Below, piece after piece: positions 1 through 64,000 of a stretch of DNA of 64,000 nt; within the stretch, counting starts at the first letter, position 1, and every line of letters starts with the position of its first letter. Below the pieces are notes generated by a model. The model was not told the origin of the DNA and made no database searches. It saw nothing but the letters and a program-made list of their open reading frames with translations. Both the position numbers and the translations under genes were made by a program. Source of the stretch: an uncultured Algibacter sp. (GTDB lineage: Bacteria > Bacteroidota > Bacteroidia > Flavobacteriales > Flavobacteriaceae); NCBI RefSeq assembly GCF_947487605.1, contig NZ_CANKXK010000010.1:62001-126000 (forward strand). The letters are read 5' to 3'.

Positions 1-547
1 GCCAACCCACATCAATATTCACATAAGAAAATCCATAGTTGATTAAGCCTTTGTCAACCATTGCTCGTGCTGATTCTAGAACTCTTTCCTGTGTAACATC
101 ACGACGTGCCCAACAGTTAAAACTATTCCAGCCCAAAGGAGGAGTTAAACAAATAGTTTGCCCTACTTTAATGGTAAAATTTTTGGTATCGGATCCTTTT
201 TTGTTCTTAGCCTTAAAAGTTACTTCGTAATTTTTTTCTTCTGTGTTTATAATTTTCCCAGTAATAATACCTGTTTTACAATCAAGTTTAAGACCTTTGG
301 GTAAACCTTTAGCAGAAAATTTCATTGGTCTATCTCCTGATGCTGGAATGGTATATAAGAAAACTTTATTTGGTCGTACTCCAAAAACGCTAGCTCCGTT
401 TATATTTGGTTTTGGACTTTCTGTTGGGCTTAATATATAAAGACCATCATCTGATTTTGGATATTCTGGGTTGTAATCTACTTTTTGCGCATGAACAACT
501 AAAATGTTACATAGCAACAATAGTTTAATGTAAAAAACATTCTTCAT
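1..547 (-). CDS. GH27-like alpha-galactosidase / beta-L-arabinopyranosidase, 5' part only (runs off window start)
   Basis: Reverse-strand translation from ATG at 547: MKNVFYIKLLLLCNILVVHAQKVDYNPEYPKSDDGLYILSP...NGASVFGVRPNKVFLYTIPASGDRPMKFS...CLTPPLGWNSFNCW. Close paralog of the 558-2153 product; Ig-like He_PIG segment then GH27 N-terminus. Confidence 0.85.
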   Translation of the reverse strand, partial: MKNVFYIKLLLLCNILVVHAQKVDYNPEYPKSDDGLYILSPTESPKPNINGASVFGVRPNKVFLYTIPASGDRPMKFSAKGLPKGLKLDCKTGIITGKIINTEEKNYEVTFKAKNKKGSDTKNFTIKVGQTICLTPPLGWNSFNCWARRDVTQERVLESARAMVDKGLINYGFSYVNIDVGW

Positions 548-557
548 AATTATAAAA

Positions 558-2153
558 TTATTTAATAGTGATTAAAACAGTTCCATGAGGGCGAACAGAA
601 GTAGAAAAACTGTTTTCAAATTTTCCGATGTCTTGATTTCTCCATACATCTCTTACTACTTTGATACCTTCTAAATTGGCCAATGCCCAATCTAGTTTTA
701 CAACTTGTTCTGTTTCATTTTTATTAAAGAGCCCAATTGCTTTTTCTCCATTATCTAAATCTTTAACTACAATTTCAATACCATCTTTACTGTAAATCGT
801 TTTTCCAGAAACACATTGTGGGTCTTGATTTATATCTAAGACCTCTGTATTGGTTAAAAGATTTAACGTAAACGCATCCATGTTTTCAATAGAAGAACCA
901 ATCAACATTGGAGAAGACCATAATGCCCATAAAGAAATATGTGTATATTGTTCATCTGCGGTTAGGAGAGAAGGTTGTATGCTTACACCATCTGTTCCCG
1001 TAGAAACATTTCCAACGACTAACATATCTGGGTCTAAATAACGGCCAACCTTACCGTATGAACCTTGTTCTTGCCATTTTTTTTGTTCGTCCCATACTTT
1101 AGAAAAACTCCATCCTCTTCCTTTACCAATCCAACGGTCTTTTAAATCTCCACCTGTACGCCATACATGTACATATTGTTCACAAACTTTTGCTAAAGAT
1201 ATGGGTGTGGTGTTAGAAATTGAATACACAATATCTCTACTAGAGTCTGCAAGTGCATTTGCCATATTTACAGTACTAAGAGAATCGTTAGGCGCCCAGT
1301 CATATTTTAAATAATCTACACCCCATTCTATCCATTGTTGTACATCTTGTTTTTCAAAACAATATTTACCAACGTGTTTGTACTTAGCAATCTTCACAGG
1401 AGTTCTTTTAGGATCTTGCATCGTGGAGTCCCAATAGCCATCTTCTGTATCACTACCACCTCCAATAAAACCGCCATAAGAAGTCACCCATGGTGAAGAG
1501 TAAATACCTGCTTTTAAGCCTAATTGGTGAATTTCATCATACATCGCTTTTATGTTAGGAAATCTTTGAAGGTTAGGTTGAATTGCCATATTCTCTCCTC
1601 GTTTTCCTTGCCATGCACAATCAACGTTTACATAAGAATAACCGTAATTTATTAATCCTTTGTTAACCATAGCTCTGGCAGATCTTAGAACTTTGTCTTG
1701 ATCTACATAGTTTTCCCAACAGTTCCAACTGTTCCAACCTAAAGGTGGTGTTAAACAAATTTCATCTCCAACTTTTATGGTGAATGTTTTTGAGGCTTCA
1801 CCCTTCTTGTTTTTAGCATTAAAACTTACGATGTATTCTTTTTTTGTTTTATCAAGAATTGTACCTGAAATCATACCTGTTTTGGAATCTACAGAAAGCC
1901 CTTCAGGTAAATTGGTAACAGAAAATTCCATAGGACGATTTCCAGAAGCTGGAATTGTATATAAAAATGGCGACCCAGGTCTAACTCCAAATACAGAAGG
2001 TCCATTAACTTTAGGAGCTTCTTTTGCTTTAGGGGTTAATATATATAGTTCGTTTTCTGGATAATTTGGTTGGTAAACGAAATCACTTTTTTTTACGTCA
2101 CTACAAGAAAATAGTGATACTGCGATAGCGAAAATTGCGATTGTTTTTTTCAT
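558..2153 (-). CDS. GH27-family glycosidase (alpha-galactosidase or beta-L-arabinopyranosidase) with N-terminal putative Ig domain, lipoprotein
   Basis: 531 aa; lipobox-like ...VSLFSCSD; LTPPLGWNSWNCWENYVDQ; YLKYDWAPND (GH27 nucleophile region); INQDPQCV. Confidence 0.9.
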   Translation of the reverse strand: MKKTIAIFAIAVSLFSCSDVKKSDFVYQPNYPENELYILTPKAKEAPKVNGPSVFGVRPGSPFLYTIPASGNRPMEFSVTNLPEGLSVDSKTGMISGTILDKTKKEYIVSFNAKNKKGEASKTFTIKVGDEICLTPPLGWNSWNCWENYVDQDKVLRSARAMVNKGLINYGYSYVNVDCAWQGKRGENMAIQPNLQRFPNIKAMYDEIHQLGLKAGIYSSPWVTSYGGFIGGGSDTEDGYWDSTMQDPKRTPVKIAKYKHVGKYCFEKQDVQQWIEWGVDYLKYDWAPNDSLSTVNMANALADSSRDIVYSISNTTPISLAKVCEQYVHVWRTGGDLKDRWIGKGRGWSFSKVWDEQKKWQEQGSYGKVGRYLDPDMLVVGNVSTGTDGVSIQPSLLTADEQYTHISLWALWSSPMLIGSSIENMDAFTLNLLTNTEVLDINQDPQCVSGKTIYSKDGIEIVVKDLDNGEKAIGLFNKNETEQVVKLDWALANLEGIKVVRDVWRNQDIGKFENSFSTSVRPHGTVLITIK

Positions 2154-2221
2154 TATAGTTTAGTGGTTTTATTCTTGTTTATTTTACGGTAAAAACAGGT
2201 TACCCTACAAGAGGGTGGTTA

Positions 2222-2229
2222 CAAATATA
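2222..2229 (-). promoter_or_regulatory. Bacteroidetes -7 box TATATTTG for the GH27 gene
   Basis: Matches TAnnTTTG on the minus strand between the operator (2245-2263) and start at 2153. Confidence 0.55.
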
Positions 2230-2244
2230 GAACATTTATTTAAT

Positions 2245-2263
2245 AAGTGTGTAAATAACACTT
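2245..2263. promoter_or_regulatory. Palindromic operator copy 1 (AAGTGT-GTAAATA-ACACTT), predicted AraR-type site
   Basis: 19-bp inverted repeat shared with six other promoter regions in this window; 92 bp upstream of the GH27 start. Confidence 0.8.
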
Positions 2264-2803
2264 GTTTTTTGTGCAAAATTTTTCTAAATGATGGAAAAAG
2301 ATCTCAAAACACCCCAAAAATCTCTAAATATATCATTAACTAATCCTTGATATAATTTACGCGTAGGCAAGTTTATCTAGATAGTGATTTAAATAAGTGA
2401 CTATGATTTTTGCCAATTATTTTTTGTGATTCATAATATATTTATCTGCAAAAGTCATTAAGATGATTTCTTAGTGACTTAATAATCACAATAACTTGTT
2501 GTTATAATTATTGGTTGCGAGAAAAACGATAGACGAATTAATTGCCTTTTGTGCAAGTGAAAACTTATCCAAAAGACAATTAAAAAGGTTTAATTCTTAT
2601 GAACTTTACTATTGCAATTCGCAATACTTTCTAGAAAGTACATACCCTTACTTAAATGTGAAAGGTTCATCGAATGCACTCTATTGTTGTCCTTTTGAAG
2701 TGTTTTTGACATCTATTAGTTGTCTCAGTTGGTTGTATAGATTGTATTTTGATATGGGGTTTTTGTTATTTAGCGGAGCTGCTATATTTACTCAAAAATA
2801 ATT

Positions 2804-2824
2804 CCCCGGCGCTCTGCGTCGGGG
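2804..2824. repeat. GC-rich hairpin CCCCGGCGCTCTGCGTCGGGG
   Basis: Stem CCCCGGCGC / GCGTCGGGG (one G-T wobble), loop TCT, in an AT-rich intergenic region. Confidence 0.7.
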
Positions 2825-2841
2825 TTTCCATTGAAATTGTC

Positions 2842-2908
2842 ATTCCCGTGAAATCGAAGATTCATGAATCCAATGATTTAAATATGAATTAATGAATAAA
2901 ACGGGAAT
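2842..2908. repeat. ATTCCCGT ... ACGGGAAT inverted repeat enclosing the palindrome GATTCATGAATC
   Basis: ATTCCCGT 2842-2849 and ACGGGAAT 2901-2908; inner 12-bp palindrome 2859-2870. Confidence 0.6.
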
Positions 2909-3201
2909 CTAAATATAAAATTTCGATTTTTGACCATTAAAGGTCAAAATGAAACGCGCGAAATACCTCTATGGCTCTGCCTCGGGGATAGTTCGTTTCA
3001 AGAAAATTTTTATTTGGTCTGTAAATTGGTTTGGATAAATATTTCAGGTTCTTGTTTTAAAGAAGAACAGAATGATATTAAAGTCTCTACAAAACTGAGA
3101 AACTAATAGGTCTAGACTTTATCTAATCTTAAGTGAGGTCGAAAGGCTCTTCTCTATAATACTTAACTAAAAATTAATAATCTATACAGTATAATTTCTG
3201 T

Positions 3202-3220
3202 AAGTGTTGTATTAACACTT
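3202..3220. promoter_or_regulatory. Palindromic operator copy 2 (AAGTGT-TGTATTA-ACACTT)
   Basis: Shared 19-bp motif upstream of the tandem sulfatases; -7-like TATATTTG at 3230-3237. Confidence 0.8.
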
Positions 3221-3307
3221 CTTTTTTTGTATATTTGTTGCTGATTAGTAATTTATTGAAAAGTTTTGATTCATAAAAATAGTTTCCAATTGTTAAATAG
3301 CCTACTT

Positions 3308-5200
3308 ATGTTAAACAAAAAACACATAATTTTAAGTACTTTATTACTTTTAGTGGCTTTTTTTAATGCTAAAGCTCAAGGACTACCAGAAAACCCAAAT
3401 GTTGTTGTCATTCTTACTGATGACCAAGGTTATGCCGATTTTGGTTTTCATGATGACACAGAATTTCCTGCTTCGGCAGATGTACTTACGCCAAATTTAG
3501 ATGCTTTAGCTACTGGAGGTATTTATTTTCGTAATGGTTACGCAGCAAATGCTACTTGCGGACCTTCTAGAGCTTCTTTATTAACAGGTCGTAGTTGTAG
3601 TCGATTTGGAATGGAAGGTAATGATAATTGGGCTAATGGAGATACGGGACCTTTAGATACAGAAATTTTTCTTCCTAAACTTCTTGAAAATACAGCTTAT
3701 GTTTCTGGTGCTATAGGAAAATGGCATTTAGGAACAGCAAGTAATGATTTGCGTCCTATAGGAAGAGGCTTTAATTATTATTGGGGGAATGATGAATATA
3801 CAACAGAACCTGAAGGTACTGCATTGGGGTATTACAAAGATTATAGAATGCAAAGAGCTGGTTTAGAGCTTCCTCCTTGCTGGGTGTCTCAAGGAGGAGC
3901 TCCTGCTGAGTTTGATATTCCAGATTACGGAAAATATTTAACAGATGCTGTAACTGATGAAGCGCGTTCTTTTATTAAAAGAAATAAAAACAACCCGTTT
4001 TTTGCTTATGTGGCTTATCATGCACCTCATAGCCCGTTTCAAGTAAAGGAAGCAACTATTCAGCGCATTGTAGCACATAAACCAAGTTTACAGACCGTTT
4101 ATGATCGTTTGTTAACCTATACAGATATGTGGTCAGGTACAGGAGGTGAAAGATTGTTTGATCATAAAGAATACAGAAAAAATGAAATAGAAGCAGCAGG
4201 AAAGACCGTTGCAGAAGTTGAAGATAACCTTACTGAAGAATTAAGGTTGTTATATTTAGCCATGTTATTGAAAGTTGATGATGGTGTTGGTGACATTATG
4301 CAGACTTTAGAAGATGAAAATTTATTGGATAATACCCTTATTATTTATTTAAGTGATAATGGAGGTGCTTTAGAGAGACCTGTAGATTTTGGTTGTGTTA
4401 ATTTACCTCTAAGAGATGGTAAAGGAAGTATTTATGACGGTGGTAATAGAGTCCCTTTTGTAATGAATTGGAAAAATGTTTTACCAGCAGGACAAGAATC
4501 TGATTTAATGGTGTCTGCCATGGATATATTTACAACTACAGCTGAACTGGCAGGAGTAGATTTGCCTTCTGACCGTGTTATTGATGGTGTAAATTTAATA
4601 CCGTATTTAATAGGTGATAAACAAGGAGAAGTAGCACATGAGTACTTGTTTTTTAGAAGAACTAATGATAATATATATGCCATTAGAACTGGTGATGAAA
4701 AATTAGTAAGAAACATTAACGAGCAGTCTGGAAAAAACAGAGTACATACTATAGGTGGCGATTTATACGATATACAAAACGATATTACAGAGTTAAATCC
4801 TATTACAGATACTTCAAGAAAAGACGAATTACAAACACTTTATGATACCTATGTAAAGGATTTACCACCGCCAGTAACTTTTGATGAATCAAGTTCAAGT
4901 GAGTTATATATAGGTTTAACACTTTCAGCTGAAGATCCAAATAATCAAAAAACGATTAATTTATACCCTAATCCTGTTGCTTCTATTTTTAATATTACAT
5001 TCTCAACAGCAAATCAATTTAAAGGAGACATAGAACTACATACTATTGAAGGGCGTTCTGTATATAAAAAATCACAAGTATTTACTGGAAGTAATATTGT
5101 GCCTTTTGATATTACCAATTTATCTTCTGCTGTGTATATATTAATTGTGAAAGGTGAAAACGGACAAATAGTGTACAAACAAAAACTGATAAAAAAATAA
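3308..5200 (+). CDS. S1-type formylglycine-dependent sulfatase with T9SS C-terminal sorting domain
   Basis: NVVVILTDDQGYADFGFH; FGly motif TCGPSRASLLTGR; GKWHLG; C-terminal IYPNPVASIFNI...IVYKQKLIKK sorting signal. ORF track start 3266 is TTG; ATG at 3308 precedes a signal peptide. Confidence 0.93.
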   Translation: MLNKKHIILSTLLLLVAFFNAKAQGLPENPNVVVILTDDQGYADFGFHDDTEFPASADVLTPNLDALATGGIYFRNGYAANATCGPSRASLLTGRSCSRFGMEGNDNWANGDTGPLDTEIFLPKLLENTAYVSGAIGKWHLGTASNDLRPIGRGFNYYWGNDEYTTEPEGTALGYYKDYRMQRAGLELPPCWVSQGGAPAEFDIPDYGKYLTDAVTDEARSFIKRNKNNPFFAYVAYHAPHSPFQVKEATIQRIVAHKPSLQTVYDRLLTYTDMWSGTGGERLFDHKEYRKNEIEAAGKTVAEVEDNLTEELRLLYLAMLLKVDDGVGDIMQTLEDENLLDNTLIIYLSDNGGALERPVDFGCVNLPLRDGKGSIYDGGNRVPFVMNWKNVLPAGQESDLMVSAMDIFTTTAELAGVDLPSDRVIDGVNLIPYLIGDKQGEVAHEYLFFRRTNDNIYAIRTGDEKLVRNINEQSGKNRVHTIGGDLYDIQNDITELNPITDTSRKDELQTLYDTYVKDLPPPVTFDESSSSELYIGLTLSAEDPNNQKTINLYPNPVASIFNITFSTANQFKGDIELHTIEGRSVYKKSQVFTGSNIVPFDITNLSSAVYILIVKGENGQIVYKQKLIKK

Positions 5201-5273
5201 GATAATAGCAACTGGCATTGTTTTTGTTTTTAGATTTTAAAGAATGATATTCAATTATAAGGTAAATACAATT

Positions 5274-6905
5274 ATGATAAGCAAGAAATTAAAAATTTTT
5301 GGTGGTTTTTTACTTTTATTAGCAATAGTGTCTTTTGCATGTGCAAGTAAAAAGGGAGAAAAATTAAAAAAAGAAGTTGCTACAGAAAACCCATCTAAGA
5401 AACGACCACCAAACGTAATTGTAATTTTAACAGACGATCAAGGTTATGCAGATTTTAGTTTTCATAATCCAAAGGAATTCCCAGCATCAGTAGAAGTATT
5501 AACGCCAAATCTTGAAAAATTAGCAAACGGAGGGGTGTTTTTTAAAAATGGTTATGTCGCAAATTCTACTTGCGGACCGTCTCGATCTTCACTTCTAACA
5601 GGGCGAAGCTCAAGTAGATTTCAAATGGAGGAGAATAATAATTGGAAAAATGGAGATACAGGACCTTTAAATACCGAAATATTCTTACCAAAAATTATTA
5701 AAGAAAAAGGCTATGTATCTGGAGCTTTTGGGAAATGGCATATGGGGGCTATTACCCCAGATTTAAGACCAATAGGTAGAGGCTTTGATTACTTTTGGGG
5801 AGATGATGATTATGCTAAGGAAGATGATATTTCTCATGGCTACTATAAAGATTTTAAAATGATGAAAAAAGGGCTAGATATTCCGCCTTGTTGGAAAAGT
5901 GGCGAGTATCCAATTCCAGCCTATGGTAAATATTTAACCGATGCAGTAACAGACGAAACTTTATCGTTTATAAAAAGAAATAAAGACAATCCATTTTTTG
6001 CTTATGTAGCTTACCATGCACCACATAGCCCGTTTACAGCTAAGGAAAAAACCATCAAACGTATTGTGGCACATCAACCCAAGTTTCAATCGGTTTATAA
6101 TCGGTTAAAGACCAAAACGGATATGTGGATTAAAACAGGCAATGATAGAATGTTCGATCATAGAGCCTATAGAAAAGTGGATGATAATCCAAAAGCTAAA
6201 AAAGAATTAACAGAAGAATTACGATTAATATATTTAGCGATGCTTCTAAAAGTTGATGATGGGGTAGGCAAAATCATGGCACTTTTAGAGGATGAAAATT
6301 TACTAGAAAACACCCTTATTTATTATTTAAGTGATAACGGAGGTGCACTATCCAGACCTGTAGATTTTGGTTGTGTAAACCTGCCTTTGCGTTCAGGGAA
6401 AGGAAGTATTTACGATGGCGGAGTAAGAGTGCCTTATGTGATGCACTGGAAAGGCACATTGCCAGCAGGAGAAGTATCAGATTTAATGGTCTCTTCTATG
6501 GATATATTTACAACTACAGCCGAATTAGCAGGAGCTAAAGTGCCTGCTGATAGAGTTATTGATGGTGTAAATGTAATACCGTATTTAATTGGAGATAAAA
6601 AAGGAGAGGTAGCACATGACTATTTGTTTTTTAGAAGGCATAAGCGCAGTGTGTATTCTATAAGAGTTGGTGATGAAAAATTAGTTGGAAATACCAATAT
6701 AAAAACAGGAAAAAACGGAAGGATAAATACAAACAAATATCCTCATGCTGAAGGGAGTTTATATGATATAGAACATGATATTACTGAGCTTAATGATATC
6801 TCATCCCAACGTCCAGATCGTAAAGCTCAAATACAAGACATCTATAATAAGAATGTAAAAGTACTACCATTGCCTAAGGCCTTTGGTGAATCAAAAAAAG
6901 AATAA
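5274..6905 (+). CDS. S1-type sulfatase, lipoprotein, tandem paralog of the preceding gene
   Basis: Lipobox ...IVSFACAS; NVIVILTDDQGYADFSFHNPKEFPAS; STCGPSRSSLLTGR. High similarity to the upstream sulfatase. Start refined to ATG 5274. Confidence 0.93.
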   Translation: MISKKLKIFGGFLLLLAIVSFACASKKGEKLKKEVATENPSKKRPPNVIVILTDDQGYADFSFHNPKEFPASVEVLTPNLEKLANGGVFFKNGYVANSTCGPSRSSLLTGRSSSRFQMEENNNWKNGDTGPLNTEIFLPKIIKEKGYVSGAFGKWHMGAITPDLRPIGRGFDYFWGDDDYAKEDDISHGYYKDFKMMKKGLDIPPCWKSGEYPIPAYGKYLTDAVTDETLSFIKRNKDNPFFAYVAYHAPHSPFTAKEKTIKRIVAHQPKFQSVYNRLKTKTDMWIKTGNDRMFDHRAYRKVDDNPKAKKELTEELRLIYLAMLLKVDDGVGKIMALLEDENLLENTLIYYLSDNGGALSRPVDFGCVNLPLRSGKGSIYDGGVRVPYVMHWKGTLPAGEVSDLMVSSMDIFTTTAELAGAKVPADRVIDGVNVIPYLIGDKKGEVAHDYLFFRRHKRSVYSIRVGDEKLVGNTNIKTGKNGRINTNKYPHAEGSLYDIEHDITELNDISSQRPDRKAQIQDIYNKNVKVLPLPKAFGESKKE

Positions 6906-6977
6906 GTAAACTATAAGTTTACCTACCAAGTTATCATTTAAATGATGATATATATTATTAACTAAAAACAAAGACAA

Positions 6978-7271
6978 ATGAAAAGATTAGTATTAATGAT
7001 TTTTGTGTTATTTCTTACAGTTACTGTAGGCGCACAAACAAAAAATGACAAAAAGGCTGTAGCAGAAATGACAGAAGTTTTATCTTTAACAGAAGATGAA
7101 GCAGCAAAAATTCTTGAATTTAAGAAAGAGGTTAGTGATGCTATAAAAAATGGTGCAGAAAGAAAAGAAGTAAGAGGAGTAGAAAGAAAGAAAACGAAAG
7201 ATTTTTTAGGGAAAGCAAGGTTTCAAAAATGGATAGCATACGTAAAAGCGAAGAGAGCTAAAAAAGAATAG
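6978..7271 (+). CDS. Small secreted helical, charged protein of unknown function
   Basis: 97 aa; signal peptide MKRLVLMIFVLFLTVTVGAQ then Lys/Glu-rich helical sequence. Confidence 0.7.
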   Translation: MKRLVLMIFVLFLTVTVGAQTKNDKKAVAEMTEVLSLTEDEAAKILEFKKEVSDAIKNGAERKEVRGVERKKTKDFLGKARFQKWIAYVKAKRAKKE

Positions 7272-7301
7272 CCTAAAAATAGGTATAGATTAATTATGAA
7301 G

Positions 7302-7328
7302 CGTCTAAAATTTTTTAGACGTTTTTTT
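7302..7328 (+). terminator. Rho-independent terminator
   Basis: CGTCTAAAA-TT-TTTTAGACG followed by an uninterrupted T run. Confidence 0.85.
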
Positions 7329-7452
7329 TGTGCATACTATTTGTATAACTGCTTGTAACTATAAGCTTTAAGTACAAAACAGTAGATAATCGATTTTTTT
7401 TAGCAGATAAACAGATTTAATTTATACGTATTTATATTTATTATATTTTCAC

Positions 7453-7471
7453 AAGTGTAAATTTAACACTT
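7453..7471. promoter_or_regulatory. Palindromic operator copy 3 (AAGTGT-AAATTTA-ACACTT)
   Basis: Shared 19-bp motif upstream of the repeat-protein gene at 7573; -7-like TATATTTT at 7442-7449. Confidence 0.8.
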
Positions 7472-7572
7472 ATATGTTTCTCTCATTCTAAATTAACCAC
7501 TGTAATAATTTAAGATAAACAAAATAGGTGTTAAAATAATTGCAATTACTAACTAAATTAAAGATTAAAATC

Positions 7573-8889
7573 ATGAAAAAAAATTACGCTTTTTTAATAC
7601 TACTTTTATCGGTAGTAAGTTTTACTGCTTTTGGGCAAATAACTCATATAACAAATGGAGCTGGTATTAATTGGAATACTACTGCTAATTGGGATGTAGG
7701 TACTGTGCCTGGTACTTCTGCTTCTGATATTCCACAATTATCACATAATATGACCCTTGATGTTGATGTTACGCTTAAATCTGTTGTGTTTAAAAATAGA
7801 ACATTGTCTGGTTCCAATATCTTGACACTTGATGCTAAAAGTATTGAAAGCAACTCTGATGTATCAAATATGAGTGCTAATGGAACCGCAACTATTGAAG
7901 TACCTGTGATTATTAATAATACAGGAACCGATGGTACTAATGGAGGAAGATCAAAAATAAAAATTAGTGGAGGACCAGGGAGAACAATTACTTTTACCTC
8001 TAATTCTTCATTAACAGTAACTACAGTAAGCGAATTATCTTCTGGAAATGGTAATACTATAAATGTAAATTGCAATGTTTCAGGAGTTGAAACTTTACGT
8101 CTTTCTGGTGGTAGTGAAGGTACAGGTGTTGTTAGTTTTACTGGTGATAATACAGGTTTTAGCGGTTCTTTTCAAGTATTTTCTGGTAATATAGAAGCAA
8201 ATAATACAGTACCTGGAGGTTTTTTATCAGAAACAGCGACTAGATATCAAGTGAGTGGTACTTCAACCTTATCATTAAATAACGCTGATATTATGAGAGC
8301 TAATTATAATATTTTTAATGATAATGTGCTTACAATAAACGTCAATGCCAATCAACCATCTATGGGTAATATTGGTTTTGCTTCTGGTGTCAGTGCTACT
8401 GCATCTACTAGCTATAATATAGTTCTTGGAGCTAGTGTTGCTGTTGGATTTGCAAATTCTTCAGCAAAAGAATGGGGAGCAGGAAAAGTTAATATTACAG
8501 GGTTTACAGCAAATTCAGTTAGATTTGGCACAAATGCTAATGGCTTAACACAAGCTCAATTAAATGCAATTTCAATAGATGGTATATTATATTCTGATAA
8601 TAAATTAAGTACAGATGGTTACTTAATAAAAGGTAAAACATTATCAACAAAAAAACTAGATGCATTTAAGTTTACTATGTATCCTAATCCAGTAAAAAGC
8701 GAATTGGCTATTAATAGTAAAGAACCTTTATCGTCTGTAGCAGTATATAACCTGTTAGGAAAAAATGTTTTACAAGCAACTAATAATTTAGAGCGTATTA
8801 GTATGTCTAGTTTAAGTACTGGGATATATGTAGTAAAATTAGAAGCTAAAAATGGAGCGAGTGTAACAAAAAGAATTGTTAAACAGTAA
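7573..8889 (+). CDS. Secreted beta-strand-rich (autotransporter/beta-solenoid-like) protein with T9SS C-terminal domain
   Basis: MKKNYAFLILLLSVVSFTAFGQ signal; NWNTTANWDVGTVPG...; C-terminal MYPNPVKSELAINSK...GIYVVKLEAKNGASVTKRIVKQ. Paralog of 11816-13084. Confidence 0.75.
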   Translation: MKKNYAFLILLLSVVSFTAFGQITHITNGAGINWNTTANWDVGTVPGTSASDIPQLSHNMTLDVDVTLKSVVFKNRTLSGSNILTLDAKSIESNSDVSNMSANGTATIEVPVIINNTGTDGTNGGRSKIKISGGPGRTITFTSNSSLTVTTVSELSSGNGNTINVNCNVSGVETLRLSGGSEGTGVVSFTGDNTGFSGSFQVFSGNIEANNTVPGGFLSETATRYQVSGTSTLSLNNADIMRANYNIFNDNVLTINVNANQPSMGNIGFASGVSATASTSYNIVLGASVAVGFANSSAKEWGAGKVNITGFTANSVRFGTNANGLTQAQLNAISIDGILYSDNKLSTDGYLIKGKTLSTKKLDAFKFTMYPNPVKSELAINSKEPLSSVAVYNLLGKNVLQATNNLERISMSSLSTGIYVVKLEAKNGASVTKRIVKQ

Positions 8890-8933
8890 GTAAAGTACGC
8901 TTTTCAATAATTTTTATTATTAAGACAAATAAA

Positions 8934-8966
8934 AGAACACCCAAATTGTTACAATTTGGGTGTTCT
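8934..8966. terminator. Hairpin terminator (possibly bidirectional)
   Basis: AGAACACCCAAATTGT / ACAATTTGGGTGTTCT perfect 16-bp inverted repeat with 1-nt centre, after the 8889 stop. Confidence 0.75.
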
Positions 8967-9001
8967 AATAATAGGCATATTGTAAAGTTTTTTGCAATTA
9001 T

Positions 9002-10843
9002 ATGAATGTTCATAAAATCACATTAGTTACAATAGTATTTCTTTTTTGGTTTCAAATTATTTGGACTCAAAGTGGTAGTGCAAAGTTATGTGCAAATGCA
9101 GAGCCTTTGTGTAGTTCAAGTGAGTTTTCTTATCCGAATACCTCTGGACTAAATGGAGGAGAACTTGGTCCAAATTATGGTTGCTTGGGTGGGGTGCTTA
9201 ACCCTTCCTGGTTTTATTTTCAAATTGAGCAACCAGGTAGCATGACCTTACAGATAGAACAGAGCAGAACTTTAGGCGGGGGCGCAAATTTGGATGTGGA
9301 TTATATTCTTTACGGGCCTTTCACCAATCCTGTTTCACCTTGTGTCTCAAATTTAACAGCAGCAAATAATGTAGATTGTAGTTATGCTAACGATGTGGTT
9401 GAATTTGCAAATATAGCAAGTACCAATGCAGGCGATTATTTTTTGCTGTTGATTACTAATATTTCAACAGAAACTGGCTTTATTACCGTAACACAAATTG
9501 CTGGTGCTGCAACTATAAATTGTAAATTATTAGACGCTCCTATCGTTTCAAGTAAAGTTGCTTGTCAAGGCGATGTACTTAATTTAGATGCCACTACAGC
9601 CAATGCCGTAAACTATGTGTGGTATCAAGACGATGGTAGTGGTACAAATACCGATGAGCTTATAGTGGGAGCTAATGGTGCCTCCTTAAATGTTACAGAT
9701 ACAAACGTTTATAAAGCAAAAGCTTTTGATGCCAATAATGTGTTTTTAGAAAGTTACGAATTCAATATTGAATTTTATGAAACACCAAATATACCAATAA
9801 GCATTAGTCCTTATGCTGTTTGTGATAATTTTGGTGATAACGATGGTATTTGCGAATTTAATTTTAATAGTAAAGATGTCGAAATATTAAATGGGCGAAA
9901 CCCTTCAGATTTTTTAGTGACTTATTATAATGAAGCGTCTAAAGCTATTCATGGCAACCTAACCGAATCAATAAGCAGTACCTATATTAATAGTTTGCCT
10001 AAAGAACAGATTTGGGTAAGAGTTGAAAATATTTTAACAAACGATATGATCTGTTACGACGTTGGGTCATTTATCATACAAGGCAATCTTTTGCCCGAAG
10101 CAAATCTAGAATCTGATTACCTGTTGTGTTTAAATACGAATGGGACCGAAGAGGTCGTTACACCTCCCATTATAGATACAGGTTTAGATGTGGCTAATTT
10201 CAGTTTTATATGGAGGTTAAACGGAACAATTTTACCACTTGAAACTAGCAGTACATTAGTACCAGTAAGCGGTGGTGATTATAGTGTTGAGGTAACCAAT
10301 AGAATAACAACTTGTACCAACATATTTAATAGAACAGTATATACAAGCGAACCACCTATGGTAAATGCTGAAGTGGTATCGTATGCGTTTATAGAAGATA
10401 ATGTTGTTGAAGTTACAGCCACAGGCTTGGGGCCACAAGTATATACGTATCGTATAGATGAAGAACCTTGGCAAATGGATAATATTTTTAGAAATGTCCC
10501 TTTAGGCGAACATACTATTACGGTAAAAGATTTAGAAGGCTGTGGGCAAACTGAAAAAACTATTATGGTTATGGATTATCCCAAATATTTTACGCCAAAT
10601 GGAGATGGGGATAATGAAACATGGAATATTGCAGGCATATCAAATCAGATGCAGGCTAGAATACTCATTTTTGATAGGTATGGTAAATTATTAAAACAGT
10701 TAAGTCCTAATGGCAAGGGGTGGGATGGAACCTTTAATGGTGTTTTAATGCCAACAAGCGATTATTGGTTTAATTTAGTTTATACCGAACCTAAAGACGG
10801 TAGTTTAAGAACCTTTAAAGCGCATTTCACACTTAAACGATAG
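9002..10843 (+). CDS. Large secreted protein with T9SS type-B (gliding-motility/CHU_C-like) sorting domain
   Basis: C-terminus YPKYFTPNGDGDNETWNIAGISNQMQARILIFDRYGKLLKQLSPNGKGWDGTFNGVLMPTSDYWF is the classic type-B signature. Confidence 0.85.
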   Translation: MNVHKITLVTIVFLFWFQIIWTQSGSAKLCANAEPLCSSSEFSYPNTSGLNGGELGPNYGCLGGVLNPSWFYFQIEQPGSMTLQIEQSRTLGGGANLDVDYILYGPFTNPVSPCVSNLTAANNVDCSYANDVVEFANIASTNAGDYFLLLITNISTETGFITVTQIAGAATINCKLLDAPIVSSKVACQGDVLNLDATTANAVNYVWYQDDGSGTNTDELIVGANGASLNVTDTNVYKAKAFDANNVFLESYEFNIEFYETPNIPISISPYAVCDNFGDNDGICEFNFNSKDVEILNGRNPSDFLVTYYNEASKAIHGNLTESISSTYINSLPKEQIWVRVENILTNDMICYDVGSFIIQGNLLPEANLESDYLLCLNTNGTEEVVTPPIIDTGLDVANFSFIWRLNGTILPLETSSTLVPVSGGDYSVEVTNRITTCTNIFNRTVYTSEPPMVNAEVVSYAFIEDNVVEVTATGLGPQVYTYRIDEEPWQMDNIFRNVPLGEHTITVKDLEGCGQTEKTIMVMDYPKYFTPNGDGDNETWNIAGISNQMQARILIFDRYGKLLKQLSPNGKGWDGTFNGVLMPTSDYWFNLVYTEPKDGSLRTFKAHFTLKR

Positions 10844-10892
10844 ATAAGTGGTTTTTGTTAATTGATTTTTATAATTTAAGTCAGGATAGATT

Positions 10893-11606
10893 TTATAATT
10901 TAAGATAAAAGTTATCCGTTAATTTAGCGTTGTATTTTTCTCCATCAAACATATAAAGAAAAGAGCCTTTGGTTGAAGAGCTCATATCTTTCTCGTTTAA
11001 TTTGATAAGGATATCCATGCTGTTTATTTTATTTATAAAATTTCTTTTGTCAAGTGGCTTATCCAAAATAGCTTCATATAATTTTTGAAGCTGTAGCATC
11101 GTAAACTTTTCAGGTAATAAATTAAAACCAATAGGCACTATAGAGGTTCTTCTTCTTAATCTTTTAAGACCTTTGTCAAGCATTTTGTCGTGGTCAAAAA
11201 TCAATTTAGGCACTTCAGCTATACTATGCCAACTAGCATTGTAATTTTCAATGAGCTCTTCATTATGCCTTTCAATATCTATTAAGGCATAATAAGAAAC
11301 AGAAAGTGTACGCTCTACAGGGTCTCTATCTATTTCGCTGTAAGTGTAAAACTGTTCCATATATATATCGTGTACACCAGTAAGTGTATAAAGAATTCTT
11401 GAAGCAGCTTCATCAAGAGTTTCATTTACTTTTAAAAAGCCACCAATTAAAGACCATTTGCCTCTTTCGGGTTCAAAATCTCTTTTAATTAAAAGAATTT
11501 TTAAGCCTTCTTCATCAAATCCAAAAATAATACAGTCAATTGCAAGCATTACTTTGTCTTCTTTGGTGTAACTATTTAGCATAGAGGTTCTATTTAACGT
11601 TAGCAT
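10893..11606 (-). CDS. araR: Nudix-related transcriptional regulator, NrtR/AraR-type
   Basis: N-terminal Nudix-like fold (LAIDCIIFGFDEEGLKILLIKRDFEPERGKWSLIGGFLKVNETLDEAASRILYTLTGV) with degenerate Nudix box, plus C-terminal winged-helix-like region (FTMLQLQKLYEAILDKPLDKRNFINKI). araBDA genes in the same locus. Symbol by inference. Confidence 0.8.
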   Translation of the reverse strand: MLTLNRTSMLNSYTKEDKVMLAIDCIIFGFDEEGLKILLIKRDFEPERGKWSLIGGFLKVNETLDEAASRILYTLTGVHDIYMEQFYTYSEIDRDPVERTLSVSYYALIDIERHNEELIENYNASWHSIAEVPKLIFDHDKMLDKGLKRLRRRTSIVPIGFNLLPEKFTMLQLQKLYEAILDKPLDKRNFINKINSMDILIKLNEKDMSSSTKGSFLYMFDGEKYNAKLTDNFYLKL

Positions 11607-11715
11607 ATAAATATATTAAAGTTTACGGAAGTACGGTAGTTTTTTGATATTTAACTTTTTAAATCGTACTTTTTGTTAAAAAAATTGTTGTTATAAAAAA
11701 AAATGATATCTTTAC

Positions 11716-11734
11716 ACGTGTAAATATAACACTT
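11716..11734. promoter_or_regulatory. Palindromic operator copy 4 (ACGTGT-AAATATA-ACACTT)
   Basis: Same 19-bp motif (one mismatch) in the divergent intergenic region between the regulator and the repeat-protein gene; -7-like TATCTTTA at 11707-11714. Confidence 0.78.
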
Positions 11735-11815
11735 ATTAATTTTATTCAAAATTTTTCTTTAAATATAGAATTGAAATTAATTAAAATAGCTTATTAAAAT
11801 ATAAAATTAAAAATC

Positions 11816-13084
11816 ATGAAAAAAAATTACACATTTTTATTATTAATTATGTCTGTTGTGGGCTTTACTGCTTTTGGACAAGCTACTCGCACTTGGGATG
11901 GTGGAGGAGCTAATAACAATTGGAGTACAGCAGCTAACTGGAGTGATGATACTGTTCCAGTTGCTGGTGATACAGCAGTTTTAAATGCAGATGTAACAAT
12001 GGATGTTGATGCTACTGTAGAGTTGCTTTCTGTTACAGCTAATACTACATTGTCAGGTTCTGGTACGTTAACTATTGATACTACAGGGAATGCTACAAAT
12101 CATGCGTCAGGAATTTTAGTAACTGGAGCTGACTTAGTAATTAGTGCGCCTTTAGTTATTGTTAATACGGATGGGCAAAGAGTTAAAGTAGAAATAGCTA
12201 GTGGTGCAGCTGGTACCATTTCTTTCTCTGGAGCAGTAACTCATTCAAATGATGTAGATCATGGATCTGGAGATGATGCTTCAAGTAAAATTTCTTACTC
12301 TGGTTCTCTAACTACTGCGAATAATTTTCGTATTGGAGGTAATGTTGAGCTTGCTACTGGGTTTGATGGTTCTGCAGCAACGGATGATGTTCAATTATTT
12401 TCAGGTAAGTTAGATATTGCTGGTACCGATATTGTTCTTGCTGATTTAGGGTTTTCGGAATATGAAGGAAGAGCTAATAGTTCTGCAGTTTTAGAGTTTA
12501 ATGTTGCAAATACTTTAGATACACCTATACGTGTTTTTGCTGGAAAAAACTTAACTCTTAATGTTAATACTAACCAAACGGCAAATACGAATACTCTTGA
12601 TGTTCAAGGAAATCTTGTTATAGCAATTACAAATGGTTCAGATCTTTCTTTTTCAAATTCAAGCGGAAAAGATTGGACAGGAGGTACTGTTACTATTACA
12701 GGAGCAACTTATGATGGCTCTAAGGTTAGTAATGTTAAATTTGGTTCTAATGATACTGACTTAACTGTAGATCAGTTAGCTTTAATCTCAATGGATGGAT
12801 ACACGGGTACTACAATTAATGCAAGTGGTTTTTTAGTGCAAGGTAACACGCTTTCGGTTGATAAGTTTGTTAATGAAAGCGCAAAAAGAATATCTTATCC
12901 ATCTTTCGTAGATGCTAATATTACATTTTCTAAAACTATACAAACTGTAAAACTAGTTAATATTTCTGGTCAACTTATTAGAGAAAAAAATAATGCATCA
13001 AGTTTAGACGTTTCAAGTTTAAAATCTGGATTATATTTCTTAGTACTTGATAATGCTAAAGTTGAGAAGTTTGTGAAGAAATAG
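11816..13084 (+). CDS. Secreted beta-strand-rich protein with T9SS C-terminal domain, paralog of 7573-8889
   Basis: MKKNYTFLLLIMSVVGFTAFGQATRTWDGGGANNNWSTAANWSDDTVP; C-terminal VKLVNISGQLIREKNNASSLDVSSLKSGLYFLVLDNAKVEKFVKK. Confidence 0.75.
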   Translation: MKKNYTFLLLIMSVVGFTAFGQATRTWDGGGANNNWSTAANWSDDTVPVAGDTAVLNADVTMDVDATVELLSVTANTTLSGSGTLTIDTTGNATNHASGILVTGADLVISAPLVIVNTDGQRVKVEIASGAAGTISFSGAVTHSNDVDHGSGDDASSKISYSGSLTTANNFRIGGNVELATGFDGSAATDDVQLFSGKLDIAGTDIVLADLGFSEYEGRANSSAVLEFNVANTLDTPIRVFAGKNLTLNVNTNQTANTNTLDVQGNLVIAITNGSDLSFSNSSGKDWTGGTVTITGATYDGSKVSNVKFGSNDTDLTVDQLALISMDGYTGTTINASGFLVQGNTLSVDKFVNESAKRISYPSFVDANITFSKTIQTVKLVNISGQLIREKNNASSLDVSSLKSGLYFLVLDNAKVEKFVKK

Positions 13085-13127
13085 AATTTTCTTTATTGAG
13101 AATACAAATTATTTCGTAAAAAAGCAT

Positions 13128-13172
13128 AAATGCAACATGTCTATAGTTTTTAGAACATGTTGCATTTTTTTT
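13128..13172 (+). terminator. Rho-independent terminator
   Basis: AAATGCAACATGT ... ACATGTTGCATTT (13-bp stem) followed by a T run. Confidence 0.85.
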
Positions 13173-13440
13173 GGTATTAAAAATATCAGAATGTTTGTTT
13201 TAAGTTATTTCGAATTTATTCCAGAATCTTACATTATAATAACATGTTTTGAGAATCTAAAACAAGTGTTGATGCCATTTGGTTTTTATAAACTGCGAAC
13301 AAGTAAAAAATATTTTAAAACATGAGACAGATATTGCTTGTATTAGTTATAAAATTAATTATCAAATGATTATTTATTGTTAAATTTATATTTAGTCAAC
13401 ATATTATTTGCTTATTTAAAAAAAATTACCGTATTTTACA

Positions 13441-13459
13441 AGTGTTATATTTACACTTA
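13441..13459. promoter_or_regulatory. Palindromic operator copy 5 (AAGTGT-TATATTT-ACACTT)
   Basis: Shared motif 30 bp upstream of the SusC start. Confidence 0.82.
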
Positions 13460-13488
13460 TCAATTAAATTCAAACTAAACTAAAAAAA

Positions 13489-16400
13489 ATGACAATTAAT
13501 CAATTATTTGATCATGTATTCATGGCACTTAAGAGAAAGCATTTGTTAGTGCTTTTAGCGTGCTTGCTAATGTCACTTAATTCAAGTGCACAAGAATCAA
13601 AAACTGTAACAGGAGTGGTTACCTCTGTAACAGATGGCATGCCATTGCCTGGAGTAAGTATTTTAATAAAAGGGACTAACAAGGGGACCGTTACTGGTTT
13701 TGATGGGGACTTCGTTTTAAAAGTATCCAATTCAGATATACTGGTGTTTTCTTATTTAGGCTATAAAGAGCAAGAGGTAACTGTTGGGAATAGCTCAACA
13801 ATCAATATCATCTTACAAGAGGATTTAAACTCTTTAGAAGAAGTTGTGGTTGTTGGTTATGGTACTGTAAAAAAATCTGATTTAACGGGTTCTGTAGCTA
13901 GTATAAAGGCGGCAGATTTGGTGCAATCAAGGTCAACATCAGCTCTAGAGGCATTGCAAGGAAGAGTTGCTGGGGTGCAGGTAAAGTTGCAGTCTGGAGA
14001 ACCTGGTGGAGCGGTTAATGTAAGTATTAGGGGTGTTAATTCAATTAATGGAGGGTCTACACCGCTTTATGTTATTGATGGTATTCAAATTGATGCCGAT
14101 GAAAGTGATGTAGCAACTTCTACTATAAACAACTCTGGTTCATTTAATCCATTGTCAACATTAGATCCTAATGATATAGAAAGCATAGAGTTTTTAAAAG
14201 ATGCTTCGGCAACAGCTATTTATGGATCTCGTGGTGCTAATGGTGTTATTATTGTAACAACAAAGAGCGGTAAGAGTGGTAAATTCTCTTTTACATTTAG
14301 GTCGTCATTAGGAGTTTCTAATGCGGCTAATGAGATGAACATGCTACGAGCTGAACAATATATAGAACACAGGTTAAGTATAGAGGGAGATACTTCAGAT
14401 TATTTAAATGAAGATGGTTCTTTATTAGATGTATCAGGTTTAACAGAGTATGATTGGGAAGAAGAAGGATTAAGAACTGCGTTTACACAATCGCATGGTG
14501 TATCTATGTCTGGTGGTAATGAGACTACTACATTTTCAGCAAGTGCTGGTTATTATGATGAAGAAGGGCTTCTTATAAATAATGGTTTTGAGCGCCTTAA
14601 TGGTAGAATGAAAGTAGGGCATAAGTTTTCAGATAGATTCAAAGCAGATTTTAATTTGTCTTCAACATATACCAAAACAACAGGTTTTACAGGTTCTGGA
14701 GGATATAGAGGGGTTATGAGAAGTTTATTAATAGCAAACCCTATTCCAGTGCCAAATTCTGATGTTCTTGATGATCAGTTAAATAATTCTCCATTAGATA
14801 GAATTTACGGTGTAGATAGAAATTCTACCTTATCTAGAAATTTAATGTCATTAGCATTAACTTATAATTTTACCGATAAATTTTCATATAAAATATTAGG
14901 AACCAGTAATACTTCTGAATCAAAAGGAGATGAGTTTCATGATCAAACAACGCAGATTGGGCGAGACTTTGGTAGTCGTGGTGTCTTAAGACAAGTTTCT
15001 ACATCTGCTTTATCTGTAACAAATCAATTAAATTACAGTTTCAATATCAATAAAAACAACCGTTTTAAGTTGTTAGCTGCTGGTGAGTTAACTAAGAATG
15101 TTAGAGAAAACTTTCTGTTAGATGTTGGAGGGTTTCCTTTTGAAACTACTGGAATTAATGATATTTTTATTGCAAGTACAGTTTTAGAAAAGGGCACAAA
15201 TCGTGATGTGAGAAATAGAATATCATATCTAGGGAGGTTAAACTATAATTATAAAGGAAAGTATTTCTTTACAGGGTCAATACGTAGAGATGGTTCTGAT
15301 GCTTTAACCGAAAAAAATAGATTTGCAAACTTTCCATCTGCTGCATTAGCGTGGACGGTAAGTAAAGAAAATTTTTTAAAGAACTCTAACGTTATTAGTA
15401 ACCTTAAGTTTAGAGGAGGTTATGGTGTAACAGGTAATGAGCGTATTGAAAGTGGTGTGTCTTTTTCAAGATTTGCAAACGTTATAATAGCGTTGGATAA
15501 TGTTGAAACATTAGGATTAATTCCTGCTAGAGTTTCTAACCCAAATTTAGACTGGGAAATTACCAGTCAATATAATGTTGGTTTGGATTTAGGATTATTT
15601 AATGATAAAATAAATTTAACCATTGATGCCTATAAAAAAACAACAGACGATATGTTGTTAGATAGACCTTTATCCTCACAAACAGGTTATTTTTCTAGAA
15701 TAGAAAATATTGGTAGCTTGGAAAATATAGGTATGGATTTATCTTTGTCAACCTATAACATTACTACCTCTAAATTTTCTTGGAAAACAGATATAACGGT
15801 ATCTCACAATAAAAACGAAGTAACAAGTTTAGGTATTGATGGTAGTATTATTCCAGTAACAGTAGGACGCGCCATAATTCAGGATATAGGTAGAATAGAA
15901 GCTGGTCAGCCTATTGGTTCTATATACGGGTTTGAGTTTGATGGGGTCTATCAATTAGATGATTTTGTTAACGGGGAGTCTGGAGAATTAAAACCTGATG
16001 TAGTAACAGGCTTACAAGATGTAATAAACCCAGGAAGTTTAAAATTTAAAGATCAATTAACTGTAGATACAGATGGTGATGGTATACCAGATGCTGGAGA
16101 TGGCGTTATTAATGATGATGATAAAACTTATATTGGTAATAGCAATCCAGATTTCTTTGGAGGGATCAACAATACATTTAAGTTTGGAAACTTCGATTTT
16201 AATTTCTTTTTAGAATGGCAATACGGAAATGAAATATTTAATCAATCAAGATATAATACAGAGGGGCAAAATTTATGGAACGTAAGACAAGATTTCTATA
16301 ATAACAGATGGACACCAGATAATCCAACTAATGAATACCCTACCATAATACGTAATAATAGTACTTCAAATTATACATCTAGTTATTTTGTTGAAGATGG

Positions 16401-16638
16401 TTCGTACATTAGGTTAGCAAACGCTACTTTAGGATATAATCTACCTACTAAGGTTTTAAATAAAATAGGATTTCAAAGCGCAAGATTGTATGTAACGGGT
16501 ACCAATTTAAAAGTATGGACAAAATATACTGGTTATGACCCTGATGTAAGTAGCAGTAATAGACTATTATCAGGTCTTGATAGAAGTTCTTACCCAAGAG
16601 CAAGAACATTTACATTAGGAATGAATGTGTCGTTTTAA
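13489..16638 (+). CDS. SusC-like TonB-dependent outer-membrane transporter
   Basis: 1049 aa; carboxypeptidase-D-like repeat (VTGVVTSVTDGMPLPGVSILIKGTNKGTVTGFDGDF), plug (EEVVVVGYGTVKKSDLTGSVASI), C-terminal beta-barrel. Confidence 0.96.
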   Translation: MTINQLFDHVFMALKRKHLLVLLACLLMSLNSSAQESKTVTGVVTSVTDGMPLPGVSILIKGTNKGTVTGFDGDFVLKVSNSDILVFSYLGYKEQEVTVGNSSTINIILQEDLNSLEEVVVVGYGTVKKSDLTGSVASIKAADLVQSRSTSALEALQGRVAGVQVKLQSGEPGGAVNVSIRGVNSINGGSTPLYVIDGIQIDADESDVATSTINNSGSFNPLSTLDPNDIESIEFLKDASATAIYGSRGANGVIIVTTKSGKSGKFSFTFRSSLGVSNAANEMNMLRAEQYIEHRLSIEGDTSDYLNEDGSLLDVSGLTEYDWEEEGLRTAFTQSHGVSMSGGNETTTFSASAGYYDEEGLLINNGFERLNGRMKVGHKFSDRFKADFNLSSTYTKTTGFTGSGGYRGVMRSLLIANPIPVPNSDVLDDQLNNSPLDRIYGVDRNSTLSRNLMSLALTYNFTDKFSYKILGTSNTSESKGDEFHDQTTQIGRDFGSRGVLRQVSTSALSVTNQLNYSFNINKNNRFKLLAAGELTKNVRENFLLDVGGFPFETTGINDIFIASTVLEKGTNRDVRNRISYLGRLNYNYKGKYFFTGSIRRDGSDALTEKNRFANFPSAALAWTVSKENFLKNSNVISNLKFRGGYGVTGNERIESGVSFSRFANVIIALDNVETLGLIPARVSNPNLDWEITSQYNVGLDLGLFNDKINLTIDAYKKTTDDMLLDRPLSSQTGYFSRIENIGSLENIGMDLSLSTYNITTSKFSWKTDITVSHNKNEVTSLGIDGSIIPVTVGRAIIQDIGRIEAGQPIGSIYGFEFDGVYQLDDFVNGESGELKPDVVTGLQDVINPGSLKFKDQLTVDTDGDGIPDAGDGVINDDDKTYIGNSNPDFFGGINNTFKFGNFDFNFFLEWQYGNEIFNQSRYNTEGQNLWNVRQDFYNNRWTPDNPTNEYPTIIRNNSTSNYTSSYFVEDGSYIRLANATLGYNLPTKVLNKIGFQSARLYVTGTNLKVWTKYTGYDPDVSSSNRLLSGLDRSSYPRARTFTLGMNVSF

Positions 16639-16660
16639 TAAAAAAATAATAAAAAGAAAC

Positions 16661-18322
16661 ATGAAAAAATTAGTTAAATATAGTTGTATTTTGATGCTTG
16701 CTTTCGCAGTTTCATCTTGTGAAGATGTATTAGACGGAAGTCCAGAGTCATTTATAGCTACCGAAACGTTTTATAATAATATTGATGAGGCAGAAATTGC
16801 GCTTAATGGTGCATATTCTGTGATTAACGCAAATAATGTAAATGGGGTAGGTAACAATGATACCTTTGGAGGTAGTTTATATTATGTGTTAAATGGTGGT
16901 ACTGACGAGATGATTGATAGAAATCAAAGTGACAGAGTTCTGAGTTTTTCCACTGCCGCTTATACAGGTGAGGAATCTCAGTTAGTAAATAATTGGTACT
17001 TCTGGTATGCAGGTATTAACGCTGCAAATGTTCTTATAGATAGAGTGCCATTAATGGTTGCTTCTAGTCAAGAAGAGGAAATTAGGAAAAATGAGATTAT
17101 AGCTGAAGCTACGTTTTTAAGAGGAATTTATCATATGTATTTGGCAAAAATGTTTGGTGCCATTCCTGTTAATACAACACCTATAGCAGAACCGAATCAA
17201 GGAAGACAATCATTAGAAATTGTTTATACCCAAATCATTGAAGATTTGCAATATGCTTATAACAATTTAAATGAAACATCGGCAATTTTAGGTAGAGCCA
17301 ATAAATGGGTGGCAGGAGCGTATTTAGCAAAAACATACTGTTATTTAGGTAGTAGTAAAATGAATAATGTAGGCGAAAGTTTAAACTTTGCGCTTAATAG
17401 CTTTCAGTGGGTTGATGCAAATGATATATATACTAAAGCACTTACTATATTAAATAGCCTAGAAACAGAAAGTGGTTATGTTTTGATTGATGAATATGAT
17501 CGATTATTTAGAGAAACCACAGCTGCAGACCAGAGAAAAGAATGTTTTTTAATGGCAGAAGGTACTAATCAAGAAAACCAACAAGCAACAAATTATTGGT
17601 TCCGTATTTTATTAGCTAGAGGAAATGGAGGAACATTTCCATTAGGTGCTGGACCAACAGATTTTGTACCAACAGGAGAATTGTATTTAAAATATGATGA
17701 GGCAGATATTAGAAGAGATCATAACCTAACAAGGGGGTTTGCTAATAACTCTCCTACAGAAATGATAGATGAAGCTCTTTATTATGTCCCATTACCTGTA
17801 AATAATGTTAAGAATGATAGGTTTTATAGCCAAGGAAAATTTAGACAATTACCATATGAAACAAGAGGGTTAGCTAGATTTAACTCAGCAGGTAACTTTC
17901 CACTGTTAAGATTTGCAGATGTTTTATTATTAAAAGCTGAAGCACAGTACTACACAGGAGATGAAACAGGTGCAAGAACTACTATTTCTAAAGTAAGACT
18001 AAGAGCTGCAGGTAATGATGTTGCGGTTAGAGATGCTTTAGATATAGCATATAATAAAGCAGATTTTATTGAAGAACTTTTAGATGAACGTTCAAGAGAA
18101 TTATGTTTTGAATGCCAAAGACGATTTGATTTGGTTAGATTTGGTAGGCATGAGTCTGCTATAGAAGCTCTAGAAATAGGGGTTGGTAAGTGGAATACAG
18201 ATCCTACAATAACAACTCTTAAAGGAAATTGGGTAGGTAACGAATTTAAAATGTGGTTTCCTATACCAAAAACACAAACAGTAATTAATCCTAATTTATT
18301 ACCAAATAACCCTGGGTATTAA
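16661..18322 (+). CDS. SusD-like nutrient-binding outer-membrane lipoprotein (RagB/SusD)
   Basis: MKKLVKYSCILMLAFAVSSCED lipobox; LRFADVLLLKAEA; ERSRELCFECQRRFDLVRFG. Start refined to 16661. Confidence 0.95.
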   Translation: MKKLVKYSCILMLAFAVSSCEDVLDGSPESFIATETFYNNIDEAEIALNGAYSVINANNVNGVGNNDTFGGSLYYVLNGGTDEMIDRNQSDRVLSFSTAAYTGEESQLVNNWYFWYAGINAANVLIDRVPLMVASSQEEEIRKNEIIAEATFLRGIYHMYLAKMFGAIPVNTTPIAEPNQGRQSLEIVYTQIIEDLQYAYNNLNETSAILGRANKWVAGAYLAKTYCYLGSSKMNNVGESLNFALNSFQWVDANDIYTKALTILNSLETESGYVLIDEYDRLFRETTAADQRKECFLMAEGTNQENQQATNYWFRILLARGNGGTFPLGAGPTDFVPTGELYLKYDEADIRRDHNLTRGFANNSPTEMIDEALYYVPLPVNNVKNDRFYSQGKFRQLPYETRGLARFNSAGNFPLLRFADVLLLKAEAQYYTGDETGARTTISKVRLRAAGNDVAVRDALDIAYNKADFIEELLDERSRELCFECQRRFDLVRFGRHESAIEALEIGVGKWNTDPTITTLKGNWVGNEFKMWFPIPKTQTVINPNLLPNNPGY

Positions 18323-18337
18323 TTAGAACAATAAATT

Positions 18338-18378
18338 AAATGGGCAAGAATAAGTTATATTTATTTCTGCCCATTTTT
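18338..18378 (+). terminator. Rho-independent terminator after susD
   Basis: AAATGGGCA ... TGCCCATTT followed by T-rich sequence. Confidence 0.75.
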
Positions 18379-18391
18379 ATAATTATATAAG

Positions 18392-20665
18392 ATGATTCGT
18401 CACTACTTTTCTTATTTCATAATAGGTTTCTTTTTTCTGTTTAACGTGGTATCAGCACAAACAATAAAAAAAGGAACTGAATCAAATAATGGTATTATTT
18501 CTCATAATACTACCAAACCTATTTTAACTTGTAAAATCTTAAAAAAGTATAAGTACAAACATCTTAGAAAAGAAAACTTACAAGGTTACAACTTGTTGAT
18601 TAAAAGCAACTATACTTATAGTAATGCATCACAATTAAAGAATGTTTTAAAAGCAAATAAAAAACAAATTCAAACCTTTATAAATAAGGTGAATATACAT
18701 AGTGATACACCTATAACCTCTAAAACCTTATTAGGAGACCAATATCCCAAAGCCTTCTTTTTTAGAAAACCAGACAAAGTAAGTAATCCATACAACCAAT
18801 GGGTTAAAGAGTATGAGCGATTAAGTGGTATTTTTATTAAAGCAATGGCAGAAGAGCTAGGAGATAGAGAGCAAGATAAAATACTAAATTATGCGAACAG
18901 ATTTGCCTTAGAACATCCTCGGCAATTAACAATACTTCATTTTAATGGACGCTCACGTGATCCTAATTGGGAAGGCATTTCAAAATATTCAGCAGGTCAC
19001 TGGATTTATAACAAAGGTTGCTATTTAGAAGAAGACCTTTCTGTATCAGATGCTTACATTCAAGTTTCAGACGATTCAGTTTTTAAAACAGGTTTTGGGT
19101 TAAATGGAGCAAAAAAGAACGATGATATTGTTCTAGTACCTATAGATGATGAAGGCAATAAATTATGGGAGCAGGCAGAGCAAGTAACATTATTGTCTAA
19201 AGAAAAAGGACGTATAAAAGTGCTTAGAGCACAATACGAAACCAAAGCCAGAGACTTTAAAAAAGGGAAAACGTATATAGCTCCACATGCTAGTGGTGGT
19301 CCTTGGGGCGATGTAGAAAATAATAACTTATTGTGGTATTATAATTTATCATCAGTTTGTCCAGTAGATGAAAACGGAAAACAATGTGCCGATGTTTTGG
19401 CAGAAGATATAGGCTCTTGGTTTGCCAAAGATGGTATGGCTTTCGCTTTTGATGGTATTCAATTTGATATCGCCTCTTGGAAAGCAAACAAGAAAAGCCA
19501 AGGAAGACGTTTTGTAGATATTGATACCAATGGTGAAATTGATAAAGGGTTTATAAACGGCGATAATGTTTTCGGCATGGGAACCTACAATTTTTACACC
19601 TTATTGCGTAAAGCATTAGGGCCAAATAAATTAATAGTGGGTGATGGTGGAGTAGATTATGGGATGCGAGCTGTAGGTGTTGCCAGTGGTATGGAAGCAG
19701 AAGGACTTTGCGACTGGGGAGATGCCTACAAAGAGTATGCAAAGCCATTAAACTTTTTTAGTTATTGGAAACGTTATGCGATAACACCTTCGTTGTCTTA
19801 TGTTACCAATAAGATTAAAAAAGGTACAGCTAAAGAAAAAAAGGACATTGAACGTATGGTTGTTGCAACAGCACAATGTTTAGAGATTGGTTTTAACACA
19901 TTTGTAAATACAAAATCAGAAAGACCTTATAGAATTGGTATTTTAGATGAATTGGTTAAAGGTGATGAAAATAAACCCTATTGGTTAGGAAAACCAGTTG
20001 GTCAAATCATTGATTTATCCGAGCAAACAGAATTATCTAAATCCTTAAATTTAAACGATACTGAGATAGAAACTATTGGCTGTAGTTATAAAATTGAGGA
20101 TGATAAATTGATAATATCCTCTAAGACAAATAAGGCAGAAAAGAGTATGAGATTAATCCTTAAAAACGTGCCATTAGGTACAGGCGATTTTCATTTGAAA
20201 TTTTCAGCAAAAACAGCAGCACCTATTTCTGGGTTTAATGCTTTGGTACCTAGACAAATTACTGTAAGTACAGACGCTATTCAAGATGTAGAAAGAACAG
20301 CATCTTCTGTAATGAATTATATCAATTCTTTAGAGGCACTTCCTTGTAGTTTTTACTTCAGAAACGTATCAGCATCAAATGGAGACTTAGAAATTGAAAT
20401 TGAAGGAGGAGGAGAAGTAGCTATAGAAAACATTAGACTTGTTAATGGGCAATTAGCCTTAGCAAGAGCTTTTGAGAATGGTGTTGTATTGGTTAACCCA
20501 TCCTTAGAACCTTTTACGTTTCATTTAGATGAATTGTTTCCAGATTCAAAATTTAAAAGATTAAAGGCATCAGCTCATCAAGATAAAAAAGTTAATAATG
20601 GAAATGATGTTGGAAAAACCGTTTCAGTATCAGGTCTAAATGGTCTTTTCTTAATAAAAAAATAA
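18392..20665 (+). CDS. Secreted putative glycoside hydrolase of unclear family (TIM-barrel-like)
   Basis: 757 aa; signal peptide; FDGIQFDIASW and GVASGMEAEGLCDWGDAY carboxylate motifs; C-terminal LALARAFENGVVLVNPS...RLKASAHQDKKVNNGNDVG. Paralog of 20693-22996. Confidence 0.6.
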   Translation: MIRHYFSYFIIGFFFLFNVVSAQTIKKGTESNNGIISHNTTKPILTCKILKKYKYKHLRKENLQGYNLLIKSNYTYSNASQLKNVLKANKKQIQTFINKVNIHSDTPITSKTLLGDQYPKAFFFRKPDKVSNPYNQWVKEYERLSGIFIKAMAEELGDREQDKILNYANRFALEHPRQLTILHFNGRSRDPNWEGISKYSAGHWIYNKGCYLEEDLSVSDAYIQVSDDSVFKTGFGLNGAKKNDDIVLVPIDDEGNKLWEQAEQVTLLSKEKGRIKVLRAQYETKARDFKKGKTYIAPHASGGPWGDVENNNLLWYYNLSSVCPVDENGKQCADVLAEDIGSWFAKDGMAFAFDGIQFDIASWKANKKSQGRRFVDIDTNGEIDKGFINGDNVFGMGTYNFYTLLRKALGPNKLIVGDGGVDYGMRAVGVASGMEAEGLCDWGDAYKEYAKPLNFFSYWKRYAITPSLSYVTNKIKKGTAKEKKDIERMVVATAQCLEIGFNTFVNTKSERPYRIGILDELVKGDENKPYWLGKPVGQIIDLSEQTELSKSLNLNDTEIETIGCSYKIEDDKLIISSKTNKAEKSMRLILKNVPLGTGDFHLKFSAKTAAPISGFNALVPRQITVSTDAIQDVERTASSVMNYINSLEALPCSFYFRNVSASNGDLEIEIEGGGEVAIENIRLVNGQLALARAFENGVVLVNPSLEPFTFHLDELFPDSKFKRLKASAHQDKKVNNGNDVGKTVSVSGLNGLFLIKK

Positions 20666-20692
20666 AATAAAATAGCCAAATAGAATACAATT

Positions 20693-22996
20693 ATGAAAAA
20701 CCTACAATCATTAAAAGTAATACTGATTTTATTTAGCGGAATGAATTTCTGTTATGCACAATTAGTAAATAAAGATATATTTCAAAATGACACCTATCCA
20801 AAATCTTTTGTATTTAGGTTTCTTTCAGAAAAAACACATCAATTTGACAACTACTCAGATTGGGAAAAAAATTTAGTTAAGTTAGATGGTTTTATTGGAA
20901 AAATGTTCACAGAAGAGCTGCCTACTTTCGATACTGCCAAAAGTGCTAGTTGGTTCAATCAGTTTGCTGTCAACCATCCTGAGAAATTAGTTATGGTACA
21001 TTTTAACGGAAGAGAACGAGATCCACGTATGAATAACGGTACATTATATTTTGCAGGTCATTGGATGTATCATCCTGGAACAACTTCAACTGAAGCTATA
21101 ACAACTTCGCAAACCACTATTACAGTAAACGATGCCTCAGTTTTTAGGTTAAGCTTTGGTAATGGACGTGCAGATAGAGATGATGATATAATTATTGTAC
21201 CTCTTGATGGTTCTGGAAATAGGCTCTGGGATCAATCAGAACAAGTAACATTGGTCTCAAAAAACGGAAATCAAATAGAAGTGATAAGAGGACGTTATGG
21301 TACTACAGCAAAAAATTTCGATGCAGGAGTATATTTAGCACCTCATGTTGTAGGTGGGCCTTGGAATGACAATAACTTGGTTTGGTTATACAATTATGCA
21401 ATTGATTCTCCAGTAGATAGTAACGGAAAACGCTGTATTGATGTTTTTTCTGATGAAGTATCGGGTTGGTTTAACCCTGGAGGTTTGTTAGAATCTGTAG
21501 ATGGTATTCAATTTGATATTTCTCCTCGTTATGTGGACTATAGAAACGCTAGGGAAGTTGATCAAAATAATGATGGAGTAGGTGATAATTATTCTCCAGA
21601 ACTTCGTGAAAAATACGAGTTGGGAGTTGTGGCGTTTTATGAGTTTTTGAGAACTAAAATGGGTGCTGGAAAAATGATTATGGCAGATGGAGGGAGTTTT
21701 CGAAACCAACGCGTTGCATCTGTTATAAATGGTATAGAAGCAGAAGGTTTTGGGGATATAAAAAATACTTATAAACAGTTTTCTAAATCGGTAAATTCGT
21801 TTAATTATTACACATCAATTTCCAATGCTCCAAAGTTTAGTTATGTAACTCACAAGGACAATGAGAGTACTACTGATGATGAATTTAGAAAGCGCGAACG
21901 TTTTGTGTTAGCATCTTCACAATGTTTGGGGATTGCTTTTAATTCTTTTGTGCGTAAATATCCTAGACACCCAGGAACAAGTATTATTATTCAAGACGAG
22001 TTATATGCAGGTAATTTGGCTATCCCACATTGGTTAGGAGCACCTTTAGGAGATTATATAGATTTGTCTGAGAGTACAGCAGATTTATGGAACAATAATG
22101 GATTAACCACTTTAATGACTTCAACAGAAAATACCTTTTGCACCATTACTCAGTTTAACAGAAGGTTACGAGTTTCTATTAATAATAACGAACGAGAAGC
22201 TACAGTTACTTTTAAGAATGTTACGGTGCCATCTGGAGATTTTGTATTTAGTTTTGATGCACTAGCTAAAGCTAAATTAGATGCTTTTCCTGAAGAAACG
22301 CCAAGATTGATAAAAATGGAAATACTGGGAGGAGCAAATTATGATAATGATGCAGAAGAAATATTAGGATTCTTTTCTACTGATAAAGCTTATAAAACAA
22401 GTTATTACATTAGAGATATAGGTGTTACAACTGTAGATATTAAGTTAACTATTGAAGGTGATGCGAATATTGATCTGACAAACTTTAGATTACGACCAGC
22501 AGCTCAAGCATTGGCAAGAGCCTTTGAAAACGGAGTTGTTTTGTCTAACCCGTCTATTAGCGATTATACCTTTGATTTAAGTCAATTATTTCCAGGAAGA
22601 TCTTTTAAAAGATTAACAGCAACTTCAGGGCATGATACAGTAGTAAATGATGGTTCTGATGTAGGTGCAACAGTTACAGTACCTGCTTTAGATGGTTTAT
22701 TTTTATTAGATAATGGCACTACACTTAGTAGTAATGATGATATTAAGTTGGATAATGATATCCGTATTTATCCAAATCCAGCGGACGATGTTCTTAATAT
22801 TCTAGTGCCTATTGCTCTAAAAAACAAAAGTTTAACAGCAGATTTATACGATGTTAATGGCAGACGAGTTTTTAGTAAGGTTATAAATAATGGAGAAAGA
22901 AACACCTTAAACTTAAACCAATTACAGCAAGGGCTATATATAATAAAAGTTACTGGGAATAATTTTTCGCAATCAAAAATTATTTCAAAGAATTAG
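20693..22996 (+). CDS. Secreted putative glycoside hydrolase of unclear family with T9SS C-terminal domain
   Basis: 767 aa; VDGIQFDISPRYVDYRN and SVINGIEAEGFGD; ALARAFENGVVLSNPS; C-terminal IYPNPADDVLNILVP...GLYIIKVTGNNFSQSKIISKN. Confidence 0.65.
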   Translation: MKNLQSLKVILILFSGMNFCYAQLVNKDIFQNDTYPKSFVFRFLSEKTHQFDNYSDWEKNLVKLDGFIGKMFTEELPTFDTAKSASWFNQFAVNHPEKLVMVHFNGRERDPRMNNGTLYFAGHWMYHPGTTSTEAITTSQTTITVNDASVFRLSFGNGRADRDDDIIIVPLDGSGNRLWDQSEQVTLVSKNGNQIEVIRGRYGTTAKNFDAGVYLAPHVVGGPWNDNNLVWLYNYAIDSPVDSNGKRCIDVFSDEVSGWFNPGGLLESVDGIQFDISPRYVDYRNAREVDQNNDGVGDNYSPELREKYELGVVAFYEFLRTKMGAGKMIMADGGSFRNQRVASVINGIEAEGFGDIKNTYKQFSKSVNSFNYYTSISNAPKFSYVTHKDNESTTDDEFRKRERFVLASSQCLGIAFNSFVRKYPRHPGTSIIIQDELYAGNLAIPHWLGAPLGDYIDLSESTADLWNNNGLTTLMTSTENTFCTITQFNRRLRVSINNNEREATVTFKNVTVPSGDFVFSFDALAKAKLDAFPEETPRLIKMEILGGANYDNDAEEILGFFSTDKAYKTSYYIRDIGVTTVDIKLTIEGDANIDLTNFRLRPAAQALARAFENGVVLSNPSISDYTFDLSQLFPGRSFKRLTATSGHDTVVNDGSDVGATVTVPALDGLFLLDNGTTLSSNDDIKLDNDIRIYPNPADDVLNILVPIALKNKSLTADLYDVNGRRVFSKVINNGERNTLNLNQLQQGLYIIKVTGNNFSQSKIISKN

Positions 22997-23179
22997 GTTA
23001 CATATTTTCAATATTTCATTTGAAGTTTTTTAAATAATTAGAGTATAGATTTATATTTAAATGTTTTTATATAGATTAAAAATCAATATTGGTTTTTGTG
23101 TTTAAAACTAAGTATTTAAGCCATTAAGCACTTTTTATATTTAATAATTTGGATAATCTAAATTTATAACTATATTTAC

Positions 23180-23198
23180 AAGTGTTATTTTAACACTT
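23180..23198. promoter_or_regulatory. Palindromic operator copy 6 (AAGTGT-TATTTTA-ACACTT)
   Basis: Shared 19-bp motif; -7-like TATATTTA at 23171-23178. Confidence 0.82.
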
Positions 23199-23233
23199 GT
23201 AAAGTGTCATATTTTTTAAAACTGATTAAAATA

Positions 23234-24559
23234 GTGAAGCGTATTTGCATAATATTTTTATTGATGCTTATCACATTTTCTTGCCATGCACAGGAAAAAC
23301 CAAATGTTGTAATATTATTTGTTGATGATTATGGCTGGTCAGATGTGGGTTATAGAAATTCGAAATTTCACACTCCTAATATTAACCAATTAAAAAATGA
23401 AGGTTTAGAATTTACTCGGGCATACATTCCAACACCCACATGCAGCCCAAGTAGAGCAACATTGCTAACAGGAAAAGAGGCTATAAGAATGGAGTTGCCT
23501 CGTCATATATCTGGAGGGGCAGATAATGAATATAACTATTGGCCTAATGACCCTGCGAAAATGCCTTCTAGAAATTGGCTACAATTAGAAGAAATAACTT
23601 ATGCAGAAAGATTAAAAGAGTTTGGATATTATAATATGTTTATAGGTAAATGGCATTTGGGAGAAGAACCTTATTACCCAATTCATCAAGGTTTTGATGA
23701 ACAGTTTGGAGTAACAAGTGCTTCACATCCTAAAAGTTATTATCCTCCTTATTTCAATTCAAAAAATGATACATATAATTTTTCAAAGAACAGCTTAAAG
23801 AATGATTATTTAACGGATGTTTTAACAGATAAGGCAGTTAGTTTTATTGAAAATTATGATAAAGACAAACCCTTTGTGCTATCATTTTGGTATTATAACG
23901 TACATAGTCCTCATGTTGGCAGAACAGATTGGGTAAAGAAATATAAAGAAGAAGGTTTTGAAGGGGCTTATGCAGAATATGCGGCTATGGTTTCAGCTAC
24001 TGATGAATCTGTAGGAAGAGTGAGAAAAGCTCTGGAAGATAAGGGTATAGCTAATAACACAGTTATTTTATTAATATCGGACCAAGGAGGTAAATTTACG
24101 AATGCACCTTTAAGCGGCGGTAAAATTGGTGGTAACACTTTGGGAGAAGGAGGAGCCAGAGTACCTTTTATTGTGTATTACCCAAGTGTAACTACAGCAA
24201 ATAGTGTTTGCGATTCACCCATACAAACCATCGATGTGTATCCCACTTTGGTTGAAATAGCTAGTGGAAAAAGATGTTTAGATAAACAGATTAATGGTAA
24301 GAGCTTACTACCTTTAATACATGGAGAAACTTTAGAAACACGAGACCTTTATTTTTTTCGTAGTTATGAAGACCAATATGCAGCCATTATGAATGGCAAT
24401 TGGAAATTGATAAAATACAGGAGTGGCAAGTATAAATTATTTAATGTTAAAGAGGATATTTCTGAAAAGAAAGATTTAATCAATGAAGAAATTGAAATTG
24501 GAAAAACATTGAAAACTAAATTACTAAATTGGGAAAAAGAAGCAGTACCAAGTTATTGA
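23234..24559 (+). CDS. S1-type sulfatase
   Basis: KPNVVILFVDDYGWSDVGYRN; PTCSPSRATLLTGK; GKWHLGEE. Track start 23204 (GTG) is only 5 nt past the operator; GTG 23234 (MKRICIIFLLMLITFSCHAQ) looks more likely. Confidence 0.9.
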   Translation: MKRICIIFLLMLITFSCHAQEKPNVVILFVDDYGWSDVGYRNSKFHTPNINQLKNEGLEFTRAYIPTPTCSPSRATLLTGKEAIRMELPRHISGGADNEYNYWPNDPAKMPSRNWLQLEEITYAERLKEFGYYNMFIGKWHLGEEPYYPIHQGFDEQFGVTSASHPKSYYPPYFNSKNDTYNFSKNSLKNDYLTDVLTDKAVSFIENYDKDKPFVLSFWYYNVHSPHVGRTDWVKKYKEEGFEGAYAEYAAMVSATDESVGRVRKALEDKGIANNTVILLISDQGGKFTNAPLSGGKIGGNTLGEGGARVPFIVYYPSVTTANSVCDSPIQTIDVYPTLVEIASGKRCLDKQINGKSLLPLIHGETLETRDLYFFRSYEDQYAAIMNGNWKLIKYRSGKYKLFNVKEDISEKKDLINEEIEIGKTLKTKLLNWEKEAVPSY

Positions 24560-24624
24560 TGAGGAGTTATAAAACATTTGTGAATTTTTTAAGATTAACT
24601 AAATATAATTATAGAACCGTTATT

Positions 24625-26229
24625 ATGAAAACTGATAAACTAATACTATGTTTTGGCCTTTTAGTCAGTCTTCTTGTAAGCTGTAAAAGCGAAAATAAGG
24701 AGAAACAAGAAGAAAAAACAGAGCGTCCAAATGTACTTTTGGTAGTGGCAGATGATGCTACCGTGAGACACATGGGAGCTTATGGGAGTCACTACATTAA
24801 AACCCCAGCATTTGATAGAGTAGCTAAAGAGGGCGTATTGTTTAACAATGCCTACACCCCTAATGCTAAATGTGCGCCTTCAAGAGCTTCGGTTTTAACG
24901 GGGCGTAATTCTTGGCAATTAGAACAAGGTGGTAATCACATGCCGTATTTCCCATCAAAATTTAAAACCTTTCCAGAAACTTTAAATGAAAACGGATACC
25001 ACGTTGGGTACACAGGAAAAGGATGGTTGCCAGGGGTAGCATTTAATGAAGATGGTTCAAAAAGAAATTTATTGGTAAAGTATTACAACGATGCTAAATT
25101 AAATCCACCTACAACAGAAATTAGCGACTGTGATTATGCTGGAAATTTTGATATGTTCTTGAAAGATAATAAAGAAGATAAACCCTTCTTCTTTTGGTTC
25201 GGATGTTGGGAACCTCATAGACAATACGAATACGAATCAGGACTAAGAGCAGGTAAAAAACTAAACGAAATTGATGAGGTTTTTGCTTTTTGGCCAGATA
25301 ATGATGAGGTTAGAAAAGATATTTTAGACTACGCTTTAGAGTTAGAATATTTTGATGCACAGTTAGGAAAGCTAATCAAACAATTAGAAGACCATAATAA
25401 ATTAGATAATACCATTATTATTGTAACTTCAGATAATGGTATGCCATTCCCAAGAATTAAAGGGCAAGAATATGAATTGTCTAACCACTTGCCATTAGCC
25501 ATTATGTGGCCTAAAGGGATTAAGCAAGCAGATAGAAAAATTGATGATTATGTAAACTTTATTGATTTAGCACCAACAGTTTTAGAATTTGCAGGTATTT
25601 CTCAAGAAGCATCAGGGATGGCAGCTATTGAAGGAAAATCATTAGCACCATTATTAACGGGTGACAAATCAGGTATTGTAGATGCAAGTAGAGACCACAT
25701 TTTAATTGGTAAAGAACGTCACGATATCGGTCGCCCAAATAATATCGGATACCCAATTAGAGGTATTTTTAAAGGTGATTATTTATACCTTAAAAATTTT
25801 AAAACAGACAGATGGCCAGCAGGAAACCCAGAAACAGGTTATTTAAACTGTGATGGAGGGCCAACAAAAACAGCCATTTTAGATACCTATGGTACTAAAG
25901 ATAAAAAGTACTGGGAAATGAGTTTTGGGAAAAGGGTAGAAGAAGAATTATACAATATTAAAACAGATCCATTGTGTATGAATAATTTAGCTGCTAATGC
26001 TGATTTTAAGGCTAAAAAAGAGAAATTGTTTGCACAAATGAAAGCAGAATTAACAGCACAAAAAGACCCAAGAATTTTAGGAGAAGGCGATGTCTTTGAT
26101 AATTACAGAACCTTTCCTCCAAAATTCATGAACTACCACAACAGATTCATAAAAGGTGAAGAAATGCCAGAATTACATTGGGTAAAAGATTCAGACTTTA
26201 GAAAAGAACAAAACACAGATTTAAAATAA
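24625..26229 (+). CDS. S1-type sulfatase, lipoprotein
   Basis: LLVSLLVSCKSE lipobox; RPNVLLVVADDATVRHMGAYGS; AKCAPSRASVLTGR; VTSDNGMPFPR. Start refined to 24625. Confidence 0.92.
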   Translation: MKTDKLILCFGLLVSLLVSCKSENKEKQEEKTERPNVLLVVADDATVRHMGAYGSHYIKTPAFDRVAKEGVLFNNAYTPNAKCAPSRASVLTGRNSWQLEQGGNHMPYFPSKFKTFPETLNENGYHVGYTGKGWLPGVAFNEDGSKRNLLVKYYNDAKLNPPTTEISDCDYAGNFDMFLKDNKEDKPFFFWFGCWEPHRQYEYESGLRAGKKLNEIDEVFAFWPDNDEVRKDILDYALELEYFDAQLGKLIKQLEDHNKLDNTIIIVTSDNGMPFPRIKGQEYELSNHLPLAIMWPKGIKQADRKIDDYVNFIDLAPTVLEFAGISQEASGMAAIEGKSLAPLLTGDKSGIVDASRDHILIGKERHDIGRPNNIGYPIRGIFKGDYLYLKNFKTDRWPAGNPETGYLNCDGGPTKTAILDTYGTKDKKYWEMSFGKRVEEELYNIKTDPLCMNNLAANADFKAKKEKLFAQMKAELTAQKDPRILGEGDVFDNYRTFPPKFMNYHNRFIKGEEMPELHWVKDSDFRKEQNTDLK

Positions 26230-26330
26230 GATAATAAAGATGAAATGAGCCATAACCATTACTTGATACTAAGCGATATGTTAATTGGCGAACTACATCT
26301 GATCATTAAAAAATAAATAAATATTTACAG

Positions 26331-27890
26331 ATGAAACAATACAAAAAGTACATGGCGTATTTGCCTCTATTAGTTTTAGTAATATTGGTGACTTGTTGCA
26401 AAAAAGAAGATAAAAAAGAAGTTGCAATAGCGAAAAATGAAGCTTTAACAGTTTATTCGGCACCAAAAAGCGAAAAACCTTTTGAGGATTATAAAATTAC
26501 TGTTGATGGTTCTGATGTTTTTTGTTACAGCGGAAAAGTATTCGATACCAGATTTACAGAAGGTACACTAATGGGCGAAAGTGAAATAAAATATTCAACC
26601 GTAGGTTTTGGATATTTTGATATTTCAGGAAAAGTAAAAGTATCTGTAAAAGTTAACAGAGAAATTTCGTCGGCAACTATCAGACCCTTATCCAGAAATA
26701 TTGAAGCTACCGTAAAAAATAATACCATTGAATTTTATGTGGATAAACCAGGAGCATTAACTATTGAGCCTGATGGAAACGAGCATAAGGTGTTGCACTT
26801 ATTTGTAAACCCAAAAGAAGAAAATGTACCAAGTCCTGATGATGAAAACGTCATTTATTTTGGTCCAGGAGAACACGTAGTAAATACCATCAAACTAAAA
26901 AGTAATCAAACATTATATGTTGCAGGTGGTGCTGTAGTTTATTTTGATGTATTTGAAGGCGATTCTATTTATAGAAAAGAATATAGAAAAAGACGCCAGA
27001 TAGAATTAGATAGATACGACCATGGTATTGAAGCTATCAATGCTAAAAACATCAAGATTAAAGGAAGAGGTATCCTTGATTTTAATCGTGTTTTGGAGAA
27101 AATGGGACGTAAAAACCCAATACATACCAACAATTGTGATGGTGTAGAAATTGAAGGCGTAATTATGAGAGGAGCTAACTGTTGGCATGCCACTATTTAT
27201 CGTTCTAAAAATGTAGTGATAGATAATATTAAAGAAATAGGAGCTGGTTATAATACGGATGGTTTAAATATTGTTTTAAGTCAAAATGTACATATTAAAA
27301 ACTGTTTTTTAAGACAAAGAGATGATGGTATTGTAATGAAATCGATGGATACAGGAAACATGGATGCTTTTATTGTAGAAGTTCCACAAGAACGTACATC
27401 AACATCAAACGTATTGGTAGAAGATTGTACCATTTGGAGTGATTGGGGTTACGCCTTAGGAATAACTTACGAAACAAGAATGCCTGTTAACGATATTACC
27501 TTTAGAAATTGTGATATCATACATGCCACACATGCAGAAACAGCACAAGGTGTTATTGGTATATTAGTGGCAGATGCAGATGTGGTTTCTAATGTGAAAT
27601 TTGAAAACATCACTATTGAACGTGCCCTAAAACCAATTATTAAATTAGATCAAAGAGTAACACCTTGGACAGTAAATAAAGATTTAGGAGCCATAAAAGA
27701 CATCACGTTTTCAAATATAAAATATTTAAGTGGAGAGCCACAACCAGTTATTTTTCACGGTTTCCCAGGTAAAGGAGGTATTCAAGATATAAAATTAAAA
27801 AATCTAAACTTCTTAGGTAAAGATATTAAAAGCACTGATGATTGGGAGTTTAAAATTAACAAATACGTGAAAGATATTCATTTCGAATAG
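26331..27890 (+). CDS. GH28-like right-handed beta-helix glycosidase, lipoprotein
   Basis: VILVTCCKKE lipobox; repeating beta-helix (IKIKGRGILDFNRVL, VEIEGVIMRGANCWHATIY, NTDGLNIVLSQNVHIKNC, QRDDGIVMKS). Confidence 0.75.
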   Translation: MKQYKKYMAYLPLLVLVILVTCCKKEDKKEVAIAKNEALTVYSAPKSEKPFEDYKITVDGSDVFCYSGKVFDTRFTEGTLMGESEIKYSTVGFGYFDISGKVKVSVKVNREISSATIRPLSRNIEATVKNNTIEFYVDKPGALTIEPDGNEHKVLHLFVNPKEENVPSPDDENVIYFGPGEHVVNTIKLKSNQTLYVAGGAVVYFDVFEGDSIYRKEYRKRRQIELDRYDHGIEAINAKNIKIKGRGILDFNRVLEKMGRKNPIHTNNCDGVEIEGVIMRGANCWHATIYRSKNVVIDNIKEIGAGYNTDGLNIVLSQNVHIKNCFLRQRDDGIVMKSMDTGNMDAFIVEVPQERTSTSNVLVEDCTIWSDWGYALGITYETRMPVNDITFRNCDIIHATHAETAQGVIGILVADADVVSNVKFENITIERALKPIIKLDQRVTPWTVNKDLGAIKDITFSNIKYLSGEPQPVIFHGFPGKGGIQDIKLKNLNFLGKDIKSTDDWEFKINKYVKDIHFE

Positions 27891-27903
27891 TTTCTTAAGT
27901 CAT

Positions 27904-27934
27904 CCTGCAAGGTCTGTTTTTTGGACCTTGCAGG
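27904..27934. repeat. Intergenic 11-bp stem hairpin
   Basis: CCTGCAAGGTC-TGTTTTTTG-GACCTTGCAGG, between the beta-helix gene and the next sulfatase. Confidence 0.75.
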
Positions 27935-28079
27935 TATGGTTTAAACTGGAAGATTTTTTTTATGTTTCCTATTTGTTTCGTTTTAAAGACAACAAGGTTA
28001 AGGTTTACCTGTAGCAATTGAAGACAAGACGTTTTAAAAACTTTAGACCTAAGCGTTAATTTTTTTACAATAACTATCA

Positions 28080-29759
28080 ATGAGTAAGCAGTTTAGAAGT
28101 ATTACTTTTAAAATATCACGCTTTTTAAATTTGGTTTTAAAAAGATGCTTTTTGTTAGTTTTAATTGTTTTTATGGTGTTTTCTTGTAAACGAAAGGAAG
28201 AAAAAATCAAACCTAATTTAATTTTTGTGTATTCAGACCAGCATCGTAGAATGGGTTTGAGTTATTATAATGATGCACGATTTGATGGTACAGTAAATCA
28301 AGGAGACCCCGTAAAAACGCCTAATTTGGATAATATGGCAAAAGAAGGGGTAATATTTCATAATTCAGTAGTCGTTACCCCATTATGTTCACCTAATAGA
28401 GCTACGTTAATGACCGGAAATTATCCTTCCACTCATCAATTGGTTGATAATGCCAATTATCAAAAATTTGATTACGATAATATTACCATAGCTCATATTT
28501 TAAGTAAAAATGGTTACGAAACTGCACATTTAGGCAAATGGCATATTGATAAATACAACAGCAGAAATTGGGAAAAATTTACAGCTACCAAAGACTCCGC
28601 AAAACGAGGTTTTAAATATTGGTATGGAACACCAACGCATAATCATCAGCATTTTGATATACAATGGAATCATTATGAAAATGAAATTGATGGGTTAGGT
28701 GCATATGCTAAAAATGGAAAACCCTTGCCAAATCCGTTTACGCCTTCAAAAGATTATAAAGATTTAGAATTACGAAAACAAGAAAGCTGGGGCCCTAATC
28801 ACCTCACCAGAAAAGCATTAGATTATTTAAAAAACAGCTTCAAGGTTAGAGACAATTCAAAACCATTTGCGTTATATGTGTCATACAATCCGCCACATAC
28901 TATCCATGGACCAAAACCTATCGATGGTAACGAAGCATCTTATCGTATTGCTGGTAAAGCGAAAAAAAACAGTTATTATGGTAAGGGCAGTAAAGGATCA
29001 GAAAGTTTCGATTATAAAGCGCCTCTTGAATATGAAATTCCATATAGAACAGGAACAAATTATTCCGATTCAGTAAGAACAGATTTAAAAAGAAGACCCA
29101 ATGTGCCTAATAATCATTATTCGCAAACCAAATGCTTACCAGGATATTATGGAGCCATCAATTCAATCGACGATAATTTTGGGAAATTAGAAACGTATTT
29201 GGCAAATACACCAGACCCACGTTACCCTGATAAAATGTTAAAAGAAACCTCCATTGTGGTTTATACCGCAGACCATGGAGAAATGATGGGCTCGCAAGGA
29301 AGAATGGTAAAACGAATTTTTTATGAAGAATCTATTGGTGTACCATTAATTATAAGATGGCCAAAGCACATACAAGCAAACACCGAAGAAAACAAGGTGT
29401 TTAATTCCGTAGATTTAGCACCTACATTATTGGGACTTATGGATTTAAGTTTCACAAATTCGGTTGATGGAAAAGATTGGAGTAAATCAATTTTAAGTGC
29501 TGCCGAAAATAAAATAGAATATGCTTTTGTGGGTTATAAAAATTGGCGGTCGGTTAGAACAGAAACGGAGTTGTTTACTATAGAATTTGATGAAAATAGA
29601 GTAGTGCAGCATTCAGAATTTTATAATTTGAAAGAAGATCCATTTCAAATGAATCCTATTATGAATGATTTGACAATTCCAAGAGTCCAAGAATTAAAAA
29701 CCGTATTAGAAGAACACCTTGATAATACTGAAAATAAAAAAATAAAATCTAAAAAGTAA
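28080..29759 (+). CDS. S1-type sulfatase, lipoprotein
   Basis: IVFMVFSCKRKE; PNLIFVYSDQHRRMGLSYYND; PLCSPNRATLMTGNYPSTHQ; YTADHGEMMGSQGRMVKRIFYEESIGVPLIIRWP. Confidence 0.92.
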   Translation: MSKQFRSITFKISRFLNLVLKRCFLLVLIVFMVFSCKRKEEKIKPNLIFVYSDQHRRMGLSYYNDARFDGTVNQGDPVKTPNLDNMAKEGVIFHNSVVVTPLCSPNRATLMTGNYPSTHQLVDNANYQKFDYDNITIAHILSKNGYETAHLGKWHIDKYNSRNWEKFTATKDSAKRGFKYWYGTPTHNHQHFDIQWNHYENEIDGLGAYAKNGKPLPNPFTPSKDYKDLELRKQESWGPNHLTRKALDYLKNSFKVRDNSKPFALYVSYNPPHTIHGPKPIDGNEASYRIAGKAKKNSYYGKGSKGSESFDYKAPLEYEIPYRTGTNYSDSVRTDLKRRPNVPNNHYSQTKCLPGYYGAINSIDDNFGKLETYLANTPDPRYPDKMLKETSIVVYTADHGEMMGSQGRMVKRIFYEESIGVPLIIRWPKHIQANTEENKVFNSVDLAPTLLGLMDLSFTNSVDGKDWSKSILSAAENKIEYAFVGYKNWRSVRTETELFTIEFDENRVVQHSEFYNLKEDPFQMNPIMNDLTIPRVQELKTVLEEHLDNTENKKIKSKK

Positions 29760-29765
29760 AAACAC

Positions 29766-29784
29766 AAGTGTTTTTTTTACACTT
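29766..29784. promoter_or_regulatory. Palindromic operator copy 7 (AAGTGT-TTTTTTT-ACACTT)
   Basis: Shared 19-bp motif 40 bp upstream of araB; consensus -7 box TATATTTG at 29799-29806. Confidence 0.85.
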
Positions 29785-29824
29785 ATAAAAATAAATACTA
29801 TATTTGCTATACTAAAATGTTTGT

Positions 29825-31522
29825 TTGATGAAAAACTATGTAATAGGATTAGATTATGGGTCAGACTCAGTAAGAGCTGTACTCATAGATACAAATAACG
29901 GTAATGAACTAGCATCTAGTGTACATTGGTACAAAAGATGGTTAGATAAAGCTTATTGTGATGCTTCTAAAAACAGATTTAGACAGCATCCTTTAGACCA
30001 TGTTGAAGGATTAGAAAACACCATTAAAGAGGTAGTTAAGAAATCTGAAGTAGATGCTTCACAAATAAAAGGTATTTGTATTGATACTACAGGATCTTCA
30101 CCAGTACCTGTTTTAGAAGATGGGACACCTTTAGCATTTACAAAAGGCTTTGAAGAGAACCCTAATGCTATGATGGTACTTTGGAAAGACCACACAGCCA
30201 TAAAAGAAGCTAATGAAATTAATGAATTAGCGGCATCTTGGGGAGGTGAAGATTTTACAAAATACGAAGGCGGAATTTATTCTTCAGAGTGGTTTTGGGC
30301 AAAAATTTTGCACATTGTTAGAGAAGACGAGGCGGTTAAAAATGCAGCACATACTTGGTTAGAACATTGCGATTTAATGACATTTATGCTCTCTGATGTT
30401 ACAGATTTAGCATCGTTTAAACGTAGTAGGTGTGCAGCAGGACACAAGGCAATGTGGCATGAAGACTGGAATGGATTGCCTCCAAAGGAATTTTTAGAAA
30501 AGTTAGACCCATATTTGGCTAACCTTAGAGACAATTTATATAACGAGACTTTTACTTCAGAAAAAATTGCAGGTCACTTAAATCAAGAATGGGCTGAAAG
30601 ATTAGGCTTAAGTACAGATACTGTGATTGCTGTAGGTACATTTGATGCACATTCAGGTGCGGTTGGAGCAAAAATTGAAGAGTATGCTTTAGTGAGAGTA
30701 ATGGGGACATCAACTTGTGATATTATGGTATCTTCACCAGATAATATTCAAGAAGGAAAAGCGGTTCGTGGTATTTGCGGACAAGTAGATGGTTCTGTAA
30801 TTCCTGGACTTATAGGGCTGGAAGCAGGACAATCGGCTTTTGGAGACTTATTAGCTTGGTTTAAAGATATGTTGTCTTGGACAATGGATCATTTAGTATT
30901 AACCTCTTCAATTCTTTCGGATGAACAAAAAGAAGCATTAGACAAAGAAGTAAATGCAAGTTTTATCAGTAAATTAAGTGAAGAAGCCAATAAAATTCCA
31001 TTATCAGAAAGTATTCCAATTGCCTTAGATTGGATTAACGGACGTAGAACTCCTGATGCCAATCAAGAAGTAAAAGCGGCTATGACTAACTTGTCTATGG
31101 GAACTAGAGCGCCACATATTTTTAAAGCATTGGTAAATGCGATATGTTTTGGCTCTAAGAAAATTGTAGATAGATTTGAAGAAGAAGGTGTAGAAATAAA
31201 AACCGTAATTGGTATTGGTGGTGTAGCAAGAAAGTCATCATTCATTATGCAGACTTTGGCTAATGTGTTGAATAGACCTATTAAAGTAGCGGCTTCAGAC
31301 CAAGCACCAGCATTAGGAGCAGCAATTTATGCAGCGGTAGCAGCAGGTATTTATGAAAACGTTATTGAAGCTAGTCAAAAAATGGGTAGTGATTTTGAAG
31401 CTGAATATTATCCAGAAGTTGGAAAAGTAGCAGCCTATAAAGAATCTATGAAATCTTACGAAGCACTTTGTGAATTTGTAGATACATCCATAAAAAAAAG
31501 AGAAAATGAGTTCAGTTTATAA
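29825..31522 (+). CDS. araB: L-ribulokinase
   Basis: FGGY kinase: YVIGLDYGSDSVRAVLIDTNNGNELASSVHWYKRW; IGIGGVARKSSFIMQTLANVLNRPIKVAASDQAPALGAAIYAAVAAG. Confidence 0.95.
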   Translation: MMKNYVIGLDYGSDSVRAVLIDTNNGNELASSVHWYKRWLDKAYCDASKNRFRQHPLDHVEGLENTIKEVVKKSEVDASQIKGICIDTTGSSPVPVLEDGTPLAFTKGFEENPNAMMVLWKDHTAIKEANEINELAASWGGEDFTKYEGGIYSSEWFWAKILHIVREDEAVKNAAHTWLEHCDLMTFMLSDVTDLASFKRSRCAAGHKAMWHEDWNGLPPKEFLEKLDPYLANLRDNLYNETFTSEKIAGHLNQEWAERLGLSTDTVIAVGTFDAHSGAVGAKIEEYALVRVMGTSTCDIMVSSPDNIQEGKAVRGICGQVDGSVIPGLIGLEAGQSAFGDLLAWFKDMLSWTMDHLVLTSSILSDEQKEALDKEVNASFISKLSEEANKIPLSESIPIALDWINGRRTPDANQEVKAAMTNLSMGTRAPHIFKALVNAICFGSKKIVDRFEEEGVEIKTVIGIGGVARKSSFIMQTLANVLNRPIKVAASDQAPALGAAIYAAVAAGIYENVIEASQKMGSDFEAEYYPEVGKVAAYKESMKSYEALCEFVDTSIKKRENEFSL

Positions 31523-32207
31523 AGACTTAAAACAAGAATGCTACGAAGCGAATATGCAACTAAATGCATTAAATTTAGTAGTATATACCTTTGGAAATGT
31601 AAGTGCAGTAGATAGGGAAAATAGTGTGTTTGCTATTAAGCCCAGTGGAGTGCCTTATGAAGATTTAAAACCAGAAGATATTGTTATTGTAGATTTTGAT
31701 AACACTATTATTGAAGGGGATATGAGACCTTCTTCTGATACCAAAACGCATGCCTATTTATATAAACATTGGCCAGAGATTGGAGGTATTACACATACAC
31801 ATTCTACGTATGCTGTGGCTTGGGCTCAAGCGCAAATGGATATTCCAGTTTTTGGTACCACACATGCAGATCATTTAACGGCAGATATTCCTTGTGCAGC
31901 TCCTATGGCTGATGAATTAATTGCTGGAAATTATGAGCATAACACAGGCATTCAAATATTAGACTGTTTCAAAGAGAAAAACTTAGATTATAAAGAGGTA
32001 GAAATGGTTTTATTAGGAAACCATGGCCCTTTTGCTTGGGGTAAAAATGCAGCAAAATCGGTTTACAATAGTAAGGTGTTAGAAGTTGTTGCAGAAATGG
32101 CTTATTTAACCAAACAAATAAACCCATCGGCACCAAGGTTAAAAGATTCATTAATTAAAAAACATTATGAACGTAAGCATGGAGAGAATTCATATTACGG
32201 ACAATAA
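31506..32207 (+). CDS. araD: L-ribulose-5-phosphate 4-epimerase
   Basis: Class II aldolase family: ECYEANMQLNALNLVVYTFGNVSAVDRENSVFAIKPSGVPYEDL; GGITHTHSTYAVAWAQAQMDIPVFGTTHADH. Overlaps araB by 17 bp. Confidence 0.95.
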   Translation: MSSVYKDLKQECYEANMQLNALNLVVYTFGNVSAVDRENSVFAIKPSGVPYEDLKPEDIVIVDFDNTIIEGDMRPSSDTKTHAYLYKHWPEIGGITHTHSTYAVAWAQAQMDIPVFGTTHADHLTADIPCAAPMADELIAGNYEHNTGIQILDCFKEKNLDYKEVEMVLLGNHGPFAWGKNAAKSVYNSKVLEVVAEMAYLTKQINPSAPRLKDSLIKKHYERKHGENSYYGQ

Positions 32208-32236
32208 TTAAGTAAAGAAAAACACAAGAGATTAAG

Positions 32237-33745
32237 ATGATAGATATTTCTAAAAAAGAAATTTGGTTTGTAACTGGGAGCCAACATTTGTACGGAGAGG
32301 AAACTTTAAAACAAGTAGCCAGTCATTCTCAAATAGTTGCAGCAGGATTGAATAGTTCAGATAAAATTCCTGTAAAAATTGTATTTAAACCTATAGTAAC
32401 TACACCTTCAGAAATCACAACACTTTGCAAAAATGCTAGTAATGACGATAATTGTATTGGTGTTATTACTTGGATGCACACCTTTTCACCAGCAAAAATG
32501 TGGATTGCTGGTTTAAATATTCTAAGCAAACCATTATGTCATTTACATACACAATTTAATGCGGAGATTCCTTGGGGTTCTATCGATATGGATTTTATGA
32601 ACTTAAACCAGTCTGCACATGGTGACAGAGAGTTTGGATTCATTATGTCTAGAATGCGTAAAAAACGTAAGGTAGTTGTTGGGCATTGGCAAGATGAAAA
32701 AGTACATGCGAAATTAGGTGTTTTCTCTCGCGTTGCTTTAGGTTGGAATGAAATGCAAAACTTAAAAGTAGCAAGAATTGGAGATAATATGCGTGAGGTT
32801 GCTGTTACTGAAGGCGATAAAGTAGAAGCTCAAATTCGTTTTGGTGTTGCTGTAAATGGTTTTGACTCTTCAGATGTTGTTGCTAAAATTAACGAAGTTA
32901 CTGATGCTCAATTAGCGGATCTATTAAAAGTCTATGAAGCATCCTATAACTTATCAGATGCTTTAAAAGAAGGTGGAGAAAAAAGAGATTCTTTAATTGA
33001 AGCCGCTAAAATAGAATTAGGCTTAAGAGCTTTCTTAGAAGAAGGTGGTTTTGGAGCGTTTACAGATACGTTTGAAAACTTAGGGGCTTTAAAACAATTG
33101 CCAGGTATAGCTACACAGCGTTTAATGGCTGATGGTTATGGGTTTGGTGGTGAAGGCGACTGGAAAACAGCTGCTATGGTAAGAGTCATGAAAGTGATGG
33201 CTTACGGATTAGAAGAAGGGACTTCTTTTATGGAAGACTACACGTATCATTTTACACCACAAAAGTCTTATGTATTAGGGTCTCACATGTTAGAGATTTG
33301 TCCTTCAATTACAGATAAAAAACCGTCTTGTGAAGTACATCCTTTAGGTATTGGAGGAAAAGAAGACCCTGTTAGATTGGTGTTTAATTCACCAGAAGGC
33401 GATGCAATTAATGCGTCTTTAGTAGATATGGGAAATCGTTTCAGATTAATAGTAAACGAAGTTGAAGCTGTTAAACCAATGGCAGATTTACCAAATTTAC
33501 CAGTAGCAAGAGTACTTTGGGATGCAAAACCTGATTTGGATATTGCAGCTACTACATGGATTTTAGCAGGAGGTGCGCATCATACTGTGTATTCTCAAGC
33601 CATCACTACAGAGTATATGGAAGATTTTGCAGATATAGCTGGTATTGAATTATTAGTAATTGATAATAACACCACAGTTAGAGATTTCAAAGATAAAATC
33701 AATGCAAACGAAGCATATTACAATATGTTTCAGCACCGTTTATAA
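32237..33745 (+). CDS. araA: L-arabinose isomerase
   Basis: [72 protein letters not shown]. Confidence 0.97.
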
Positions 33746-33767
33746 TTTCCCCAACTATTTCTAAATT

Positions 33768-33851
33768 ATGATATTTAAAATTTCTGTATTGGTTTTAGTA
33801 CTTGTAGTACTGAATTTTTTAATATTAAGATTCAGTAGAAATAAAGATTAA
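33768..33851 (+). CDS. Putative 27-aa single-transmembrane small protein
   Basis: ATG...TAA encodes MIFKISVLVLVLVVLNFLILRFSRNKD, hydrophobic stretch with positively charged C-terminus, between araA and the symporter. Not in the ORF track (below size cutoff). Confidence 0.4.
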   Translation: MIFKISVLVLVLVVLNFLILRFSRNKD

Positions 33852-33966
33852 GACATTTAATATTAGCAATTTTGTGTTAAAACAAAAATATCATAAGGAT
33901 TTATAGTAAATAAAAAGGTAAGAACATAATTTTTTAAATACACTAACAAACCAAAAACACTAAACT

Positions 33967-35616
33967 ATGGGCATCATTTCTTTTGCGGCATTTACATTAT
34001 TAGTAGCCGTTATTTCTTATTTGTCAACGCGTAAAACTAATGAAAACTCATCTGACGGTTATTTTCTTGGAGGTAGAAGTTTAACAGGACCAGTAATTGC
34101 GGGATCATTATTGTTAACCAATTTATCTACTGAACAGATTGTAGGGATGAATGGTATTGCTTTTAGCGAAGGAATATTAATTATGGCGTATGAAGTTGTT
34201 GCTGCAATAGCCATGATTTTTACGGCTATGGTATTATTACCTAGGTATTTAAAAGGCGGGATTGCTACAATTCCACAATTTTTAGAAAGACGTTATGGAA
34301 AATCTACAAGAACTTTAGTAACTATTTTGTTTTTGTTTGGTTATGCCATTTCTATGTTACCAACAGTATTGTATTCTGGAGCATTAGCTATTAATACCAT
34401 GTTTGATTTACCTGAAATGATGGGCTTAGGAGATAAATCGGCTTTATGGGTAACCGTATGGGGTATTGGTATCATCGGAAGTATTTATGCCATTTTTGGT
34501 GGTTTAAAAGCAGTAGCAGTTTCAGATTCTATTAATGCTGTAGGTTTAATTATTGGAGGCTCTTTAATTCCTATTTTTGGACTAATGTATATAGGAGATG
34601 GGAATGTTTTTCAAGGGATGGATATATTAACAACTAATTTACCAGAAAAATTTAGTGCCATTGGAAGTAAGACATCTTCAGTACCATTTTGGACCTTATT
34701 TACAGGAATGCTGATTGTTAATTTTTACTATTGGGGAACCAATCAAGCCATTATTCAAAGAGCTTTAGGAGCCAAAAACTTAGTAGAAGGGCAAAAAGGA
34801 TTATCGTTAGCCGCTTTTGTAAAAATATTAGGACCTTTTATAGTCGTATTACCAGGAATTATTGCGTTTCAAATTTTTAATGGCGATTTACCTAATGCTG
34901 ACGAAGCGTATCCAATGGTAGTTAAGAAAGTATTGCCAGTATCTTTAATTGGTTTCTTTGCAGCGGTTTTATTTGGTGCTATTTTAAGTTCATTTAATAG
35001 TGCGCTAAACAGTTCTGTAACCTTATTTGGTTTAGATGTTTATAAAGAATACATCAATAAAGATGCTAATGAAAAACAGGTGGTTAGAGCTGGTAAAACT
35101 TTTGGATTCTTTTTAGCTTTACTTTCTATGGGTATAGCACCTTTATTATATGGTGTTGAAGGTGGTGTTTTTAATTATCTACAAGAGTTAAATGGATCTT
35201 ATAGTGTACCCATTTTAGCGATTATATTAATAGGATATTTAACTAAAAGAGTGCCTAAAATTGCAGCAAATATTTCTATTGTATTTGGTCTTTTTGTATA
35301 TCTCATATCTTTATACGTCATTAAACCAATAATGGTAAGTTCTGCTTTAGAAAAAGCTCAGGCTAGTGGAATTACAGATGCTGTAGCCTTAGATTTGGTT
35401 AAGGTTGAAGCTTTTCCACATTTCTTACACCTAATGGGATTGATATTTTTAATCATCGTTATCCTAATGCTAATTATTGGGAAATTAAAACCAAGAACTG
35501 AAGATTACGTGCAAGTTTATACAGAGCAAGTAGATATCACACCATGGAAGTACATGAAACCAGTTGGTTTTGGAATTTGCGCTATTGTAATTTCAATTTA
35601 TATTTATTTTACTTAA
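33967..35616 (+). CDS. Sodium/solute symporter (SSS/SglT family), probably arabinose transporter
   Basis: SDGYFLGGRSLTGPVIAGSLLLTNLSTEQIVGMNG; multi-TM; GAILSSFNSALNSSVTLFGLDVYKEY. Confidence 0.9.
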   Translation: MGIISFAAFTLLVAVISYLSTRKTNENSSDGYFLGGRSLTGPVIAGSLLLTNLSTEQIVGMNGIAFSEGILIMAYEVVAAIAMIFTAMVLLPRYLKGGIATIPQFLERRYGKSTRTLVTILFLFGYAISMLPTVLYSGALAINTMFDLPEMMGLGDKSALWVTVWGIGIIGSIYAIFGGLKAVAVSDSINAVGLIIGGSLIPIFGLMYIGDGNVFQGMDILTTNLPEKFSAIGSKTSSVPFWTLFTGMLIVNFYYWGTNQAIIQRALGAKNLVEGQKGLSLAAFVKILGPFIVVLPGIIAFQIFNGDLPNADEAYPMVVKKVLPVSLIGFFAAVLFGAILSSFNSALNSSVTLFGLDVYKEYINKDANEKQVVRAGKTFGFFLALLSMGIAPLLYGVEGGVFNYLQELNGSYSVPILAIILIGYLTKRVPKIAANISIVFGLFVYLISLYVIKPIMVSSALEKAQASGITDAVALDLVKVEAFPHFLHLMGLIFLIIVILMLIIGKLKPRTEDYVQVYTEQVDITPWKYMKPVGFGICAIVISIYIYFT

Positions 35617-36057
35617 TATTAGATACAAGATAGATATCACGTTAATATAATTCTGCTAGTTTTAAAAACTTTGTAAGGTTTTTTGCTAAGGACTAATACC
35701 TACAAAGCAAAAAAAGATTTGACAGGATTAAAAAACGATTTTGTTTTATTACGATTTTAAGCTATTTATATTTATCAAACTTAGGTCTATAGATCAATAC
35801 TATGTGCTAGGCAAAGCACAAACATTTCTATAATTCATCAGAAAAGTTTTATTCTACAATCGAGGACATTAAAAAAATGTTATCTTTCGCTTCATTAGAT
35901 TACTAGAGATGAGTTTAAACTTTGTGAATATTAGTCGTTTAAAGATTAGAGCATGTCTTCTAATGATACGACTTTTGGCTTGATAATAGGAATAACCTTT
36001 CTTTTTGGTTTATAAATTCTCAAAAGTTTTATTTTAAGATTTTATTATGCAATGTAA

Positions 36058-36082
36058 ATATTGTATACATAAATGACAATAT
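36058..36082. promoter_or_regulatory. Inverted repeat ATATTGT-N11-ACAATAT upstream of iclR-type gene
   Basis: Perfect 7-bp arms in the promoter region. Confidence 0.4.
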
Positions 36083-36096
36083 ATCATATATTTTAT

Positions 36097-36120
36097 TATA
36101 TTTGTTGCTATAATAGCAAC
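36097..36120 (+). promoter_or_regulatory. -7 box TATATTTG (36097-36104) overlapping palindrome GTTGCTA-TAA-TAGCAAC (36104-36120), probable autoregulatory operator
   Basis: Perfect 7-bp inverted repeat ending 4 bp before the ATG at 36125. Confidence 0.6.
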
Positions 36121-36124
36121 TTTA

Positions 36125-36868
36125 ATGAATAAACTACCTTCACAACCTATTCTTGGACTCATAGATGGTATGGAAGTTTTACAACTTCTAGCTTCTACAG
36201 ATACAGAAATGTCAGGTGCCGATATATCTAGAACTTTAAAAATTGAAAAAACAAAAGTAAATAGAATTCTTAAAACACTGGCTTATCAAGGTTTTGCAGA
36301 GGTTTCAATAAATAAGAAATACAGACTGGGGCCTGCTATACATGTATTGTCGGCTCAAATTTTACACGGATCTAAACTTATTAAAAATGCCTTAAGGTAT
36401 TTAATAGAATTAACAGAATTGAATGTGGTGGTTGCCATGGGTGTTTTATGGCGCGATAAGGTGGCTTATACCTATCACTGGGAGCCTGGGATAGAACCAG
36501 TTGATGGATTAGGAAGAGTCGATTTGTTCCCAGCAACACAATCAAGTATTGGACTTAAACTTTTATCTGAAAAAACAGATGAGGGCATCGCAGAAATTAT
36601 TGATTTTAATGAGGTAATATCTGGTTTTAGTTCTAAAGATGATTTTATGGCAACCATCAATCAAATTAGAAAACAAGGTTTTGGATACACGGTTTTTGGT
36701 AGCAGAGCTAGTATAGCTGTGAAAATAGGAGAACCAGCAAGAGCAGCAATAGCCTTGGCAAATATTAATAATGAAGTGCCTGTGCAGGAATATATTGATG
36801 TTTTACAAGAAAAAATAGCCAAAATTGAAGAGGTAATGACTTATAAGCATAATTTTATAGGTGTTTAA
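36125..36868 (+). CDS. IclR-family transcriptional regulator
   Basis: N-terminal HTH (GADISRTLKIEKTKVNRILKTLAYQGFAEVSINKKYRLGPAIHVLSAQI) and IclR effector domain. Confidence 0.9.
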   Translation: MNKLPSQPILGLIDGMEVLQLLASTDTEMSGADISRTLKIEKTKVNRILKTLAYQGFAEVSINKKYRLGPAIHVLSAQILHGSKLIKNALRYLIELTELNVVVAMGVLWRDKVAYTYHWEPGIEPVDGLGRVDLFPATQSSIGLKLLSEKTDEGIAEIIDFNEVISGFSSKDDFMATINQIRKQGFGYTVFGSRASIAVKIGEPARAAIALANINNEVPVQEYIDVLQEKIAKIEEVMTYKHNFIGV

Positions 36869-36910
36869 ACAACACCCCCAACTAATTAACTAACCAACTA
36901 AACTAATTTT

Positions 36911-38626
36911 ATGACTTCAAAAGATCTAATTGTCTTTTTTTTATATATCCTGGGGAATGTGGGTATAAGTGTTTACTTAGGTAGAAAGATAAAAAACTCT
37001 AACGATTATTTTGCTGCAGGAAATCAATCATCTTGGTGGTTGAGTGGATTGTCTGCTTTTATGACTATGTTTTCAGCAGGAACCTTTGTGGTTTGGGGTG
37101 GCATTGCATTTAAGGCAGGTTTTGTAGCTGTAAGTATTTCAATGTGTCTTGGTATTAGTGCACTATTTGTAGGCTATTATTTGGCAGGAAAATGGAGGAA
37201 ACTGGGAGTGTCTTCAGCAGCAGAATTTATTTCTTTGCGCTTTGGAAATTGGGCATTAAATGTTTACACCTGGTTTAATATTTTGTACCGTTTATTGGGT
37301 ATGGCAGTAGCATTGTATTCTTTGGCGGTAGTCTTACAGGCTATAATACCACTTAACTGGAATGCGATGTTTATTGAAAGCATAGGTATTTCAGCTGTAA
37401 ATACAATAATCATCTTTTGTGGTATTATCATTATTTTATATACCATTTTTGGAGGCTTATGGGCGGTTTTATTAACAGATGTATTGCAGTTTATTATTTT
37501 AATGGTTGCAGTAATAGCTGTTATTCCTTTAGCACTATCTAAAATGGGAGGTGTCTCAGCTTTTGTAGATAAAGTTCCAGACGATTTTTTCAACCCAGTT
37601 AACCAAGAATTTACATGGGTGTTTATGGCGGCATGGGTTGTTATTCATATGTTTAAAGTAGGAGGCGAGTGGGCTTTCGTACAACGTTTTATATGCGTAA
37701 CTACTAATAAGGAAGCACGAAAAGCAACCTATTTATTTGGGTTATTATATTTAATAAGTCCTGTTATTTGGATGCTACCTCCTATGATGTATCACGTAAT
37801 AGACCCATCAGCAGATTATGAGCAAGCTTATGTTTTGGCTTGTAAATATGCACTTCCAGAAGGTTTGCTTGGGCTTATGATAGCTTCAATGTTTGCAGCT
37901 ACAGTTAGTATGATAAATTCTGAATTAAATGTATATGCAGGCGTATTAACAAAAGATTTTTATAGTAGAATCTTTAAAAAAGCCAAAGAAAAAATATTGG
38001 TAAGGGTTGGTCGAATTTTAACATTAGTTTTAGGAGGATTAGTAACGTGGATTGCTATTTTAGTACCAAACATGGGTGGTGCAGAAGATATTATATTATC
38101 TATTACAGCATTAGTCGCTGGTATTACTGTTTTACCTGTTTTATGGGGTATGTTTTCGCCAAAAATTAGTGAAAAAGGCGTTTTTGCCGCCATTATTATA
38201 AGTGCTATATTTTTAGTCCTCATTAAATATGGCTATTTAAGTGATGATGGTTGGTTTAGGGGGAATGTCTCTGCTGATTTTTCAGAATGGCTTTCAACGT
38301 ATTACAGAACTATAGAGGCAGTAGCAGGTGTTCTTATTCCAGTTGTTGTTTTAACAGGGATTGAAATTTTAACCAAAACGGAGAGTCCTAAATTTATAAA
38401 AATCGATCAATCAAAAGAAGCCGATAAAATAATCGAACCATCGCTATTTCCTGGTAAAATTATGGCAATATCAATTGCTGTATTGGCTTGTATCGTTACC
38501 ATTTTAGCTGTTTTAGCTACAGCAGATGTCGCATTCCAATGGATTCTTGCTTTAATATTATTTGTGTTAAGCGGACTTATTTGGATGTCAATTAAAAGAA
38601 TAGAAAAGAAAAGAACTTTAATATAA
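36911..38626 (+). CDS. Sodium/solute symporter (SSS family)
   Basis: SNDYFAAGNQSSWWLSGLSAFMTMFSAGTFVVWGGIAFKAGF; multi-TM. Confidence 0.9.
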   Translation: MTSKDLIVFFLYILGNVGISVYLGRKIKNSNDYFAAGNQSSWWLSGLSAFMTMFSAGTFVVWGGIAFKAGFVAVSISMCLGISALFVGYYLAGKWRKLGVSSAAEFISLRFGNWALNVYTWFNILYRLLGMAVALYSLAVVLQAIIPLNWNAMFIESIGISAVNTIIIFCGIIIILYTIFGGLWAVLLTDVLQFIILMVAVIAVIPLALSKMGGVSAFVDKVPDDFFNPVNQEFTWVFMAAWVVIHMFKVGGEWAFVQRFICVTTNKEARKATYLFGLLYLISPVIWMLPPMMYHVIDPSADYEQAYVLACKYALPEGLLGLMIASMFAATVSMINSELNVYAGVLTKDFYSRIFKKAKEKILVRVGRILTLVLGGLVTWIAILVPNMGGAEDIILSITALVAGITVLPVLWGMFSPKISEKGVFAAIIISAIFLVLIKYGYLSDDGWFRGNVSADFSEWLSTYYRTIEAVAGVLIPVVVLTGIEILTKTESPKFIKIDQSKEADKIIEPSLFPGKIMAISIAVLACIVTILAVLATADVAFQWILALILFVLSGLIWMSIKRIEKKRTLI

Positions 38627-38628
38627 TA

Positions 38629-40944
38629 ATGAAAAAAAGAGAAGAGAATTATCAGGTTGTTGTATGTGGAGGTGGAATGGCAGGTTATTCAGCTGCAGTG
38701 GCATCAGCACGTCAGGGTAAAAAAACGTGTTTAATACAAAATAGACCAGTATTTGGAGGGAATTGTTCTTCAGAAATTGGAGTTACCATCCATGGGGCTG
38801 CTGCGTTTCATGCTTATGCTAGAGAAACAGGTATTATTTCAGAATTAATGATTGAAGAAAGAGCTGTAAATCATGCTGAAATTTATGAAAACGGTTGGAT
38901 AAATAGTGTTTGGGATATGGTCATGTATGATCTAGCTGTTAAAGAAGAAAACCTTACATTTTATCTGAATACTGAAATGGTTGATGTTGAAATGTCTTCG
39001 GATAAAAAAAACATCAAAGCTGTCATTGCAAATATTCAAAATGCTGAAACAGAATTAACAGTTAATGGTGATGTATTTATTGATTGTACTGGAGATGGTG
39101 TTGTAGCAGATAGAGCAGGTTGCGAATGGCGTATGGGAAGTGAAGGAAAAGATGAGTTTAACGAAATTCATGCACCAGAAAAAGCAAGTGATGATGTGAT
39201 GGGGAACTCCATACATTTTAGAGCGAAAGATATGGGAAGACCTGTGCCTTATAAAGCACCTGATTGGGCTGTAAAACATGACGACCCTGCATATTTTTAC
39301 GAGCAAGGAAGAATTCCAAAAGAAAAAAGAGGTGGTTTTTGGTGGATTGAAATAGGCGTGCCTTTTCATACTATTTATGATAATGAAGATATTCGTCATG
39401 AATTAACCAGACATACATTGGGGATTTGGGATTGGATGAAAAACCACGACCCTATCATGAAAGAGCAAACCAAAAACTATGCTTTAGATTGGATTGGGCA
39501 AGTTCCAGGAAAGCGTGAAAGTCGTCGTATTATGGGGGAGTATTTAATTAATGAAAACGACATCCAAGATAAAACGGTTTTTAATGATGAAGTTGGTTTC
39601 GGTGGCTGGTTTATAGATTTACATACTCCAGGAGGTTTGTTGGCAGAACATGCTGAACAATCTGCAGCAACTGAAGGCGAAGAGTATAACACCTTTAATG
39701 AATATTTAGTACAATCGTATTGCGGACCTTATGGGTTTCCTTTACGTTCTCTAATAGCCAAAGATGTTGATAATTTAATGATGGCAGGTAGAAATATTAG
39801 TGCAACTCATGCTGCATTAGGAACATTACGTGTAATGGGAACTACCGCTACAATGGGAGAAGCAGTTGGAATAGCGGCTTCCATAGCGTTAGATAAAGGT
39901 AAAGGGGTTAAAGATGTTCCTAAAGATTTTATAGAAGAAGTACAGCAGGAATTATTAAAAGGAGGTTGTTTTTTACCAAACTCTAAAAATGAAGATGTAC
40001 TTGATTTAGCGCTAAAAGCAAATGTTACTGCTAGTAGTACAGATAAGTTATACGGTGCTGGACCAGAATCAAAAGGCGCGCATCATGGCTTGTCCATTTG
40101 GACAGACCAACCTCAATATCATGTTGAGGTTTTAGAAACTATAAAAGGACAAATCATTGCTATTGACGGTTCAAAAATAGAAACACTTTCGGTGTGTTTA
40201 TCAAATTTATCAAATGAAGATCAAGAGGTTGAAGCTTGGATTCATGCCATAGATCACCTTTGGGACTATAGAGTAAATCCAGATCAGCCTTTGGCTAAAA
40301 CGGTATTGAAAGTTCCAGTAGGCGAAAAGGTTTGGGTAGATTGGAATGTAAATTTAACACCAGATAGCGGACTTTCTAAAGACCAATACATCAGATTAGA
40401 TTTAGGAGTAAACAAAAATGTTGAGTGGAAAGAAGCAGGTTGTATTATTCCTGGGCATACAGCAATGTATCAAATAGGTGAAGAGAAAATGAGACGTTAT
40501 TACAACGGTAATACCTTAAGTTTCAAAATATCACCAGAACAAGATTGTTTCCACGCAAGCAATGTAATTAGTGGTGTTACACGCCCTTATCAATACACGA
40601 ATGTTTGGATGTCTGACATGAATTTACCATTAGATCAATGGGTTAAATTATCGTGGGACACTCCACAAGAAATTAACAGTATTCAATTAACATTTCCAGG
40701 GCATCTATTAAGAGAATATCATGCTTATGCACCGTTTTATAAAGACCCGCAATGTCCGAAAGACTATGAAATTTGGGCATTAGAAAATGGGGAATGGATA
40801 AAACTAGAAACCGTAGAAGGGAATTATCAACGTCAAAGAAATCATAAACTAACTAAAACATATCATGCCAATGAATTAAAAATTATTGTAAAAGCTACCA
40901 ACGGAGATACAAGAGCTTGTATCTACGAGATTAGAGTTTATTAG
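38629..40944 (+). CDS. FAD-dependent oxidoreductase with C-terminal beta-sandwich-like region, apparently cytoplasmic
   Basis: VVVCGGGMAGYSAAVASARQGKKTCLIQNRPVFGGNCSSEIG (Rossmann/FAD); VDNLMMAGRNISATHAALGTLRVMGTTATMGEAVGIAAS; no signal peptide. Confidence 0.85.
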   Translation: MKKREENYQVVVCGGGMAGYSAAVASARQGKKTCLIQNRPVFGGNCSSEIGVTIHGAAAFHAYARETGIISELMIEERAVNHAEIYENGWINSVWDMVMYDLAVKEENLTFYLNTEMVDVEMSSDKKNIKAVIANIQNAETELTVNGDVFIDCTGDGVVADRAGCEWRMGSEGKDEFNEIHAPEKASDDVMGNSIHFRAKDMGRPVPYKAPDWAVKHDDPAYFYEQGRIPKEKRGGFWWIEIGVPFHTIYDNEDIRHELTRHTLGIWDWMKNHDPIMKEQTKNYALDWIGQVPGKRESRRIMGEYLINENDIQDKTVFNDEVGFGGWFIDLHTPGGLLAEHAEQSAATEGEEYNTFNEYLVQSYCGPYGFPLRSLIAKDVDNLMMAGRNISATHAALGTLRVMGTTATMGEAVGIAASIALDKGKGVKDVPKDFIEEVQQELLKGGCFLPNSKNEDVLDLALKANVTASSTDKLYGAGPESKGAHHGLSIWTDQPQYHVEVLETIKGQIIAIDGSKIETLSVCLSNLSNEDQEVEAWIHAIDHLWDYRVNPDQPLAKTVLKVPVGEKVWVDWNVNLTPDSGLSKDQYIRLDLGVNKNVEWKEAGCIIPGHTAMYQIGEEKMRRYYNGNTLSFKISPEQDCFHASNVISGVTRPYQYTNVWMSDMNLPLDQWVKLSWDTPQEINSIQLTFPGHLLREYHAYAPFYKDPQCPKDYEIWALENGEWIKLETVEGNYQRQRNHKLTKTYHANELKIIVKATNGDTRACIYEIRVY

Positions 40945-40956
40945 TAAAAAAAACGA

Positions 40957-40989
40957 GGCTATCAAGGGTATGAGAGACCCTCAATAGCC
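40957..40989 (+). terminator. Hairpin between oxidoreductase gene and second susC
   Basis: GGCTATcaAGGGT ... ACCCTcaATAGCC; no clear T run, may be a processing/attenuation hairpin. Confidence 0.55.
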
Positions 40990-41036
40990 GTAATAAATAA
41001 CTATCACTTAATTAATAATTATCAAACGACTAAACT

Positions 41037-44000
41037 ATGAAAAATTTTTTTAAGGCATCCTTTGTAAAAAAAGGAGCATTTAAAGTTTTGTTAATGATTT
41101 TTATGGGATATTCAATTGCAGGTTTTGCTATTGATGATTCTGTAAACTCAATTTCAAAATACAACATCCAAGAAAGAACCATTACTGGAGTTGTAACAGA
41201 TCAAGGAGGGATTCCCTTGCCAGGAGTTGCCATTGTAGTTAAAGGCACCTCAAAAGGCACCTCTACAGATTTTGATGGAAATTACACTATAAGTGTAAAT
41301 AAAAATGACACCTTAGTATTTAGTTACTTAGGGTTTATTACACAAGAGATTTTAGTAGGAACACAAACCAAATTAACTATTGTTTTACAAGAAGATGTAT
41401 CTCAACTTGATGAGGTGGTTGTAGTCGGATATGGTACTCAGAGTAAAAAAGATTTAACAGGTTCTGTATCCATTGTTGGAGGTGATGATCTTGTAGCTAG
41501 AAGTACTACTAATGTTTCTAATGCTTTACAAGGTCAAGTTGCTGGTGTTACGGTAACAAGAAGTAGTTCTGCTCCTGGTTCAGGAAATACCATTAGAATT
41601 CGTGGTATCTCTACACTTGTTGGAAGTAGTGATCCGTTGGTATTAGTTGATGATGTTCCTGTAGGGAGTATAAATGATGTGAATCCAGATCAAATAGAAT
41701 CTATGTCTATTTTAAAAGATGGTGCGTCTGCATCTATTTATGGATCTCGTGCAGCTGCAGGTGTTATTTTAATTACCACAAAGAAAGCCAAAACAGGTAA
41801 GTTTACGGCTTCGTATTCCGGGGAGTATGTAATTAATACGCCTACCCAAATTAGACGCCCAGTTGGTGTTATAAGGTATTTGGAAATGTTTAATGAACAG
41901 GTGTGGAATGATGCTGGAAATGATCCTGATGATCAATTTCCTCAATTTGATGAAGAATTTATAAACAATTACCTCGCCAATAATCAGATAGATCCAGATA
42001 ATTTTCCTAATACAAATTGGAGAGATTTAATTTTAAAGAAAAATTCTACAGGTAACCGTCATAGCATGACATTTTCTGCGGGATCTGAAAAAGTTAAAAC
42101 TGTGGCTAATTTTGGCTATGAGTCTCAAGACGCATTGTATGCAGGTCGGGAATGGAAAAGAATCACAGGGCGTATAAATAATAGTTTAAAGTTTACTGAT
42201 AAATTTGGTGCTGATTTTAATTTTGCTTTTAAATTAACGGATTCTGATACACCTGGAGTAGATCCAACAGTTCGTGCCATTGAGGGCGCTCCAATCTATG
42301 CTGCGGTTTGGGAAAATGGAAATGTTGCGGAAGGTAAAACAGGGGAGAATATTCATGCCAGATTGCATCATGGTGGATTTACTAAGAGTAGAGATCATTT
42401 ATTCTATGGGAAATTCGGACTACATTTTAAGCCCATAAGCTCCTTGAAGTTATCGGTTAATATAGCGCCTAAATATAATTTCACAAAATGGAAAGATTGG
42501 AATCAAGAAATTCCGTACTGGGCTTTTGATAATGCAGAGGAATTAGGTGCGCCTGAAGGTTATATTATTGGCCATGCAAGTTCAAATATTACCCTTCAGG
42601 AAAGACGAGATTCAGCCATTACCTTAACAACACAGTTTTTGGCTAATTTTGATGAAACTTTTGGAGACCATACCGTTAATGCTGTTGTTGGTTATGAAGA
42701 GTTTAAGTCTGAGGTAGAAAATTTTAGAGTAGATGGTAACAATTATCTTGATAATAATTTTCCGTTTATTAACCGGGCGCCAATTGGACAAATTTTTAAT
42801 AATGGAACAAGCTTTAAGGAATTGGCTTATCGATCCATGTTTTCTCGGGCCTCTTATGATTATAAGAAAAAATATTTAATACAAGGAAGTATAAGAAGAG
42901 ATGGTTCTTCTCGTTTTGGATCTGATTATCGTTATGGTAATTTCCCGTCAGTTTCTGCTGGTTGGGTAATTTCTAAAGAAAACTTTATGAAGCCGTTTAG
43001 TAAGACCATTTCATTTTTAAAGTTTAGAGCATCTTATGGAGAATTAGGAAATGATAGATTGGGTAGTAATTATTTATATCAGGCTAACATTCAACTTTCA
43101 GATGTGTTGTTTACCAACGGTAATGATATCGAATCACTGCGTTCAGGAGGTCAAGTTAATTTAGCCATACCAGATATTACTTGGGAAACCACCAAATCAA
43201 CCAACTTTGCTATAGACCTAAACATGTTTAATGATAAATTATCATTAACAGGAGAGTATTTCGAAAAGAAAACAGAAAATATGTTACTAGGCAGAAGTCT
43301 TCTTAGATATTTTGGATATCCAGATCCAGATGATAATGTAGGTGAGATGACTAACACGGGTTGGGAAGCATCAGCAACTTGGAGAGATAATATTGGAGAG
43401 TTTAATTATTCTATTACTGCTAATATGTTTGATTCTAAATCAAATATTGATTTTATAGATGGAAAGGAAATCTTTCCTAATAATACTAATTTCATCCAAA
43501 CTGAAGGGCAAGAGTTTAATACCTTCTTTGGCTTGCAGTCTGATGGTATTTTCCAAACTCAAGAAGACGTAGATAATTCTCCTGTTCTAAACAATAGAGT
43601 TGGCCCAGGAGATGTAAAATACAAAGATATTAGTGGGCCAGATGGTGTTCCAGATGGTATTATTAGTGATGAAGATAGAACCTTTTTAGGCGGTGCCTTA
43701 CCAAGATATCAGTATGGCGGAACCATTACTATGGGCTATAAAGGATTTGATTTTGGACTAACATTTCAAGGAGTAGGTAAAGACTTATCAAATATTGGTT
43801 CTGCTTATATTAGGCCTTTTAAAGAATCATTTTTGTCTCCACCAGCTCTATATGATGGTAATTATTGGAGTGCCTATAATACGCCTGAGCAAAACTTGGT
43901 TGCCAAATATCCTAAATTATCTGAGACATCAGCGGGTAATAATTACCGTTTTTCAGATTTTTATTTAAAAGATGCATCTTATTTGAGAATAAAAAATATT

Positions 44001-44186
44001 ACGCTAGGGTACACATTACCGTCTGAGGTGTTTACAAACACGGGTATTTCAAGAATTAGAATATATGTTTCTGGAAATGATTTGTTCACTTTTGATAATT
44101 TACCAGATGGTATAGATCCAGAACAAGGAGGAGGAGATTATTTAATAACAAAATCTTATATAGTCGGTTTAAAACTTAATTTTTAA
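41037..44186 (+). CDS. SusC-like TonB-dependent transporter (second)
   Basis: 1049 aa; ITGVVTDQGGIPLPGVAIVVKGTSKGTSTDFDGNYTI; DEVVVVGYGTQSKKDLTGSVSIV; SILKDGASASIYGSRAAAGVILITTKK. Confidence 0.96.
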   Translation: MKNFFKASFVKKGAFKVLLMIFMGYSIAGFAIDDSVNSISKYNIQERTITGVVTDQGGIPLPGVAIVVKGTSKGTSTDFDGNYTISVNKNDTLVFSYLGFITQEILVGTQTKLTIVLQEDVSQLDEVVVVGYGTQSKKDLTGSVSIVGGDDLVARSTTNVSNALQGQVAGVTVTRSSSAPGSGNTIRIRGISTLVGSSDPLVLVDDVPVGSINDVNPDQIESMSILKDGASASIYGSRAAAGVILITTKKAKTGKFTASYSGEYVINTPTQIRRPVGVIRYLEMFNEQVWNDAGNDPDDQFPQFDEEFINNYLANNQIDPDNFPNTNWRDLILKKNSTGNRHSMTFSAGSEKVKTVANFGYESQDALYAGREWKRITGRINNSLKFTDKFGADFNFAFKLTDSDTPGVDPTVRAIEGAPIYAAVWENGNVAEGKTGENIHARLHHGGFTKSRDHLFYGKFGLHFKPISSLKLSVNIAPKYNFTKWKDWNQEIPYWAFDNAEELGAPEGYIIGHASSNITLQERRDSAITLTTQFLANFDETFGDHTVNAVVGYEEFKSEVENFRVDGNNYLDNNFPFINRAPIGQIFNNGTSFKELAYRSMFSRASYDYKKKYLIQGSIRRDGSSRFGSDYRYGNFPSVSAGWVISKENFMKPFSKTISFLKFRASYGELGNDRLGSNYLYQANIQLSDVLFTNGNDIESLRSGGQVNLAIPDITWETTKSTNFAIDLNMFNDKLSLTGEYFEKKTENMLLGRSLLRYFGYPDPDDNVGEMTNTGWEASATWRDNIGEFNYSITANMFDSKSNIDFIDGKEIFPNNTNFIQTEGQEFNTFFGLQSDGIFQTQEDVDNSPVLNNRVGPGDVKYKDISGPDGVPDGIISDEDRTFLGGALPRYQYGGTITMGYKGFDFGLTFQGVGKDLSNIGSAYIRPFKESFLSPPALYDGNYWSAYNTPEQNLVAKYPKLSETSAGNNYRFSDFYLKDASYLRIKNITLGYTLPSEVFTNTGISRIRIYVSGNDLFTFDNLPDGIDPEQGGGDYLITKSYIVGLKLNF

Positions 44187-44197
44187 AAAAAAAAACG

Positions 44198-45943
44198 ATG
44201 AAAAAATATTTAAATAAATGGAAAGTAGCATTTGTGGTTGCATTGAGCTTATTTTCTTGTAACGAGCTGGATTTGGTTCAAGTAGATAATCCAAGCACTT
44301 CAAGTTATTTTGCAACTAGAGGCCAATTTAGAGAAGCCCTAAATGAAGGATATAGACCGGTATGGTGGAAATTTGATAAATCTCAAAACGGAATAGATGA
44401 TGATTTTATTCGTCGTGCGTTTCTTGACGCCGTAAAAGCGGGAACCATTGATTCTGAAAATGGCCGTGCCTTGACCAACTGGACGGATGTTTACAAAATT
44501 ATAACACGAATGTTAGTTGTGGTTGATAGAATAGAAGCTGACGAATCCATATTGGGTGATACGGATAAGGCGGCGTTTAGAGGTGAAGCTTACTTTTTTT
44601 TAGGCGCATTTTGGTCATACTTAATTAACCATTATGGCGATGTGCCCTTTTTTGAAGAATCTTTAACTATTGATGAAAGTTTTGTACTTAGTAGGACAAG
44701 CAAAGCAGAAATTTTGCCAAGAATTTATGAATATTTTGATATTGCTATTGAAGGACTACCTCCAAATCAAGATATTGCTGATTTTGTGAACAAAGGAACA
44801 GCCTATGCGTTTAAAGCAAGAGCTGCGTTACTTCAAAACGATTATGCAACAGCGGCTACAGCTGCAAAAGGTTGTATGGACTTAGGAGTATATGATTTGC
44901 ACGCTAATTTCGCTGATCTTTTTAAATCGTCAACAGTAAACTCTGACGAAATTATTTTTCAATTACCTAATAGTGTTGATTTTGATCAATTTAATGGTAA
45001 TACCAAAGATTTTATTCCGAGAAATTTTGGAGGATTTTGTGCTAGAAACCCAAGTTGGGAATTGTTAGCTACTTTTGAGTGTACTGATGGGTTGCCAATT
45101 GATGAATCACCATTGTTTGATCCTCAAAATCCATTTAAAAATAGAGACCCACGTTGTGCCATGACTATTGTACCATTTGGATCTCTTGAAGATGGAGACG
45201 GATTAGGACCCGATGCTGGTTCAAATTTCAATGGTATTGAGTATACTCCACACCCATTACGCAGAGAAGTTCTTGATTATTCTACAGGAAATATGAGAGT
45301 TAATAACGACACGAGATCTAGACAAAATTTTGCGTCTTTTAATGGGTTGGCTTGGAAAAAAGGTATTGATGAAGACTGGGTTGATGATCTTGCTGAAGAT
45401 AGTAATGATATCTGGATGCGCTATGCTGAAGTACTTCTAACATATGCAGAAGCGAAAATTGAACTAAACCAAATTGATGCTTCGGTATTAAAAGCAATTA
45501 ATGATGTTAAAGAAAGAGCATATAGAGGAACTGGAAAATCAGCACCGCTGGTAACATCAACAAATCAAGCTGAGTTAAGATTGAAAGTTAGAAATGAAAG
45601 ACGTATGGAGTTTGCAAATGAAGGCATTCGTTATATGGATTTAATTCGTTGGAGATTTGCTGAAAAAGTATTTGCCACAGGGATTATTGGTCAGTTAAAC
45701 GTAACTAGATCTGCAAATCCAGGAGGGCCATTAATGGATAATTTGGTTAACCCAGGGCTTTATTTTTGGGGACAGACTCCAGAAATTGATGAAGATGGAT
45801 TACCTGATTTTTCAGGTCTATTGGAAAATGATTTTTGTAGAATCTTAGCGGATACAGAGTTTCCAGAGAAACAATACTTATGGCCTATACCTAGTGCCGA
45901 AAGGGAAAAGAATGATAATTTGTCACAAAATGAGGGTTACTAA
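44198..45943 (+). CDS. SusD-like lipoprotein (second)
   Basis: VALSLFSCNELDL lipobox; WMRYAEVLLTYAEAKIEL; NERRMEFANEGIRYMDLIRWRFAEK; LWPIPSAEREKNDNLSQNEGY. Confidence 0.95.
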   Translation: MKKYLNKWKVAFVVALSLFSCNELDLVQVDNPSTSSYFATRGQFREALNEGYRPVWWKFDKSQNGIDDDFIRRAFLDAVKAGTIDSENGRALTNWTDVYKIITRMLVVVDRIEADESILGDTDKAAFRGEAYFFLGAFWSYLINHYGDVPFFEESLTIDESFVLSRTSKAEILPRIYEYFDIAIEGLPPNQDIADFVNKGTAYAFKARAALLQNDYATAATAAKGCMDLGVYDLHANFADLFKSSTVNSDEIIFQLPNSVDFDQFNGNTKDFIPRNFGGFCARNPSWELLATFECTDGLPIDESPLFDPQNPFKNRDPRCAMTIVPFGSLEDGDGLGPDAGSNFNGIEYTPHPLRREVLDYSTGNMRVNNDTRSRQNFASFNGLAWKKGIDEDWVDDLAEDSNDIWMRYAEVLLTYAEAKIELNQIDASVLKAINDVKERAYRGTGKSAPLVTSTNQAELRLKVRNERRMEFANEGIRYMDLIRWRFAEKVFATGIIGQLNVTRSANPGGPLMDNLVNPGLYFWGQTPEIDEDGLPDFSGLLENDFCRILADTEFPEKQYLWPIPSAEREKNDNLSQNEGY

Positions 45944-45956
45944 ATAGTAAAGTAAT

Positions 45957-45996
45957 ACCCTTCCTCGAATAAGCACTATTTGAGGAAGGGTTTATT
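45957..45996 (+). terminator. Hairpin terminator after susD
   Basis: ACCCTTCCTC ... GAGGAAGGGT then TTTATTAT. Confidence 0.75.
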
Positions 45997-46046
45997 ATCT
46001 CATATTATAAGAGATATGTAATTCAAGGTATGTTCTAAACACTTAA

Positions 46047-47486
46047 ATGAAAAATACAATGGGCACTTTTAAATCAAAACAAACACTTAAAATATTTACT
46101 ACTTGTTTTGCTATAAGCATGTTGATATTTAGTTGTAAGACAGAAGAAAAGCCACCAAATATTATCATACTATTAGCAGATGATGCAGGGTATGCAGATT
46201 TTGGGTTTAATGGTAGTAAAGATTTAAAAACACCAAATATAGATAAGTTAGCAAGTCAAGGAACAGTGTTTACAGATTTTCATGTAAGTGCTGGTGTTTG
46301 TGGCCCTTCAAGAGCAGGTTTAATAACAGGGCGTTATCAACATCGCTTTGGAGCAGAGTATAATGAAAACCCTGTACCAAAATCAGAAATCATGATGTCT
46401 GAAGTTTTTCAAGCCAATGGTTATAAAACAGCTGCTTTTGGAAAATGGCATTTAGGGTATAAGGAAGCACATCATCCAAACACAAGAGGCTTTGATGAGT
46501 TTTACGGGTTTATAGGCGGGCATCGTCATTATTTTCCAGATAAAGAGGTTAAAAATAATGGTAACTCTATGCAGCGCAATGGAGAATATGTGAATTTTGA
46601 GGGCTATCTCACAGATGATTTAGGTTATAAAGCTTCAGATTTCATCAAAAAGAATAAAGAAAACCCATTTTTCATCTATTTAGCATACAATGCGGTGCAT
46701 ACACCAATGGAGGCTACTAAAGAAGATATGGCTTTATTTAAAGGGCATTCAAGGCAAAAGTTAGCGGCCATGACTTGGAGTTTAGACCGTTCTATTGGAC
46801 ATGTTATGCAAACTTTAAAAGATGAAAGTATAGATGACAATACCATTGTGGTGTTTTTTAGCGATAACGGTGGGCCAACTTCTAATACATCATCTAATGC
46901 GCCTTTCAAAGGGACTAAAGGCACAGAGTTTGAAGGCGGACATCGTGTGCCATTCATTATAAAGTGGAACGATAAAATTAAAGCCAATGCAAAATATACA
47001 AAGTTAACATCGGCTTTAGATTTGTATCCAACGTTTTTAAAAGCTGCGGGTATCACAGAGCAACCCAAAAACAAATTAGATGGTGTGGCGTGGCAACCCT
47101 ACTTAAATGGAGAAATTGATGAAGCACCACATAAGCAATTGTTTTGGCGCATCAATCCTTGGTCTGCAGTTCGAGAAGATTCTTTAAAAATTGTGAGAGC
47201 AGGAAAATTTGGTGAAGGCTTTTATAATTTAAGCAACGATATAGGAGAAGTCAATAACCTAATAGAAGAAAATAAAGTAACTTTTGAAAGATTAGTCAAA
47301 GATTATGAAGCTTGGGAAAGCGAGTTTCCAGAGCCAACAGGTATTGGTAGAAGCCCTAAATGGGAAGAAGTAAAAGGCTATATGTATCAAGATATGTTTA
47401 ATAATAGACCAATCAGAATTCATTCGCCAGGGCAGTTAAAAGCATTTAAGGAGAAGTTGAAAAAAGAAGAAGAAAATAGCAAATAA
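46047..47486 (+). CDS. S1-type sulfatase, lipoprotein
   Basis: MLIFSCKTEE; PNIIILLADDAGYADFGFNGS; GVCGPSRAGLITGRYQHRFG; FGKWHLGYKEAHHPNTRGFDEFYGFIGG. Confidence 0.94.
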   Translation: MKNTMGTFKSKQTLKIFTTCFAISMLIFSCKTEEKPPNIIILLADDAGYADFGFNGSKDLKTPNIDKLASQGTVFTDFHVSAGVCGPSRAGLITGRYQHRFGAEYNENPVPKSEIMMSEVFQANGYKTAAFGKWHLGYKEAHHPNTRGFDEFYGFIGGHRHYFPDKEVKNNGNSMQRNGEYVNFEGYLTDDLGYKASDFIKKNKENPFFIYLAYNAVHTPMEATKEDMALFKGHSRQKLAAMTWSLDRSIGHVMQTLKDESIDDNTIVVFFSDNGGPTSNTSSNAPFKGTKGTEFEGGHRVPFIIKWNDKIKANAKYTKLTSALDLYPTFLKAAGITEQPKNKLDGVAWQPYLNGEIDEAPHKQLFWRINPWSAVREDSLKIVRAGKFGEGFYNLSNDIGEVNNLIEENKVTFERLVKDYEAWESEFPEPTGIGRSPKWEEVKGYMYQDMFNNRPIRIHSPGQLKAFKEKLKKEEENSK

Positions 47487-47487
47487 G

Positions 47488-48927
47488 ATGAGCGGTAAAT
47501 TCCAGATTTTAGATTCAAAAAGGTATTATATTATAATGTTGTTTTTCGTTGTTTTTGTGTCGTGTAATACAGCAAAGAACAAAGAAACTAGTATTACAGG
47601 GACTAATGCTGTAACAGAAAAACCAAACATCATATTTATTTATACTGACGACCAACGTCAAGATGCTTTAGGTGTTAATGGGAATGAAGTCATTATAACT
47701 CCAAAAATTGATGAATTTTCTAAAGAATCTGTGCAGTTTTCTAATGCCAATGTCGTTTTTGCTTTATGTAGTCCAAGTAGAGCCGCATTGTTAACAGGAC
47801 GTTACGGAAGTGCCAATGGGGTGTTAGAATTAGGCAGTAACTTAAATGATAATGAGGTTTCAGTCGCCAATTATTTAAAGAAAATAGGATATAATACTGG
47901 AGTTTCAGGAAAGTGGCATTTAGGGCAAGAACCCAAAGATTTAGGTTTCGATTTTAGTGTGATTTTTCATAGTAATGGGGCTTATTACGGAAGAGCCATT
48001 GATGATATGGGAACTCAAGTAAAGCCTGAAAAACATTGTGATGAATATTGTGTAGATCGTTCTATAGATTTCTTAAAAGAAGCCGCCAAAAAAGAGCAGC
48101 CTTTCTTTTTATATCATAACACACAGTTACCACACATGAACGGTGTTTTAAAATGGCAAGCGAAACAAGAAACTTTAGATAAGTACAATCAAGAGGATAT
48201 GCCTGTGGCAGCCAGTAGAAATGAAGATTTATCCGATAAACCAAAATATTTAAAGAAGGTTAGAAATTTAAGACAAGCCAAAAAATACGGGTATCCTGAT
48301 GCTGAGGCTATTCAGAAGCATACCAAAGAATATTATTCAGTAATTACTGAAATGGATGATGCATTAGGACGTTTATTTCAAACCATTGATGATTTAGGAC
48401 TTCGTAAAAACACGTATATCTTCTTTATGAGTGATAACGGTTGGATGTTGGGAGACCATGGATTTACAAGTAAAGTATTGCCGTACAGACCAGCAACACG
48501 CGTGCCATTTTTTATTTTGGGTCCAGACTTGAAAAAAGGAACTAACGATAGAATTGTATTGAATATAGATATGGCACCAACCATATTAGAATTGGCAGGT
48601 GTAGAAATTCCAGAGGATATGCATGGTACAAGCATGGTGCCTTTATTAAAAGGAACTGCAAAAAATTGGAGAGAAGAGTTTGTATATGAAGGCTTAGGAA
48701 CTTACGGAGGTGCAAAACCTAATTTAACCGTAATATCTAAAGATTATAGATATATAAAAACCTTTGAAAATTCTGAATTAAATGCTACTAATTTTGAAGA
48801 ATTGTACAGTCAAGAAGCAGATTACGATGAGGTGAAAAACATTGCAAAAACAGAAGAAGGTCAAGAAATTATTAAAAAGTATAATGAAGCTATAGCAAAT
48901 CATAAAAAGGAAGTTTTAAACAAATAG
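47488..48927 (+). CDS. S1-type sulfatase, lipoprotein
   Basis: VVFVSCNTAK; PNIIFIYTDDQRQDALGVNGNEVIITPKID; ALCSPSRAALLTGRYGS; GKWHLG. Confidence 0.94.
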   Translation: MSGKFQILDSKRYYIIMLFFVVFVSCNTAKNKETSITGTNAVTEKPNIIFIYTDDQRQDALGVNGNEVIITPKIDEFSKESVQFSNANVVFALCSPSRAALLTGRYGSANGVLELGSNLNDNEVSVANYLKKIGYNTGVSGKWHLGQEPKDLGFDFSVIFHSNGAYYGRAIDDMGTQVKPEKHCDEYCVDRSIDFLKEAAKKEQPFFLYHNTQLPHMNGVLKWQAKQETLDKYNQEDMPVAASRNEDLSDKPKYLKKVRNLRQAKKYGYPDAEAIQKHTKEYYSVITEMDDALGRLFQTIDDLGLRKNTYIFFMSDNGWMLGDHGFTSKVLPYRPATRVPFFILGPDLKKGTNDRIVLNIDMAPTILELAGVEIPEDMHGTSMVPLLKGTAKNWREEFVYEGLGTYGGAKPNLTVISKDYRYIKTFENSELNATNFEELYSQEADYDEVKNIAKTEEGQEIIKKYNEAIANHKKEVLNK

Positions 48928-49096
48928 TTTAATCAGATTCAAGCTATAACGCATATTCAAAGAAAAGTAATTTTATTGGTTTAAACAGATTAGCAACCCC
49001 ATAACACTATTCTGTTAGGATAGAAGACTCTTAAAAATTCAGAAGAGAACGAGAGAAAATTAAAAAGAAATATTCATAAGAATTAAAGTATAACAA

Positions 49097-51019
49097 ATGA
49101 AACATCTAATTCAATCTATAGTTTTAGTATCACTATTTTTAGTGGTAAGTTGTAAAGAAGCGAAAGTAGTAATTCCTGATGGAGAAGTAACAATTTTCCC
49201 AGAAAAGGAAAAACAAACCGTTTGGGGTATTGGTTTTGAAATACAAAGTGATGCCATAGGTTCTGGAAATACAGGTTTACCCGATAATAAGCATGCGGTA
49301 CCACATGATTTAACGCCATCAGAAAGAGAACGCTTTGCAACTGAAATGCTAAAAGGATTCCGTTATTGCCGATTAGCAGGAGGTTTATATTGGAGAGGTT
49401 TAGATGAAACCAGAAAATATTTACGCCCGCGTTGGCCAGAACAATTGGAAGAACTTCGACAAATGATGGAAACAGCAGGTGTAGAAGGGGTGTCTTTAGA
49501 ATACTGGTCACCAGCACCATTTTGGAAAGCTAACAATAGTTATGTAGGTAAGAACAATAAAGATAAGTACAATACATTACGCTGTTTTGGACCCGATTTT
49601 GGAAAAGATCCAATCTATAAAGGCGATACCATTCAGTTTTTAAAAGACTTTGGAGCTGCCTGTGTTGAAGACATTAAAACCCTAAAAGCAGCTGGTATTA
49701 AAACGGTGCAATGGGGCTTACAAAACGAGCCGTTTACCAATAACGGACAATATTCAGCCTGTAAATATTTTACAGCTAAAGACTATGTAGCTGCACATAC
49801 GGCTACAGCAAAAGCAGTTAGAAATTACGATGATTCTATTTTGTTAATGAGTGATACGGAGTGGGGTTTTCCAAAGAAGATTGCTAAAGGTATGAGCGAC
49901 CCAGAAGTGGCGAGTTTGGTTGATGCTTATGTGATTCACTCCATTGGTGTAGATTCAGAAAAAGTGATGGACTATCATAAGAAAATCACTAAAGAATTAC
50001 CTGCACGTCCGTGGTTTCAAAATGAATATGAATACTTAAAAGGAGGGGCTACTCCAGAACGTTGTTTAAACACGACGCAGCATATTATGAATTCGTTTCA
50101 ACTAGGAGAAAACCCTACTTGGTACTGGATTCACGCTTTAAAACCATTTAAAAACTCTGAAGCAAGTGGGTATTCTCTTGGGTTTTGGAAATCTTTGGAT
50201 GACACTAAACCATCAAAAGATATAAATGCTTACGAGCGTTGGGTAGGAGGTCCAGAAATTACAGATTTACCAGAAGAATTTAAAACTATGGAGTTTGTAA
50301 ATATTCAGCGTAAATCAAATAAAAAACCTGGGTTGAGTTTCAATTTTGTGTTAAATCAAAATGCTACGGTTTATATGTTGGTAGAAAATAAAGGTGGTTT
50401 CATCCCAAAAGATTGGCAATCAACTGATTTTAAAGTAACTTGGAGTGGGGGAACAGATGTCGTTTACAAAAAAGAATTAAAAAAAGGCTCTCATGCTATT
50501 GGTGCTCACAAAGGAAATGAAGGCGAAATTTACGGAGCTCCGCATGCCATGTTTGTTCAAGCTAGTGACGCATCTACTTTTAAATTGGATGTAGGGGTAA
50601 ACAGCCCGATGAAAATACGTTCAGAGGCTATGAAGCTGGAAAAAGCTGCAGCCAATTTAAAACCAGGGCATTGGTTTTTTAACGATTACAACTGGAATGC
50701 CGTAGGAAGTTTTGTAAAACGTATGCCATGGGATTGTAAAGTGTTAGATATTAGTGAAGCTAATTATAACAAAGATGCCAGAGTATTAGCTTTTGTAAAA
50801 CCTAATGGAAAAAGAACCATTGTAGTGTCTAATAGAACAGGAAAAGATTACACCTTTAGTTTGAATACAGGAATAGAGAACCCTAAATGGAAAGGCTATC
50901 GATATACACCAGATAATAGAGGTGAAAACACCATGGGTCTTGAAATAGGAACAGCAAAAGGTGCTGTTTTAACACCAACCCTACCACATTTAAGTTGGGA
51001 GTTTTGGGAGGAGCAATAG
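49097..51019 (+). CDS. Putative clan GH-A glycoside hydrolase (GH30-like), lipoprotein
   Basis: FLVVSCKEA; VWGIGFEIQSDA; candidate acid/base VQWGLQNEPFTNNGQ and nucleophile RPWFQNEYEYL; Trp/Tyr-rich barrel-like sequence. Confidence 0.65.
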   Translation: MKHLIQSIVLVSLFLVVSCKEAKVVIPDGEVTIFPEKEKQTVWGIGFEIQSDAIGSGNTGLPDNKHAVPHDLTPSERERFATEMLKGFRYCRLAGGLYWRGLDETRKYLRPRWPEQLEELRQMMETAGVEGVSLEYWSPAPFWKANNSYVGKNNKDKYNTLRCFGPDFGKDPIYKGDTIQFLKDFGAACVEDIKTLKAAGIKTVQWGLQNEPFTNNGQYSACKYFTAKDYVAAHTATAKAVRNYDDSILLMSDTEWGFPKKIAKGMSDPEVASLVDAYVIHSIGVDSEKVMDYHKKITKELPARPWFQNEYEYLKGGATPERCLNTTQHIMNSFQLGENPTWYWIHALKPFKNSEASGYSLGFWKSLDDTKPSKDINAYERWVGGPEITDLPEEFKTMEFVNIQRKSNKKPGLSFNFVLNQNATVYMLVENKGGFIPKDWQSTDFKVTWSGGTDVVYKKELKKGSHAIGAHKGNEGEIYGAPHAMFVQASDASTFKLDVGVNSPMKIRSEAMKLEKAAANLKPGHWFFNDYNWNAVGSFVKRMPWDCKVLDISEANYNKDARVLAFVKPNGKRTIVVSNRTGKDYTFSLNTGIENPKWKGYRYTPDNRGENTMGLEIGTAKGAVLTPTLPHLSWEFWEEQ

Positions 51020-51047
51020 ATAAAGTAATAAGCTAAAAAAGAAAATT

Positions 51048-53828
51048 ATGAAAATGAAAACAGTACTAGGTTTTTTCCTGTCATTTTTTGTGGTGGGATA
51101 TGTAACTGCGCAACAAATTAGTGTAGATGCTGATGATTATAAACAAGAATTTACAGGTACAGGAGCAAGTGCAGGATTATATATTGGACATTATTTAAGT
51201 CTTTCTGAAGCAAATAGATTGGAGGCTTCTAGAATGTTATACGAAGATTTAAAGTTAAATGCTTTTAAAAACTATACGAGACATAGACATGAAGATAGGC
51301 CCGATGTTTACGATAATATTTCCGTTGCAATTGCAAATGCTAAACTGTATAATCCCAATTTGGAGATTATGATGTGTACAAACAATCTACCTGATGATTT
51401 GGAAATTAGTGAGCATGAGCATGACCCATCAATTCCAAATATCATGGATAAGATTGCGGAATATTATTTTAGTGTGTGTGAAGGGTATTTTGATAGAGGG
51501 CATACTGTGGATATTATTGAATTGATAAACGAAAAAGGATATCTTTCAAAGAAAACAGATTTGTATGATATGGCTGCAGATAAGTTCAAAGCACTAATCA
51601 ATGATCCAAGTTACAATACAAAAGGTGTACCTATGCCAAAAATTGCTGGTCCAGGAACTTGGAGTGCAAAATCGCCAAAAACTTTTATAAATGGATGGAA
51701 AAATGACAGACCAAATGCATGGGCTAATGTAGATATTGTAACAACACATGGTTATCAAGATAGTAGAGAAGAAAATTTTACGGAAACCTTTAGTTTATCA
51801 GAAGGAAAACCGTTTTATCAAAGTGAGCAAACAGGTAAAATACAAACAGACGAAGCCAATGGGGTTGATGTTTTAGGAGAGCAGTTTCCAGATCCAACAT
51901 ATTACCCACCATTTGTGAGTGATGCAGAAATTGCAAAACAAATGATTGATTTTTATAATGGTGGAGGTAATTCATTTTACTGCTTTTTAACCAATACAGC
52001 AACTACAGCGCATAATGCAGGGCTTATAGGAACACCATGGGGAGGTACACCTGGAAAAACATGGATATACGATGGATTCAAGCATTTATCGGCTACCCAC
52101 CCTGTCGGTTCTAAACGCGTTTCAAGAGATTTTACAGATGCTACTAATCAGTATGGAGATACTAAACATAAAGTAGTCGCTTTTAGAGAAGAAGGTACTA
52201 ATTTGGTATATGTGCATATTTTAAATTTATACAACACTAATAACCAAATTAATTTAGATTTTAAAGGAGATGGCATCAAGCAAGTAAAAGTAATTCATAC
52301 TGATGAGTTTTTGGATTTTGCTGAAATTGAAAACACCACTTACACAACACCACTAAGTGAAGTTGTTATCAATACAACACCTTATAGTGTAACAACAGCC
52401 ATGGTAACTTTAGAAGGGTCTTCAACGCAAACCCTACAAAGTCAAACGATAACATTCAACTCTATTAATGATGTTCAGGATGATGTGACTGATTTTGGTT
52501 TAACTGCTTCGGCTTCATCTACCTTACCTGTATCTTATGAAGTATTAAGTGGACCTGCTACCATATCTGGTTCTACGCTATCAGTAACTGGTGTTGGAGT
52601 TGTTAGAGTACGTGCAACCCAAGCGGGTGATGCGACTTACTATAAAGCTGCTCCAGTTGATCAAATTTTTTATGTAAGACCAAGTGGCCCTAATATCGCT
52701 TTAAATAAACCAGCAACAGCAAGTTCTGAATTTAGTTCAACTTACACTCCTGATAAAGCAGTTGATGGTAATATTGTTGATAACTCGAGTCGTTGGGTTA
52801 CAAGTAGCAGTATTTCTAATTTTGGAACGACCCCACAATGGCTAGAAATAGAATTAGGTGCTAATTATGATATAGATGCTATGAGTTTTTATACGGGACT
52901 TAACGGTTATAATAGACAAATATATGAGTTTGATTTTCAGATATTTAATGAGCAGACGAATAGTTGGATAACCGTTATTAGCGAAACAGATAACATCAAC
53001 CCTGTGTATTTAAAAGCATTTACAACTACAAGAGGGAATAAAGTAAGGTTATATATGGATGGGGCACCAAGCGATTTTATTGCGAGATTATACGAATTGG
53101 AAGTTTTTGGAACCTACCATTCAGAACTTGGGGAAACTTTAGATAATATTGCTTTAAATAAAACAGTAACAGTTACAGGAACCAATGGAGCAACCCATTG
53201 GACGAATGGAAGCACAAATTATCAATACCTACCTGAATATGCCGTTGATGGTAATATCGTTGATGCTGATAACAGATGGGTATTTGACTTTGGAGCGAAT
53301 GCCTTACCCGTTGAAATGATTATTGATTTTGGAGAGGATTACGTTATAGATTCATACAACTTTATAGAAGGAAATGATGCCAGTGAAGATTTTGAGTTTC
53401 AATATTGGGATGAAACAGACGGGCAGTATAAGAATTTGTTAAATGTTACAGGGAATACTTCTCTTGAACATGGACAAATTTTTCCAACCAAAGAAACTAC
53501 CGATAAATTAAAGATTATCTGGACAAAACATCAAGATTCAAAATATATCCGTATGCATGAAATTCAGGTATTTGGTGCTTTAGCGTCGGGTTTAAGTGTT
53601 AATGATTTTGATAAATCACAATTTCAAATTTACCCAAATCCAGTAAAGGGTAATCAATTACATATTAAAGGTAGAAATACTATTGAATCTGTATCTATTT
53701 ATAACTTATTGGGTGTACAACAAAAAGTTAATATTAATAGCGATATAATAGATGTTAGTAACCTCTCAAGCGGATTGTATATTCTTAATATCAACAATCA
53801 ATTTAGACATAAATTTATCAAGCAATAA
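51048..53828 (+). CDS. Large secreted putative glycoside hydrolase (clan GH-A-like) with two F5/8-type-C/CBM32-like modules and T9SS domain
   Basis: N-terminal FTGTGASAGLYIGHYL...IELINEKG...KPFYQSEQTG; NIALNKPATASSEFSSTYTPDKAVDGN and NIALNKTVTVTGTNGATHWTN...PEYAVDGN modules; C-terminal IYPNPVKGNQLHIKG. Confidence 0.65.
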   Translation: MKMKTVLGFFLSFFVVGYVTAQQISVDADDYKQEFTGTGASAGLYIGHYLSLSEANRLEASRMLYEDLKLNAFKNYTRHRHEDRPDVYDNISVAIANAKLYNPNLEIMMCTNNLPDDLEISEHEHDPSIPNIMDKIAEYYFSVCEGYFDRGHTVDIIELINEKGYLSKKTDLYDMAADKFKALINDPSYNTKGVPMPKIAGPGTWSAKSPKTFINGWKNDRPNAWANVDIVTTHGYQDSREENFTETFSLSEGKPFYQSEQTGKIQTDEANGVDVLGEQFPDPTYYPPFVSDAEIAKQMIDFYNGGGNSFYCFLTNTATTAHNAGLIGTPWGGTPGKTWIYDGFKHLSATHPVGSKRVSRDFTDATNQYGDTKHKVVAFREEGTNLVYVHILNLYNTNNQINLDFKGDGIKQVKVIHTDEFLDFAEIENTTYTTPLSEVVINTTPYSVTTAMVTLEGSSTQTLQSQTITFNSINDVQDDVTDFGLTASASSTLPVSYEVLSGPATISGSTLSVTGVGVVRVRATQAGDATYYKAAPVDQIFYVRPSGPNIALNKPATASSEFSSTYTPDKAVDGNIVDNSSRWVTSSSISNFGTTPQWLEIELGANYDIDAMSFYTGLNGYNRQIYEFDFQIFNEQTNSWITVISETDNINPVYLKAFTTTRGNKVRLYMDGAPSDFIARLYELEVFGTYHSELGETLDNIALNKTVTVTGTNGATHWTNGSTNYQYLPEYAVDGNIVDADNRWVFDFGANALPVEMIIDFGEDYVIDSYNFIEGNDASEDFEFQYWDETDGQYKNLLNVTGNTSLEHGQIFPTKETTDKLKIIWTKHQDSKYIRMHEIQVFGALASGLSVNDFDKSQFQIYPNPVKGNQLHIKGRNTIESVSIYNLLGVQQKVNINSDIIDVSNLSSGLYILNINNQFRHKFIKQ

Positions 53829-53832
53829 TAAT

Positions 53833-55326
53833 ATGAAAGCAATATATACATTAATAGTTTTTTTGTTTTTCAGTTTCTATAGTCAAGCACAAATGGTAGA
53901 TTCAAATACGCCATCAGGTGCCTTACCAACAAATACCTATTTGGGCTCTGATTGGGCTTTAGATTTTAGTGATGAGTTTGAAGATGCCACAGTGAACACA
54001 GCTAAATGGAATATAGATAATAGTACAAATTCTAGAAATCCTAGACCTGCTATTGGAATTAACCGTTGGTTTTGGAGAACGCGTAGTGTGTCTTTAGCCA
54101 ATGGAAAGTTAGAGCTTAATGTTGAAAAGACTGACTGGCAAACCATGGTTTGTGGTTCTATAAATACAAATAATAAATATGAAACCACTTATGGCTATTA
54201 TGAAGCCAGAATACAAATTGCAGAGACAGATCATGGCACACACACAGCCTTTTGGTTACAAGGTGATAATATGGTGAATGGCACCCCAGCAGATGATTCA
54301 GGAGCAGATGGTGCTGAGGTTGATATTTTTGAATCGGCGTGGTTAGGAGATTTTACAAAAGCCGTAGTTCATATCGACGGTTATGGGGCTAATAAACAAG
54401 CTAGTACTAAGCAATACAGTACCCCAGGTATTCATACTGGATATCATACCTATGGTTTTTACTGGACTAAAGAATATATGCGTATATATTATGATGGCGT
54501 ATTAAAAACCACCTATAAAGATCCTAAATACATTCCGCAAGTTGATGAATATTTATGGCTTTCAGATGGGGCAAGTTTTGGTTTAGGTGATGAACCTGAT
54601 ACAGATGTTTTTTTTGTTGATAGGCCTATTGGGGATTTAACAAAAGCTTATGTAGAATATATTAGAGGATGGAAATCATCAAAAACAAATATAGCTGCTG
54701 GTAAAACGGTTACTGTATCTAGTGAAAGAAACGGATTCCCAGCAAGTAATATAGTTGATGGAGAAACCGTAGCAAATGAAAGTAGATGGCTTACTGCTGA
54801 TGCAGCAAACGGAATAGGTTGGGCAGAAATAGATTTAGGAGGTACTTATAATGTAACTGGTTTTAGAGCCCTCTCAGGTTTTGATGGCTTCAATAGACCT
54901 TTTCAAGATTATCAATTTCAATATCATAATGGCACTACTTGGGTAGATATTGTTAGTATAAATGGAGAAACAGATGCCATAGTAGAACAATATTTTATTG
55001 GAGTAACTACCGATAAAGTAAGATTGAATATTACAGGAAATAGTGAGCCTTTTATTCGTTTATATGAGTTAGAAGTGTATGGAGAATCTGTTTTAAGTGT
55101 TAATGACTTCAATAAAAAAGAGATGATAATTTTTCCAAACCCTACAACAGGAGAAATAACATTCAAAGATATTAATCAAGAAGTAGAGGCTAACATCATG
55201 GATGTAAGAGGCGCTGTTATTAAAACTCAAAAAACTAGATATAGTATCGATTTGTCCTCACTTCCTTCTGGGATGTATTTTGTTGCTATAAAAGGTTATA
55301 AAACAGAAAAAGTAATTAAACTATAA
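53833..55326 (+). CDS. GH16-family endo-glycanase with F5/8-type-C module and T9SS domain
   Basis: LDFSDEFEDATVNTAKWNID; GYYEARIQIAETDHGTHTAFWLQG; catalytic ExDxxE as GAEVDIFES; KTVTVSSERNGFPASNIVDGE; FPNPTTGEITFKD. Start refined to ATG 53833 because ORF 53752 overlaps the upstream CDS. Confidence 0.88.
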   Translation: MKAIYTLIVFLFFSFYSQAQMVDSNTPSGALPTNTYLGSDWALDFSDEFEDATVNTAKWNIDNSTNSRNPRPAIGINRWFWRTRSVSLANGKLELNVEKTDWQTMVCGSINTNNKYETTYGYYEARIQIAETDHGTHTAFWLQGDNMVNGTPADDSGADGAEVDIFESAWLGDFTKAVVHIDGYGANKQASTKQYSTPGIHTGYHTYGFYWTKEYMRIYYDGVLKTTYKDPKYIPQVDEYLWLSDGASFGLGDEPDTDVFFVDRPIGDLTKAYVEYIRGWKSSKTNIAAGKTVTVSSERNGFPASNIVDGETVANESRWLTADAANGIGWAEIDLGGTYNVTGFRALSGFDGFNRPFQDYQFQYHNGTTWVDIVSINGETDAIVEQYFIGVTTDKVRLNITGNSEPFIRLYELEVYGESVLSVNDFNKKEMIIFPNPTTGEITFKDINQEVEANIMDVRGAVIKTQKTRYSIDLSSLPSGMYFVAIKGYKTEKVIKL

Positions 55327-55360
55327 ACAATCTCAATCAAACTAAAATTCATCAAGCTAA

Positions 55361-58507
<3,147 letters not shown>

Positions 58508-58516
58508 GAATTCACA

Positions 58517-59647
58517 ATGTTTAAAATTCGTTTTTTTTTAATCGGTGCATTTACCACATTAACTGTAAATGCCCAGTTAGAGAAAAACGAATTTGTTTCT
58601 GGCGAAATTTGGAAAGACACTAACGGAACGCATATCAATGCGCACGGTGGTGGCTTTCTGTTTTACAAGAATACCTATTACTGGTTTGGAGAGCATAAAA
58701 TTGCAGGCAGTCAAGGCAATAGTGCTATGGTAGGTGTTGGAGTATATGCTTCCAAAGATTTATACCATTGGGAAAATAAAGGTATTGCTTCAGCAGTTAC
58801 AGAAGATAAAAATTCATTAATACAAAAAGGCTGTATTATTGAAAGACCTAAGGTAATTTACAACAAACACACTGATAAGTTTGTGATGTGGTTTCATCAC
58901 GAATTAAAAGGGCAAGGTTACGAAGCTGCTTTAACGGGGGTTGCTATTGCTGATACTATAACAGGCCCATACACCTATTTAAAAAGTTTTAGAGTACATC
59001 CAAAAGTATTACCTCAAAATTTTTCAGAAGCACAGTTTTTAAAAGCTAAACCTATAAACAATAGAAAAGATGAAAACTGGAAACAAAAGGTAATAGATGG
59101 CGCTTATTTTGTGCGAGATTTTGAAGAAGGACAAATGTCAAGAGATATGACCTTGTTTGTTGATGACGATGATGTAGCGTATCATATTACGGCATCCGAA
59201 GAAAATCAAACATTACTAATTTCAAAGCTATCGGATGATTATTTATCCTTAACACATGAATATATTCGTGTATTTCCTGGTGGACGAAACGAAGCTCCTG
59301 CAATCTTTAAAAAGGATGGGAAATACTATATGTTTTCATCAGGTTTAACGGGGTGGAGTCCAAACCCTGCAAAATTAGCGGTATCTGATAAAATGATGGG
59401 AGACTGGACATATCTTGGTAATCCTTGTAAAGGTTCAGAAAAAGAAAAGAACACCACATTTTGGTCGCAAAGTACTTATGTATTACCTGTGCAAGGTAAA
59501 AAAGAGGCGTTTATTTTTATGGCAGATAGATGGCAACCTAAAAACCCAATTGATGGGCGCTATGTATGGTTGCCTGTTCAATTCAAAAAAGAGATTCCTT
59601 TTTTAGAATGGTTTGATTCGTGGGACTTGTCTTTTTTCGATAACTAA
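58517..59647 (+). CDS. GH43-family glycosidase (galactan exo-1,3-beta-galactosidase-like)
   Basis: EIWKDTNGTHINAHGGGFLFYKNTYYWFGEHK; CIIERPKVIYNKHTDKFVMWFHHE; SRDMTLFVDDDDVAYHITASEENQTLLISKLSDDYL; RNEAPAIFKKDGKYYMFSSGLTGWSPN. Confidence 0.85.
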   Translation: MFKIRFFLIGAFTTLTVNAQLEKNEFVSGEIWKDTNGTHINAHGGGFLFYKNTYYWFGEHKIAGSQGNSAMVGVGVYASKDLYHWENKGIASAVTEDKNSLIQKGCIIERPKVIYNKHTDKFVMWFHHELKGQGYEAALTGVAIADTITGPYTYLKSFRVHPKVLPQNFSEAQFLKAKPINNRKDENWKQKVIDGAYFVRDFEEGQMSRDMTLFVDDDDVAYHITASEENQTLLISKLSDDYLSLTHEYIRVFPGGRNEAPAIFKKDGKYYMFSSGLTGWSPNPAKLAVSDKMMGDWTYLGNPCKGSEKEKNTTFWSQSTYVLPVQGKKEAFIFMADRWQPKNPIDGRYVWLPVQFKKEIPFLEWFDSWDLSFFDN

Positions 59648-59662
59648 TTTAATACTTTACAG

Positions 59663-62600
59663 ATGTTTAAGAAACTACTTTTTTTACTGTTATTCGTGAA
59701 TACCTTAGTTGTATTTGCGCAACAAAATATACTGGTAAACGGTAGTTTTAACAATGGTACTATAGGTTGGACAACCAATGGTACGGTTTCTGTAGAGTCA
59801 ACAGGTTTAGTATCAGGGTCTTCAGAATCTGCTCAAGTTATTGCAACTAATGGTAAATTAAGTCAGGATATAAATGCCAATGACGAAGAGTGGGAATTCG
59901 AGTTTTATTTTGCTTGTCAGAATCCAACCTTATTTTCAGGAGCAAACAGAGGCCTAAATGTTCACATTAATAATGCTGAAATCAATCTAAGAATTGCAGA
60001 AAACGGTGATATTCAAGTGTATTCTGGTTCTTGGATTACCATAGGGTCTGGTAATGAAATTTCTTTTTCAACAGATAACAATGCAGATGGAGATATTATT
60101 GATGCAGGTGATGTTTTAAATGCACATCGTTTAAAGATAGTAGGACATCAATACGGTACAGGGCAATCCAATTACGATGTATATGTTTCCGAAGCCAATA
60201 CTAGTGTACTTCAATTGGTAGCATCGGGTTTAACATATTTTCAAGGGAATCCATCAACATTAACTTCTGTAAGCTTTTTGTCTAATTTCGGAATGACATC
60301 TGGTATGTCGTATCTGGTTGATGAATGTGTTTTGTTTGATAATAGCAATATTATTATAGAACAAACAAGCGGATCAACTTCCGTAGAGGAAGAAGGAGCA
60401 ACTTCAGACACATTTACTATAAAACTAAAAGACCTTCCTACAGGCGATGTCACTATTAATATTGCCGAGGTTGGTACATCGTATTTAAATGTAACGCCTT
60501 CAAGTGTGGTATTCAATGCTTCAAATTATAACAATCCAAAAACAATAACCGTTACTGCCATTGATGATAGTGAAGCACAAGGTGGCACTTATACAACCAA
60601 TTTGTCATTTGAAGTAACGTCATCAGATTCAAATTATAATGGAAAGCCCTTAACCGATATAGCAGTTTTTATAAAAGACAACGAACCTTTTGTATATCCT
60701 TTATATAGTGGTGTTTATCCGCATTTAGCGGTAACCAATAGTAATAATGAATGTGGCGTAGGTGCTATTGTACCTTGGCAAGACGATTTATGGTATGTAA
60801 CCTATTCACCTCATTTCCCTAATGGAAGTAATGATAAATTGTATCAATTAAGTTCAGATTTAAGTGTCGTTGCTAGACCAGAAAGTGTGGGAGGTACTCC
60901 TGCAAATCGTATGATTCATTCAGAATCCAATCAGCTCATCATAGGGTCTCATATCATTGATGAAAACAAAGTAGTTAAAACCATACCATTATCTACTATG
61001 CCAGGGCGTATGACTGCTAATGCACGCCATTTAACAGACCCAGAAAACCGTGTTTATTTTGTAACCATGGAAGAAGGTATTTATGATGTAGATGTAAATA
61101 CCTTGGATTTTGTAACCTTGCACGGTGATACAAATTCTGGAGGATTTAACAGCATTGTTCCAGGTGTTCACATGAAAGGTGCTTATACAGGGCAAGGACG
61201 TTTAATGATTGCTAATAATGGAAAAGGAGGAACATTATCTGAATGGAAAGGCTTTGGCGATGGTAATCCTGCCAATTCTGGAGCTTGGACAAATATTGAT
61301 GTTAATAAGCACGTAGAAATTACATCAAAAGGAGGTATTTACGGGGCAACGTCTCCCAACGATCCCATTTGGTCAATGGGTTGGGATGATAAATCAGTAT
61401 TATTAAATGTATGCGATAAAGGTGGTGTTTGGAAGCGGTTTAGAATGCCTAAAGGAAGTTACACACATGATGGAGATCCTGGATGGTACACAGAGTGGCC
61501 TAGAATTAGAGATATTGGTTATGGCAATGGCAATTATTTAATGAATATGCATGGGTTGATGTATCAATTTCCATCAGAATTTAGTCATGATAATACAGGA
61601 GGAATTGTACCTTTTAGTAGCTTTTTAAAAATGATTGTTGATTATACCGAATGGAATGATCAAATTGTTTTGGCGTGTAATGATGCATCAAAAATGGGGA
61701 ACAGTATTTGCCCAAGAGCAGAATCCAATTTATTGTTTACTACGCGAGAAGAATTAGATACTTATGCAAGTACTCCTTTTGCTTTTGGGGGCGTTTGGAC
61801 CTCTGAAGCGGTTTCTGCAAATACACCAAGTGAAGCTATTTTAATTAGTGGTTACAAATACAGAACTCTTCATTTAGAACAAAATACCAACACCGAAGTT
61901 GTGTTTACAATTGAAGTAGATATGAGTGGAGATAATAATTGGACAACCTTAGAGCAGGTAACCATTCCAGCATTGGGGTATGCGAATTATCTACTTCCAG
62001 AAAGTTTGCAAGCACCTTGGTTACGAGTCGTTTCAAATACCAATGTAAATAGTGCAAGTGCATATTTACATTTCGCGAACGAATATAGTACACAAACACC
62101 TAGTATTATTAGCAGTATTGTACCACCAGCTCAAACTACAGCAATGAGTTCTGGATTAATTAGGCTCATGTCTGGTACTGATATGAAGTTACAGTTTGCT
62201 TCTGATATTGTTGATAACCAGGGTAGTATCACCACAGGTTATTACGAGATGTCTAGTAATATGATTATGAATAAGGTGAATAATACTAGTGGAGAAAACA
62301 CATTGAGGTCGCAATACAATACCACTAAAGATTTCAATGTAGATGAAGCATCTGTTATTGTAGAATCTCAAGGAAATCAATATCGATTGCCTTTTGGTGA
62401 TGATAAATTTAGTTCACCATTCGTTTCGGGTTGGCCTCGTGGCGAAAGAGAAATTGTTACAGAACGTAGTATGATGAACATCCACGGGACTTTTTACGAA
62501 TTACCAAGAAATAATTCAGGTGGTATGCGAAGAATAAGACCCATAACTACCCATAACAAGCAGATATTCGATTTTTGTTCATGGCGAGGTATGCTAGTGT

Positions 62601-63262
62601 TGTCTGGAAATTTTGCTAATGCCAATAACGACGAGCATTATAAAAAATCGAGTGATGGAAAAGTAGGACTTTGGTTTGGTAATGTGGACGATTTATTTAG
62701 AATGGGGATACCAAAAGGTATTGGCTCAACTTGGAAAAATATGTCAGTACAAGCCAATACACCTTCGTTGCCTTACATCATGCAAGGTTACAATGAAAAA
62801 ACGGTCGTTATGTCTCATAATTTGGACATTCCTGTAACGTTTACATTGCAGATAGATTATTTGGCTAACGGTAATTTTGTGGATTATAAATCGATTCTAG
62901 TAAACCCTGGCGAAGAAAAAGTGTATGAGTTCCCAGAAGGATTTAATGCCCATTGGGTAAGAACAAAAGTGAATGAAGATTGTACAGCCACAGCAACATT
63001 TTATTATAATGTAGAGGCACCATCATTAAGTGTTGATACTGTTGAAGATACAAACAAAATTATGGTGTTTCCAAATCCTGTTCAATCAGAATTGTATGTA
63101 GAAGGCTTAGAAAATGTAACAAACGCGGTTGTTTACGATTTGTTTGGTAAAAGAATAATGATGTCAAAGATTGATAAAAAAGTAAATGTTAGTCGCTTGC
63201 ATACAGGTTTTTATATTTTGGTTTTAGAGGGGCATGCCCCTCTAAAGTTCATTAAAAATTAA
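59663..63262 (+). CDS. 1199-aa secreted protein of unknown function with N-terminal beta-sandwich, Ig/Calx-like segment, duplicated C-terminal module and T9SS domain
   Basis: NILVNGSFNNGTIGWTTNG; VEEEGATSDTFTIKLKDLPTGDVTINI...NYNNPKTITVTAIDD; repeated module (MNMHGLMYQFP / MNIHGTFYELP, SANTPSEAILISGY / QANTPSLPYIMQGY); MVFPNPVQSELYVEGLE...GFYILVLEG. Confidence 0.75.
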   Translation: MFKKLLFLLLFVNTLVVFAQQNILVNGSFNNGTIGWTTNGTVSVESTGLVSGSSESAQVIATNGKLSQDINANDEEWEFEFYFACQNPTLFSGANRGLNVHINNAEINLRIAENGDIQVYSGSWITIGSGNEISFSTDNNADGDIIDAGDVLNAHRLKIVGHQYGTGQSNYDVYVSEANTSVLQLVASGLTYFQGNPSTLTSVSFLSNFGMTSGMSYLVDECVLFDNSNIIIEQTSGSTSVEEEGATSDTFTIKLKDLPTGDVTINIAEVGTSYLNVTPSSVVFNASNYNNPKTITVTAIDDSEAQGGTYTTNLSFEVTSSDSNYNGKPLTDIAVFIKDNEPFVYPLYSGVYPHLAVTNSNNECGVGAIVPWQDDLWYVTYSPHFPNGSNDKLYQLSSDLSVVARPESVGGTPANRMIHSESNQLIIGSHIIDENKVVKTIPLSTMPGRMTANARHLTDPENRVYFVTMEEGIYDVDVNTLDFVTLHGDTNSGGFNSIVPGVHMKGAYTGQGRLMIANNGKGGTLSEWKGFGDGNPANSGAWTNIDVNKHVEITSKGGIYGATSPNDPIWSMGWDDKSVLLNVCDKGGVWKRFRMPKGSYTHDGDPGWYTEWPRIRDIGYGNGNYLMNMHGLMYQFPSEFSHDNTGGIVPFSSFLKMIVDYTEWNDQIVLACNDASKMGNSICPRAESNLLFTTREELDTYASTPFAFGGVWTSEAVSANTPSEAILISGYKYRTLHLEQNTNTEVVFTIEVDMSGDNNWTTLEQVTIPALGYANYLLPESLQAPWLRVVSNTNVNSASAYLHFANEYSTQTPSIISSIVPPAQTTAMSSGLIRLMSGTDMKLQFASDIVDNQGSITTGYYEMSSNMIMNKVNNTSGENTLRSQYNTTKDFNVDEASVIVESQGNQYRLPFGDDKFSSPFVSGWPRGEREIVTERSMMNIHGTFYELPRNNSGGMRRIRPITTHNKQIFDFCSWRGMLVLSGNFANANNDEHYKKSSDGKVGLWFGNVDDLFRMGIPKGIGSTWKNMSVQANTPSLPYIMQGYNEKTVVMSHNLDIPVTFTLQIDYLANGNFVDYKSILVNPGEEKVYEFPEGFNAHWVRTKVNEDCTATATFYYNVEAPSLSVDTVEDTNKIMVFPNPVQSELYVEGLENVTNAVVYDLFGKRIMMSKIDKKVNVSRLHTGFYILVLEGHAPLKFIKN
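63223..63246. repeat. 24-bp perfect palindrome inside CDS end
   Basis: TTTAGAGGGGCA|TGCCCCTCTAAA, spacer 0. Confidence 0.9.
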
Positions 63263-63470
63263 TTATTGAAATGAAATTATAAAAAGAGGTTATTCTTCTA
63301 TTTCAGATTTTAGGAAAATTACCTTTGGAAGCTGCTTAAACAAGTGTTTTAAATTATAATACGCTGTAGAACAAATTATGAAAAAGAATCAAATTAATGA
63401 TGGGATTTTGATTTGTTTGTATCATAATGTTTTAGTAATAAGTTTCTATTAACAATTGAACAATTATTTA

Positions 63471-64000
63471 ATGTTTTATTTTATGTTAAACTTAGTTAAG
63501 AGGAGATTTAGGGAGGGTTTATCGCTTCTATTTATTCTGGCATTCAATATTAATTATTCCCAAAATCGCCCAAATATAGTTGTAATCATGTTAGATGATT
63601 TAGGTTATGGCGATCTTGGAATACATGGCAACCCCTATGTAAAGACTCCTAATATAGATGCATTAGGGAAGGAAAGCGTTGAATTGACACATTTTTATGC
63701 ATATCCAAGTTGCTCACCTACAAGAGCCGCATTAATGACTGGTAGATGGCCTTATAGAACAGGAATATTAAGTGTTTTTTACCATGCAGGTCTTATGCAT
63801 GCCAACGAAGTTACCATAGCCGAAACTTTAGGTGATGCTGGTTATCGAACAGGGATTTTTGGAAAATGGCATCTTGGAGATAATTACCCAATGAGACCAA
63901 CAGATAATGGGTTTCAGGAGGCATTGGTTCATAAGGGAGGTGGCATTGGTCAGGCAGCAGGCCCCGTTGGAAACACATATTATGATCCTATTTTAGAACA
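63471..64000 (+). CDS. S1-type sulfatase, 5' part (truncated by window end)
   Basis: Translation from ATG 63471/63483: ...[69 protein letters not shown]...[20 protein letters not shown]. Confidence 0.92.

Follow-up and report, generated by a model that had tools for sequence, protein, structure and literature searches.

A putative L-arabinose-responsive AraR regulon with sulfatases, GH27 enzymes and SusCD in an uncultured Algibacter

We observed that a palindrome, AAGTGT-N7-ACACTT, recurs upstream of genes for polysaccharide desulfation, depolymerisation and uptake and for L-arabinose catabolism in an uncultured Algibacter sp., and that, judged by its sequence, it is the operator of AraR, the Nudix/winged-helix L-arabinose repressor already known from Bacteroides. 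We consider it highly probable that the AraR encoded at 10893-11606 controls, through these operators, a regulon that is derepressed by L-arabinose and serves the use of an L-arabinose-containing sulfated polysaccharide; here we infer the binding, the repression, the arabinose response and the substrate. An AraR regulon is a known kind of system, and the novelty lies in the content of the regulon. What began as a motif seen by eye is now a regulon whose repressor, effector and operator can be named, and this carries AraR beyond gut Bacteroides into a polysaccharide pathway that is rich in sulfatases and probably algal.

The window, meaning the whole 64,000-nt stretch of DNA that was analysed, contains seven copies of the palindrome upstream of genes, six of them exact and one with a single mismatch. 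A preliminary description had reported seven copies. All seven exist and six of its positions are right, while the copy placed at 13441 begins at 13440; the number is an undercount for the locus, which has nine sites, including two exact copies upstream of the window. The putative AraR operators and the genes associated with them are the following.

558-2153, minus strand: GH27a (He_PIG, Melibiase_2, Melibiase_C), first of the operon's four GH27
2245-2263, minus strand: operator 1 (AAGTGTGTAAATAACACTT), 91 nt before GH27a
3202-3220, plus strand: operator 2 (AAGTGTTGTATTAACACTT), before the sulfatase pair
3266-6905, plus strand: two sulfatases of 644 aa (with T9SS tail) and 553 aa, CGPSR signatures
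7453-7471, plus strand: operator 3 (AAGTGTAAATTTAACACTT), -7-like TATATTTT ending 3 nt upstream
7540-8889, plus strand: secreted T9SS repeat protein 1, probable start ATG 7573
10893-11606, minus strand: araR, Nudix-like + NrtR/AraR winged-helix regulator
11716-11734, strand given as ".": operator 4 (ACGTGTAAATATAACACTT), one mismatch (ACGTGT), divergent araR/repeat protein 2 promoter
11816-13084, plus strand: secreted T9SS repeat protein 2
13440-13458, plus strand: operator 5 (AAGTGTTATATTTACACTT), 30 nt before SusC, position kept in two Maribacter
13489-18322, plus strand: SusC and SusD
18392-22996, plus strand: two paralogues of an unclassified family, 757 aa and 767 aa (the latter with T9SS tail)
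23180-23198, plus strand: operator 6 (AAGTGTTATTTTAACACTT), -7-like TATATTTA ending 1 nt upstream
23204-29759, plus strand: sulfatase, sulfatase, GH28-like, sulfatase
29766-29784, plus strand: operator 7 (AAGTGTTTTTTTTACACTT), before araB
29825-35616, plus strand: araB, araD, araA, sodium:solute symporter
C10:33858 (window -28142): exact copy outside the window, 52 nt before a transketolase-transaldolase-ThuA gene group
C10:37819 (window -24181): exact copy outside the window, before a secreted 823-aa protein

We compared the number of sites with dinucleotide-preserving shuffles of the window. With at most one mismatch, seven sites were observed versus 0.25 expected, the largest shuffle giving 2, and these counts already exclude chance. 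With at most three mismatches, 50 sites were observed versus 47.7 by chance; there is thus no halo of degenerate sites, and such sites were ignored as regulon members because their number is no higher than chance. Where AAGTGT is followed by ACACTT within 60 nt in the window, the spacer is 7 nt in six cases, and only one other pairing occurs. As had been claimed, all copies are intergenic and just upstream of a gene, ~30-110 nt ahead of a plausible start codon. The arms are fixed and the A/T-rich spacers vary between copies; a symmetrised matrix lengthens the palindrome by ~2 positions per side.

Exact and 1-mismatch pattern searches of the 3.376-Mb genome returned eight exact copies, all within one 58-kb stretch (contig C10, 33858-91784; nominal probability ~4e-12), and zero exact copies of a reversed control pattern in the whole genome. 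Exact copies are confined to this locus, the opposite of the refuting outcome named in the preliminary description, a motif common genome-wide. Together with the 1-mismatch copy at 11716, this gives nine operators in total. Nine further 1-mismatch sites lie elsewhere in the genome and were treated as background, being near the level of the reversed control (6 per strand). The 36-64 kb half of the window holds no operator copy, as described before, and the 20 kb after the window hold none even when one mismatch is allowed.

The 10893-11606 protein is, on sequence grounds, an AraR-type regulator. It matches PF00293 (NUDIX), PF21906 and PF19368 above cut-off, carries NrtR_WHD and AraR_C domains, and aligns without gaps to BtAraR (106/219 identical, 48%; E 1e-70). 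Its Nudix box is degenerate and reads ...NETLDEAASRILYTLTGV, with the replacement of two or three Glu that marks AraR. The arabinose-pocket residues Y5, R34, F36, G47, G48, F49, R86, F129 and H131 are kept here and in 31/31 orthologs, including R34, R86 and H131, which hydrogen-bond L-arabinose; V92 is Thr. The recognition-helix residues D178, K179, R180 (intercalating) and N181 are likewise kept in 31/31 orthologs. At the BtAraR contacts K184, K204 and R205 this protein has N, T and K. Part of the DNA-contact set thus differs from BtAraR, and we call the protein a Flavobacteriaceae branch of AraR that fits the published definition closely but not exactly. These three residues have been called invariant across the phylum, based on a Bacteroides/Prevotella set (PMC4666351); they vary among Flavobacteriaceae orthologs with the operator unchanged, which shows that they are not.

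In Bacteroides thetaiotaomicron, the NrtR-type repressor AraR bound a BT0365 promoter gel-shift oligo containing AAGTGTAAAAAAGACACTT, L-arabinose was the negative effector relieving binding, and the crystal structure shows GTGT recognised by helix 6 and the wing (Chang et al. 2015, PMC4666351). The half-sites and the 7-nt spacer of the BtAraR operator are identical to those of the window sites. As in that AraR (BT0354) regulon, a Nudix-like/wHTH repressor with a conserved L-arabinose pocket is linked to araBDA, and SusCD and polysaccharide-degrading operons would come under its control. Unlike the BtAraR regulon, which targets GH51 and GH43, the one described here has sulfatases, GH27, a GH28-like protein and an unclassified barrel family, it includes transketolase and transaldolase, and its regulator has the three replaced contacts. 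The regulator/operator reading of the preliminary description thus holds; it had left the known family (AraR, NrtR type) unnamed and missed the transketolase and transaldolase genes outside the window.

We next describe the operons, whose limits were set from gene spacing. Operator 1 heads a minus-strand GH27a-GH27b-GH27c-sulfatase-GH27d operon that extends beyond the window to window -5874. The two repeat proteins are paralogues with 32% identity. Between repeat protein 1 and araR lies a 613-aa T9SS type B (CHU_C) surface protein (9002-10843), which perhaps belongs to the operator 3 unit, and the placement of operator 4 between araR and repeat protein 2 makes autoregulation of araR possible. 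SusC adjoins SusD and is accompanied by sulfatases, GH27 and GH28-like genes, as in a polysaccharide utilisation locus (PUL). In total, AraR sites precede six sulfatases, four GH27, SusC/D and an unclassified barrel protein. GH51 is absent from the genome, and its GH43 genes all lie outside the operons headed by an operator. AraD yields D-xylulose 5-phosphate, on which transketolase and transaldolase then act.

Four sites have a TAnnTTTg-like -7 element that stops 1-3 nt short of the palindrome, an arrangement that would place the AraR dimer over the transcription start and fits repression relieved by L-arabinose. No strong -7 match adjoins the operator at the promoters 3202, 29766 and SusC. 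When L-arabinose is absent, an AraR dimer would occupy each AAGTGT-N7-ACACTT site, beside or over the -7 region, and block transcription, a step that we propose by analogy with BtAraR. Imported L-arabinose would enter the Nudix-like pocket and rotate the DNA-binding domains, and the DNA would be released. The nine sites would then open together, giving expression of the GH27/sulfatase operon, the sulfatase pair, the two surface repeat proteins, possibly araR, SusCD with the unclassified glycosidase-like pair, the sulfatase/GH28-like operon and araBDA-symporter, as well as, outside the window, transketolase-transaldolase and the third paralogue of the unclassified protein (823 aa). The prediction is that free L-arabinose induces the nine-site pathway.

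Conservation was assessed in 299 genomes sampled from the family and drawn from 236 genera. AraR orthologs with at least 60% identity occur in 37/299. Exact sites average 1.97 in these 37 genomes versus 0.19 in the 217 without AraR (p ~5e-20, leaving this genome out and counting genomes as independent, which holds only in part); the reversed control averages 0.15 in the 217. In nine relatives, sites precede araB, transketolase and SusC operons, and the araR promoter contains them too. The araR genes of G175, G159 and G134 are 73-77% identical to the one described here (G154, 70%), with the same operator before araB or SusC and near araR. Unlike here, the AraR locus of G175, the one of these four that was annotated, has a neighbouring PUL with GH51, GH43, GH127, GH39 and GH97; this is the classic arabinan set and the ordinary version of an AraR locus.

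Maribacter thermophilus and Maribacter sp. MMG018 (L120, L121) carry an orthologous SusC (50%), SusD (48%), 757-aa protein (54%) and sulfatase (64%), with GH36-, GLAA-B- and GH43-type proteins where this locus has GH27. A 1-mismatch AraR site ~50 nt before the orthologous SusC is the sole operator at that locus, and araR, with its own sites, lies 1.9 Mb off or on another contig. The site is therefore tied to the sulfatase PUL independently of the neighbourhood of araR. G034, the only other genome sampled from this genus, lacks both an AraR match and an exact site; the locus is thus not a fixed trait of the genus, and this suggests that it was gained or lost as a whole within it. A more distant AraR-like group (52-53% identity; G115:C11:476326-476988, G153:C5:263664-264299) also carries exact sites no more than a few kb away, so close orthologs are not alone in sharing the operator. 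Taken with the genome-wide distribution, the identity with the published AraR operator and the conserved effector-binding residues, this conservation across genera supports the earlier proposal of one transcription factor for desulfation, depolymerisation, uptake and catabolism.

Gene content points to a sulfated, probably pyranosic, arabinan as the likely substrate; a sulfated beta-L-arabinopyranan or arabinogalactan of green algae (Codium/Cladophora type) is the most likely one. Both Codium and Cladophora are known to make sulfated arabinans whose backbone is beta-L-arabinopyranose (PMC4178480, PMC9695659). The GH27 family includes beta-L-arabinopyranosidases, and the known ones carry Glu, Ile or Tyr for the alpha-galactosidase Asp. 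All four GH27 of the operon have lost this Asp, which accommodates galactose C6, and carry Cys, Val, Val and Gly, not Glu, Ile or Tyr. Bacteroides plebeius PUL13 is also a sulfatase PUL for an arabinose-containing sulfated glycan; it has different enzymes (GH43_24, GH145), and AraR is unmentioned in its description (PMC8406133). Our literature search on sulfated-arabinan PULs, AraR in Flavobacteriaceae and AraR with sulfatases turned up nothing outside the Bacteroides work. More tentatively, and with somewhat more doubt than belief, we propose that AraR was co-opted from the use of plant-type furanosidic arabinan and became the main switch of an entire pathway for the sulfated beta-L-arabinopyranan of green-algal walls, and that the 757/767/823-aa family is a new polymer-cutting glycoside hydrolase family. 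If this is true, AraR sites offer a means to locate sulfated beta-L-arabinopyranan pathways.

AraR might bind as proposed while the regulon serves the use of plant-type arabinan or unsulfated arabinogalactan; the sulfatases would then play an accessory part or act on another glycan. This is unlikely in our view, although the AraR regulons described to date are devoted to arabinan, arabinoxylan and pectic glycans (PMC4666351), and GH27 and GH28 occur in arabinogalactan systems too. Against plant-type arabinan, the operator-headed operons hold six sulfatases and no GH51 or GH43 in a genome without GH51, and the GH51/GH43 locus of G175 shows what the ordinary version looks like. We judge it quite improbable that AraR is an activator at some sites, or a mere modulator of operons driven mainly by another signal. 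The geometry is not uniform, given the promoters with no strong -7 adjoining the operator, and several Bacteroides AraR targets are under dual HTCS control (PMC4666351); no HTCS was found among the window genes. An activator is opposed by the drop in BtAraR DNA affinity upon arabinose binding, which gives derepression, and by the -7-like element that the operator touches at four promoters.

The genome encodes other candidate readers of the sites, namely a C6 NrtR-type protein, an AraC/PAS regulator (L017:12880-13617) and an IclR regulator (36125-36868), and the C6 protein retains K184 and R180/N181 among the DNA contacts of BtAraR. That one of these reads the sites is nevertheless very unlikely: operators are absent from the surroundings of the C6 gene and from the window half headed by IclR, the Nudix box of the C6 protein is intact, unlike that of AraR, and the operators accompany araR across genera, araR promoters included. 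It is barely credible that the palindromes are chance repeats, terminators or a dispersed repeat element. They are indeed AT-rich inverted repeats within AT-rich intergenic DNA, but the excess over expectation, the fixed arms around differing spacers, the location of all copies 5' of genes and the arms kept at orthologous promoters in other genera argue against this reading.

Two neighbouring gene clusters were also observed. A second PUL at window 36125-63262 (IclR, symporter, FAD oxidoreductase, SusCD, two sulfatases, GH30, GH16, GH2, GH43) has no AraR site and probably answers to another regulator and targets another substrate. In the interval from the outlying sites to the window, a minus-strand cluster (L016:18627-19427 and L017:506-11135) encodes GFO/IDH/MocA oxidoreductases, sugar-isomerase-like proteins, 3-keto-disaccharide hydrolases, an FGGY kinase and an FGE-sulfatase domain protein, and it too has no AraR site.

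Use of the operator nominates the unclassified 757/767/823-aa family as candidate backbone enzyme, and it is a candidate new glycoside hydrolase family. Its three paralogues lie at window 18392-22996 and L016:15821-18292, the 823-aa protein being a paralogue of the two proteins of the SusC operon. PDB and Pfam sequence searches gave no match except for the T9SS tail in one member. The 757-aa protein was predicted as an alpha/beta barrel-like fold with beta domains (pLDDT 80, 13 sequences). In a fold search, the TM-score by target was ~0.5 to GH168 endo-1,3-fucanases, and the E-value leaders were cycloisomaltooligosaccharide glucanotransferases. This resemblance to glycosidases, GH168 fucan endo-hydrolases among them, is at barrel level only, so no family was assigned. 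The 757-aa family is rare among the other genomes of the family (2/298), and it also occurs in Maribacter, Verrucomicrobiota, Rhodopirellula and others, where its neighbours are often sulfatases.
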